64,000 nucleotides of DNA, from the NCBI RefSeq assembly GCF_963576615.1, contig NC_088711.1, positions 37,382,621 through 37,446,620 of the forward strand, written 5' to 3'. Position numbers and translations under genes: made by a program. The notes below the pieces were generated by a model, which did no database searches, was not told where the DNA came from, and saw only the letters and a program-made list of their open reading frames with translations. The first letter of the stretch is position 1; every line of letters begins with the position of its first letter. Below are positions 1-64,000 of this stretch, in pieces. Origin of the DNA: Watersipora subatra. Lineage: Eukaryota; Bryozoa; Gymnolaemata; Cheilostomatida; Watersiporidae.

Positions 1-45
1 TTTTCGTTTGCAGTATTTATAGACAACCTAATGTCACTCAGGAGC

Positions 46-840
46 TTAAACCATAACTGTCACGTACAACTTTTATCATATTTTCTAGGTAAATCAGCTA
101 TGCTGATTTCGATTTTGGACTCAAAATAAAGATTGGTCCACTAACCTTCAAAGTCATTTAGGCTTTTTTAAAGCGTTTCAATATCCGTTTCGAAAACAGC
201 ACAATCGGCATTACAAGCCCCGCCCATAAATATGGGATGAAACCTAGCTTTTTCAGGAACGGAAGTTAGGAATGTTTAGTCCGATTTAGAATAATAGAGA
301 TTGGTGTCTTAAAACCCATTATCTAAATCCAACCTGTAAAATAATCTCAGTCTTTTATGAAAGGTGTATAAACTATCTAAAATTGCTTGTAGCTTGTTAC
401 ATGATGTTTAAATAGGCTGAACGCCGAGAAAAATGAGCTCAAAAAGCACGGTTTTATCACAAGCTAGCGTTGTTATCGCACTTTTTTAAATATGCAATGT
501 TAAATAGCTTATCTACCTTTTAGAAAAGACTGAGATTATTTTTAAGGCTGAATTTAGATATTAATGGATTTTAAAACGCCCATCCTCATTATTCTAAATC
601 GGTCTGAACATCCCTATGTAACTTCTGTTCCTAAAAAGCTAGGTTACGTCACGTATTTATGGGCGGAGCTTGTTGTGCCGATCGTGTTGTTTTCGAGACC
701 GATATTAAAACGCTGTAAAAAAGCCTTCATTACTCTGAAAGTTAGTGGACTAATCTTTATTTTGAATACAAAATCGGAATCAGCAGGTCTGATTTACCTG
801 GTAAATACGATAAAAGTTGTATGTAACAGTTATGGTTTAA
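46..840. mobile_element. Palindromic MITE, family A copy 1
   Basis: Inverted arms of roughly 335 bp each start TTAAACCATAACTGTCACG and end CAGTTATGGTTTAA, with a centre of about 130 bp. TTAA at both tips could be a piggyBac-type target duplication; TA is the alternative. No transposase. A diverged full-length copy lies at 45427-46224. Confidence 0.85.
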
Positions 841-849
841 GGTGGGGGG

Positions 850-1600
850 TCCTGTTGTCAGTCTTTTGTGAGTTGCTTTAAAGATGCCAATCATATAGAA
901 GCTAGTCTCACCGGGGTTGGCTGCATAGCTTCGACATGTTTGCTATTTACCTTGGCAATGACGACGGTACATCGTGGCTGCTTGGGTTTTCCAGCCAACA
1001 CCGCAGCAATGGTGCTTTTAATGACTGTAGGAGAGAACACTGCAGTAATGGCTGTGTCGGGTTCTGACAGTCAGGGTTTGTGACAGAACCTTCGGAAGGG
1101 GATTCATCAAATTGTGACTCACTGTTTGGCAAGTATCGGAAGCCCTGTGGAGTTGGTACTGTCTTCTGGCTCGGCCATGGTACTGTGAAGGGTCATACGT
1201 GACGACAGGGCCGTTTCATATGATAGGGTATTTGAGTTTCATCACCAAACTCTTCAGCTCCTGTACATCATGTTTATTTTTTTGTTATGCCAATACCGTG
1301 GCCAACTGAAAGAGTCATTGGTGTTATTTGTTTTTAAGCAATGCTCAAACATCTGTTCTCTTGTAAAGCAAATTGCCTTAAGATGTGGGATCACAGGTAG
1401 CTCTCGAGTGTGGCTGTTTTTTCTGTAGCGTTAAATGACTCTAAGGAGCACACTCGAAAGTGGGGAACATTTTTTGGCTTGCATGTATCGACGGGTGCTC
1501 TTTTCTACCACAAACTTTAACCGTTAGTGATTCAGTAGATCAATTGCTTCCTCCGTCATAGATTGTCTTTATATACCTTTATTGTTATATTTTTATTGTT
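850..1600. other. Unassigned, perhaps retroelement flank
   Basis: Lies beyond the 3' side of the gypsy pol relic on the minus strand. Short open stretches occur on both strands but none gives a recognisable motif. Confidence 0.3.
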
Positions 1601-1604
1601 TTTC

Positions 1605-2580
1605 GACCAATTCTCTATGGCTTTCATCTTCTTGAGAGCTGTTAGATTACCCTCTGTACTAACCACATAACCCAGATACTCCACTTGGGGTTGGAACAGT
1701 GAAGACTTTGATGCTTTCAGCGTTACCCGGCATATCTGAGTCTGGTGAATACCTTTTCCAGCCTTTTTAGTTGAATGGGGAAATCAGCGAATCAAATGAA
1801 ATCAGTAATGAAGACTTGTTCACATAGAAGACGAGTCTCTCAGTGTAAGCCTCAAAAGATAGGTGGCAAAAGCAGAGGTCAGTCTGAAAAGTAAAATCTT
1901 TCTTTTTCAAATTCCTCCCCTCTTATTGAACGTAGTTGCAGCCTTGTCTTGCACATCTTTACTCAGTGGTACTTGCCAATATCCAGGCAGTAGATCCAGG
2001 GTACAAGTATTTGCTACCTGACAGTCTCCAAGCTCTTATTGATTCTAAGTAGCGGGTGAGCATACTCCTACTGTATTGCTGCTTTTAAATGACGGTAATT
2101 GACACAGAAATGTCACAATTTTTTGTTTACTTACATCACCGACCAATTCCAGGCTCCTGATTCTATTACATCCTATTAGTGAGTGTCCTACCTGTTTTTT
2201 GACATTTTTTGGTCCTAACTGTTTAGCAGGCACTCGGATGGGTCATGCTTTCGGTATCAAAGAGGCAATATCATGTCCAGCCATAGAAGTGTGTCTCTAA
2301 TCATCATCTCTTGAACTAAATACATCGCTATACTGCCACAGTAAGTATTTTATTTTGTCTTGCTGCTTCTTGTAGAGCAGGTTATTTTGGTGTCATCCAA
2401 CAACTGCTGCAGGTAGCTCAGAGTCTTGTTTTGTGACAATTCCTTATCAGTTCTTTCAGTTACTGTTGAGCGCTCTGGTGTTTGGCCACTTTCTTCAGGG
2501 ACCCATGCTCTCCCTACTTGGTTGGAATCTACCATGGTGAATATTCCGATTTTTTGTTCAGTATGAAACGTCACTTTTGT
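1605..2580 (-). pseudogene. Ty3/gypsy-type retrotransposon pol relic
   Basis: On the minus strand, several frames in succession give classic gypsy reverse-transcriptase pieces: a CVNYR strand near 2110, LDLLPGYWQVPLSKD near 1990, and the VEYLGYVVSTEG strand near 1665. The part before RT is also visible (2233-2574). Frame changes and stops interrupt all of them, so the copy is dead. LTRs were not found. Confidence 0.8.
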
Positions 2581-2808
2581 ACTGGAGAGTACAACAGTAT
2601 AACAGCCAAAACTGCCATTCTGTATCCGGGATATTATTGTCTACAGATGGCCCTTTTTTTTACCTTTATCTAGCAAAGTAAACAATGTGAGCAATATTTA
2701 GGATATTTTTGCAAGTTAGTTATTATACATGTAGTTACTATCAACTGCCTAAATAAAATGTTTGGTATGTAAGTAATAAGTTGGATACAGTATTACATTT
2801 AGAGCTGC

Positions 2809-4203
2809 CATAAAACCTCTATTTGCATGCCATGGCATTTTATTTGTCAACCCTTCCCCGATAGTGGCGGTCAAATAGAGGTAGCGTTCAAATAGAGGCT
2901 AGCATTGTATTTTTCAACTAGCTTGTTAGGATTTTGGGAAGATAAATTTAATATTTTTACGAGCACAGCAAATTTTGCCTATATTCTGCACTCTCCTTCA
3001 GGCGGACCGACATTAACATTTTTAAAAGATAACTTACCTTCAACTTGTCAAAGTTCTCTGAATAAATATGTATTGGGAAGCTAAGAAATATCTCTACCAG
3101 TCGATATCTTGCTCGTTAATATCAATTAACCTGCGACAATAGTACCACTATCATCCACAGAGCCTGTGCCCTGTTTTCCAATTTGTTTGGGCTTTCAAAT
3201 TTTTATTTCGTTTTAAATTTGAAGGCATATTTTTATGGTATATATCTTTATATTTTCTATATTTAGCAATGTTGCGTACAAGCTCATTGCACTCATTGAT
3301 ATGTCTGCTACAGTTTGCAGCCAAAACTGGCTTTTTATGTGCAATAGAAGAGGAGTTATGAGTGCCGATCCATTGTAAGCCAAGTTAAAATAACCCTAAG
3401 GATATATGCTGTAAGTCTGCGAATTTGCAAATTATATAGTAATGATCTATCAAATACTACAAATATATATTCAAAAACAAGTGAAATGAACAATATTTAT
3501 AATACACACATAAACAAAAATTGAAACTTTTGAAACAAAGTATTTGCATCGTTTGCTCGGCCAGTTGTGTTTGTTCTGATTGTGGCTTTCGATGGAACGA
3601 AGATCTTCTTGCTGTTCAATACCTTCCACAATGTCTTCTGACCTCAACTCTTCTTCTACACTCCTAAACTAGTGGATATGAGTGTCCAAAGTTTTTTTTT
3701 CAGTAGAGCAAAACTATCATGCATCGCATTTCGCACAAATAATGATCAACTTTTAGTCACATGCACGTTAAGCACAAATTTTAGCCTGAAACTAGTCATT
3801 CATATACCATCGTAAATGTAAACGATTTTTCAAATATGTCGAAGTATCAAAACTGCATTTAACAAGAAACCACTATTAGTCTGCTACAGTTATTAATTTT
3901 TTATATGGTGCCATTTTCAGAGTTTTAGCAAAAGAACGAAGAGTTTTGGAGTTGGAAGACAGACTTCATGTGGAAAAGAAACAAAGAAAGAATTAATTGG
4001 TGTAACCGTGTTATTATTAGTATGAGTTTGTGGGCACTGTTCTATTATGGGTTTGTAAAGATCAAAGAACGTCAAGGGGACGGTCAAATGGACCTGGCGT
4101 TCAATTGAAGGCTGGCGCTCTATTTTTCAACCCTTCTCCTATAGTGGTGATCACACAGAAGTGGCATTCAAATAAAGGTGGCGTTCAATTAGAGGTTTTG
4201 TAG
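2809..4203. mobile_element. Non-autonomous element, family C, near full length
   Basis: Terminal regions begin TAAAACCTCTATTTG and end AATTAGAGGTTTTGTA, with repeated GGCGTTCAAATAGAGG-type words and a shared AACCCTTCTCC block inside both ends. Related pieces lie at 8671-8785 and 35648-35973. No coding capacity seen. Confidence 0.7.
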
Positions 4204-4705
4204 AGGTTTAAAGATAATTTGTAGTTGGAAAACATTTTGCAAGTTAATGTTGCTAAGTATGTCATTATTCTATTACCCTGGCAGCGGGTGCAATGCTACT
4301 GCCATTTACTTACTCCCATGTAGTTATCTCTGGTGATGTTTAATTTGAGTTGTTGTTATATTTAGCTCTTATTAGGAGAGAAGAGCATTTGAGCTATGCT
4401 ATCAATTGCTGCGCGTATCAAAGTCAATGGTGATGCGACAGTTAAAATTATGTGTTTCAGAATAACCTCACTGCCATTTGCAGTGACCAATTGATCTTTG
4501 GCTGGATTGATTAAGTTTACCACACCGGCAAACGTGGTTGCATTTTTGACTCCATAGGTGAACAATAGTGTACAAACTTGTCTCGGAACAATCTTTTGTG
4601 AGAATCACTCATGACATTCTAACATTACTTGTATTTTCAATATTTTCATGATGGATTTTTTTCATTTGGTGCCGCTGCTGATAATGAGCCATGTCATATT
4701 TATAG
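4204..4705. other. Upstream of PDCD2L
   Basis: No TATA box or other element could be assigned. A short open stretch on the minus strand (4362-4565) shows no family likeness. Confidence 0.3.
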
Positions 4706-4795
4706 ATGTCTGGCACCTTTTTGGGATTTATTGATGAACCGATTTCCTCAGAGTGTCAAATTGACAGCAAGACGAGCAAGATAGGTGGAAAGGCT
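4706..4795 (+). CDS. PDCD2L: PDCD2L exon 1
   Basis: Thirty codons from ATG, MSGTFLGFIDEP to SKIGGKA, phase 0, donor GCT|GTAAGT. The short glycine-aspartate strand and K-[IL]-GG motif are the family's usual N-terminus. TTTATAG precedes the ATG and could also be an acceptor if a 5' UTR exon exists. Confidence 0.85.
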
Positions 4796-7700
4796 GTAAG
4801 TGTATTAATTAAAAGATTTTCCTGATCATGTAATCATTGTTTTATCTAGTTTTTTGTTTCTATATTTTATTTTATTCTTTGTTATCTCATTTTGCATTTC
4901 GATGCTTCCCACTTAACTTAGCCATGTTGATAATAAGCTGCATTTTATAAAGGATTGTAATATGTCATCTTAAGCTGTCGATAGGGTAATTTTTATGTGA
5001 GCCTCATAGTTTTCTGCCTAAAATTACTGTTTTAAATTAGCCCATATTAACCACATATTACGCTAACCCTTCCAACTAAACAATATACTTAGATGTTAGT
5101 AAAATTAGTAAAAAAACAAATGATTTTAGGGATTCTTTTTTGAAAAATATTTTTTGTTTTAACAAGAAAAAATATTAATTAGTAGCAACAACTTAAAAAA
5201 AGGTCATTTAGCTAAAAGAAATGCAAAATAATTAAGTCATGTTATTATGGTATATGTTCAATATAGATAAAACTTGTACGTATTCTACGAGTATTCTACG
5301 TGGAATAGAAATATGAACAGATGTTATAACAAAAGTGTAATCAAAAATATATATAGACGAACATGTAACCGCAAGTTTATTCACTTTGTTCTGTTTTATT
5401 CAGTGACTTTGGTCTGAGTTTTTAACTTTTAATACACATTTCTATTGGTAGCATTAGTCTTACAAAAGCGGTCCTTTTCATGGAACCACAGCTATTGAAA
5501 AAATAGCTGAAACTTTGATTTCACACTCTGGTGATATCTGACTAGGACAAGCGTGTTCTTAATCAGGCGTCTAGCAATAGTTTGTGGCACCTCACTAGTA
5601 TTTACCAATAGGAATTACTATTCTGCTTCTTGTTAACCGGTAGACGATCAAACTATGTGTAAAATACTAAAATAGGGTACTGGTCGATACAGGTTGTTGA
5701 CGGAGGAGAAAAAATAGAACTGCAATGTGAGGCATGCAGGAGCAGCACCTGTAGACTGGTCTGTCAGATCTACTGCCCCGTAGATCAGGTCTTTCACAGA
5801 ACACTATATGTCTTCTGCTGCCCGTCACCTGTTTGTCATCGAAGTGGTGTTGGGTAGGCTGCCAAATATTAACCTTCAAGCTGCATTTTAAAAAAAGTTG
5901 CCTCTGAACATTAATTATGCTAGCTTCTGGCCTTGACATCATATGTTATAGCTGCACTTCCCAATTTATTTTTATCACTGAACCCCCTTCGACTAATAAG
6001 GGCATGAAACAAAAACACTAAAAACGATGAAAATATACATGTACATATTCGGAATATATGAAAACATTATGTTATTGAAAGTTTTGCTGTTGGAATTACT
6101 TGGTATGTTGAGACAAATATTTGCTCAAATTTGATACCACATGTCAAAATATTTACCTGAAGACTTTAAAACGTTTTGATGAATGATGAGCATACTTTTC
6201 AGGAACACTGTACGACGTAATATCAGCCATTGTTATGGCGTATTCCAACATTAAAACTGTCTTTAATAATTAAAAATGTTATATCCATTTTCTAAATCCA
6301 AAGCTTTACATTTTTTATCTTTAAAACTTTGAAATTGGCATCACCAAAATACTTAGGAACACCACGCTAATACTTTATAATCAAAGTAGTTCCTTGTTGA
6401 ACTTGGCCAGATACTTCGACGTACAGTGCACCCTCAGGATACGATGTTAATCCATTCCAAGGTTGGCATCGCATGGTGAAAAGTTTGTATAGGAGTATAG
6501 AGGCTGTGGAAGGGTATAGAGACCATTGTAATTATACAATGCAAACACCCCCTGGTAAAAATTGTAAGATGTTTTATAAAAATGTGTAATTATTGAAAAT
6601 TACTAACAAAATGGTATGCTAACTTTAATAATTATAGTTACCTACAATAACTGTATTGTATTCAGTGTAGGTTAATGGCTATGCTCTGCAATAAAATGCA
6701 ACACTATAATGTGTGTACCAAATGCAGTACGTAAGGTAAAAAGTTCTTACTTTCAAGACATACCTATAACATAAACTTTCAGCTCACTTCAAATAAGTTT
6801 AGCTTACTAAACTCACACTTGAAACTAAGTTTTAGTACGTTTTTAACTATTTTACTGAATTTCAACTTTATATCTCGAAAATCTTATTCTTTGTCAGTTT
6901 CTGTCTTTACTTTCACTATAACATTTAGCGTGTCTGCTTAAAACCTTTTTTAACTTATTTCAACAAGAAAAGCTGAGCGATGCAGCTATTGAAAGCGGCC
7001 TCTTGCATGCTTGACCACTTAATGGCCATCGTAAAGAAAAATTAAATTTATTTACTATACAGGACGTACATACCTTTGGAGTAACGTGACTTGAGCTGAT
7101 ACATGTAGCGAGTAGAGCAGAGAGGAGGCAAAGACGTATCAATGCTAATTATGTTACTGTACACTTGAAAATAAATTTAATACGTAATGAAATGGAATTT
7201 TTAGCAGGCTAAAAGAAGTTGTCTAATCTTGTCCAATTTTTCGACTGGTTTTAAAAGGAAAAGTTTAACACTTCTGGGTCATAAAAAGCAGAAATGGCCA
7301 GAAAGACACAGCTTTCCTGCTGGTGCAGAAAGTGCTCTAAGAACTAAGCTAACTTGGTGCAATGCAGAAGATAGTCTACTTTGTCACTTATTGAGGATGA
7401 TGCTTGCTGGTGCACTGTAAATGCTATTGCAATTCAGAAAATTGCTAGCGAGCTAACGCTTATAAAATGATCCAAAGAAGGTTGTACAGTAGTTTGTCTT
7501 GTATGAAATGTGCACATGAATCAATGCATACATGCAGAAGTTGGTACGTATTTATACCCTAAAAGAGTGGTTCTTAACCTGGGTTCGATCGAACCCTAGG
7601 GATTCAGTGAGTCGGTCTCAGGGGTTCGGTGGAGCCTTTGCCGTGGAGAGCTCGCCTGCAAAGACATGATTAAACAAAAAATAAAACATGAAATGAATAG

Positions 7701-10700
7701 CATGAAAAACACGCCACACAAAGAAGATAAATTAATGATATACATTATACATACATTGTGCTGTATCGTTTTTATGTACCAGTCCACACCAGTAAATTAA
7801 ACAGTTGAAATCTTTCTGCTGATGTAGGTTTTTTGTCTCCTCTACTTCCTTGCCACTACTCAATGGTTGCCTCTCTTGAATGCTGATCTCGTGCATGGCC
7901 TCGAACTCCTTCAAGTCGTCAGTCCTAAGCTCCTCCTTGTGTTTGCTTTAACGAGTTTGTTGTTTTTAATAACAATAATCGTAATTGTTAATTGATTGCG
8001 ACCATATTCCTTGGCAATATTAACAATACGAGCGCCTTCTTCCTATTTATTTATGACCTCCAACTTTGTTGTCATAGAAATCATTTTTCCTTTGTCTTGT
8101 AACGTTTCTATCGGTCTCAGATTCCATAGCTAATGAATTAAATATAGATACTTGTAGTTATATACGTATGCTGAATGAAAGTTTATAGTAAAATGGAGTA
8201 TAACGCTACAAATGAATATTTGCTCTTACGCACTTTCACAAAATCTTTCACGTGGAATGCTGACCTGAGAGAAGTCGGTCATCGTGTCTCTTCTAAACGT
8301 CGTGGAAATGTTTTCGGCGAATCAAATTTCGGTGTTTTTGCTATTTTGATGTACGTAATAAGCACCCCAACTGCCAAATTTAAACTCGTGCAAAAATTTT
8401 CTTGAATTCGCATGGTGAAATAAAATTTGTATTGTGAGGTGAAAATATCACTATGTTCAACTTCGTAAGGGGAAAAAGTCATATATCAGGGTAATTGTAC
8501 CCTGAGGGTGCACTGTATATAAAAATGTTTTAGAAAAAATGCTGAGGCCGACGGGGTTAATGTCGATTCACCCAAAAGAGAGTCTTAAAATATGTAAAAC
8601 ATTACCATCGCTTTGTTTGTAAAAGGGTTCAATTTATCTTTCCAAAACTTGGGATGAGCTAGCTGAAAAATACAGTGCCACCCTTTATTTGAATGCCGCT
8701 TCTAATTAAACACCACTATTATTAATAGGGGAAGGGTTGAAAAATAGTGTGCCATGGCGATCAAATAGAGCTTTTACTGTACATAATTTTTACATTTGCT
8801 TGAATTGCCTAGTTTGCTCACTGGCATTTGTTTCTCTTCTTAGATGGAGAATACTGCGCACGCAAACCCCTATTCCATCACCCACTTGTAATCATCACCT
8901 TAAGGCCAACCATTTTAACGCTGCTGATAAACTTGGTGGATGGGGTGATGAAAGTTCTGATAACTGGGGTGCTGTGGCAGCTGATGACTGGAGTGATGGA
9001 AAACCCGATGACTGGAGTGATGGTAAACCCAATGACTGGAGGAATGGGAAACCCAATGACTGGAGTGATGAGAAACCCAGTGACTGGTGTGATGGGAAAA
9101 CGAATGACTGGGGGAATCCTGATGGCATGATGTCAGTTGATGTAAGGCCTGGGAAGTCTTTGAAGGACAAGTCCGAGTCAATAACTACGAGCATGGTTGA
9201 TGTGGAGAAGTTGCTGCAGTCTGTTGAAGGTTTGATTATAGACAATAGAGAGATCGCATCGTATGATTCATATTACATCTCAGTAGCTGAGGAGGACCAG
9301 TTTACTGATGAAAAGTCGTTGACAAACCTGGAAAGGCAGTTCATGGAGGAGTTTGAACAGCAGATATCTGGCTCAGATAAAAGGTAGTCGTCTCAGTTTG
9401 CACTTTTGCACCGTTTGTTAATATAGATCTCAGTCGGCTATTTTAGTCTAACAAATTTGGAGAAGTTGAAATAAAGCTGTTATAATTTTCATTGGCCATC
9501 TTTACATGCACTCAGCAGTCCAGCTTATAATACATCTTACTATCAGCTTCGGATTGTTAATAGTAGACTCTTTGCAATGCTACATGGTGTTCCTGAAAAA
9601 CCCTCCCCATTGAGTCTTGTTTATGTGAGGCAATTTGTTAACACAATCATATGCAGTCTTTAACACATACTTATGCACACATACCAAATACACATCTATA
9701 CATATATATATCTACTATATAAACGGCAATCGTCTGCGTGCGTGTGTGTGATTGAGTGTCCGCCTTATAGAGTACCGTACTTTTCGGACTATTAGCCGCT
9801 ACTAGCTATCTAGGGCGCATTAACGGGAATCTCCGGTTAGTGCACGCCTCTATACATAGCCTACCTATTCATCGTTTTTACACAAAAACACGTCATCTCT
9901 GGTTAGCGCGCGCCTCTACAGTGCCCAACGACACTGGCGCGTTTGAAACAGAAAAGTTGCTGCCGTGTTAAAAAGCACCGTCTTGAGTCCTACGGCCTAT
10001 ACAAAGGTGCCTATACAGCTATACAAATGTACTAATCATTAAATAAAATAAATTAATGAATAGTAATTTAAATGCGATTAATATTTACTGCCAACGTGTA
10101 CCGACAAGGTCACGCGAATGTTGGGTTCTTGTGGTCACTGGAAAAAACGCAGTTCTCACCTACTAAATTTCTACATAAAAATAGGTAAGTACCTCTTATT
10201 CAATGTTGTATTGTCTATGAATTGCCACATTTCCACTACATAACCCTTTCACTTGCGTCCATGTACAAATTTAGCTATCGGCCTACTGCCAGCCATTTTG
10301 CCGATATTGCTTAATATGTATACAATATTTTTTCAATTTCAAACTCCATCTAGAACGTTTGTTTTGGTTATAAATTTCATTTTGCCAACATGTTAACAAG
10401 CACTGCTATACAAAAAATTCGTTGTACTTATACTTTGTGCATTGATAAAGCGATGTGAAGCTACAAAGCAAAACGATCCTCTACAATGTTCCTTATTCTT
10501 ACAAAACCATTACTTTCATCACCATCAGAGTCAGTGCTGCTATTACTTTTTTAAATACATGTATCTGTGTAATCACAAAAAGCTGAATCGGCTATATGTC
10601 ATCAACATAAGTAGTTATCTGTTTCTAATTCGGACGCTTTTGATGAACTTACACAAAAATGTTCGTTTTTAAGTTGGAAATCCCCAAACAAAGATTAAAA

Positions 10701-13700
10701 TATTAAACTTTAGGCTAATTTTATAGAGAAATCTTAGGACAACACTGTCACTACCATAAAAGTCCTAAAGATCGTTGGTCATGTTATCAACGAATAATAA
10801 AATTCAGTTACTAGCAATTGCTGGGAAAGTTGCAAAAAAGTGTCTACGGTGGTCGACCATAGAAAACGCATAAATGAGTCTACATCAGTGAAAGGGTTGA
10901 AAACGTTGGATTTGCCTCTGTTTGTGATAGTAAACATGTTCATTTCCTTCTGAGTTACTTTTGCTTTTTTCCAGCTACGAGTATTACAGAACTACAGCTA
11001 CTACAAAACTTGCACGGGTATTGCTACTGTGTTTTACCTACTAAATTTCTACATCGAAAAGGTTAGTACGGTTTATTCAATGTATTGCCTATGAATCGCC
11101 ACACCTCAACTACTTAACAACGTTGGATTTGCCACTGTTTGTGATAGTTGGACAAGTTCATTTCCTTCAGCAGCTGAGTTACTAATTTTTTTTCTAGCTA
11201 CGAGTAGGCCTACTGTAACTTACTACTACAGAACTTGCACGAGTACTCCGAGGGTTGCGATAGGTGATGGTGAAAAGAAAGAGAGCAGCCGGTATCGACT
11301 TAGTGTCACCCTGCTTTAGCCATGACCAGCTGTACGTCGCCTGCTAAAAAGTAGACACAAACCGAAAACTGTTCATACACCCGACAGAAAAACAAAAGAT
11401 GTTGTCTATCCGCAAGTGTTGCGTTAAACTAACATTGTGCTATTGTTATGTCATGCTATGTTCTTCATGTTCCGCTATACCACATGCAGCATTTTCTAAC
11501 ATATTTTTAAGTATATATATATTTTCATGCATTTGTTATCCTTATTGTATCTCATAAAAAGGCTATCATGTTGGCGCTATGTTTTATTATTGTAAGGTTC
11601 TAATGCTGTATCTCCTTTGACATCATACTGTCTGTGCTGTTGTACATATAAATTTTATCGACACAACCTCATTACTGTTCGTATATACCATGTCAAAACA
11701 CAGGCTATAGACGAAAAACTGGTGAGCTATGATTAGTGTTTTAAGCATGTAGTCTCCATTGAATAAGTGCTGGCGATAGCAAAATATTTTGTATAATTTT
11801 TTAGAAAATGCAAAACTTTTCAATACTGCCAGCTTGAAGAACTTCAGTTTGCCTAGCAATGTCAATTTCATTATTAGTTCTCTGTACACAAATAGGGCAA
11901 TGCCGATTTGAGTGGTTTGAGACTGATGCATTGTAGACTAGCTGTAAAACGTATTGCAGATTTCTATTGTTCTCCCAACATTATTGACATATATGACTGC
12001 ATATGTGTATGCATAGTGTGATCGGGGCAAAAAATTTCAGTAGACTGCATATATGGAGTTGTTTTACAGTATGAAAGACAACTCTCGATAAACCTTTTGC
12101 TGTACATGAATCTGTTTCCGTGGACGGGTAATGCAGCTAGCGGTTTGGGGTCGTGGCGTCACTCGGGGATGCGCGGGAGACCTTTTTCGCCCCGAGTGCA
12201 GTGAGAGTATCCAGGCGCAGCTTTCCTGATGAATGAGTTGGCGAGTGCGAGGCGATTGATTGCGAAGCGATTGAGTGCGAAGCGATTGAGTGCTAGGCGA
12301 TTGATTGCGAGTGCGAGGTGATTGATTGCGAGTGCGAGGTGATTGGTTGCGAGTGCGAGCCGATTGGTTGCGAGTGCGAAGCGATTGGTTGCGAGGCGAT
12401 CGGTTGTGAGTGCGAGGCGATCGATTGCAAGGCGAGTGCGAGGCGATTGAGTGCGAGGCGATTGATTGCGAGTGCAAAGCGATTGATTGCGAGGCGGGTG
12501 CAAGAGTGCGATTGTCAACTGCTCGGTGGGTAAAGACTGGTCAGCCAAGGCGGGGTGAGGCGGCAGAAGTGTGCGATCGTCAACTGCAAATATAGATGGG
12601 TATAGACGGACGCATGAATCTAGATTATTCACTAGATTTTACACGCATCTAGCTGTGAAACACATTGCAGATTTCCATTATTCTCCCCAACATTATTGAA
12701 ATGTAATATGTGTGTGCATATTCAGGGCAACAATTTTAGTAGACAATTGACATAGTAATACATCAGGGCAACAATTTCAGTAGACTGCATATTTGGAGTT
12801 GTTATACAGTATGAAAAACAACTCTCAATAAACCTTATGCTGCGCGTGAATCTGTTCCTGTAAGTGGGTAATGCAGCTAGTATATATATATCTCAGTGTT
12901 GTCTGTCATTCATCTATCCGATTAAAGTGATAAAGTTTTTGCAACCTAAAACCATCGTCGTACTGGATTTGAACTCGATACATTAAAATCGCAAGTCTAC
13001 AAACAAGTGCGTAACTACAAGGCTAAGCTGTTCTGATCATACCCATCTCTCTTACCATATACTTATATCTTTTTCGCCATTGCACACGCAAAATGTGCAT
13101 TTTGTATTAAACTGTGCGCCCTCGAGTTACGATGACCTTATTATGCGATTTTTTTCGCCTGATGAAGTAGACCACAATTTTTTTTTTCCTCACCATACAA
13201 GGACAAAAATTGGTTCGACTTTTTTTGCCATACGAGATCAACAAAGTACTCTATCCAAATTAAACTTTGGCGGTCGATGTGCTGGTTACGTCGGAATAAC
13301 GAAGATGCTGATATGCTACATTATTTGCTGAAATCCCTCTCACAATGCCTGAAAGGGATACGATGCTCGCTCTAACTCAGTTCAGCGTTATTCGTTTCAA
13401 GTTATAGTAAAAACGAAAGCGAAAAAAGATAAGTGATGAAATTTTGGTCGATGACAATTTCACTGAACTTCAACTAACTAAATTTAAGTATGGGTTTAGT
13501 AAGCTAAATTCATTTAAGTTAAATTCAACATTTGATTAATTAATCTGTTTCGAAGGTAAAAACTCTCTGCGGTACATAGGGGGTTCTTTGACTCACAAAG
13601 TACATTGTAATGTTACATTTTATTGCAAATCATAACCGCTGAATACACTAAAGGTACTGTAGGTAACTACAGTTACTAATGTTAACATAATTTTTTATTA

Positions 13701-15389
13701 CTAATTTTGAATATGTACAGTAAGTATATAAAATTTTGATGATTTTTTACCAGGGTTTGTTTACTTTAAATAATTATTATGGGTTTCTATAGCACATCAT
13801 ATGACATTTTCGCCTTACAATGCCAACAGTGAAACGAATTAAAATCATATAATTGTGTACCGAGTCCTTTGTCATTATCATCGTAGCAAAACAGACTTGA
13901 TTTAGCCATTCACATTTACATTTAAACACTTTTACAGCTGTTTTATTTTTTCTCTTAATTTGTTTTAACTGCACAGAACACTTTTCTTAGGATACGAAGT
14001 TTAAAAGGTGGAATGGTAACTGTTGTTGTATGTTAAATATAAATGAATTTTCTGTCCTAAAACTTCTTTATTACCCAGGCAGCGCTGGGCATTCAGCAGT
14101 TATGTATAAATCTCGATGCACATTCTTACACCTTCTTTAGTCTATTAATATATATTTTATGAGACAATCAAAGTATTTTACATACTACTTGCTCTTCAAC
14201 TACATGTTTACACAGCTTATGGTTTGAAATAGTAAAAAATTATTTTAAAAAGTCGTTTTCAAGACTTGGAATGTATTAAAATTATTTACATTAGTTATAA
14301 TAAGAAAAATCGTTTTGGTTTTCGAACAAATCGTTTTTCGAACAGCTGTCCGCAACGGATTATGGTCGGTGAGAACTGAGGTTTGGCTGCTTTCGGTAAC
14401 AGTGATGATTTGGAAACGCTACATATCTGTGAAAAGTCGAAATGTGCCGGTGTTTCTTTTGAGGGTTGATTGTCATCCCATGACTAAATATATATCTGCA
14501 TACTTTTTAGATAATCTCTCAACATCATCTGTCTTGTCTTAACACTCTGACCAAATTTAAAACTCTTCATCACTATTAAAACAGGACAAGTTGCATTGTA
14601 AGTTCTAGTTAGCTGTACTGCCAGGCTGCAGATGTGAATGGTCTTGCAAGAGTTAGCAAATTACATGTAGTGTGTTCCACATCAAAAACTGATTGTGACA
14701 TGTCACATTAATCTTTGGAGAATTTAAATTTGTTTTCATAATATAATATCTTCGTCTGTGATTGTGTAGGAAGTCAGGAAGGCAGAAGTCAGCAGCTTCA
14801 GAGACCTATGAGAAAACTCAAGTCGCTCATGGAAACCGAATATTTTATAAATTCACCAAAACCCTCAGCAAATCACCGAAACAGATCATAAGGTGAGTGG
14901 TAGGGGTGTTTGAGGTAGGGTTGGAGTAGGGATAGTTGAGGTAGGTTGGAGTAGGGGTGGTTGAGGTAAGGTTGGAGTAGGGGTTGTCGAGGTAGAATGG
15001 GAGAATGTGAAGAGCAGGGTAAGAGCAGTGTTGCGCAATGTGACTCTAGCATACGCAAAGCATCTATAGTTGTACTATTCAAGGAAATATACTATGAGGC
15101 TTGTTACAGGTACAGCTATGGAGGGAGTCCACTGATAATGGCGCCCCTTGATGGTCAGAATGTGACTCGTTGCAGTAGATGTGGAGCTGCAAGGATGTTT
15201 GAGCTGCAGCTCATGCCTGCATTGTTACAGTCACTTAGTGTAGGTTCTCAGTCTGCCTCCCTTGACATAGGTACTGTAATTGTGTTCTCTTGCAGCCAGA
15301 GTTGTTGGTCTGGTCAGGCTGTTTTAGAGTTGGCACATGTCCAGAATGATCCCGATGAGGATTTGGTTAATAAAAAGTTGATGAAATAA
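4706..15389 (+). CDS. PDCD2L: PDCD2L (programmed cell death 2-like), 5 exons
   Basis: PDCD2 family proteins act as chaperone/adaptor factors in the cytosol and are linked to 40S ribosomal subunit maturation; PDCD2L is the paralogue with a split N-terminal cysteine region and a conserved C-terminal PDCD2_C domain. Exons 4706-4795, 5693-5853, 8844-9383, 14770-14892 and 15110-15389 join in phase into 397 residues (human PDCD2L is about 358). Diagnostic pieces are the start MSGTFLGFIDEP and KIGG, the cysteine block QIYCPVDQVFHRTLYVFCC, the YYISVAEEDQF strand, YEKT..HGNRIFYKF, and the C-terminal SYGGSPL, CSRCGAARMFELQLMPALL and GTVIVFSCSQSCW. The extra length comes mainly from an octapeptide expansion in exon 3. 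A tag codon lies directly before the ATG, so this is the first possible start. Introns 2 and 3 are full of mobile DNA. No promoter was identified. Identification is strong; exact intron ends are inferred. Confidence 0.92.
4796..5692 (+). other. PDCD2L intron 1
   Basis: AT-rich; nothing recognised. Confidence 0.5.
5693..5853 (+). CDS. PDCD2L: PDCD2L exon 2, cysteine-rich zinc-binding part
   Basis: Acceptor ATACAG, donor GG|GTAGGC (phase 2). Encodes QCEACRSSTCRLVCQIYCPV then FHRTLYVFCCPSPVC, the PDCD2/PDCD2L N-terminal cysteine block thought to bind zinc. Reading on past the donor meets a stop at once. Confidence 0.85.
6422..8517. mobile_element. Non-autonomous element, family D copy 1 (PDCD2L intron 2)
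   Basis: Ends TACAGTGCACCCTCAGG and CCTGAGGGTGCACTGTA are inverted repeats, and the sequence just inside (GCATGGTGAAAA) is repeated in inverse too. About 2.1 kb, with an hAT-like insertion inside. A diverged copy in the opposite orientation is at 13070-13850. Confidence 0.7.
7566..7665. mobile_element. hAT-like terminal sequence
   Basis: AGTGGTTCTTAACCTGGG followed by CGAACCCTAGGG is the style of hAT ends. It contains a perfect 16-bp palindrome GGGTTCGATCGAACCC at 7581-7596. The other end was not found. Confidence 0.45.
8671..8785. mobile_element. Family C short copy
   Basis: Both termini (ACAGTGCCACCCTTTATT and ATAGAGCTTTTACTGT) and the AAGGGTTGAAAAATAG block are present with almost nothing between. 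Ends 58 bases before PDCD2L exon 3. Confidence 0.6.
8844..9383 (+). CDS. PDCD2L: PDCD2L exon 3, with octapeptide repeats
   Basis: Acceptor TTCTTAG, donor AAAAG|GTAGTC. Begins WRILRTQTP, the match to the family's W-K-V-F-R-S-Q strand, which confirms the phase-2 join to exon 2. The middle holds tandem DDWSDGKP-like octapeptides (8983-9117). The end carries DSYYISVAEEDQF and an acidic helix. The frame stays open upstream of the acceptor to 8737 by chance; that part is family C transposon and intron. Confidence 0.88.
8983..9117 (+). repeat. 24-bp coding minisatellite in PDCD2L exon 3
   Basis: About 5.6 copies of a 24-bp unit encoding [DN]DW[SR][DN][GE]KP. Since 24 is a multiple of 3 the frame is kept. 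Other PDCD2L proteins carry single acidic DDW motifs here, so this looks like a lineage expansion. Confidence 0.85.
9711..12880. mobile_element. Helitron-like element (PDCD2L intron 3)
   Basis: Starts TCTACTATATAAACGGC after an A and ends GGTAATGCAGCTAG before a T, as a Helitron would (5' TC, 3' CTAG, A/T target). A second copy of the 3' end lies inside at 12140. The body has internal direct repeats (10159-10235 with 11038-11118; about 10905 with 11115). No helicase remains and no clear 3' hairpin. Confidence 0.5.
12235..12515. repeat. CpG-rich minisatellite
   Basis: About 280 bp of GCGATTGATTGCGAGTGCGAG variants with mixed 10- and 21-bp periods. It stands out as GC- and CpG-rich in AT-rich DNA and creates open frames on both strands. 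Confidence 0.85.
13070..13850. mobile_element. Family D copy 2, diverged, inverted relative to copy 1
   Basis: The block with CTACAGTACC, TTGCAATAAAATG and CCTGGTAAAAA appears here as the reverse complement of 6540-6760, and the GTTGGCATTG end block matches near 13830. Confidence 0.55.
13851..14769 (+). other. End of PDCD2L intron 3
   Basis: A Helitron-style fragment (ACCCAGGCAGCGCTGGGC) near 14075 contains a hairpin; otherwise nothing recognised. Confidence 0.35.
14770..14892 (+). CDS. PDCD2L: PDCD2L exon 4
   Basis: Acceptor TTGTGTAG, donor AAG|GTGAGT, phase 2 on both sides. Encodes SETYEKTQVAHGNRIFYKF..SKSPKQIIR, the usual lead-in to the PDCD2_C domain. A G-rich minisatellite starts right at the donor. 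Confidence 0.87.
14893..14999 (+). repeat. G-rich minisatellite at the PDCD2L intron 4 donor
   Basis: About four copies of a 26-28 bp unit like TTGAGGTAGGGTTGGAGTAG starting at the first intron base (GTGAGTGGTAGGGG). Each unit repeats AG|GTAGGG, a splice-donor-like word. Confidence 0.8.
15110..15389 (+). CDS. PDCD2L: PDCD2L exon 5, PDCD2_C domain and stop
   Basis: Acceptor GTTACAG. Encodes YSYGGSPLIMAP, CSRCGAARMFELQLMPALL, LDIGTVIVFSCSQSCW and a tail ending QNDPDEDLVNKKLMK, then TAA. The two CxxC/CxxxC pairs and the ExxLMPAL core are hallmark residues of the domain. Confidence 0.92.
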
Positions 15390-15768
15390 CAGAAACCGCA
15401 ACTAGTTTGCTGTTTTTTATTGCCAAGTTCAGTTGCAGTAGTATGCATAGCAAGACGCAACACTGGTTATTGGGTCACGCTGTGGCACTCTTTTAAAGGT
15501 GTATTACCTATTTTCCGTTACCGTGCAAGGCCATTACTGCATAAAGTATTGTTCCATGCTGTCTTAGATCAAAAAGCTCAGCAAGTACAACTTGAGCAAA
15601 CTTCTTCACACTGCACAAAATAGTGGCATTTCCTCGCCAAGTGACAAATTCTCAATAATCTGATGCGCTTGTTCTTAGCTCTTTCCTTCACAAATACCTT
15701 CAGGGCCTTGTTATAACTACTGATGATTTTAGTAAACATTTGCTATTTAACGGGTTTAAAATTTAATC
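15390..15768 (+). other. PDCD2L 3' flank
   Basis: Likely 3' UTR and flank; no convincing AATAAA in the first 300 bases. The 67-codon open stretch at 15420-15623 shows no family likeness. Confidence 0.4.
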
Positions 15769-16705
15769 TTTAAAGGTTTATTTGCAACAAAATTCATATT
15801 ACAGTTATTTGGTATTAAAAGGTTCACCTCACCATGTCTTACACTACTGTGTTGTAGGTGCAAAACATGTGGAAATGTGATTACAAGCTCTTAAAAGCTC
15901 ACAAACGAACAGTTAATCGCCGCCATCACGAAAACGGCGTAGGTTGGAATCCCTTTATTTCTCTGACGTACTCAAACAATTTGGTTATTGTTTTGACACA
16001 TGATGTTATCGCGTGAAAGTAAAGGCCAATAAAAGGCTCAATATAAAACATGTCGTAGCACTAGTTTATGACATACACTTCAGGTTCTACCGGAAAGCCC
16101 TTATCAAATATAGATGTTCGCTACTTAACAGTTTCGTTTCAGCCTGGTCTGTGACCCCATGTCCCATAATCTGATAATGTGACCCCATACTTCTTGCTAA
16201 ACAGCGCGAACAATTTCTGTGGCATTTTTCGATTATCTCAGGCGACCAACAGGCTTTTCATGTTTGTCAGAGAATGATATGCACTCCTTCCAGTTGAGGT
16301 TAAAAAATGAAACAAATTTTTACGTTAGGTTTTGAGATATCAGTGCTCAAAGTAATAGCATTACAATGAGGATGAAACAGACACGTAATGAAAATAGACA
16401 TGGTTTTATACATTTATTGCATGCATGAAGTATATTTGTAAAAATATTTCGACAAATGAGGTTGCCTGAAAGTGTAAACAGAAGCCATCTTGTACAACTA
16501 CGTCCCATTTGAGCCATTTTGGAAAGGGATTCTTATTCACGGCGTTTTCGTGATAGCTGCGATTACCTGTTCGTTTTTGAAATTTTAGGAGCTTGTAATC
16601 ACATTTCTACATATTTTGCACCTACAGCACAACAGAGTAAGACATGGTGAATCTTTTGATACCAAATAACTGTAATGTGAATTTTGTTGCAAGTCAACCT
16701 TTCAA
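15769..16705. mobile_element. MITE family B copy 1
   Basis: Inverted ends AAAGGTTTATTTGCAACAAA and TTGTTGCAAGTCAACCTTT, with about 150 bp of inverted similarity including TTACAGTTATTTGGTA and GTGATTACAAGCTC. Same orientation and near full-length match to 60018-60902. Confidence 0.82.
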
Positions 16706-17890
16706 GAAGGATTCGGTGAAGCACTTCTCAAGGTGCGTAGATTCATGGAATGTCACATCGGTGATGAAGGAACAGAGCAATGATGAAGAAGGATGATGAA
16801 GAAGGATAAAGGAATAATCTGTTAAGGCTAAATTAACCATACAGGTAAGTTCCAATCCTTCAAGACCACTAAGTTTTAGTTGACATGTACATGCTCAAGA
16901 AAAATGTCAGCTGGATCATGGAATGTGTTAGAAACTATTTAAACAAAGTGCAAACTTGTTTAAATAAAATGAAAAATTGAAGTTGCTTTACAAGTTTCTC
17001 CACTTAATAGAATATTCAGGAAGGATAGTTATTTACTTTTATATCATCACTTTTATTATCAAGTAGGTACAGTGTAGTGGTGTGTAGCATATGACAAGTT
17101 TGGCTTATGCTTGTGACTATTACAATAAGGTGATGGTTTACTGTCTCTTTCTTTTGTCCTCCTTTCATTCGTGTGCTTTTGAAGAATATCACACTCGTGA
17201 AAGGATGATGAAAACAATGGTGAAAATTCATCATTGTATAATAATATTCAGTGTTTATCTAACAAATCTATTTTGTTATATTTAATTATAGTTCATAGAA
17301 CATCAGGTAGCCTGAGCTGTAATTGTATGCATTAAGCATATTTACAGGCTTTCAGTTGCGGTTAGACTACACTGTGTACTTAGTTTATAACCTTATGTTT
17401 TCGCATAAGAACGTTTATCATGCACTTTTGAATTTCATAAAAAATTGCTTTCAAATAGTTTGAATTTATTTGAAAACAACTTACTCCACTACTTGAATCT
17501 ATCAATTGACAGTGCAAATTGTTTTAATCATTTCGCAAAGCTGGTCCATACAGTTTCTTAATTGTCTTTCATTTGTTTAGACTTGGTACATGCTGTGGCT
17601 TTGTATTTAGTTTTTGTTTACTCTCATTTAATAAGGTATTTTTAAACATCAACAATACGTTATTAGCAAGTCGTAGTATTAGTTTGATATTAGCTATTGT
17701 TGAACACCCGTATCAGAGTTCTGAATTGGAATTATCTTCTCTAGAGGAAGCAAACTCCTGTTATCATAGATGCAGGTGGTTGCAAAGTGTGTGCATCACA
17801 AGACAATAATCCAGAGAATTATTTAATGTAACAACATGTTTTATGTATAATTCGTTGACATAACAAAATAAATACTAAGCTAAATACACA
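16706..17890. other. Intergenic, nothing recognised
   Basis: AT-rich; short open stretches on both strands (17016-17285, 17573-17809) without protein-like motifs. Confidence 0.4.
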
Positions 17891-17893
17891 AAT

Positions 17894-17995
17894 TTTGTGT
17901 TATCCGTATGCAACACTCTCTGATATGTTATCCGTATGCAACACTCTCTGATATGTTATCCGTATGCAACACTCTCTGATATGTTCACCGTATGC
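17894..17995. repeat. 28-bp tandem repeat
   Basis: About 3.6 copies of TGTTATCCGTATGCAACACT plus CTCTGATA, 270 bases past the complexin stop. Confidence 0.85.
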
Positions 17996-18269
17996 AACAC
18001 GGATTTCCTTGCGTCGCAGAAAATCTTGGAATACTGTGTAATTATAACACAGTTAGGTAGTGACTAGCTAGGTAATCACATATAATATTATGATTATAGT
18101 TGAGCCTTTACAGTTGTGCGCAGCTTCTCAGGTTTGTTAGGAAGTCAATTGAGTGCTGTTAAGTCACATCTGTCAGATCATAGTTCATTAAACAGGATAC
18201 TCCTAAAACTTTTAGATTACGGGACATGATTGGCCACTGATACACAAAGTATAAATCTGATTGGCTTGT

Positions 18270-18370
18270 TCACATAAGTGAGCATTTCTCTTGAGCACCT
18301 GCTAGTAGTTGTCCTGGACCTTCTGTTAGCTTTGCTTGCATTTCTGAAATGTTAGCCGGCAGGAATCCAC
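18270..18370 (-). CDS. cplx: Complexin exon 4, C-terminus with CaaX box
   Basis: Acceptor TTTCTTAG. Encodes SGFLPANISEMQAKLTEG..GAQEKCSLM and TGA. The last four residues C-S-L-M form a CaaX box; methionine in the last position favours farnesyl transfer. Confidence 0.88.
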
Positions 18371-21300
18371 CTAAGAAATAAAAAGCTCAATTAGCATTTC
18401 ACCTGGACAGTATGTGTTTGCACAAATATTGATTATGCGTAATGGGAGTTGAGCACATGATAGACACTGGTTCAAGATGGCTATTGAACTAACCAAGGAT
18501 GATAAGAGCCTGCATGTGCGCACGTACAAGGTCAACGCTTGTCATTGCCAATCTTTAGTAAACTACTAGCTGTACAACACAGCATTGCCCGAGTAATAAA
18601 AGTCTTTGGACAGAAAATTTATTTGTATTTAACATATAACAACATTTGCCATTCTAGCTTTCAAACTACATATCATGAGAAAAGTGTTTTGTGTGATTGA
18701 AATAAATTAAGAGAGAAAATAAAAACAACTGTAAAGGTTTTCAAAGAACCTTTAAACATATCACTAGGTAAACCTTTCGTGAAAGTCAAATAAATTAAAA
18801 AAAATAAAACAACTATAAAAAGGTTTAGATGTACATGTGAAATAATTAGCAAGTAAGAGCTAAATTCCGTCGGTTTTGCTACGATTGCGATATGAGATGA
18901 TTCGGTAATGATACAATTAATACGAACTGAGAAAACAAAATAAAAATCCTGAATATGTAGAATTAATAATAACAATTCGTGCATAGCAGTGCGTGTATAA
19001 AAAAGGGTGCTGTTCCATCAGAAGCTATTCATCAAAACTTTGAATACAACGAGACTGGTACCTCTTGATACTGGTACAAATGTAAAAATGAGATCTCGTA
19101 TTGTTTTTGTCCGACCGAACGGAGCGATAATGCCGACGTTCTTTCCACGGAGACATAATTGTTTGCATGAGAAGAATTGGCCTTGACCACAGATATAGTA
19201 ATTGAACCTTTCAAAAAATATTTCCTAACAGTGGAATCATAACGCGTGGCCGTATCGGTAAAATAATCAGCATGCGCTATAGCCGGAATGACACACAGAT
19301 CCACATACCTTGAGAAATATATATATATATAGATTGGTTGGAGCTTCATAGAAAAGAAGACAAATTGGAGATTTACATTGCATATTTTATGGGCAGGTAC
19401 TACTAGCTGGTTATGGATAGGTAACAATGGATGAGCTGTATGGAGAAGGCACAGCGTGGCTATAGTATAGGGAGGGGTATACTACATACATTGCACTGAT
19501 TGAGTTCGCTTTGCAGCTTAATTTCATCATGAGGTGAATTCAATGCCAGCCACTTTCGACAATTACACAACGTGAGGCAATATTTACTGACTCTAACAGA
19601 GGGTGTGGTTGGGGAAGAGCTAGCAGAAGAAGCTAAAAGATTTGCTAAACCTAATTATGACTTCCAAATGACCATCTATCACATTCCTACTTTCCCAGAA
19701 AACCCATTATACATGATACCAAACACCAGTACCTTGACAGTCCATATTTTTGAACAGTGTTATGAAAAAGAGCTTTTTTTCCAATACGTAAAATGTGACT
19801 TTACTATTTTTTATTTTAGTCTTTTGGTCTAATTTGCTTTGAGTGGCCTTGAATTCCGATAGTAAAATTCATATTTATCAAATGTTAAATTTAAATGCAT
19901 TTATTCCAGACTGGTGTAAAAGTAGTCATAGTTATTTGGTTTAAAACAAAAGAACAGCACTCCACTTCGTAACTGAGGCATAAACTAATAATTTATTGAA
20001 GGCTGGAAAAGTCAACACATGATCTGAATATACAACGATATCAAAGTTATAAAGTGATGAGATGAAGAGAGAAGGTACAACAAAGAATAACTCATTGAGC
20101 CGGTCTATAAAATCACTATACCTGTTCCGGCTATAAAGAGAAGCATACACTATTATCATCATTATTGTTATTACAATTAACAAGGGTAAATAATGGCGAC
20201 TCTCATATATTCGTGAAAGAGTAACAAATAGCAAGTGAAAATATTAGAGGTAAATTTGTCTGCCTCATGGCAATAAGTTCGCGCGGCAATAATAGCAGAT
20301 TAGTGAAGTTATGACATATACATGTATTTGATGTTTCAAGCACCACAGTGACAGTGCCTAATAGACCCTTGCAGTACGTAGTCATAATAATACATGTATA
20401 ATATGACTATTAGCCTTTGCGTAGGTGCACAAGCTAACGTACAGCTCATTTTTCATAGAGGTAAGCCAGTTTCTGCTGAAGGTGATTTTATTTAGCCCAA
20501 AACAACTGACATAGTTCATTAAGAAAATCAAATTTCAAACTTGAAAAGGTTATTATAGTTTTAAGTTTATGAAAATTAAAAATGATTTCACATGTCAGGC
20601 TGTTTTGGAAGAGTAAACTAAATGTCTAGCCTTTGTTTGTTTAGTCACAGAAAATTTTCTAGGAAAAAAGGTTTTAACAAATAACTCCCCATCCAAAATC
20701 ATGGTTTCTTTAGAAGAGCAAAAGTTTTTCTATTACAGAATAAAAAAGAATCAACGAGCGGTATGAATAGTAAAACAGCGAGATATTTATAAGCAGATAG
20801 GCATGTAAACTCACCATTGAAGTAAAGATACACCATTCACGTCTAATGATAGTTCTAGCAGCAGTTTTTTGTGTGAAAAGGCTACGATGTACATGCATGC
20901 AGCTAAAGTCCTGAGTCCTACTAGATTATTTGTAACTAACCTCAGGTCATTGCTGCCAAAGCTAATTTTTAAGAGTATTAATACAGTACTAACTTTAAAC
21001 TAAACAGTTGAGTAGTACTAACTGTAAACTAAACTGTTAAGTAGTACTAACTGTAAACTAAACAGTTGAGCAGTACTAACTGTAAACTAAACAGTTGAGC
21101 AGTACTAACTGTAAACTAAACAGTTGAGTAGAACTAACTGTAAACTAAATAGTTGAGTAGTACTAACTATAAATTAAACAGTTGAGTAGTACTAACTGTA
21201 AACTAAATAGTTGAGAAGTACTAACTGTAAACTAAATAGTTGAGAAGTACTAACTATAAATTAAACAGTTGAGTAGTACTAACTATAAACTAAGCAGTTG

Positions 21301-24300
21301 AGTAGTACTAACTATAAACTAAACAGTTGAGTAGTACTAACTGTAAACTAAACAGTTAAGTGAATGGATGGGCAACAGGACTTACTGTCTTCCTCTATCG
21401 ACTCTCCTCTAGCCTCTGCTGCAAGCTCTTCAGGTGTTTTTCTTTTTCTGCCAATCTGACCTTGTCTGTTTGGGTCTTCCATCATTGGAAAGTCTTCTCT
21501 CTTCTTAATGTTATACTACAAGTTACACATATGCCTTAGTAAAAATATAGATAAGGCTTCAATTTGACTCCAAGAACAACTATTTATGACAGTTGCTTCA
21601 CAAAATCGAAATTTGTGAAACTCAACAATTTTTATAATTTTATAAATGGATATATCGCAACAACTGCTGCATCAAACACAATGGTTTTTGTTGCAGTTAG
21701 CAAGTACAAATCTTACAATATATGTGCCAAATTTCAACTTTCTATCTCCTTTTTTAAGCTAAAATAGGTTTTTTGGCAGTTTGGCCACCCGAGAGGTTGT
21801 GAAACATTATTGATCGAGTAAAAAACTCAAGCGTTAGGTATAATGCTTACATAGCCTCTCGCTTCTTAGTGTACACAAATACACACGTGAAATCACTCGT
21901 ACACTATAGACAAAGTGCATAAAGCCTGTTTAAGTATGAAAGTTGAACAAAAGAAGAGTCTATCCTAACACTTAACTCTTATGATTTCAAAAAAAGAAAA
22001 AGGCCTTTCACGGAGTTCAAATCTGTCAAAAAATTTTAATTTTGAGCCCCAAGTTTTATCAAAACACTTACAAAAGTACTAAATCAACTAACATATATGT
22101 TTGTGGTTAAACATTCCATCCAACCTTTTTACGAATTTGAGCTCGAATCTCCTCTCTTTCCTCTTCTGCCTTTCTGTGTTTTTCTCTGCGACGTTCCTCT
22201 TCTTCTCTTCTTGCCTCTGCAACTTCTAAATCCTCTCCGTCTTCATTTGTTTTCTTGTCATCATCATCCTTTTTATCATCACCACCTCCGACAGCGCCTA
22301 ACCATGAGAGCATACTTTTAAACCGCCTTATGGCACATAAGCAACAAACGAGAGTAATTTCTGATCACTGTTGGCGTATGCATATCGCGCAAAGACGTAT
22401 GAAATCGAAGACATTACCTTAAGGCTTTCAACCAAATGGTTTCTTAATTTCACATGTATGAGCTACTTAAGAGTAAAAGCCTTTTAACATTTGGCGCACT
22501 TAGGCAGTTTTCTTATGAAAGTGACTTGTATTGCAATTATGATATTTAATCTATAGAAATTATTTTAATTGCTATTATTGTGGTTTTGTCAGAGGCCACA
22601 AAAATAGTTAAAATGTAAAGGTCCCCACTCAAGAATTGCACTGGTAGAGAGTCATATAGTTAACCATACACATGTAGTTAATAGTATATAGTTAACTGTT
22701 GTTAACTTTTTTATTACAGAATTTTTTGTTTGGTTTGACAGAACTAGTTCATGCTGAAAAGTTTTGCTGGCATACACTCGATATTTTACTGTAAAAGCTA
22801 GAGTTTCTATCAAAGAGCTTTAATCTAAAGTTTTTTGGAATCAGCAGAAAATTCTGCACAAAAATTACTGCATTTGACAAACAGAAGCCATGTTTAATGT
22901 TTTTTTATCTTTCTGATAATTGTTACAAATTTTACTTAGTTGAAACTTTGAAGCCTAACCTTGTATACAAAAGCAAGCTCCCCGATGTCAGACCATATTA
23001 ACAACTTGCAATCGACTGTAAAAGTACGTATGATAGCGCAACTCCTTTTGAACTGAATGTTATATTGAAGTGCCAAGCTTGAATAACTCAATGAAAGACA
23101 GCAGAAACCAAAAATAGCAAATAGCTTTTTTATATTCTTTCAAAGATGTGATGTTATAGAGATAACTGAAGAAACATAATGATTAATATAAATCGAGCCT
23201 GATAGAGTATGCATATTTTTATGAACAGAAAAGCAAATAGCTTTATTGCAAAGCTCTTGTTTTTGAGGAGAAAAAGCTTTTTAGTTTTGTCTAGTTTTTA
23301 TCTTCATTGCTAAGAATTTCAATAAGTATGTCATTAGAAGCTTATCTTCCGATGGCAGCCATTTTTCATTTCTCATTCGGGTAGAAGTGCTTTCCGTATG
23401 TTGGCAATCTCTCAAGAACTAATAGTCCCATCAACTTGAAACTTCTGAATTATACTGACAACGTATACTGCACAAAGCGACCAAAATTCGAAATTCTAGA
23501 GAAACCAGAAGTACGAATGTGCGAAAAGAACTAGTGCTCTGTTGGCAGCAATTTTTCATTTCTCGATCATTTATAAGTGCAGTTGGTATTTTGAGGATAT
23601 CTCAAGAACTAGTCGTCCCATCAACTTGAAACTTTGGAATTATATTAAAAACCTGTTTCACACAAAGTGCTCAGAGTTTCATATTCATTTGTAAATAAAA
23701 AGTAGGTAAAACGAGTAGGGAATCTGAGTTTACTCAGGCGTAGGACCACGTAGAAAAGAATACTTCCAGGCTTCAAAGTATTATGTGACACAAATAACAG
23801 TCACTTACCACTTAACCTCCAGCATTTATAGCAATGTTAGCAGACATGATATTGTTATATTTGCGATCAGTCAAAATCTATACATGTTTCAGATTCTTAC
23901 TCCATTGATTGCTTTTGCATTTATAGCTAATGTCTGTTACTTTTATATTCTTAATATTTGCTGAAAATTCTGTTTGTGGGATATTGCAGCTTGAGATTAG
24001 TTCTTTGTGACCACCTCAGACTCTAGACATGCTGTCATGTGTACCATCAAACAAGCTAGTAGAGAAGGTTGCCCATTCCTACATAAACACGGGCGGGCGC
24101 GCACCATTAGCCACTCTACCTGATTACCCATCACCACCAATAAGCTCTGTCGGCTAATTTAGACTAACTTTTTTCATATATCTGTCTTACTTTTTAAAAT
24201 AGACAATTTCTAGCTCATTAACTTTTGAATGTATTACATAGTATTTTATTAACTGTATCTACAGGAGTCTGTTTCCAATGCATAAAATGTATTCCAAGAC

Positions 24301-25778
24301 CCACTGAGGCTAAACATAATGAGCGTACCAAAGACATCTTGATAAGGTTCTAGTTCTGAAATGAATAGTAGCTAGTAGAGCAACAATTATCTTTCAGATT
24401 TAATATTTCTTTAAATTTCCTATAATCCTTGTCAATGGAAGGAACTGAGATTGCTGTGAGCTAGAATGGTACGGTAAGGTATGGTATGCTATGGTATTGA
24501 TCACGTTTTATGAAATTAGTTGGCAATAGAATCTATGAAGACTCCCCTAGCCCTGCCAGTTTACATGTAGCCATAACTTAATCAGCGTGATTAAATGTGC
24601 AGCAATGATAATAGTCCATTATTATTGGATGATACCAAATGAGGTTAAGAAACTCTTTGAACGTTCAACTGTAGTCTTGTATGCTCTATTCATGCTTTAT
24701 GTGCCATTTCATATTCTCAACACATGAGAGCATGCTCTAGATATAAAAAAGTTATCTCATGGCGTCAGTTACCATGGAACATGTCTCATTCTATGATACT
24801 GTTTTCTGTCCACTAAGAAACATTGACCTGCAGGTATATGTGTGATGACGCCCACAGTATTTCTAAGTAAGTATGGTTAGTCTCTCAAAGATTGAGTATG
24901 ATGCATAATTTGCTAGCTGTAACGGAAGCTGTGCGGGACTTTTAAGAGCGTCATTGCACAAAAAATGACTCTGCCATTTTGACAGAACGCGTCCAAAACT
25001 GGGGGCAATTACTCTGCCCTTCACAGAGAGTCATTCAGATTTGATGTCATTGCTTTTCCTGGCAGTCAAACTTTAATCTCCTGTTTGCAGGTCAAGAGCT
25101 CTAGACCAATAAGCCATAGCATATCTAATAATAGACCTGCCTTCAGCTAGTCAGACTCTATACCAACTTCTGAACTACATGTACTTAATAAGATTGCAGA
25201 TTACAGAAATAAGATTACTTAAAAGATTATATAATTCCAAAAATAATGAGCCGATTTTAAAGAATGGCATGTTATCGAACTGGTCAGGAATAGTTTTGGC
25301 GTAACGAATGTGGTATAACAGAGATATAAGACATCTTTTGAAGGAGAATGGTGACAGCTTTGATGTGTCCTCCGACATCTTTTCTAAAGAATATGAAGCT
25401 TTTGTTGGGTGATAGCGGCGGTCTAATACATCGCTAGCTGAAGTTATGTTTCTCACCCAATTCTGAAGTAATTCATTGTGCTTTTCTTTTAAGAGATTTT
25501 TATTCATGTTTACAGAAACCAAAAATATTTTTGTTGTTTAGCGATCATATGTTGTGTGCTTTAGCCTTTCCAATCAGTATTTCATACCTGCTGAATGTTT
25601 TAATAACATCATTATTACTTACTGTTTTGAATATCTAAACATGTCAAACTTAATGAAGCAGCAAAAAACTAACATTGATAAATGACTTACCTTTGACAGC
25701 ATTTATCTGTTTTCCAACGAGCTGTTTGGCTATAAATGAGGCCATGGCCTTGCTGTAAAACTCTACAAATGCCGACAT
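18270..25778 (-). CDS. cplx: Complexin, 4 exons, CaaX-terminated
   Basis: Complexins bind assembled SNARE complexes at synapses, clamping spontaneous and promoting calcium-triggered vesicle fusion. Exons 25691-25778, 22125-22297, 21386-21515 and 18270-18370 (minus strand) join in phase into 163 residues. The N-terminus MASFIAKQLVGKQINAVKG AVGG is the invertebrate complexin start. An acidic/lysine linker leads to the helix EARREEEERRREKHRK, EEEREEIRAQIRKK and YNIKKRED, the accessory and central SNARE-binding helices. RKRKTPEELAAEA is the C-terminal landmark, and the protein ends EKCSLM, a CaaX box expected to be farnesylated and to tether the protein to membrane, as in other invertebrate complexins. 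Two in-frame starts exist (25778 and 25745); the longer has an in-frame stop upstream. Intron 3 opens with a 29-bp minisatellite. Confidence 0.94.
18540..18605 (-). mobile_element. Helitron-like 3' end fragment
   Basis: On the minus strand TTACTCGGGCAATGCTGTG leads to TACAGCTAGT, the same CAGCTAGT tip as the element ending at 12880. In complexin intron 3. Confidence 0.35.
18606..20982 (-). other. Rest of complexin intron 3
   Basis: No exon with fitting phase found. Open stretches at 19032-19427 (minus) and 19572-19832 (plus) have no recognised motif. No alternative last complexin exon was seen. Confidence 0.35.
20983..21360. repeat. 29-bp minisatellite at the complexin intron 3 donor
   Basis: About 13 copies of TTGAGTAGTACTAACTGTAA plus ACTAAACAG. 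In gene sense each unit holds ACAGTTAGTAC, close to the real junction GACAGTAAGTCC that lies 26 bases away. Confidence 0.9.
21386..21515 (-). CDS. cplx: Complexin exon 3
   Basis: Acceptor TTGTAG, donor GACA|GTAAGT, phase 0 in and 1 out. Encodes YNIKKRED, completing the SNARE-binding helix, and RKRKTPEELAAEARGES. A tandem array begins 26 bases past the donor. Confidence 0.92.
22125..22297 (-). CDS. cplx: Complexin exon 2, accessory and central helix
   Basis: Acceptor GGTTAG; starts in phase to give K|GAVGGGDDKK and runs through the charged helix to IRAQIRKK. The donor AAG|GTTGGA is weak. Read-through would add only VGWNV before a stop, losing the rest of the central helix and the CaaX box. 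Confidence 0.9.
22298..25690 (-). other. Complexin intron 1
   Basis: Contains two imperfect direct repeats of about 190 bp (23335-23525 and 23545-23740, sharing ATCTCAAGAACTA and CATCAACTTGAAAC) and one open reading frame at 25175-25522. Otherwise AT-rich with nothing recognised. Confidence 0.4.
25175..25522 (-). other. Unassigned 115-codon ORF inside complexin intron 1
   Basis: Composition is protein-like (LLKEKHNELLQNWVRNITSA, LDRRYHPTKASYSLEKMSED) and not low complexity, but no family was recognised and phase-compatible splice sites joining it to complexin were not found. It may be chance. Confidence 0.2.
25691..25778 (-). CDS. cplx: Complexin exon 1
   Basis: From ATG (25778) MSAFVEFYSK, then MASFIAKQLVGKQINAVK; donor AAAG|GTAAGT, phase 1. 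The second methionine (25745) matches the usual start of invertebrate complexins, so ten leading residues may be extra or untranslated. Confidence 0.88.
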
Positions 25779-26985
25779 TTTGCTGTTATGAACGGTACAG
25801 AATTTGAAATCTTTAATTTAAAACTTTATTTCTGCAATTATCTATAAACCTCTAAACATAGTACTTGACCATCATACCTCTCCATCTTATTTCACTTATT
25901 TCATCTACTAACCTTGGTAGAATTAAACCTGCCATGTTTCTTTTTTATGGTTGAACTAATGAATTGCTCCTGCCTGCTTGGGATGAAACTCCTTGAATGC
26001 CAATTCAAGACTAAGTGAATACACCTAATACACAATTCATCATAGCTTCGGGCTATACTCATTGCACCCTCTATTAGAACCCAATAACAGCCACCCGCTA
26101 CACCTATCTAGGGAATATACGGAAATGCCAAGAGTTTAGTAAAAAATACAACTAAACATATATGACTAACATTAGCAGAAGCGCTCCTAGCTCTAGGCAA
26201 CCTTACCTTCCACTTGTCTTACTAGTCAATGTAATTGATAGGCAAGTTTAGTGAGTGAAAGTCGCTATTTCCTCTGAGGCGGGCGAGAGATACATGGTTA
26301 TACTAGAGAGCGTACTTACAAGCTGTCATGGAAATCAATACTGCTGCAAGGGGACAACTATTGTCTGTTATGTTAGTGTGCTAGACCAGCATAGCTTCTC
26401 AGCCACTCAATGGGATGCTGGTATTGATTGGCTTTCACGTTACAGAGTTGCCTATAGTTAAGTCCTTCCGGATTCATCAATAGACTCTGCAAACCCTGCT
26501 TGCTGCCGGATGATTACTTAACATTAAATATTGTTTGCTTGATTAAACGGAAAAGGTCTTGCCTCCACCTGACTCTGATTAGGTAGCAAATACTGTACGT
26601 TGAGGTACCATTAACCAATATATTTATCTATGAAACTGTTCAATACCAGCTGTTTAGTTACTGATAACACTAGTCACAATAATATAGCTACTTACAAGCT
26701 CTCATGGTTCAGGTATAACATTCCAAAATATCCACTCTATAAGTACCTCAGTCTGAGACCAGCGTCATTGAGGAAAAGCCTACCATTTTGTCTTGAACAA
26801 CATAATTGGGTAAGTGGTACTTGGTAGTCAGAGATGCAGAACATACTCTCAAACGTTATTCAACATCTTATCAGCTGTTTAGATTTAATTCTGACAACTC
26901 TGAAACAGAAAACTAATGTAATTTATCATCTGAATTCCCTATTTGTGAAAAATATATGAAATTATGGAGATGGCAGTTTAAAAAA
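25779..26985. other. Upstream of complexin
   Basis: Should hold the complexin promoter and 5' UTR; no element could be assigned. Confidence 0.35.
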
Positions 26986-26987
26986 TT

Positions 26988-27188
26988 TTAAGTCATAAAC
27001 ATTGTTTTAAAGAAATAGTTTTCAGAATGACATTTGAACTCATAAAATTCAACATGGTGATCTAACACTCTACCACATGAGCCAATTGACTGTGATCAGG
27101 CATTCCAGGATAACTGTGCACATACTTATTATGTTTGCTTCATCAGTACATCTGGTGATCTCTCACAGCTTACTGGACTGCCAGGGTA
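26988..27188 (-). mobile_element. tRNA-derived SINE, copy 1
   Basis: Carries TTTGAACTCAT, GACAT and ACCACATGAGCC-type blocks and the tail GATCTCTCACAGC..CTGGACTGCCAGG shared with the copies below. Box B is degenerate here. Confidence 0.55.
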
Positions 27189-27363
27189 CAAGTATTCGTA
27201 GTATATTATATATTCAAGTATTTTACAAGTATTTACTTGTATATACTTGTATATTATATACAAATAAACATATTTCAAATATATTACTAAATTACTAAAC
27301 TGTGTTATTATATTTAGTAATATATAGGCCTATATATATAAAAGAAGTAAGAGAAGACTAAAA

Positions 27364-27447
27364 ATGAGTTTTTATTACTAATAATTTCATGTACAGAGTA
27401 CAATCATCAGACAATAACCCATGAAACTATTAGTAATAAAAACTCAT
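27364..27447. repeat. 27-bp inverted repeat (hairpin)
   Basis: ATGAGTTTTTATTACTAATA.. at 27364-27390 is the reverse complement of 27421-27447 with one mismatch; loop 30 bases. Possibly a tiny MITE. Confidence 0.8.
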
Positions 27448-27814
27448 GCTGTATTCAAGCATAAATAAAGTATAAATATTCAAGCTATATTATATATACA
27501 AGTAAATAAAGCTTTAAAATTAGTCATAAACTTGAAAAAATCATTTAGACTGATTGAAATTGCATCTGAAATATTTAGAAATATGTTTAGAAATAAATTA
27601 ATTCATTAATATTTTGTAGTTCAATATGTGGAAAAAAATTTGTAAAAAAGTTTTTGAATCCAGTGCAAGCATCCAATATAGTGTAAACAGATAATGATAA
27701 TTTTACCTATCAAAAACATGGTGGGACAACTCCTAGAAACGCAACATAGTAATGCAACTTTTATCAAGATCACTTACACTTTGCGTGGTTGTACCTACAT
27801 AATAGCTGTTAGTA

Positions 27815-28019
27815 AATCTTTACTATAATAATAGCCATGTCTGTCTGAAGCCAAGCTTAGAGGTTGGGATAAAAGATTGCTTTTAACGGGACTCGAACTC
27901 ATGACATTCAGCTTGGTGACTGACACTCTATACCTGTACCACTTGACTACCTTCAGGCATCCTCTGCACTTTATTCGCATGCCATATGATCTCTCATTTT
28001 ACACTAGACTGCCAGGCTA
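27815..28019 (-). mobile_element. tRNA-derived SINE, copy 2 (best preserved)
   Basis: On the minus strand AAGTGGTACAGGTATAGAGT (box A-like) is followed by ATGAGTTCGAGTCCCG (box B), then GCAATCTTTTATCCCAACC and a head/tail region shared with the other copies: a pol III promoter as in tRNA-derived SINEs. Confidence 0.75.
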
Positions 28020-29435
28020 ACATTACATGTAACATATTATATGTTGAAGTATTTTGCATATTCCAACGTTTTAAAATTAGTCCTAAAATTGATGAAATCA
28101 TTAAGAGGCTGATTAAAATCGCATCTTTAAAAATGTAATTGGGTGAGAGAAGCTACCGAGGAGTTGAGTTTGACATTAGTCAGTATATGACACTTACCAT
28201 GCACCACAACATGGAGAGCTACCAGTGTAGAATGGATTTACTTTGACCTTTGTGTAACATTAACCTGTTGATTGCAGATGGATGGACAATTACTGTTTCC
28301 ATGCTTTAAATAGGTTCAAAACTGCCCCATGCCGACGAGTTCACACCCTACGGTTTCACCGATTCAGAGTTGACTATATAGATCTGTTAGAACATGATCA
28401 CTTTCAATTCATGTGTAGTCAATTACCAGATCTAAAATAAATAATTATTTTGTCATCCTCGTATGAGTAACCTATCCTTGGCATGTAAATGTTAATGCAA
28501 AGGCAAAAAGTCAAGCAGAAATGGCAACGAATAACAGCAGAACATTTTCACAGCGGAGATCTTTTTGTTAAGAGATTAAAAAGTCAAGCAGAAACAAGGG
28601 TGAGTAGCGGTAGAATGTATACATAGCAGAATGCCGCATAGTTGTGCGCTGAAGTGTGCTGAAATTTTGTTACCTCCACTGGGGAGAGTTGAGTGGAGTA
28701 TTATCAATTCGTGTCCATCAGCAGTGAATATTTCTATTATGTCAAAGTAATTTCACAGCGAATGACCTCACACAAATTTAGCAAAATGAAATGGCATCGA
28801 ATGCTTTTGAATTTTATCATTTCTATGATCCAGAGCAGAAGCAACTCTGAACCTATTCGAAGCATGCAAACATAGTGAATAATAGACATGCTTGTCAAAA
28901 AGATAAATTGATTAACTGAGAGACAAAAATATTTTAATCTTAGAAGAAGCAGTCGCTTTTAAAATTAATAATACTGCCACAATACCGTATGTGGCAGTAG
29001 AGCATGCTAGTTGTTATAAGTTTTGATGTGTGTTCAGTTCTGATGACAAAATAGCTACTGATTCTATTTCATCAGAGAAATTAGTGAATAGAAAAAGCTG
29101 TCAAAAAAGCCAATGATTCAGCATAGCATAAGAAAAAGCTAAGAAGCTCACAGCGCTTTTGCCAACATTTTCAACAAGATGCATGTATAACATGATGTAC
29201 AACAGATGCAACTATAACACTAGTGATCTACTGCATGTACACTTATGAAACTCATGTGCAGTTGTTAACTATTTATACTTACTTAAAATTCTGCTTGATA
29301 ATCCCTTTTTAGATAAATTATTTATATTGATCTAACCCTTGTAAAACCCTTGGAAATTTGTTTACTAGGTCGTTTTTTAAAACTGAAATTATTGTCATTA
29401 CACTGTATACAGTAAAATAACCATATTTAGTGATA
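28020..29435. other. Intergenic, nothing recognised
   Basis: AT-rich; no coding or RNA feature supported. Confidence 0.4.
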
Positions 29436-29681
29436 AGCTCATATTACTGGACTCACTGAAGAGCTCATATTACTGGACTTACTGAAGAGCTCATATTACT
29501 GGACTCACTGAAGATCTCATATTACTGGACTCACTGAAGAGCTCATATTACTGGACTTACTGAAGAGCTCATATTACTGGACTCACTGAAGATCTCATAT
29601 TACTGGACTCACTGAAGAGCTCATATTACTGGACTTACTGGCGAGCTCATATTGTTGGAATCTATGAAGAGCTGATATTAT
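29436..29681. repeat. 26-bp minisatellite downstream of the large gene
   Basis: About 9.5 copies of GAGCTCATATTACTGGACTC plus ACTGAA. On the minus strand each unit reads CTTCAGTGAGTCC, a donor-like GTGAGT. Confidence 0.9.
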
Positions 29682-29932
29682 TGCTCTTGGCTTTGCCTAT
29701 CAAAGAATTTTGTTTTAGACTGAAAGGAACTTGGTATAATCTCAGCCACTAGACCTGCAAGCTACAAAGTACCTGTTTGTCAATACACGACGTTTAAACT
29801 ATTGCATGAAGGTTTTTTGTTATATCTGCTACTTGCTGAACTAATATTTAATTATTGGGTCAGCAAAAGTATATATTTTAACCTTTGACTACCTATAATA
29901 ATTATTATGATTATTTTATCACTGGGAATGCA

Positions 29933-29975
29933 TTTATTATGACCAACTTCTATTAATATAATATTACATTTTATT
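29933..29975 (-). promoter_or_regulatory. Candidate polyadenylation signals of the large gene
   Basis: Two AATAAA hexamers on the minus strand (at 29970-29975 and 29933-29938), about 260 and 300 bases past the stop. Common by chance in AT-rich DNA. Confidence 0.35.
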
Positions 29976-30230
29976 GCAAGTGTAGTACAAAAAATTGTCC
30001 TGACTGATTTGATGTTTCGGATCTAACCATGACAAACTGTATAATAACGAGTTATAGTCCTATGACAGAGATGGTGGTATTAGGCCTTGTTACTGCCAGC
30101 CATGTAACGAAGGGCTGTGATCTGAACGCAAAGAGCTGAGGCTACAATGTGGAATATAACCTTGAAATGCTTGGTGAAAAGCTGCAATCAGTCAACAAAT
30201 ATAACAAACCATACAATCATGTAACTAGAG

Positions 30231-30403
30231 TTAGGCAATGAGGAATGAATAGTTGGATGACGATAACTGAGTCATGTTTCCTTCGCTGTCCGTATCAAAC
30301 TTGTAAATGTATTCCTTGACATCCTCTACAGTGTTGGCTATGCCTGCCTCATAAGTGACAGTTCGCGGGCTTCTTGAGAAATTATTGCTAAAGGCGATGT
30401 GAT
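30231..30403 (-). CDS. Large gene exon 29, end of GOLD and stop
   Basis: Acceptor [29 protein letters not shown] completes the G.Y.L.F.N.......V strand pair; the tail [17 protein letters not shown] resembles the serine-rich end of SEC14L1. TAA at 30231-30233. Confidence 0.86.
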
Positions 30404-33400
30404 CTGCAAAAAAAAGAAAAGTTAACATCAGAGTTATCTGCAAAGCTTCTGATAACTTCTAAACACTTATTTCATAAAAACTTGGGCAGGTATACTGGTA
30501 TTTGGCAATTTGGTTGTTTCTAGAAGCTTCTTTAAATAGAAAAGTTGGAGATTTTCTGATATCCGTCGACCATAAAACAGAATACTTGTGTTCACTCCAA
30601 TCAAACTACGCAGTACATATTCTAAGCACACTCAAAGTGATGACCAGATGGGTAAAGGAAGAGAAGAGAGTGGCTCACATTTTCCCGGTTCAACTGCATC
30701 AATATGATTGCTGTAATAGTGGTCGACTTGAGCGACCAGAACTAGGCTCGTCTTTCTAAGGATATCAGTAACTCCTGGTGGAAGGTAGTATATCTCAAAA
30801 TCTATTGGCCCATCTGGCTCAAACTCGACACTAACAAAAGGAATTAGAGAGTTATGTCATGGCTACAAGAAATATTCAGTCGCATGCCACTCATACTAAT
30901 AATAACTCTAGTCTAACATTTATTTTTGTGCAGCACAATTATTACAGCGCAATATAATAGAATGCAACATTTCACTACAATTTGACTGTTTGTCGGCCAG
31001 TGCGAATTCAAGGTTGCACAATTAGAAAAAATATTACATTATCCGGGAATTGAACCAATGGCATTCAGCTTAGCAGCCAGGCAGACTACCATCTGAACAT
31101 ACTTATTCTTTTGTATTCATTTGCTGATAACATGTAACATTAATATTAGCATTAGTCATTGAGTTAATCATTGAAACAACAAAGATATAGTTCTTTAATA
31201 TTTCTCTCACAAAGATATGTAACAAACTAAGCCAGTTAGTGACTAAGTAATAATTACTTACATATTGATTCTAGCGATCAATAAGATTAACATATAATTA
31301 ATGTTCGTTTATGGTAGTCAAACTTGTAACTGTTCGTGCTGAGTGCCAATAATGCAGGTAAAGTCAACACATTTAGAGAGTTTGAGATGGTACTTAACTT
31401 GAAATAAGCTCATGCGCTTTGGCTAGCAAACAATCTATATGTAGCAAGTTGAACTTTGAAGCAATTTTACTATAATAAGAGCAATGTTTGTCTGTCCGTC
31501 TGTCTGAAGCCACGCTGACAGTGTTAGAAAAAAATTGCCTCTCATGAGAATTGAACTCTGTTTTGCTATGTTTACAAAGTTCAATTATGTGCGCACTAAC
31601 CACTACAGTGCTGGCCGCTTTTCTGTATCATGAATTAAGCATACACACACACGGATGACTCATGATGATCTCCCACAGCATGCAAAACTGACAAGCATAT
31701 TAGCCTTTATAACAAAAGCTCACAGCTTTTGCCCCTAGAAACTCATTAAAGCCTGTCATAAACCCTTATATATACCACCACAACCTAGTAATTTATAGCA
31801 GCTCTTTAAGATGCCTCTGAAAACTCAGTGGAAACTAGGAAAACATAGATACATAGCTGTAAAAATACTTCACAGACTTACAACAGCAGTGCTCCGAGAG
31901 ATCTCTCTGGCTGCTGGTAGATCAGTATTCTTGGCATGGTCTCTACAGAGAGGGACGTCCAATGAGCTCTCGACTTGTTCTGAACCTTTTGCTGGAATAG
32001 TGCATTATTACATTAAGATAGTCTTAACACTATCAAAGCTACTCTAAGATTACATTCCATTAGGCTTGCTACACTTACTGGTAAATAATAAGTTGCTGGA
32101 ATCTTGGCAGGAGAGTTTAGGTGGTGGGCAATATTGTAAGAACCGCCCAGAGTTGGTGGTAGGAAGTCTTCTGACACGAGGGGAGAAATTACATCCTTCC
32201 AAGAATCGCCTTCAATGAACTCACAGCGCATTGCATTATGCTCTGTGAAAAGGGATATAGCCAGCTTCTCTGTCACTTCATCGTAGTGAGCCCCTAAAAT
32301 AAGATAAATAATATAGTAATAGATTTAATTAGCATTTTACCGCCTTTAAAGACAGCGCGGAAAACAGCGATATAATAGCTCATGAAGGCCAATTGCTAAA
32401 AGACACGTCGAAATCAATGATTAGATCGTGTGATATAACTTTTATGAGATCTGTCCATGCAGGAATTCTTGTATCACATTAAAAATATGTAAAAACCGAA
32501 GTCTGCCAAATTTAGATCAGCGTTTATTCTCACACCAACTCATGCTCATAATTTTAATTCTTTTAAGAAATTATTTTTAAAATACTGCTAACAAATCATA
32601 AACTACAAAATAACTTTTTAGGTGCTACTTGATGAAGGCCATTACTCACCTTGAACAAGAAAGACAGTGGAAAATAGCCCAGGGTAGTTTCTACACATCA
32701 ATGTTATCATAGAGTGAAACCAAGACAAGCCTTCTACATGGGATGACTGCATCGGCAGGTGAAACTTTGTTGCATCTACTATGAGCATAGAACTGTACCC
32801 ATTCTGTAATCATACGGTTTTATAGCAGTTGTTTAAACTGTAGCCACTCGGCAAGCAAAGATTTATAGCAGCAATATAGGCTTTTACTAATAACTGCTCA
32901 AAGAATGTGGTGAAAGAGCTACAGTGCCATAGTTCAACAAAAAAGATGAACAAAAATATGTAAAATGCCTAACCCAGAAATGGTACAAAAAATGAAATGA
33001 CATATTGCTGAGAATTGATGAAGACATTTGGAGCTATTTTCCTATTAAAAGACAACTCTCAAAAATGTGATAAAAAAGTATTATTTAAATTCACTTCTTT
33101 AATATAGCCATAAAATGATATAACAAGACAGCAATAACAATAATAAATAAAATAAATACGTTCTATTATATTTCAGTATTACCAGCAATAACAACTAATC
33201 GATAGGTAGATGTAAAGACAGCAATGACAACTACGACAAGGTACATGTATACCTTGTGGAAAACTTGATAAAATGATTTATTGGCGAACATCTCGCCCTA
33301 GCAAAATGCTCCTTTCAACAGCTTTGCTCTAGAAATCTCTAATTAATTGATATAAATTTAGGCATCTTTGACCCATCAGCCTGTTTTCATTCTTTCTAAT

Positions 33401-36400
33401 ATTTGGATGGGAATTAGCATTGGGCTCTCACTAACCTGACAGCTTTTATTCAGCACCATTATAAATGTTGATAAATGCAGCCAAAAGTATGACTCACCCG
33501 CTAGTTTGATATTTGACACGCCCCAACAGGTGGAACCACCAGCATAAAATTTTGGACTCACCTGTTTGCACTCATGTTCAACTTTCTCTAATAGATAGAT
33601 GGCATACAGCATAAACTCTGATTTGCTGCAGCACAGTGCCAAACCTTCCCAGTCTATGCTACCCAGCTGACACAGGTAAAGAGGATTTCCTGTGCTATCT
33701 GTTCCGGAACGCTCTATAATTGTTCCGTACTGTAACAGAGATGGCATAGCTGTTTAACCAGCTAAACAAGATAACTTTGAAGTGTCTAAAATTTCAATCT
33801 GACCAAGCACAGTGCTCTTCACACTTTAAGCAGCTGCAATATTGACAATCACATTACCACTTAAAGATACTGACAGATGCTCACAACTGCTTACATAAAG
33901 TCACAGGACTTTACAGGTATTTACAGACACTTACAGACACTTACAGACAAAAAATTTACAGACACTTACAGATATTTTCAAAAACTCACAGACACTTACA
34001 GATATTCACAACAACTCACAGACACTTACAAATATTCACAAAAACTCACAGACACATATATTCACAAAAACTCACAGACACTTACAAATATTCACAAAAA
34101 ACTCGCAGACACTTACAAATATTCACAAAAACTCACAGACACTTACAGATATTCACAACAACTCACAGACACTTACAAATATTCACAAAAACTCACAGAC
34201 ACTTACAAACATTCACAAAAACTCACAGACACTTACAAATATTCACAAAAATTCACAGACACTCACAGATATTCGCAAAAACCCACAAACTGTCAAAGGC
34301 CCATACAGACACTCAAGAGTACTAATAGACACCTACAAATGCTCACAGATGTTATGTGCATGTAAGCAGTTTTAGATCACATATAGATTATAAGCTGTTT
34401 TGGTATTTAAGGTTTTAGAGGGACCAACATGAATAGACAAATCTACGGTACTCTGTTTTAACTATCAAAACAATAACCGTAACCATGATATCCTACCATG
34501 AAACTTTAACAAGTGTAATCAGGCACAACTCTGTCATAAGAGGTTTATTCAGCTCATTAAATTTATTAAATTAAAATTAATAAATTAAGTACTTTAAATT
34601 TATTTAAGTACTTAATTAATTAATTAAATTATTTACTCAATTTATTAAATTGAGGACAACAATCCGAATAGATTCGCATAAGAAATGACAGAGGTGACAC
34701 TCACCAAATTGCATCAGTCTTCATAGATCAATACTTGAACAGTTTAAAAAATTAGAACAAAACAGATCAATATTGCAGGACCATTGTAAGTTTGTAAGTA
34801 AATAGGTAAGTAACTAAGTGATTAACTTACTACTGAACAAAGTAATGAAGTAGCGTGACTAACAGTTACTTATTCTGACATGATGAGATACCATGTTAAT
34901 CACAGACCAATGAGGTATAATAGTCTTACCGTAAACAGGGGCTCCTTAGCAGCATAGCGGTAGAAGATTCGCCATAGTTTTAAAGAGTCTTTCAAAATGA
35001 CCGAGTTGTGAAGATGAAAGACAGCCAACTCAGCAGCCGGATACGCTAAAACAACAGAAATATAATAATAGACAACAGTGAGACAGGATTCTGTAAGTTT
35101 TTGTTTAACAGCTAATGTCAACGCGTGACGTTCAATTTGAAATTGGCATCATAGTTTCCACGTAACTACTTAATAACAGGCTTTGATTTAGGGCCGAGAG
35201 ACTAGATCAAAAGTCAAGCTGGAAAACAGAGTTGCTTACCTTTGATCCACCTGCTGAGGTACGAAGAGTTCCACTCTGGCCTGACAATACTGCCGCAGGC
35301 AGATATGAGTGCTTTTGTTTGGGCCAGTTCCGTTGGATTAATCACTTTACCATGTACAACACTGTCTTTTCTTACCTCCTTTGAAGACAACCTCATTTGC
35401 CTTGACTTCTTTCTCGTCTTACAAATAGGAAAGAGATAAACCTTGCCGCTAGTGGGTAGATATACATAACTATATATAAACTATATAACAGGCGAGTAGA
35501 TATGCATACGGTAACTATATATACACTATATAAAGGGTGGGTAGATATACATACAGTAACTATATAAACACTATATAACAGATGGGTTACTGCGCACACA
35601 TATTGCACTTTGAAATATCAAGACCACATTAAACAAGTAACTATTATTAGCTTGATACAGCTATTAATTGTTTCTATGGTGCGGCTTTTAAAGTTTTAAC
35701 GAAAAAAAAAAACGAAAAACCTTGGAGTTGGACCACGAGAGAATTAATTGTTTTTGATGTAAACGATTCATTATTAGTACGATTTTGTGGACACTTTTCT
35801 ACTGATCCTTTGCTATTATGGGTTTGTGAAGATCAAAGAATGTCAAGGTGGGGATCAAATGGAGGTGGCGTTCAATCAAAGGGTTGCCCCCTATTTTTAA
35901 CCCATCTCCCATAGTGGCAGTGAAACAGAGGTGTCATTCGAATAGAGCGGCGGTCAATTAGAGGTTTTATGGTATGTCGAGTAGCTAAAAATGAGAAATG
36001 GGGGGCAAAGTAAGAACGGTAAGAGAAATGAAAGTTTGGAAAATACAAAAACAACAAAAAGAGGCAGCAATGCATGACAGCAACCAGTGACCAGCTAGTT
36101 TTGCACTGGTTGCTCAAACCATAGAATTGTTTCACAAATTCAGTTCTCCATATTTCGACATATAACTTCCAAACTAGCAAAGCACTGGTTGCTGACAAAT
36201 AGATATAAATGTGATAATCCAATAAAAACAATTAAAAGTGCAGATAGTGCTATACCGTATATTCAGTGACAATCTCATGCATGCCAGCTCCAAGCTCTTT
36301 GTAGTAGGTTGTTGTCTCATTGATGGTCAGCAGAACCTATAGAATTCAACTACTTGAATGTTCACTTACAAAATAATTTGTTATGAAAACTGTAAAGACA

Positions 36401-39400
36401 TAACAGAACATCTTTTTTGTATAACAATTTATACAAAAGTAAACATGTTTCATAGCTGACTGCAAAAATGCTGGAGCATGATAAAGCCCTAGGGTGCATA
36501 ACAGACAAAAATCACTTACCCATTTGAGGATGATGGCAAGAGTTGTGTGCTCATTGCTGCTCTCAGCAGTAACATTTATGAGCTCTAGATATGGGTCAGA
36601 GAGTTCCTTAGCTTCTAGAATCTCTGCCATTCCGACAGTTCCGACTACATAGGACTTTGCTTCCTTGAGCAGATTCATAATATGAACATAGCTAGATATC
36701 TCCTGTCTAACGGCTGTCCATGTCTGTAAAGAAATCTCCAGTCTGTATAGTAGTGGTAGTTGTAGTGTGAAAAGCATGCAACAATCAATTGCTTCATATA
36801 CAGCTCTTCATCTCCATGTACATTGATTGTTTAATTACAGTCTTTAAACATTTTTGTAGACTTACTTTGACAAAATTTCGATGTTAAGCAAACTAAATAC
36901 GTATATGAACATTCAAATTTAAAACCCAGTAAAAGTTTTTATATCCTGATCTCCCTCGAATAAAAGAGCCAAGAAAATCAAAAGAGTGAAAAAGCACCTG
37001 AGTGGAAGTGAACGGCTTGCCAAGCACAATGAAGAATGCCCTGAGTATATCAATAACACGAGAAGGCACTACGAGGTATTTCTCAAATGCCATTATATCC
37101 ACTGGGTTAAGGTCACACAGCTGCAAATAAAACAGGCCATCAACTGGATAGAAAGTGAGATATTGTACAGAGCTCTCGTACTGTACTCTGCGTGTACCCA
37201 GAGCTGTTATATTATCAATAAACATGTGACTTATTAGAGCTCAAGTTTATATTTCCAACACTGACAGTGACCAAAGTTCATCAAGTCATACAAAGTCTGT
37301 TTTTGAATGTGTGAACTTCTGACCCAATAAATAACAAAATAACATTTGAGAGAAATAAATAGGAACATTTCCAGTTGCATGTAGATACTGTCGCATAACA
37401 ATCAATTCAGTTGATTAAACTATTAACACGCTATAAATGAAAGAACTCACTATCATATAGAAAGCTTTTTATATCTCTATCTAAAGTAAAATGTATGAAA
37501 GACAGCTTGATCATTCTATTACATAGAGCTTACACATAGATTGCATTGAGCTTGCATAGAGCTCACATGGAGCTGACATAGAGCTTACACAGATCTTACA
37601 TAGAGCTCACATGGAGCTTACATAGAGCTTACATAGAGCTTACACAGATCTTACATAGAGCTCACATAAACCTTACATGTAGCTTACATAGATCTTACAT
37701 AGAGCTTACACAGAGCTTACACAGAGCTTACATAGAGCTTGCATAGATATTACATAGACCCTACATAGAGCTTACACAGAACTTACATAGAGCTTACACA
37801 GATCTTACATAGAGCTTACATATATCTTACATAGAGCTTACACAGAGCTTACATAGAGCTTACATAGATATTACATAGATCTACATAAAGCTTACAATAG
37901 ATCTTACATAGAGCTTACACAGAACTTACATAGAGCTTACATATATCTTACACAGATCTTACATAGAGCTTACATATATCTTACACAGAACTTACATAGA
38001 TCTTACAGAGAGCTTACATAGATATTACATAGATCTTACATAAATCTTACACAGATCTTACATAGAGCTTACACAGAACTTACATGTACATAAAGCTTAT
38101 GTGAAGCTTCAACAGAGCCTACATAGTTAAACTTACATCACTCCTAATTTCTTCAACACTGGAAAGAAAAGCACTAAGCTCTCCGGCCTTCTCTATAAGC
38201 GCTTTGATATAAACATCTAGCTTGTTCAAGGCTGGGATGTAGGCCTCTGGCAATAATGTTTTCAATGTTTTCAAGCTGAGAGTTGCTTGTTCGAGCATTT
38301 GTATGTACTTGATAACGTCAGCAGACTTCTCTACGACTGACATCTCTATGTCTGTAAATATTTCAAGCCAATCTTTTAGTTTCGTAAAATCATCATCATT
38401 CAGACGTGCGACTATGAAAAGCAATAACTACATGTTCTGAGGCAAACTTTTTTAATCAGATAGCCTGTAGGTGGTTTTTTTAATCAGATAGCCAGTAGGT
38501 GGTTTTTTTAATCAGATAGCCAGTAGGTGGTTTTTTTAATCAGATAGCCTGTAGGTGGTTTTTTAATCAGATAGCCAGTAGGTGGTTTTTTTAATCAGAT
38601 AGCCCGTAGGTGGTTTTTTTAATCAGATAGCCCGTAGGTGGGTTTTTTAATCAGATAGCCCGTAGGTAGTCTTTTTTAATCAGATAGCCAGTAGGTGGTT
38701 TTTTTAATCCGATAGCCCGTAGGTGGTTTTTTAATCAGATAGCCTGGAGGTGGGGGTTTAATAGGCTGGTTCTCAGGTATCCGACAGAGTTTTGTAAGTA
38801 ATTAATATTTGGCAAATCATGAGCTAATCTTTTATGTTGTGGTTGTGATGAAAGAACGAGAAGATAATTTATATACAACTAGCACTCAGCTGAGAAATAT
38901 CTGTATTTTTTTTTCGTAATGAGACAGTCTGCAGGTGGGTGTCTAAGAGGCCGGTTTACAGGAACCAGATAGAGTTTTGAAACCAAATATTCTTAGCAAC
39001 CTGGCCGGAGGCATGGAGCATATACGTGTGAAGTTTGGATAAAATCTGTCAAAATATATGAAAAAGCACGGCATTTACGTAGACTAACAGAAAGACACAA
39101 TGACCAACTGGGACTTAATAATAATATAGATTTGTAACTGATTGTCTGGGAACAAGCTGTTACAAATTTATGACTGTTCAGAAATAGCCAGTAGTATCTC
39201 AGTCTCTCACATGACAGTTCATAAGATATCATGAAACATGAACACACAGAGTATGCAAACATCTCAGTCTCTCACATGACAGTTCATAAGATATCATGAA
39301 ACATGAACACACAGAATATGCAAACATCTCAGTCTCTCACATGACAGTTCATAAGATAGCATGAAACATGAATGCACAAAATATGCAAACATCTCAGTCT

Positions 39401-42400
39401 CTCACATGACAGTTCATAAGATATCATGAAACATGAATGCACAGAATATGCAAACATCTCAGTCTCTCACATGACAGTTCATAAGATAGCATGAAACATG
39501 AACGCACAGAATATGCAAACAAAACCTGAACATTTAGATAACAACTTCATTTTGAACTTGTGAAAAGTTGGAGGTTAGGGAACAATCAGAGTTATCCTCA
39601 CCTGATTTTGCTGTAAGATATCTACCGCACACAACTGTCAACAGGTAAAATGTGTCCTTTGATTTGGACTCCATAGCTGAGGCATTCACCAAGTCTCTCA
39701 GCAGAGCGACTTTTCCATAATTCTCTTCTAACAAATGCTGTAAAAATAAGAAAAGATAATCTTCAATTCTTGCAATAATTATGGTAAAAACCAGCCTATT
39801 ACGTAATTTCGCTGGCCAATGACCTTGTTATAGCTGAAAATCATGTTTTTGAAATAGCTGTATATTAGCAATGTTCCCACAAACGTAAATGTCAAGAGAT
39901 TAGTTAATAGGTAGGAAACTTAGCAGTTACAATACATTCCTACAGCATACATTATCTCCCACTAACGGAAACAAGTATGCATCAACAACCATTGTTTACA
40001 TGCTGCATACGTGTACAATATTCTTACCATTTGATTGTGGAGTTGGGAATTACTTACTCAGTCCATAGCAACACTATAGTAGGAACACAACTCCTATTCA
40101 GTCAATCCATTTATATAGAAGTAGCTTTATAGTTATATTCATTCCATGTCTAGCAACTAAGGAAGCAACATCATTTAATTGTATACTAATAGTTGATCGA
40201 TCAACATGTATATTGTATCATAATATCTTACGTCTAGACTGTTAATCTAACCCCAACCCAGTCTTCAGAGGGTTGGTTGGAGGTGTACGTATATATGAGG
40301 CATCGTTACATGAACTATAGCATTGGATTAGCCTTGTTGTAGAATCGTAACCTGACCATCACTAGACTACCTCCCACCTATCGGCATTGACACTCACATA
40401 GACGGTGAATAACACTATAGCACCAGCTAACCAGAGCCCTCTGCCCTAACGACAAACACAACTGAAGTGAAGACTATCCATATATAAGGAGATTTGGACT
40501 CATACTAATACTGAAGGTAGATAGCTCATTTACAACAAAATAAGCTACAACAACCTTGCTAGCCTGTGCGCTTTATTTGGCTGAAGCTGTCAGCTTAAGC
40601 CTTAATAAAACCATATAATAGATTAAAATAATAGATTAAAATCAGTGAAGCTACAAAAAAAAACTAACAAATAGAGTTTGATCTTCGATGTAAGAGTGGA
40701 GTGAAAAATAGGTTTTAACCGATTGAACTGATGCAGTAGCTATTATTACAGTAGCTGTTATCTCTACAGCTCAAGGTGTAAGACTTGAATTAGAACTAAA
40801 TCAGAGCAGAACCTTACAGCCAGATTTAATCAGCTGATACAACATCTGATTTTGAACGCATGAATTTGTGACCAATAACGCTTAACGCATCGTCCAAAAT
40901 TTGTGAGAAACTATCACTTCTCACCTAGAATAAATAGTATCACTTCTCACCTAAAATAAATACTATCACTTCTCACCTAGAATAAATACTATCACTTCTC
41001 ACCTAGAATAAATAGTATCACTTCTCACCTAGAATAAATACTATCACTTCTCACCTAGAATAAATACTATCACTTCTCACCTAGAATAAATACTATCACT
41101 TCTCACCTAGAATAAATACTATCACTTCTCACCTAGAATAAATACTATCACTTCTCACCTAGAATAAATACTATCACTTCTCACCTAGAATAAATACTAT
41201 CACTTCTCACCTAGAATAAATACTATCACTTCTCACCTAGAATAAATACTATCATTTCTCACCTAGAATAAATAGTATCACTTCTCACCTAAAATAAATA
41301 CTATCACTTCTCACCTAGAATAAATACTATCACTTCTCACCTAGAATAAATACTATCACTTCTCACCTAGAATAAATACTATCACTTCTCACCTAGAATA
41401 AATACTATCACTTCTCACCTAGAATAAATACTATCATTTCTCACCTAGAATAAATAGTATCACTTCTCACCTAAAATAAATACTATCACTTCTCGCCTAG
41501 AATAAACATCATTTAAATAGTATTGTCGAAACTACAACTCACGTATAATTTGTCAAAAGGTATTTATGGAAGAAAAGATGTACAAAAGTAAGTAAATAAA
41601 TAGCATCTAAAACTAATAAAAATGACATTTCATGTAAAGTTTTGCTATAAAAAATATTATTTTGGACAAACCTTTTTGGATGAAACACAAAAAAATTCTA
41701 AAATTTTGGAAAGCTATCTAAGATTTGGAAAGCTATCTAAGATTTGGAAAGCTATCTAAGAGTTTGGAAAGCTATCTAAGAGTTTGGAAAGCATTGTGCA
41801 TGAAATGAATAAACTATAAAGAACTAACTGATAATGAAAAATTTATATTTTTTTAAACTTGGTTTTCAGCCATTGTTATCTTTATTAAAATAATCTGACT
41901 AAAACAGGCTGATTATAAGAAATCACTTTTAAAGCGATCATCAATTTACTTTATGTTATTCTGAAAAACTAAATAGTTTAGGTGAAACCTGATGCTTTGA
42001 AGTTTCAGATGCCATATAAGATTAACCAAAAATAAGTTCATGCTTTTAATACTGACATACCACAGTATGTAAAACCATATTTGTAATTAATTGCAACTCC
42101 TACTATGGCAATGTTTTTCTCTCTAGTACTGTATATACCAGATAGCGCAAACAGTAGTGATGTTATACTACTAATTAGCACTGTATATACAAGATAGGGC
42201 ACACAGTAGTGTTGTTATACTACTTATTACCACTGTATATATCAGATAGAGCAGACAGTAATGATGTTATACTACTTATTAGCACCGTATATACAAGGTA
42301 GGGCAGACAGTAGTGATGTTATACTACTTATTACCACTGTATATATCAGATAGAGCAGACAGTAGTACTGTTATACTACTTATTAGCACTGTATATATCA

Positions 42401-45400
42401 GATAGAGCAGACAGTAGTGTTATTATACTACTTATTATCACTGTATATGTCAGATAGAGCAGACAGTAGTACTGTTATACTACTTATTAGCACTGTATAC
42501 ATCAGATAGAGCAGACAGTAGTGATGTTATACTACTTATTATCACTGTATATATCAGATAGAGCAGACAGTAGTGATGTTATACTACTTATTATCACTGT
42601 ATATATCAGATAGGGCAGACAGTAGTGTTGTTATACTACTTATTATCACTGTATATATCAGATAGAGCAGACAGTAGTGATGTTATACTACTTATTATCA
42701 CTGTATATATCAGATAGAACAGACAATAGTGCTGTTATACTACTTATAAGCACTGTATATATCAGATAGAGCGGACAGTAGTACTGTTATACTACTTATT
42801 AGCACTGTATATACAAGATAGGGCAGACAGTAGTGTTGTTATACTACTTATTATCACTGTATATATCAGATAGAGCAGACAGTAGTGATGTTATACTACT
42901 TATTATCACTGTATATATCAGATAGAACAGACAATAGTGCTGTTATACTACTTATAAGCACTGTATATATCAGATAGAGCGGACAGTAGTACTGTTATAC
43001 TACTTATTAGCACTGTATATACAAGATAGGGCAGACAGTAGTGTTGTTATACTACTTGATAGCACTGTATATATCAGATAGAGCAGACAGTAGTGATGTT
43101 ATACTACTTATTATCACTGTATATATCAGATAGAGCAGACAAAAGTGCTGTTATACTACTTATTAGCACTGTATATATCAGATAGAGCAGACAGTAGTGA
43201 TGTTATACTACTTATTATCACTGTATATATCAGATAGAGCAGACAGTAGTGATGTTATACTACTTATTATCACTGTATATATCAGATAGAGCAGACAGTA
43301 GTGCTGTTATACTACTTATTAGCACTGTATATATCAGATAGAGCAGACAGTAGTGTTGTTATACTACTTATTATCACTGTATACATCAGATAGAGCAGAC
43401 AGTAGTGTTGTTATACTACTTATTAGCACTGTATATATCAGATAGAGCAGACAGTAGTGTTGTTATACTACTTATTATCACTGTATATATCAGATAGAGC
43501 AGACAGTAGTACTGTTATACTACTTATTAGCACTGTATATATCAGATAGAGCAGACAGTAGTACTGTTATACTACTTATTATCACTGTATACATCAGATA
43601 GGGCAGACAGTAGTGTTGTTATACTACTTATTATCACTGTATACATCAGATAGGGCAGACAGTAGTGTTGTTATACTACTTATTAGCACTGTATATATCA
43701 GATAGAGCAGACAGTAGTGATGTTATACTACTTATTATCACTGTATACATCAGATAGAGCAGACAGTAGTGTTGTTACACTACTTATTAGCACTGTATAT
43801 ATCAGATAGAGCAGACAGTAGTACTGTTATACTACTTATTATCACTGTATATATCAGATAGAGCAGACAAAAGTGCTGTTATACTACTTATTAGCACTGT
43901 ATATATCAGATAGAGCAGACAGTAGTGTTGTTATACTACTTATTATCACTGTATATATCAGATAGAGCAGACAGTAGTACTGTTATACTACTTATTAGCA
44001 CTGTATATATCAGATAGAGCAGACAGTAGTACTGTTATACTACTTATTATCACTGTATACATCAGATAGGGCAGACAGTAGTGTTGTTATACTACTTGAT
44101 AGCACTGTATATATCAGATAGAGCAGACAGTAGTGCTGTTATACTACTTATTATCACTGTATACATCAGATAGAGCAGACAGTAGTGTTGTTATACTACT
44201 TATTATCACTGTATATATCAGATAGAGCAGACAGTAGTACTGTTATACTACTTATTAGCACTGTATATATCAGGTAGGGCAGACAGTAGTACTATTATAC
44301 TACTTGATAGCACTGTATATATCAGATAGAGCAGACAGTAGTACTGTTATACTACTTATTAGCACTGTATATATCAGGTAGGGCAGACAGTAGTACTATT
44401 ATACTACTTGATAGCACTGTATATATCAGATAGAGCAGACAGTAGTACTGTTATACTACTTGATAGCACTGATACTAACATATCGTTTAAATGACAGACA
44501 ATACATTGCTTAAATTACTTTGTCACCACCTTTCTAAATTGACTGTCGACCAGGTTAGTCACTGCTGACAGTGCTGCCTTTTGAGCACCATCTATATCTG
44601 GAAATCCAGAGTTCTCAAATTTTGTAATTATTGGCATAATAGCTTGAATATTCCCTGTAGCATTAAGGGTGGCTGTGGCACTCCTCAACTCTTCTTTCAT
44701 TGCATTATACTCTCCCACTACAATATATTATATCTATAAATGACCACTTGAGTCTACAGAATTCTAGGTGCTGTAGTCTTGCAGAATGCAAGCAGCAAAA
44801 GAATACTCCCATTTGTATCTTTAATATCAAATTTAAAATTTAGATTAAATACCCAAATTTAAACAGGCTGTTAGCAAACTTTAAAACAACAGTTTTTTCT
44901 ACAAACACAGCTTCAGGGATAAAAAAGGAATGAGGTTTTTCAACATTTTTACTTTCAATTTAATTGATTTTAAGTTTAAAAATGTTTATATTATAACTCA
45001 TCAAACCATCACAAAAAAAGTTACACAAGATTCAGAAAAGTACATGGCAACAAAAACTAACAACTTTATTTTTAGAGATATTAATGAAGGAAGAGCAGCT
45101 TTTGTAAATTACAAAAGGTAATATAAATAAATATAGAGCATACTAACTTCTACTTGGGTACCTAAAACCAAAGTTATTATTTGCTCTTCAGAGCATTCAC
45201 TAATCAAAATACTTGAAGGTAAACCAAAATGTTCGACTAAGGGTTATGCAATGACAAAAATCTTTAGATCTACTCAGAAAGCTGTCAAGTGGTGTGACAA
45301 GGAGTTCCTAATCAGGAAGCTAATAACCAAGAAGTCAATGACCCAAAAGTTAATAACCAGAAAATTGATAACCAGAAAGTTAATAACCAGAAAGTTAATA

Positions 45401-48400
45401 ACCAGAAAGTTAATAACCAGAAAGTTAATAAACCATAACTGCCACGAACAACTTTTATCGTATTTGCTAGGTAAATCAGACACGCTGATTCCGATTTTGT
45501 AATCAAAATAAAGATTAGGCCACTAACTTTCAGAGTAATGAAGGATTTTTTATAGCGTTTTAATATCGGTCTCGAAAACAACACGATCGGCATAACAAGC
45601 TCCGCCCATAAATACGTGACGTAACCTAGCTTTTCAGGAACAGAAGTTACGTAGGTATGTTTAGACCGATTTAGAATAATAGAGATGGGTGTTTTAAAAT
45701 CCATTAATATCTAAATTCAGCCTTAAAAATAATATCAGTCTTTTCAGAAAGGTAGATAAGCTATTTAGCATTGCATATTTAAAAGGCGCGATAACAACGC
45801 TAGCTTGTGATAAAACCGCGCTTTTTGAGCTAATTTTTCTCGGCGTCCAGCCCATTTAAACGTCATGTAGCAAGCTGCGAGCAATTTTAAATAGTTTATA
45901 TCCCTTTCATAAAAAACTGAAATTATTTTACAGGCTGGATTTAGATAATAATGGGTTTTAAGACACCCATCTCTATTATTTTAAATCGGACTAAACATTC
46001 CGAACTTCCGTTTCTGAAAAAGCTAGGTTTCGTCACATATTTATGGGCGGAGCTTGTAATGCCGATTGTGTTGTTTTCGAAACGGATATTGAAACGCTTT
46101 AAAAAAGCCTAAATGACTTTGAAGGTTAGTGGACTAATCTTTATTTTGAGTACAAAATCGGAATCAGCGTGTCTGATTTACCTAGTAAATACGATAAAAG
46201 TTGTTCGTGACAGTTATGGTTTAATGACTAAGAATTTCATAACCAAAAAACTAATTGTCAAAGTCTTTATGAATAAAAGGTTGCAGACTAAAAAGTTGAT
46301 GATCATGAAGTTACACTAACAAGGGAACTACGCAGCGCAGCGAGTTGATAGATTTTTTTCCTAATTAACCAGATTAATAACCACACATATAGTGAAACTT
46401 ATAGCCTACATAATGATTTTTTTCATATTTTGCATATTTTTTGCATATTTTCAAACAAAATGATTAATAAAGGAAAACAGAAAGTTAACTCACTGTTGTG
46501 CTCTAGTCTTGTGTTCATTTTACTCAACTTGATAGACAATTCCTTGATCTGCTTTTCAATCATTTTAATTAGCTCTATTCTTGCTTCAGGTAAGGGTCGT
46601 ATAAACTCTGCAAGACTATGGAAACAGGCAATACTTTACTGATTACATTAACAACATAAATCTATACAACATGTCTCAAGGTAACTGTACTTCCTAAAGT
46701 CTTGCTGTATCACATCAAATTACTCTATTTATATTTTACAATCTTCTTGAGCTCAGCTCAAAAGACCCCCAACACCAATTCTTATTTTTCAACTGCTATC
46801 TTTACAAATTTAATGCACATCTCATGTATGCTCCACTGAAAGTTGTTTAAATAATTCATTCAAGACAAAGTCTCATCATAGCTCATCTCAAAACAGATTA
46901 AGTACTTTTATACCTTTTAAGAGCTTGTAAATCTTTTCTCTGCACAGCCTCTTCTATTTCTAATTCACAGAGTTCGGTAAACCGACTTTCAGCTTTTGCC
47001 AGGATATACTCTTTGTCTACAATGTTCAACTCCCTGCTGATGGTTTGTGTGCTCTTCAGCTTCATCCAGAGGGCCTGAAGTAGTAGGTATAATAGCAACT
47101 GGTCATAGTACTATGGTTGATCTGCAGCCACAAGGGCATCAACTCTAAGACACTGTCGATAAAGCTCCTCCTGTGCTCCTCACTCACTCTAATCACCAAA
47201 TTACACACTAAATGTAAGAACCATTTAAAATAGAACTTTGTTTTTTCATTACTTCAGTATCTTTAATATTTTTAGTATTTAAATGCACTGTAACATAATA
47301 TTAGTACTACAAATAGAGTAGTAACAGTGGTAGAGTTCGCAGTACTAGTTTTTTACTAGTACTAGTAGTGTTGGTGGTAGTAGTAGAGTTAGTAATTCTA
47401 GTAATGTTAGTAATACTAACAGTGTTAGTGTTACCTGTAAATAGACCAACTTTACACGTGTATTTTAAACTAATCGTGTTAATCAACCTTCTCATCTAAC
47501 TTTGCATGCTTAGCACCATGTTGGGCAGATTGTCATCCTAGTGATAAATATTACGTTTGCTATAATTCTTGTTTTATACCTTTTAATGAAATAATATTAT
47601 ACTATTTGAATATGTAATGCGTTTAATAGTTAAACCAGTGACTCATTGTACCTATCCAACATTACTAGATGTGTTTATTAGTGTTGATTAACTAGGGCAA
47701 CTGCTAATCAAATGATATTTTAATATAAAAGATAGATTACGAGTTTCATCAGAAAAGAAACATAAAGAATACTTTCCTATCTTTTATTTACATAACTTTA
47801 AACTAACAAAACAAAATCTTTCATAAATTACAATATATAAAATTTAGGAATCAGCCTAGTAGCACAAAACGCAGCAAAGCTACTGTAGGAAGTGAATCAA
47901 CTCATAAAGAGAGGCTGATATAGACATTGATATTTAAGATGACACAGTTACTGACTATTGCATCAAGCTTTATCGACTTCACACACATACATGTACAGTG
48001 ACAGTAAACTTTATCGACTTCACACACATACATGTACAGTGACAGTAAACATTATCGGCTTCACACACATACATGTACAGTGACAGTAAACTTTATCGAC
48101 TTCACACACATACATGTACAGTGACAGTAAACTTTATCACACAATTGCACATGTGGAAACATGGTTTGCTATTCAATGTTCAAGACACAAATGAAAAAGT
48201 AAGTAAATGCCTGATGAAGTGTTGTTAGAAAACTAATGACAACTTATAATTCTTTTGAATAATCTGTTTTGTACATCTTTTCTAGATGCAGCTAATGAAT
48301 CTATATAACAAGATAGTTAGTTATGTAAAAGACCACCCAAATAGTTGTGTAAAAGACCACTCAAGTAGTTGTGTAAAAGACCAACCAGGTAGTTGTGTAA

Positions 48401-51400
48401 AAGACCACACAGGTAGTTGTGTAAAAGACCAACCAGGTAGTTGTGTAGAAAACCACACAGGTAGTTGTGTAAAAGACCAACCAGGTAGTTGTGTAAAAGA
48501 CCCCACAGGTAGTTGTGTAAACGACCAACCAGGTAGTTGTGTAAAAGACCACACAGGTAGTTGTGTAAAAGACCAACCAGGTAGTTGTGTAAAAGACCAC
48601 ACAGGTAGTTGTGTAAAAGACCACACAGGTAGTTGTGTATAAGACCAACCAGGTAGTTATGTAAAAGACCACCCAAGTAGTTGTGTAAAAGACCACCCAA
48701 GTAGCTGTGTAAAAGACCACAGGTAGTTGTGTAAAAGACCAACCAGGTAGTTGTGTAAAAGACCACACAGGTATTTGTGTAAAAGACCAACCAGGTAGTT
48801 GTGTAAAAGACCACACAGGTAGTTGTGTAAACGACCAACCAGGTAGTTGTGTAAAAGACCACACAGGTAGTTGTGTAAAAGACCACACAGGTAGTTGTGT
48901 ATCAGACCACACAGGTAATTGTGTAAAAGACCTTTACAGATTTGTGAAATATTTGCAGCCAACTGATAGTCATCACAATTTCAGGTGTATGCTAACAGCT
49001 CACCTACCTCTCATCTCATCTATGTGTATCAATACTAGCTTACCTTGCTATCCTTGGAGAAGGAGATCATTTCCTTAAGTGAAGCAAAAGCTACCTGGTA
49101 AAGCTTAGTTTCTGCTTTCTCAATAACATCTCCTGGGTCAGGTAGACCAAGCTTGCTAAACTCCATCTTGGCAGCGATAATCGCTGCCGAAAGATGTTTA
49201 ATGTCAGGCTCAGATTGTGCCAAGATTTTTAATAGAAACGGAACGAGTTGCTGATATAGTAGAGTTTTTCCTGCTTCCTCCAACCCTAAGAAACAGACAT
49301 GGAGAACGGATGTTCACATATAATATAATATAAGTGCAGGCAGCATTATGCTGAACACTTGGTCAAAACAATCAAACAGATAAACCTATTTGAGGCAAAC
49401 GTAAGTGTGGTAAACAATAAGCACACAAAGATTGACCATGTAGAAAAATATAGCAGGTCGACAACACATGTAAATAGCACACTAAACAATATTGACATGA
49501 CCACAAAACAAAAAATACAAAAAACTGTAGAAAATTGAAAACATGTTTTCACAAGCACCACAGAATATATAAGTTACACAAACAATCCATTATGAAAACA
49601 AAGACAAAAATAGCATGAACAGAATAATAGAAATAGGATTGACATGTGATTACAAGTGGCACATGAAGTGTCTACTAAACCTAATGATAGAAATAGAATG
49701 GACATATGATTACAAGTGGCATATGAAGTGCATACCAAATCTAATGATAGAAATAAGATTTTCTTTATGGTCAAACTGAAATATTTAAAGCGATGTTGCT
49801 AATGCTACAGGGAGGTACTCTCCGCATTCTTTCACAGTGATGTACCAACAGCCAAGCAGACTGACCATTTATGGATTTTCTTCGACTTATCATAGGAACT
49901 TACGAGTTTGTCGTTCTTTAACTTTTACATGTAGCAAAGGTTTTCATGAATAAAAGAAGGTAGTCTATTTCAATTTATAAGAACCTTTGCTACAAGTTGA
50001 AGTATGACAAGCTCGCAATTTCCTATTATTAGTCTATGAACAAGAAAAGGAAATTTCCTAGCAGTCATCACACTTTTCCTACATTTGTAGGTAAAAATGA
50101 TGTAATACTTTGTTTTTGAGTTGGCTAAAACCAGATAAATTATGTGAAATGAGGTCTGAACTCACTTCGGTGGTCTGTAATGTTGTATTGCTTCTTGCTC
50201 ATTATAAACGCTGCCAGAATAACTGAGAGCGTCTTTGGCCTTGATTTGGACTTGATTGCAGCTTGAAGTTGCTTGGCGACCATGTTGTACAGCATCTGCG
50301 TTAACATGAGATAGCATTGTGGGATGGACTACCTTCTAATAATTATATGTTAACATGAGATAGAGTTGCGGGATGAACTACTTTATAATATATGTTAACA
50401 TGAGATAGTTTTATGGGATGAACTACCTTATAATATATGTTAACATGATATAGTGCGAACTATTTGACAATTTGTGTTAACATGAGATTACATAAGCAGG
50501 TTCTTTATTTTCTAATCTCCCAGGCAACACATGGGTTTCCGCAACGTCATATATTCACTGTATATAAGCGTATGTTTAGTTGTAAAACAGTTGAAGATGT
50601 CCTTATGCCAGGCATGTTGATGTTACAGTAAGTACAATTAAAAAGCTCAAGATTAGATACAAGATCTATTGGTAATTTGAAAAGGCATTGCAGTACACTA
50701 AATATCGAAAGGAAGAGGGCTTTGTACACAGAAACTTTCTTATTTAACCTCGCTTCTTTCAACATACATTGGCTTGAAAGATCTTTTTGGAGATTTTCAA
50801 TAAATAATTGATGTAAAGTTTGTTTTCGATCAATATTTCCTAAATGCCTTATCAACATACCTAGGAAGGCTTATAGCATTGTAGCACCTACTTTTTCTGT
50901 TTTTATAACTATTTTTTCCTTGTCTTGGAGCCCAAATTTGTTAAGTTCTGATCGAAGCCGATTGACCACCTGGTAGATATCTTCAGGAGTTTTTGCGTGC
51001 TCTAAAGTTTTGGCTATTGGAGGTATTACAAGGTTGTACAGGTTTCTGTTTGCCTTGTCTAAAAATCCCGATGCGTCCTAACAAAGACATTGCAGAGTTT
51101 ACTAGTGACACAAATATAGTTCAATATCTAACAAAAGGGTTGTATGAGCGACTATGATCTTTTTATGAGAACATACATTAACTAGTGAGAAGGTGGTATG
51201 CAGTCTAGGTGACAGTGCTGAAACTAGGCAGAGAAGAAACGTGGCCAGACAGCCAAATCTATGTAATGTGTAATAAACGTAAAGTGTGCATACAGCTGAT
51301 AGTATAATGAATATAAAATATAAACTGAACTTACAGCTGATAGTATAATGAATATAAAATATAAACTGAACATACAGCTGACAGTGTAATGAATATAAAA

Positions 51401-54400
51401 TATAAACTGAACTTACAGCTGATAGTGTAATGAATTTAAAATATTAACTGAACATACAGCTGATAGTGTAATGAATATAAAATATTAACTGAACATACAG
51501 CTGAGAGTGTAATGAATATAAAATATAACCTGAACTTACAGCTGATAGTATAATGAATATAAAATATAAACTGAACTTACAGCTGATAGTGTAATGAATT
51601 TAAAATATTAACTGAACATACAGCTGATAGTATAATGAATATAAAATATAAACTGAACATATAGTTGATAGTGTAATGAATATAAAATATAAACTTAACT
51701 TACAGCTGATAGTGTAATGAATTTAAAATATTAACTGAACATACAGCTGATAGTGTAATGAATTTAAAATATTAACTGAACATACACCTGATAGTGTAAT
51801 GAATATAAAATATAAACTGAACATATAGTTGATAGTGTAATGAATATAAAATATAAACTGAACATATAGCTGATAGTGTACTAAATATAAAATACAAATC
51901 CCTGAACTGACCTCAATTCTTACATGCTGTGATTGTGCTTCTCTCTGATCTTGGTAAACCGAAAAAATTAAAAAGCAGTAACAACCTGTTTTACAGCATT
52001 AGCGTTTGACTTACCGTTACACCGTAATATGCAAATCTGTTTATAGCATTTCTTATTTTAACAGAATCTCTCTTCCTTAACTCCTCAGAAAGTTTGTCTT
52101 TGAGTATTTTGTAAAGCAGATTTTTTGCTTGGTGAATCATCGCATCAGTGTCAGGGATTTTGTGAAATTCCAAATCTTTCTCCGTGTCAGTGATCGCGTC
52201 TCGCAAAAGTTGAGGCGTGCCTTGCTTTATCGCCTTTTTCAATTTGTTTGTCAGACGACCTGAAACGATTTCAATATTTTTGTAAATTTGTGTCGTTTTA
52301 TACTACACGATCAATATACGTCTGGTTATTACAGTTTACTTGTGTCATCTGAGCTTCAAGAAAAGGGAGAGAGGGAGAGAAAGTAGGGTAGATGTTCAAA
52401 CTGATCGATTCAGTTATAATACCTAAATTTCAATATTTCTAAAAATAAAAATAATTTAGCATTCACTATTCACTTATTAGAAGTTGTTCTTTTTGAAAAT
52501 ATATTTAATGCAGAATAATATATACCTAGGAGTAAACTGGTTCTGTTTTTCATATACCACTTTGCTTGTAGTCAAACTGTTTTAAAAACACAACTAAACT
52601 CTTTATCCATTGCAATGGTTTGCTTTATTCATTACAAAATATTGCTACCAGTATTTCTTATTTGATTTTTGTGATGAAAGTAAGAAGATGAAAGTAAGAG
52701 GAATGATAGTGATGTAAGAAAATAAGTAAGGAACAAGAAAGTAATGATGATGGTAAATACAATAAGTTTCATTAAAATAAAACATCATATGTATTAGCCT
52801 ACTCGGTTATTGCAATTATAATTGTATAACTATCATGTAAATGTATAATTATTGCATTTACTTATATACATAATGATTATTGACAGAAATAAAATGAAGC
52901 AATTTTTATATATTTTTTATGACAATAAGGCATAAGATTACATATATGCAGAGACTTGGTATTACATAACCAGTAATAATGATATGGAAACACGCCTAGC
53001 TAATAGTGTTCTCAAAAAGAGTTAACTTGAAAGTATACGGGTGTATACTATATATAAGTACACGGGTATATACTATAAGTATACCTGCATTCGTACCTTA
53101 TATGTACAAATATAAGGTACAAATAGTGCAGCTGAATAGAATTGTATTTTCAGCACATTTATTGCTGTGTACACTCAATCATGAAAGTGGTAGCTAGCTG
53201 GGACAGGCAAAAATAATTAGGGTGGTCTGCCTTTTCGTTCCAGCTGGAGAAAATCCTGACGGGTATGTATTAAAAGTACAAAAGTTACAGACCATTGTAA
53301 TATAAAATTTTAAGTTAACAGAAATGACAAAAGGTAATTTCTGAAGGCCTTGTAGAGCTATTAATTTCATATCTTAAAAATCTTCATGACGCTAAATAAC
53401 GTTTGATTATGCTACTATTATTTATGCTGCTCATCAGCTGTAAGTGTTTTATTATATTTGCAAAAAGATTATTGATTGATTAGCGAGTTTACCTTTTAGA
53501 TGTACTTAGCTTTAGACCCTTAAATAATTTACATTAAAATAACGGAAAGTGCAAAGGCTTACCGTATATGACTTGCTCAGCTTTAGGAATCAGAGTCAGT
53601 CTATCGGGAATGCCATGGGCCTTGAATTCCTTAATGGCATAGTGTATCTCCCATGTGTCTTTTTTCTTCAGTGACTGTCAGGAGATAAATCCCAGTAAGT
53701 GCACATAACTCCATACTACTACGAGTAGTGCGTAAACTCAGGGCCAATGTAGCCGTACTCCTGTTTATAGTACCGCTTACTAATCCTGGTGCCTTTATTA
53801 CTCAGAACAAGAGGTGCAGCTATGAAACGGACATATAAAGTACCGCATTGTTTAAAATCGAAAGGCTTTCATGTGTGACTAAAGTTGTAACTACACGAAG
53901 CCTATGAGCTAAGGCTAAATATGCACCTACATGTATACTACGCTAAGACTTCATTGATCACATCTTTAGTTACTTAACTTAACAAGAGTTCATCCGTCCA
54001 ATCTCAGGCTGGCTAGTCTAACCCAACCTTTACTATAATAAGAGTTCATCCGTCTAAAGCGACGGTTAGAGGTTGGGATAAAAGATTGCTGTCTGCAGGA
54101 TTTAAACCCATGACATTTGGCTTGGCAGTCCAACCCTACCATCCGCTTCAATAATTCTCGTTCTAGTATTTTAGAACAGTTATGTACATACTTATTCTCT
54201 GTGCTCCATTTACACACTCTTTCACAGCACACTAGACAACCAGGCTACTAAAATTTACTACAACAAGAGCTGTGTCTATCCTTCTAAAGCAACAGAGGTA
54301 GGTTGGAAAAACAGATTGCATTATACGGGGCTCGCACTCGGGACCTTAAACTTGGTAGTCTGACACTCAAACCCTGTGGCAATCGATCAACATCTAGCTT

Positions 54401-57400
54401 TTTGAAATAATTGTGGAGATCACTAGACCATCAGAGTAGTAGTATTAAATGACAACTAGGTTCTTTAGTAGCATATAGTATATCAGTGTAACCTATATAT
54501 AACCTATTAGTAACTTCATATCAAGCACCTTGAGGAGTTGTTTAGTGAGAACAGAACTGAGCTGTGCAGTCGCCTGTCTTAGTAATGAATTATTATCAAC
54601 ACTCTCAGATGGCATTATATCCTTGTACTGAGCCAATGCATCTGCCAGCTCTTTATAATTCTGCAATAGATATGCTTCATTTAACTTTAAACCGTTGTTG
54701 TCTTTTCTTAGGGAAGGCAACTCCTAACAAAACTGAATAACACAACCTTATAAAGCTTGAGTCAAAAACAAATCCATGAAATCTTGAAGGCTTTCCAGCC
54801 TAGAGAAAAACAAGGCCATGGCTAGAGCATAACTTGATTGTTATTGTAAATAACAAATTGAAATTGTTTTCCATTTATTTTCAATCTATTCAATTTATTT
54901 CAAATTGCAAATTATCTACAATTGAAAATTCTCAATTTTCAAGTTTCCATAAATATTCAAATGGTTCATACATGGTAAATGGTTCATACATGGTTCATAC
55001 ATCAGAGGTTGGTCAATAAACATGCTGCAGTTTGTAGAATAAGAAGCAACTAAAAATGATTATTGGTAATTGTTGTATTTTTTCTGTACTTGCTGATTCA
55101 CCGTCGAGTACTACATGATTTTTGGTAAGCTCTCAGCATTCAAAAGTGCAACAATGTAAACATTATTTTTACCATGGTCATGGAATAGATAAAGTTTCAC
55201 AAAACGATCATTAACGCTCAAAACATAAAAACTGTTAACAACCCAACCTGAGCATAGTTTCGCTTTGCAAAAACCTCTATTTTTATATCACAACTTATCG
55301 TTAGCAACCACCAGTCGGGCTAGACAAATTGCAGCTACAAACTTTTACTAATTTTAGGTCCATAGACTTTGGTTAATTTTTATTCGATAATAGTAGTACT
55401 CAGAATAATTATTCATATTTTGTCGGTAACAATAATGCCGTAAAATAATAGCGTTGATATATCGTCCGACTCAGAAATACTCAGTCTTTTTGAAAATGGC
55501 CAAAAAAGTCTTCGTTCTCATTCTGCGGTTCAGAAATAATGACAAATTATATAGGGATCATCATAATATATCTTAGGTTTGATCAAATACGTAATTATGT
55601 CCTGGTAAAGAAACTAACTTGGTAGCAAAAGAGTTAATTAGGCACATACATGTACTAATTACTCATAACGATTTCTCATGGTGCGCGGGACTGCCGAGTG
55701 TACTAGTACTAGTGTACGAGGTCTGATCCAAAAGTTCCCGGAATTGAGTTGTATACTCGTGCATATTTACACGATGGAAAAACCCATTGCAGGGTTGGCT
55801 GGGAAACACCTCTGGAGTGTTGTCACAAAATTTCAGGTTGCTATGACAATGCGTTCTCATGTGAGCTAACGATATGTCAAGGTCTGTCCTGTGCATCGGT
55901 ATTTTAAAAAGTTTTTTTATCATCATGTCTAATAAACAGGAACAGCGCATTTGCATTAAATTTTGCATTAAATTGTTTAAATTGTCAGTTAAAACTTTTT
56001 GAACAGTTCCAAAGATAAGTCCAGTCTCTCAAAATATCTCTAATGGTTAAACGTCGATCTGGCATGACTAGTGACCTCACACTGTCAATTTACGAGCAGG
56101 TTCTTGCCGACGCTGGTCTGCCAGACCTCGCGTCATCTTCAGTGCTGTCTCTAACTTCACAAAAACGTTTGTACCACTCAAAAATTTGTGTTCTTTATAG
56201 ACCAGCATCTTCAAAAGCAATAGTTAACATTTCAACTGTCTGAGTACTTGTTTTCCCTAATTTCACACAAAATTTAATGCAAACACGCTGTTCCGATTGA
56301 TTAGACATGACGATAAATTTGTTAAAAAAAATACCGAAGCACCGGACAGACCTTGACATATCGTTAGCTCACATGAGAACGCATTGTCATAGCAACCTGA
56401 AATTTTGTGACAACACTCCAGAGGTGTTTCCCAGCCAACCCTGCAATGGGTTTTTCCATCGTGTAAATATGCACGAGTATACAACTCAATTCCGGGAACT
56501 TTTGGATCAGACCTCGTATATATATATATATTTCAACAGCACAAGGTACGTGTGTATAAACATAATTTAAATTGATCGATGCGTCATCACATGACTGCAT
56601 CTTTGACATAGAATTGGCTAAAGAAAACAAGGTCATGCTGTCAAACATATACAAAAGGTGGTCATACGATGTAAATAATGATGCATAGATGCGTCATAAC
56701 ATGTCTGAATCTATGACATAGAATTGGCTAAAGAAAACAAGGTCATGCTGTCAAAAATATACAAAAGGTGGTCATACGATGTAAATAATCCGTTCTGAAA
56801 ATGTTTATGCCGTAGGGAGTTTACATCATGCAAACAGCAAAACATGTAAATTGCCTAATCCATTCCAAAATCGTAAAATTCAATCCAATTTAAAAATTAT
56901 AAACGAACATTAACTTTTGAATTTAATGACTGTATAGTAACTGGTATCATTGGTTTGTATCAACAACATTTCTCTTTTTTCTCATCGGTTTCACTGGTTT
57001 AGGTTTCATGAATACGATAATTTTACATTAAGTTAAATGCATGTTAATGTTTAATGTTAATTTGACCTTCAATGTTAATTTAACGCTATTTTGTTTCTTT
57101 CTTTTCTGCACAGCAAGATCTACACTACGAAGAAACAAACAGAAAAAGATCATAGATGTCTAAAACAAAAATATATCTTATCTTTACTACATTAGACAGC
57201 AGTGTCTGTCTGGCCGTCATCAAGACTGAATGTTATGATAAAAAATCGCGTTCAACGAAACTCCAACTCATGACTTTAAACCCGGTAGACCGATCCTTTA
57301 TCACATGAACTTGACATTAATTTTTTACGTCAAACGAAATGTATGTAAAAGAAGGTTTACATTATAAAGTGTTTATTTCATATCCTATTCTGTATTCCAG

Positions 57401-60400
57401 CAAGACTTTTTAAACACCAATAATTGAAGCACTTGAACAATGGATTATGGGTAAAAATATTTATCAACAGAAAAATTATAAATATAATACGATACGTACA
57501 TGACACTCCATAGCATCAATCAGATGTAACACAATGTTTGCTTTTTTGGCGAGAATTTTTTTGGCTTTCATCAATACAGAGTTGGGGTTATGCTCTCCTT
57601 CCTCTTTGAATATATTGTGCCTTGCCAACTCCTGCAAAATTTCATACGTATGCTATAAAATTTAAGACTATCCAAGGTTGAGATGACATGGGCCAGGGGT
57701 ATAAAACCGGTATTTGTGGCTTTTAGCTTATATAAAAGCTGAACTCCCACAAAATAACAAAAACTATAATTATACATTTTGAATCTAATAATACTAATTT
57801 CAAAGGGATATATATATACAGTATATAGCACGCCTAAATGTAATGCAAATGATATAGTTAGCTGCCATATTCTACTCTAAAAGTTCTAAAAATACAAACG
57901 GTTGTCTATAAAGAATGGAGGCATAGAGTCTCATAAGATATGAGTTGTCTATAAAGAATGGAGACATAGAGTCACATAAGATATGAGTTGTCTATAAAAA
58001 TGGAGACATAAAGTCACATAAGATATGAGTTGTCTATAAAGAATGGAGACATAGAGTCACACAAGATATGAGTTGTCTATAAAGAATGGAAACATAGAGT
58101 CACATAAGATATGAGTTATCTATAAAGAATGGAGACATAGAGTCACACAAGATATGAGTTGCCTATAAATAATGGAGACATAGAGTCACACAAAATATGA
58201 GTTGTCTATAAAGAATGGAGACATATGTAGAGTCACACACTACACAAACTGGTCATAATCAATGAAGGCAAGGTTTCTCTATAAGTTTTTTGTGACCTAA
58301 TTGTCAACAGGTTATCATATTGAAATGTAATTAGATTACATTTCAGAGTTTATGGAATCTGAGTCATGCTTAATTACAGAATTTATAACAAAATGATCGA
58401 AGGTTTCCATTGAAATAAACTTACTCCTACAGTAATTCCTATTCCTCTGATGTCATGATCTGCTATTTGCTTCTCCAGCAGCCTTTTCAAGTCATCCGCC
58501 AGTTTGTTCTACCAACAGATCAAGTAACAGCACTATCCCTGTTATACACATCAGATACAATCCACTATCCTTGTCATACACCTCAGATAAAATCAAACCC
58601 TAAAATTCATTACTAGAAATGTGTTGCCAAAGCATAGATACTTTCTTAAAAAAACATTCAGCTAACAGGCTCAATGGTGAATCTAAAACTATTGCTTGAA
58701 TCTCAACTTACTGACATTTTTAATTAAAATTTAATGTCGAATTGCCATTTATAATCTAGAATATACAAGCTGTAGCAATTGTCATGGATATTTAATATTA
58801 CTTTAGCATTGATTGTGAGGGCTTTGCTAGGAAATGATTTTTTAGCTGCTGAGGCCCTTTTATTGGTGTTCTCTGTTTTAGCCAAGACTTCAGACAGCAG
58901 GTAAGTATCATCATTGTAAATGGCTTCAAGGAGATTGTTCTTCAAGGAAGCCTGTGAAGCTGTAATATAAATAAATGCGAGGCTAGCAAGTATAATGAAC
59001 TATTACCATACACTGTACTTTTGGTACGCCTTCATGATAGCTAGTGTCACCACACCAGTAAGTTAATCAATTTAATTATGCTTCACAAACACAGCATACT
59101 ACTAGGTGCAGAAGACAGAAAAGCGATGACAGCCGGTTGAGGTGGCAGCTAGTTCTTGTTTCCTGAAGTTAGACAAACATTTCAGCGTTTAGTGATAGGT
59201 AAAGTTCAACTCAAATTTGTAGCTACAACACTGACCAATAGTGTTCACTGATTTGCATTACCACATGTTACTGACCAATAGCATCCAGCTTTCCAAATGA
59301 GAGGAGTTTCTTTATAGCCAGGTTTTCCTCCCTGTGAAGTTTGGCCAGCCAATAAAATCTGGTCTTCCAAAAGTAGTAGCCAATTACATGAGCAAAGAGT
59401 ACTAGTAGTGTACCCTACAAACAGTGAGTCATACAAAGCGAATAAACTTGCAGAGGTAATCTACATCGCTCAAAACTGGGTTCTAGGATGCGCATTCGAT
59501 GCTATGTGAAAGCAACATTGACTTCTCTACGATACTAGTGTCGTAAAGAACATAATGGAGTTTACGTTTGCATAGAAGGCCGTGTGAGCTGAGACAAGAC
59601 AATAACCCTATATCGGGGGTCATATTTGCTCTAATTATGTTAGGACACAATAGATTCTTACTTCAGCTGAAATATCAACTTTTGCGGATCAAGTTGTTAC
59701 TGTACTTAAATGTATTGAAACCTGGATAGATTTTTTATTAACACTGGGAGAGGTTAATGATGTCTAAGGAAAGATCGATATACACGTAGCAAAGAATGCA
59801 TGCAGAAATGGCTATAGATTACTGAGTTAAACACCCTCATGTCTATACAGACTGTAGGTCCTCACTAGACGACTTCAACTGTGTGATGTGGAAAAGACTG
59901 TCACGCTGTCGGTGACAATAAAGACTGGAATAACACCTGAAAAATTCCAGTATTTAGCCACAAATAACTAACCACAATAACTGTATAAAACTTTATATTC
60001 TCTGTTTGTCAAGTATCTTAAAGGTTGACTTGCAATAAAACTCGCATTACAGTTATTTGGTATCAAAAGATTCACCATGTCTTACTCTGTTGTGTGGTAG
60101 GTCCCAAATATGTGGAAATGTGATTACAAGCTCTCAAAAGCTCAAAAACGAAAAGCAGCCGTAGATTGGAATCTCTTTATTTCAATGACGTAGTCATGAA
60201 ATTTGGTTATTGTCTTGTCACGTGATGTTCTCACGTGAATTGAAAGGCCAATAAAAAGCTCGATATAAAACTTATCGTAGCACTAGTTTATGACAAACAC
60301 TTCGGGTTTTACCGAAAACCCCGTATCAAATATAGATGCTCGCTACTTTACAGTTTTGTTTCGGTTTGGTCTAATCGGCAAGTCGTAATCTGATCATGTG

Positions 60401-63400
60401 ACCCAATACTTCGCAAATAATGTCTGCAGCACTTTTTGATTATCACAAGTGACCAACAGACTCGTCATGATTATCAGACAATGATATGTCTTCCTTCCAG
60501 CTAAGGCTAAAAAATTAAACAAATTTTTACGGTAAGTTATAAAATATCAGTGCTAAAAGTGACAGCATTACGATAACGATAAAACAGACGCGTAAGAACA
60601 ATAGACATAGTTTTATTGAATGCGTGAAGTATATTTGTGAAAATATTTCGACGAATAAGGTTGCATGAAAGTGTAAACAGAAATCATCTCTCATAACTAC
60701 ATCACATTTGAGCCGTTTTGGAAAGAGAATCCAAACTACGGCGGTCTCGTGTGGCTGCGATTTTTTGTTCGTTTTTGAGCTTTTAAGAGCTTGTAATCAC
60801 CTTTCCACATATTTTGCACCGACATCACAACAGAGTAAGACATGGTGAATCTTTTCATATCAAATAACTGTAATGTGAATTTTGTTGCAAGTCAACCTTT
60901 AACCTTTTACTCTTAAATTGAGTTGACTGACGGACAAAGAAATGGGGAAGAGGAAAGAAGATGATGAGAGCGAAAATGTTAGGAAGAGGGGAGGTGGAGA
61001 GGGGAGAAGAGAGACTGAGACTAAACAACAAAACAAGCAGGGCAATAGGGCAGACATACAACTTAGCAACACTGTTCTTAGCAAGCAATGTGAAGCAGCG
61101 CTAGAGTAAGTCAACAAATAAAACTTACCGCTAAAACTGAGTATTGCTGCTGTCCTATCTTGTAGCCAAACACTCGCACAACAAACTGAACTTCAAACTT
61201 ACAGTTTGTCCTGGAATCGACTTCACTAAAACCAGATACAAGGTTAATACATTACTCGTAAAATAAAAAAACTGCAAACAATTAGCATTAGCATAAAAAT
61301 TCACTGTTGGTATTATTACAATCAACTTGTAAGCAATAATTAGCGTTGTACATAAAGAAGTAGAGACTGACAAAAATTTTTACATAGAAGATTGCGAAAG
61401 GCTGCCAACTAACACTAAGCTAAATGCTGCACTTATTATGTTTAAACAAATAGACATTTTGTAATTAGTGATTTGGAGACTATTTTATATCATCAATAAA
61501 TGAACTTGTGCAAGTGCACAGCTAAATAGAAGAAGTCAAGCAGTTTCTTTTTTAATACAGATACAAACAAGTGCAAGTACCCTTTCACTACACAATCATT
61601 ACCAGCAACAGACATTTGTCGCCTTTTTTACAAATTTCAAATATTGTTGAATTGCTCAACATATACTGAATATGTAAGCCTTTGTTCCAACTTGTTTGCA
61701 AATGTTGGGACTATTTATATTAGTGAATGTTAAATGCGCTTTCAACCTCAGGCTTACCTGTTGGAGAACTTCAGCAGAAAGTAATACTCAGGAATGCCAC
61801 TTTCCGCAGGTGGCAGCTTTGAACATTCACTTTTTTTACCACAGTGCCAGACTATCTCATTCGCATTTTTATCATAGATCGGATATCCTTGGTGAGTTTT
61901 TTCTGGGTTGTAGTTTTCAGGAGCTATCATTAAATAGTCCCAGTTCTTGCTTCTGATAACATATAAAAATATGGATAAAATGGTACAATAATATACTGAC
62001 AATGCTTGATCTGTCTCTCTCATAGCTCCCTCTTGAAGACCCAGTTATGTTCATAAAGAATCCTTGTCTATTTACATTTCATCTCTTTACACACCAAATT
62101 AACTGTTTTGAAATTGAAGCTGAGAAAGACAAGTATTATTTAAACTACCCATTATATGCTATTTCTTCTAGTAGAATGTATTTTACATGTATATACAAAT
62201 AAAATTCTTACCATTGTAATACACTAGCTAAATACATGTTGTTGTCTGGGTGGCTTTACCGTAAACTTACCTATTCTCTCTATATCTCTCCCCCTTTCTC
62301 TGCCCCTATCTATCAATTTATCTCAAAGGCCATATGTATTTGGGTTAATTGCAATGCTTAAATTAGAGGGTTAAATTTTATACTTTTCCGATCCTTTGCC
62401 AAAAGACCACCAGACTTGAAAGAAATACACGTGTACACACTCAGGTACACAAACGTGTAAGCGTGTATGTATGTACGCCAGTATGTATGTGTACACGCAA
62501 ACACTCAGGTGCGCATGCGAACACAGGCAAACACAAAGGCGCGCGCACACCCGCACACACACCCGCACACACCCTCAGGCGTGCAGGCGAACACAAAGGC
62601 GCACAGACACACATACACACACATGCCCGCACACACACGCCCGCACACACACATGCACATATGCATACACAGACACGAATGCACACACACGCGGGCACTT
62701 GTGTAACATATGCGCACGCATATACATGTACATACATACATACACATACATACACACCCACAGAAGTGCACACACACGCATGTACACACACACACACGCA
62801 TGTACACATGTGCACACGCATATATGTATGTATGCGCCCACACACAGATACACATGCACATACACACACACACCCTCAAGCACATCTGCATACCCACATA
62901 AACACGCACACTAATTATTATACGTTTATATACATGTATATACATGTATACACATGTATATACATGTATATATACCTTACGTGTATATACATGTATATAC
63001 ATGTTTACACATGCATATACATGTATACACATGTATATGCATATGTATGCATGTATATACATGTATATACGTGTGGATACATGTATACACATGTATAAAC
63101 ATGTATATGCATGTGTATACATGTATACACATGCATATATAATCAACATTTTCAGGCTGTGGTCAGTCAGATTCAATGTTATAGTATGTATTAACTGTAA
63201 AACCATCTATCCATTCCTTGTTATCACACATCAGCAGACAGTAAGTGACAGGATATGCTCAAATAAGTAAAAATTGAATGATGATAAAATGTAGTATGCA
63301 CTCTGCAGTCATCAGGCAATAAAATACTTATTCAACCAAAAATTTCAGAGTACAAGAATTTCAACAGCAGTAATGCTACAGGCATACTTGGCCTGTCTTC

Positions 63401-63581
63401 TGTTAAGCGTCGGCAACATACGTTTGGTTGATCAAGTTAGCTTTAATGATCTCTTCTTCAGTAAATCTTCGTATTTTGCTGTAGCGTGTTCCTCCTCCTA
63501 CTACCTTGAGTGTGTACTTTCCTCGAAAGGATTTGCCAGACCCCATAGTTGAATCGAATATATCAAAATGGGGATAAAAGG
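30231..63581 (-). CDS. Large helical-repeat / CRAL-TRIO / GOLD protein, 29 exons, 5' end outside window
   Basis: Twenty-nine exons join with matching splice phases into one open frame of 1,542 residues plus stop (numbered here from the first full codon in the window). Residues 1-150 form an unrecognised beta-rich, cysteine-containing region with one N-Q-T sequon. About 147-166 ([20 protein letters not shown]) is a likely membrane helix. About 170-1120 is almost all alpha-helical, with recurring units such as [34 protein letters not shown] and [17 protein letters not shown]. About 1220-1390 is a CRAL-TRIO/Sec14 domain ([56 protein letters not shown]). About 1420-1510 is a GOLD domain ([30 protein letters not shown]). 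The C-terminal third resembles SEC14L1-type proteins, which bind lipids or retinoid-like ligands and couple them to membrane traffic. The helical repeats replace their PRELI region. Orientation and function of the whole are inference. The gene lies upstream of complexin on the same strand. Confidence 0.85.
30679..30830 (-). CDS. Large gene exon 28, GOLD domain
   Basis: Acceptor TTGTTAG, donor [31 protein letters not shown] is the W/F-x-F..g.DI.F.I signature of GOLD; ends DAVEPGK. Confidence 0.86.
30985..31130 (-). mobile_element. SINE-like fragment
   Basis: CCGGGAATTGAACCAATGGC and ATTCAGCTTAGCAGCC match the box B side of the SINE family. In intron 27-28 of the large gene. Confidence 0.45.
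31462..31705 (-). mobile_element. tRNA-derived SINE, copy 3
   Basis: TTTACTATAATAAGAGCAAT and TGTCTGTCTGAAGCCACGCT match copy 2, with box B as GAGTTCAATTCTC and box A-like TAGTGGTTAGTGCG on the minus strand. Confidence 0.65.
31882..31991 (-). CDS. Large gene exon 27, start of GOLD
   Basis: Acceptor CTATTCCAG, donor TGTT|GTAAGT, phase 0 to 2. It fills both the phase gap and the missing first strands of [24 protein letters not shown] then SLGALL. Recognised by that fit, not by a long ORF. Confidence 0.78.
32079..32293 (-). CDS. Large gene exon 26, end of CRAL-TRIO
   Basis: Acceptor ATTTTAG, donor [44 protein letters not shown] carries the LP..LGG signature closing the Sec14 fold. Confidence 0.88.
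32650..32803 (-). CDS. Large gene exon 25, CRAL-TRIO core
   Basis: Acceptor ATTACAG, donor [30 protein letters not shown] holds the Sec14 V-D strand; [15 protein letters not shown] is the NYPE-like motif and strand. Confidence 0.88.
33562..33729 (-). CDS. Large gene exon 24, CRAL-TRIO core
   Basis: Acceptor GTTACAG, donor CAG|GTGAGT, phase 0. [19 protein letters not shown] and [18 protein letters not shown] match the D..G.P.Y...LG.ID strand and following helix of SEC14L1-type domains. Confidence 0.88.
33900..34345. repeat. 30-bp minisatellite with two donor-like words per unit
   Basis: About 14 copies of ACTTACAAATATTCACAAAA plus ACTCACAGAC. In gene sense the unit gives TTTGTAAGTGT and CTGTGAGTTTT. 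In intron 23-24. The long plus-strand ORF here is an artefact of the 30-bp period. Confidence 0.9.
34550..34650. repeat. AT-rich palindromic run
   Basis: Alternating AATTTATTAAATT and TTAATTAATTAATT words; self-complementary low-complexity DNA. Confidence 0.6.
34930..35045 (-). CDS. Large gene exon 23, CRAL-TRIO N-terminal helices
   Basis: Acceptor TGTTTTAG, donor [29 protein letters not shown] and [19 protein letters not shown] sit where the CRAL-TRIO N-terminal helical subdomain is expected. Confidence 0.82.
35240..35417 (-). CDS. Large gene exon 22
   Basis: Acceptor TTTGTAAG (purine-interrupted), donor AAAG|GTAAGC, phase 0 to 1. A basic stretch [17 protein letters not shown] links the helices to [17 protein letters not shown] and [10 protein letters not shown], which lead into the Sec14 region. 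Confidence 0.78.
35453..35590. repeat. Tandem repeat, about 45 bp, 3 copies
   Basis: Unit GGTAGATATACATA..ACTATATA. In intron 21-22 of the large gene, just past exon 22's acceptor side. Confidence 0.75.
35648..35973. mobile_element. Family C, one-ended fragment
   Basis: Matches the right third of 2809-4203 (CTATTATGGGTTTGTGAAGA, GTGGCGTTCAATC) and ends AATTAGAGGTTTTATGG. Confidence 0.65.
36256..36336 (-). CDS. Large gene exon 21
   Basis: Acceptor CTATAG, donor ACG|GTATAG, phase 0. 27 residues, [20 protein letters not shown] then EIVTEYT. Confidence 0.74.
36520..36723 (-). CDS. Large gene exon 20
   Basis: Acceptor TTTACAG, donor TGG|GTAAGT, phase 0. 68 residues: [40 protein letters not shown] and a helix ending [10 protein letters not shown]. 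Confidence 0.84.
36998..37120 (-). CDS. Large gene exon 19, stalk-like segment
   Basis: Acceptor TTTGCAG, donor CAG|GTGCTT, phase 0. [20 protein letters not shown] and [17 protein letters not shown] resemble in pattern the dynein-stalk helix with its P..V..V...LLG motif; this is a weak, by-eye likeness. Confidence 0.8.
37525..38105. repeat. 11-bp minisatellite made of GTAAG words
   Basis: About 50 degenerate copies of AGAGCTTACAT. In gene sense every unit is ATGTAAGCTCT. It starts some 30 bases after the donor of exon 18 (GAT|GTAAGT). Confidence 0.92.
38137..38411 (-). CDS. Large gene exon 18, coiled helices
   Basis: Acceptor TTCATAG, donor GAT|GTAAGT. 91 codons of long amphipathic helices: [40 protein letters not shown] and [21 protein letters not shown] dense GTAAG-bearing array follows the donor. 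Confidence 0.84.
38452..38758. repeat. 28-bp minisatellite near exon 18 acceptor
   Basis: About 11 copies of TTTTTTTAATCAGATAGCC plus AGTAGGTGG, ending about 40 bases from the acceptor. Confidence 0.9.
39196..39522. repeat. 67-bp minisatellite
   Basis: Five copies with ATCTCAGTCTCTCACATGAC and CATAAGATATCATGAAACAT. Gene-sense unit includes CATGTGAGAG. Some 80 bases past the donor of exon 17. Confidence 0.9.
39602..39737 (-). CDS. Large gene exon 17
   Basis: Acceptor TTTTACAG, donor TCAG|GTGAGG, phase 0 to 1. Encodes [20 protein letters not shown] and [18 protein letters not shown]. Confidence 0.8.
39738..40911 (-). other. Part of intron 16-17
   Basis: No repeat, exon or element recognised. 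Confidence 0.4.
40912..41512. repeat. 26-bp minisatellite, about 23 copies
   Basis: Unit CTATCACTTCTCACCTAGAA plus TAAATA, very homogeneous. Gene sense: CTAGGTGAGAAGTG, a near-perfect AG|GTGAGA donor repeated about 23 times. Large intron 16-17. Confidence 0.95.
41700..41792. repeat. 19-20 bp tandem repeat
   Basis: Five copies of AAGATTTGGAAAGCTATCT. Confidence 0.85.
42125..44472. repeat. 52-bp satellite array, about 45 copies
   Basis: Unit CACTGTATATATCAGATAGA then GCAGACAGTAGTG.TGTTATA and CTACTTATTAG. Variants alternate at a few positions (TTAG/TTAT, GATG/GTTG/ACTG) and a four-unit block is duplicated 208 bases apart (about 42715 and 42925). Starts about 57 bases past the donor of exon 16. 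Confidence 0.97.
44530..44717 (-). CDS. Large gene exon 16
   Basis: Acceptor ATTGTAG, donor AAG|GTGGTG. 62 codons: [38 protein letters not shown] and [16 protein letters not shown]. The 52-bp satellite starts about 50 bases past the donor. Confidence 0.82.
45317..45430. repeat. 15-bp tandem repeat beside MITE A copy 2
   Basis: About 7.5 copies of AGAAAGTTAATAACC. Decayed units appear on the other side of the MITE (46225-46315), suggesting insertion into the array at a TTAA. Confidence 0.85.
45427..46224. mobile_element. Palindromic MITE, family A copy 2
   Basis: Starts TAAACCATAACTGCC and ends CAGTTATGGTTTAA; matches 46-840 along its length. In intron 15-16 of the large gene. Confidence 0.85.
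46494..46615 (-). CDS. Large gene exon 15
   Basis: Acceptor TTTCCATAG chosen over a nearer TTGCAG because only it keeps phase; donor AACA|GTGAGT. Encodes [20 protein letters not shown] and [15 protein letters not shown]. Confidence 0.78.
46914..47074 (-). CDS. Large gene exon 14
   Basis: Acceptor ACTTCAG, donor AAAAG|GTATAA, phase 2 out. Encodes [37 protein letters not shown] and an acidic helix ending KDLQALK. Confidence 0.83.
47075..47954 (-). other. Part of intron 13-14
   Basis: A short run of AGTACTAGTAGT-type triplets near 47340-47430; otherwise nothing. Confidence 0.4.
47965..48140. repeat. 41-bp tandem repeat, 4 copies
   Basis: Unit CTTTATCGACTTCACACACA plus TACATGTACAGTGACAGTAAA. 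Confidence 0.9.
48325..48935. repeat. 24-bp minisatellite with 48-bp dimer period
   Basis: About 25 copies of GGTAGTTGTGTAAAAGACCA, alternating CCAACCA and CCACACA between copies. Being a multiple of 3 it yields long open frames in several frames of both strands; none is taken as a gene. Confidence 0.95.
49044..49285 (-). CDS. Large gene exon 13, helical repeats
   Basis: Acceptor TTTCTTAG, donor AAG|GTAAGC. 80 codons with [36 protein letters not shown] and [20 protein letters not shown], the best-formed repeat unit. Confidence 0.88.
49625..49762. repeat. 62-bp direct repeat, about 2.3 copies
   Basis: Copies share GATTACAAGTGGCA.ATGAAG and TAATGATAGAAATA. Confidence 0.8.
49891..50027. repeat. 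Imperfect hairpin in intron 12-13
   Basis: The left arm (ACGAGTTTGTCGTTCTT.AACTT, TGTAGCAAAGGTT) pairs with the right arm (AACCTTTGCTACAAGTT, GACAAGCTCGCAA) over about 50 bases with mismatches; loop about 35-40 bases. It may be a short MITE or a microRNA-like precursor. Confidence 0.7.
50166..50295 (-). CDS. Large gene exon 12
   Basis: Acceptor TTAACGCAG, donor CGAA|GTGAGT. Encodes [20 protein letters not shown] and [19 protein letters not shown]. Repeats of the intron end abut its acceptor. Confidence 0.82.
50296..50490. repeat. About 45-60 bp repeat abutting exon 12 acceptor
   Basis: Four copies of GTTAACATGAGATA..GGGATGAACTACCTT. The first copy runs into the acceptor (gene sense ATCTCATGTTAACGCAG|ATG), so the intron end itself is what is repeated. 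Confidence 0.85.
50892..51077 (-). CDS. Large gene exon 11, helical repeats
   Basis: Acceptor TTGTTAG, donor AAA|GTAGGT, phase 0. 62 residues with [38 protein letters not shown] and [13 protein letters not shown]. Confidence 0.86.
51285..51890. repeat. 41-bp minisatellite carrying GTAAGT/GTATGT
   Basis: About 15 copies of CTTACAGCTGATAGTGTAAT plus GAATATAAAATATAAACTGAA. Gene sense: CTATCAGCTGTAAGTTCAG; variants read CTGTATGTTC. Confidence 0.93.
52015..52259 (-). CDS. Large gene exon 10, helical repeats
   Basis: Acceptor GTTTCAG, donor ACG|GTAAGT, phase 1 to 0. 81 codons with [34 protein letters not shown] and [14 protein letters not shown]: two repeat units. Confidence 0.88.
52260..53562 (-). 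other. Intron 9-10 of the large gene
   Basis: AT-rich with an ACGGGTATACTATATAAGTA-type imperfect repeat near 53035-53080; nothing else recognised. Confidence 0.4.
53563..53674 (-). CDS. Large gene exon 9, helical repeat
   Basis: Acceptor CTGACAG, donor TACG|GTAAGC. Encodes [20 protein letters not shown] and [17 protein letters not shown], a clear copy of the repeat core. Confidence 0.85.
54015..54245 (-). mobile_element. tRNA-derived SINE, copy 4
   Basis: TTTACTATAATAAGAGTTCAT, GAGGTTGGGATAAAAGATTG and GACATTTGGCTTGGCAG match copy 2; ends CTAGACAACCAGGCT. Confidence 0.7.
54250..54440 (-). mobile_element. tRNA-derived SINE, copy 5, next to copy 4
   Basis: CAACAAGAGCTGTGTCTATC, GGTTGG..AACAGATTGC and box B-like GGGCTCGCACTCGGG. 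It follows copy 4 directly, in the same orientation. Confidence 0.6.
54529..54723 (-). CDS. Large gene exon 8
   Basis: Acceptor TTTGTTAG, donor AAG|GTGCTT, phase 0. 65 residues: [38 protein letters not shown] and [17 protein letters not shown]. Confidence 0.8.
55717..56516. mobile_element. Folded-back mariner element
   Basis: TA target duplications flank 800 bp with inverted ends CGAGGTCTGATCCAAAAGTT that are identical for about 185 bp. A mariner transposase N-terminus is readable on the minus strand (56307 down to about 56000), and the first codons of a second copy are readable on the plus strand from 55926: both ends derive from the 5' end of a mariner. Confidence 0.88.
55990..56307 (-). 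pseudogene. Mariner transposase N-terminal fragment
   Basis: Starts [13 protein letters not shown] and [13 protein letters not shown], then after stops [17 protein letters not shown] and DRRLTIRDI, the helix-turn-helix part of mariner transposases. Two stops and loss of the whole catalytic region make it inactive. Confidence 0.85.
56575..56790. repeat. About 110-bp tandem duplication
   Basis: Two copies sharing GACATAGAATTGGCTAAAGA and GGTGGTCATACGATGTAAAT, just outside the mariner. Confidence 0.9.
57178..57325 (-). mobile_element. tRNA-derived SINE fragment, copy 6
   Basis: TGTCTGTCTGGCCGTCA, AAACTCCAACTCATGACTTT and CCCGGTAGACCGA align with the box region of copy 2, with mutations. Confidence 0.5.
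57500..57631 (-). CDS. Large gene exon 7
   Basis: Acceptor TTTTGCAG, donor CAT|GTACGT, phase 0. 44 residues with [20 protein letters not shown], the I/V..KA..L pattern of the repeat. Confidence 0.8.
57900..58240. repeat. 43-bp minisatellite, 8 copies
   Basis: Unit GAGTTGTCTATAAAGAATGG plus AGACATAGAGTCACATAAGATAT. In intron 6-7. Confidence 0.93.
58425..58508 (-). CDS. Large gene exon 6
   Basis: Acceptor TTGGTAG, donor GGA|GTAAGT, phase 0 both sides. 28 residues: [20 protein letters not shown] then RGIGITVG, helix plus turn. Confidence 0.78.
58802..58959 (-). CDS. Large gene exon 5
   Basis: Acceptor ATTACAG, donor AAA|GTAATA. Encodes [18 protein letters not shown] and a lysine-rich helix ending ALTINAK; start of the helical region. 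Confidence 0.78.
59276..59414 (-). CDS. Large gene exon 4, hydrophobic (membrane) segment
   Basis: Acceptor TTTGTAG, donor ATTG|GTCAGT (weak). Begins [16 protein letters not shown], a 16-residue apolar run extended by SVLA of the previous exon, followed by K-T-R-F-Y-W and a charged helix. Basic residues after the run suggest the following part is cytosolic. Confidence 0.78.
60018..60902. mobile_element. MITE family B copy 2
   Basis: TTAA flanks both tips: TTAAAGGTTGACTTGCAA and TTGCAAGTCAACCTTTAA. It aligns along its length with 15769-16705. In intron 3-4 of the large gene. Confidence 0.85.
61129..61225 (-). CDS. Large gene exon 3
   Basis: Acceptor GTTTTAG, donor GCG|GTAAGT, phase 2 to 0. 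Encodes [20 protein letters not shown] and [13 protein letters not shown]; it ends just before the hydrophobic segment. Confidence 0.8.
61758..61952 (-). CDS. Large gene exon 2
   Basis: Acceptor TTATCAG, donor AACAG|GTAAGC. Encodes [32 protein letters not shown] and [13 protein letters not shown]. Phase 2 in and out. Strand-like alternation suggests a beta domain; no family recognised. Confidence 0.8.
62410..63145. repeat. Compound CA/TG and ATGTATAC microsatellite
   Basis: ACACACGC-type runs (62410-62910) pass into ACATGTATATACATGTATAC (62915-63145). Almost every step alternates purine and pyrimidine. It fills the first visible intron of the large gene and generates many spurious ORFs. Confidence 0.95.
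63422..63581 (-). CDS. Large gene exon 1 in window (internal exon)
   Basis: Acceptor TTTTGTAG, phase 1 in; donor CAAAC|GTATGT, phase 2 out. Encodes [38 protein letters not shown] and a helix ending NLINQT. An internal ATG (MGSGKS) could be a start, but the frame is open upstream to the acceptor, so more exons probably lie to the right. Confidence 0.68.
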
Positions 63582-64000
63582 CTACAAAATGAGCAGGAGA
63601 TAATTACTATATTTTAAGGCTAGTCAATGTCTGACGGATCATTTACTGTACCCTATTGGATGAAGTCTATTTCAGCACTGTTGTTTTATTAGCAGTTTGC
63701 GCATTGTCATTTGATCAGCCGCATTGATATGTTTCCCTGTCTCACCATACTGACAGCAGAAAAGGATATTTCTTTTACAGAAATCTAGACTTGTGTACTA
63801 CCGATCACATATTCCAGCTCACATCAAGTATCCCAAACTTGGTTGTTGCTGTAATTGTGAGACCAGTTTCAAAATTCTGCGTGAACTATGCCTTGAATTT
63901 TTTTTTTACCTTTCACATATATGACAAACATTGTTTTCTATTCTGTGATACCAACATACTACATCCACTATCGTATGTTACAGTTTATGAACTTTCTGTT
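63582..64000 (-). other. Upstream intron of the large gene, right edge
   Basis: No phase-compatible further exon was found here; the preceding exon is expected outside the window. Confidence 0.4.

Follow-up and report, generated by a model that had tools for sequence, protein, structure and literature searches.

Sperm swimming and fertility are controlled by the sperm calcium channel CatSper, whose auxiliary subunit CatSper gamma (CATSPERG) belongs to a family of type I membrane topology, while the SEC14L2/3/4 proteins, in which a CRAL-TRIO domain is followed by GOLD, are soluble. In the mouse, the CatSper units form zigzag rows that are linked intracellularly by a diagonal array, partly unidentified, whose end bulges are assigned to EFCAB9-CATSPERzeta, and for whose centre C2CD6 and TRIM69 have been put forward as possible components (PMC9205950). 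From another field, a paper on plants describes PATELLIN2, a SEC14-GOLD protein, as binding alpha-tocopherol as well as the intracellular region of the iron transporter IRT1, which shows that a SEC14-GOLD module is able to work on a transporter (PMC10152663). A search of the open-licence PMC full text retrieved no paper joining CATSPERG or "cation channel sperm" to CRAL-TRIO, and among the matches listed from the same collection on cytoplasmic tails of invertebrate CatSper none was evidently on such a layout; of the matches listed that combine at least two of CatSper, Sec14 and GOLD domain, one mentions CatSper, a methylome and transcriptome study of depression. The main text of PMC6660944, a comparative study of CatSper, has a single mention of gamma, in its background section, and a single one of CATSPERG, in its reference list. 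Within open-licence PMC papers, the statement of the initial annotation that no protein with the present layout had been described therefore stands.

The window analysed here is a stretch of 64,000 nt from Watersipora subatra (GCF_963576615.1, NC_088711.1:37,382,621-37,446,620, forward strand), and all coordinates below are window positions unless a contig is named. The extracellular domain and transmembrane (TM) segment of CatSper gamma, a series of helical repeats and a CRAL-TRIO domain lie in it on one unbroken, in-phase chain of exons. With a probability of roughly two in three, these parts belong to a single-copy CATSPERG gene with a cytosolic tail of ~1,350 residues, in which a helical arm with repeats is followed by a SEC14L-type CRAL-TRIO domain and an end that is tentatively GOLD-like (Table 1).

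The gene model, obtained by an exon-chaining script combined with manual choice of borders, comprises 28 exons and 1,515 residues on the minus strand, running from 63581 to the stop at 30231-30233, with GT/AG borders and continuous phase across all 28 exons and with 27 introns of 87-4,792 bases. The initial annotation had reported 29 exons and 1,542 residues joined in phase; the unbroken chain is retained, and the count is revised. The script is a simple one, trained first on seed peptides and afterwards on its own splice sites, and some borders were picked by hand. Its best chain scored 500 bits on the minus strand versus 29 bits on the plus strand, a comparison biased toward the minus strand by scoring tables trained on the same exons, and at most 13 bits in eight first-order resampled sequences. 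This 500-bit chain had 29 exons, including 56208-56083 and an 11-nt exon that were both dropped later, and it lacked some of the hand-chosen exons. When each exon was scored with codon tables built from the 27 others, 22 of the 28 outscored at least 98% of equal-length open non-coding stretches; the borders had previously been picked with the use of codon scores, and selection bias is thus lessened in this test rather than eliminated. The six weaker exons are 61225-61129, 39737-39602, 37120-36998, 35045-34930, 33729-33562 and 32803-32650, among which 61225-61129 is independently supported by the CATSPERG_C match and 33729-33562 and 32803-32650 by the CRAL-TRIO match, the remaining three being placed only by splice sites and frame.

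Several script proposals were set aside, namely the micro-exons 63749-63746, 55840-55810, 33833-33825 and 31734-31724, the alternative borders 61210, 46914, 46615, 44654, 33498 and 32054, and the frame-neutral exon 56208-56083 (126 nt), the last because of its overlap with mariner-transposase-like sequence. The choice fell on border 61225 because the length then equals that of mouse CATSPERG, border 33562 together with exon 32803-32650 because the CRAL-TRIO domain is thereby restored, and exon 31991-31882 with border 32079 over some later script choices because of the SEC14L-like spacing before GOLD. In the genome, all 25 matches to an earlier joined model of 1,360 residues at E<=10 fall in the window, as do all five to the repeat region alone, so that no paralogue was found that carries the tail alone or could decide between one gene and two.

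Table 1. Features of the modelled CATSPERG-CRAL-TRIO locus, in protein order (window positions)
Feature	Exons	Strand	Basis or remark
CATSPERG C-terminal extracellular domain	63581-63422, 61952-61758, 61225-61129	-	Pfam and mouse CATSPERG match
Single TM segment and first ~30 putatively cytosolic residues	59414-59276	-	Entered in phase 0, left in phase 1
First helical stretch of the tail	58959-58802, 58508-58425, 57631-57500	-	Leave-one-out codon score and reading frames
Repeat exons	54723-54529, 53674-53563, 52259-52015, 51077-50892, 50295-50166, 49285-49044, 47074-46906	-	Repeat profile, helical moment
Further amphipathic-helical arm	46607-46494, 44717-44530, 39737-39602, 38411-38137, 37120-36998, 36723-36520	-	Repeats not demonstrable
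Linker and region before CRAL-TRIO	35417-35240, 35045-34930	-	Position of CRAL-TRIO N-terminal domain, judged by eye
CRAL-TRIO domain	33729-33562, 32803-32650, 32293-32079	-	PF00650 (35.3 bits), SEC14L4
GOLD-like end with stop (tentative)	31991-31882, 30830-30679, 30403-30231	-	Colinear SEC14L4 alignment, shuffle test

The N-terminal end of the modelled protein is assigned, by profile and homology, to the C-terminal extracellular domain of CatSper gamma. In the Pfam scan, CATSPERG_C scored 55.2 bits in the first joined protein and 72.5 bits, against a cut-off of 27.6, when border 61225 was used together with exons predicted beyond the right edge of the window. The PDB search matched mouse CATSPERG (7eeb_F, E=6.2e-17), with an alignment that enters the TM exon and extends to residue 1080. 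The Watersipora protein resembles the mouse chains 7eeb_F and 9ubw_F in its C-terminal extracellular domain and at the beginning of its TM segment, but differs beyond them, since the solved mouse chain of 1,145 residues ends 65 residues past the aligned part, whereas here the reading frame continues for another ~1,350 residues. The short cytosolic tail of mouse CATSPERG accordingly has no counterpart in the one-gene model, and tail length is not taken as defining the family. The genome of 784 Mb yielded three CATSPERG_C matches at E<=10, of which the one above the cut-off is the window locus, and CATSPERG appears to be single-copy. The gene start and the rest of the extracellular part lie outside the window, to the right, where candidate extracellular exons extend to ~100.7 kb in window numbering. 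For the N-terminal beta-propeller, a search with PF15064, exon by exon, gave no match at E<=10, the control genomes likewise giving none, and Pfam did not recognise the family in the upstream exons predicted right of the window.

The TM exon was picked from 129 phase-compatible candidates by splice score and hydrophobicity, and the chain selects the same exon. Its score ranks third among the 129, the first rank being occupied by the next exon's own frame and the second by a truncated form that shares its donor. Two other hydrophobic frames were rejected as the membrane segment: for that at 60.6 kb no exon both fits in phase and has a good end, and that before 58959 sits in an intron ahead of the acceptor. 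Basic residues follow the TM segment directly, and the tail would be cytosolic on the type I topology of the CATSPERG family. The initial annotation had placed a hydrophobic helix at this point and let the protein begin with it; a membrane segment is indeed present, but the protein does not start there, the helix being the TM segment of CatSper gamma. Likewise, what had been conceived as a membrane-anchored, long-reach lipid-transfer or tethering protein is, given the CATSPERG_C score and the mouse match, to be replaced by an auxiliary subunit of an ion channel whose tail carries CRAL-TRIO.

CatSper beta is also present in the genome, with both of the two CATSPERB_C matches above cut-off (64.1 and 35.9 bits; contig C10:19850421-19858011), and no gamma-like coding extension was found in the ~19 kb that follow it. 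Used as a control, the CatSper beta locus gave a best chain over 20 kb of 68.7 or 31.7 bits depending on the setting, against 500 for gamma, and much of that control chain is, by eye, tandem-repeat sequence. CATSPERD had no match in the genome, and the control genomes likewise gave none.

Between the membrane segment and the CRAL-TRIO domain extend ~900 mostly helical residues. The three exons nearest the membrane segment on the tail side each outscore 99% of the non-coding stretches in the leave-one-out codon test. Eight helical repeats of ~50 residues, with the pattern KAE..LY..L...L..A, occupy residues 366-755 of the protein and are encoded by the seven repeat exons and the start of the next exon; in a leave-one-out profile, the scores of seven of the eight are each equalled in no more than 1 of 500 shuffles, and the last unit fails the test. 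The TM-proximal stretch fits the repeat profile weakly, its score being reached by 43 of 500 shuffles. The helical hydrophobic moment lies above that of all 200 shuffles for residues 362-756 and again for residues 756-1094, and is reached by 25 of 200 shuffles for residues 170-362. In the arm no Pfam family rose above its cut-off, and phmmer returned no PDB chain at E<=10 from a library that included the solved mouse CatSper entries. About eight repeat units are hence borne out of the ~950 residues of helical repeats originally proposed, and the remaining arm residues are not demonstrably repetitive.

In the linker region (34930-35417) no Pfam match was obtained. The CRAL-TRIO domain that follows exceeds the Pfam cut-off of 22.6 bits and covers profile positions 10-153 of 153, confirming the domain proposed in the initial annotation; exon 32803-32650 taken by itself lacks a codon signal, and its inclusion with border 33562 instead of 33498 raises the CRAL_TRIO score from 13.4 to 35.3 bits. 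The domain alone matched SEC14L4 (4tlg_A) at E=1.8e-8, and for the whole C-terminal part the best PDB match was again SEC14L4 (E=6.4e-11), colinear through CRAL-TRIO into GOLD; no NCBIfam match was found for this part. In comparison with SEC14L2/3/4, the order of CRAL-TRIO and a colinear, tentatively GOLD-like end is shared, whereas those chains measure ~400 residues and the module here would end a long arm on a channel subunit under the one-gene model, with GOLD much diverged. The evidence on GOLD is mixed. Aligned to the GOLD stretch of SEC14L4, the end scores 41, where shuffles average 23.3 +/- 3.9 and reach 41 in 5 of 2000 cases, and 32 other segments of the protein all stay at or below 30 in the same alignment; EMP24/GOLD stays at 13.5 bits, below the cut-off of 25.9, the GOLD part alone matched no SEC14L chain in the PDB, and GOLD_2 (PF13897) matched neither the protein at E<=10 nor the window. 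The C-terminal end is therefore termed GOLD-like, a weak assignment. The order of membrane segment, helical repeats, CRAL-TRIO and GOLD put forward by the initial annotation thus holds, with its GOLD element downgraded: the colinear alignment and the shuffles speak for it, and the Pfam results and the PDB search with GOLD alone against it.

Elsewhere in the genome, CRAL_TRIO gave eight matches and none in the window, where the domain is split over three exons. The matches at C7:414719-416085 (+) and C7:428523-430739 (-) look like an inverted gene pair ~12 kb apart. A GOLD_2 gene at C7:21813081-21818422 (+), with 108 and 77 bits, both above cut-off, is unrelated in place to the window.

As for the neighbourhood, a complexin gene (21386-25782, minus strand; Pfam Synaphin, 91.4 bits) is the next recognised gene on the strand past the CATSPERG stop, and a strong coding exon of 46.8 bits with W-D-rich repeats lies at 8844-9383 on the plus strand, the chain containing it having no Pfam match at E<=0.1. 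An intron of the modelled gene holds, at 55988-56693, a stretch loosely labelled mariner-transposase-like; of its three open pieces one scores 15.0 bits with HTH_48 (Mos1 transposase), short of the cut-off of 24.1, and the joined version 26.9 bits, and a nearly identical peptide is encoded on opposite strands at 55.7-55.9 and 56.3-56.5 kb. Minisatellites are plentiful in the window (42124-44471 and elsewhere), with 55 tandem-repeat rows, of which the largest, 45 copies of a 52-base unit, lies in an intron of the CATSPERG-CRAL-TRIO model. Rfam gave no match in the window. The usual telomere repeat of animals is TTAGGG; in its place, (CCCCAAA)n/(TTTGGGG)n arrays stand at 11 of the 22 ends of the 11 big contigs (46-79 Mb), at both ends of C3, C4 and C8 and at one end of C1, C7, C9, C10 and C11. 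Ten further ends show no array in the bases read, which for several heads were just 100, and C2 opens with N. Such a TTTGGGG telomere-like repeat is unusual for an animal, and among the literature matches listed none evidently dealt with it.

That one mRNA encodes the CatSper gamma part together with the whole tail is quite probable. The TM exon exits in phase 1, in which exon 58959-58802 is entered, and the intron between them, at 316 bases, falls inside the range of the gene. Exon 58959-58802 and exon 58508-58425, whose codon scores are each reached by 0.2% of the pool, contain no in-frame ATG, and a start must therefore sit upstream; the TM exon is the sole strongly coding upstream partner found for the former. 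The competing view is that of two neighbouring genes, in which CATSPERG would read on past the TM exon donor at 59276 (GTCAGTAA) to the stop at 59270-59268 and a helical-arm CRAL-TRIO-GOLD gene would begin ~230 bases on. That donor is the weakest of those modelled (3.3 bits, the next having 4.5), and left unspliced the TM exon would give a CATSPERG tail of ~30 residues, nearer to the mouse tail; the early end of the solved mouse chain, a poly-A-like ATTAAA at 59076 and an ATG at 59035 that could be spliced to 58959 point the same way. Nevertheless, a 3' end, a promoter and a start would have to be squeezed into those ~230 bases, whereas the first well-scoring exon of complexin comes ~4.5 kb past the stop at 30231 on the same strand, and the best start codon in the gap requires an intron of 54 bases, the shortest of the 27 modelled being 87. 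Splitting here also scores 20.6 bits below joining, and on balance two genes at this point are improbable. Less probable still is a later boundary, with CATSPERG and the helical tail in one gene and a separate SEC14L-like gene starting within exon 35417-35240: an in-frame Met is found there, at what by eye is the expected start of a SEC14L protein of ~410 residues, but the exon opens at a strong acceptor (10.2 bits), so that it is probably spliced to an upstream exon, and the split between repeats and CRAL-TRIO costs 22.2 bits, typical of joins inside domains. In this test, which used the chain with the two pieces dropped later, a gene boundary forced at each of the 27 introns cost 12.9-39.7 bits, including 14.8 and 26.0 bits inside CATSPERG_C and 17.8 and 24.3 bits inside CRAL-TRIO, and the key junctions fall in the same range; since the script favours joining at every intron, its join at the key junction counts as support and not as proof.

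Taking one gene with the whole tail as the preferred reading, the pocket of the CRAL-TRIO domain is predicted to hold a lipid, which we consider somewhat probable. The likeliest mechanism we can offer, tentative and drawn from the fold alone, is one in which each CatSper channel would carry a stiff intracellular arm ending in a lipid-binding head, the head might dock on the flagellar membrane, at its inner leaflet, or on the neighbouring channel, and CatSper spacing or gating might thereby respond to membrane lipid. The main alternative keeps the single gene and regards its tail as a purely structural tether, to the axoneme for instance, whose CRAL-TRIO fold has lost its lipid binding. The divergence of the domain from the nearest solved SEC14L protein would suit such a tether, as would the weak GOLD and the larger share of the tail taken up by the helical arm; the CRAL-TRIO domain is nonetheless nearly full length, and we regard the tether as less likely than not.

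The folds of EFCAB9-CATSPERzeta, C2CD6 and TRIM69 are not known to be related to the modules of the gamma tail. These mouse proteins are comparable to the tail as cytosolic components named for the CatSper intracellular array (PMC9205950), and differ from it in being separate proteins and not gamma fusions. Under the arm-and-head mechanism, the gamma arm could replace the role of such separate cytosolic proteins, with a lipid input in addition. PATELLIN2 on IRT1 offers a likeness of another kind, a SEC14-GOLD protein acting at the intracellular side of a membrane transporter (PMC10152663), and is distinguished as a non-covalent partner of another transporter in another kingdom. It is conceivable, if doubtful, that in the animal lineage concerned the array coupling CatSper neighbours has been built into gamma, where a covalent SEC14-type lipid-exchange head would read the membrane lipid. 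If the one-gene reading is true, CatSper gamma would bear a built-in lipid-binding head, and the fusion of a CatSper subunit with a lipid-binding module would suggest what to seek in other species, either a partner or a lipid signal, raising the testable question of whether a SEC14L-type protein, or its ligand, acts on CatSper.
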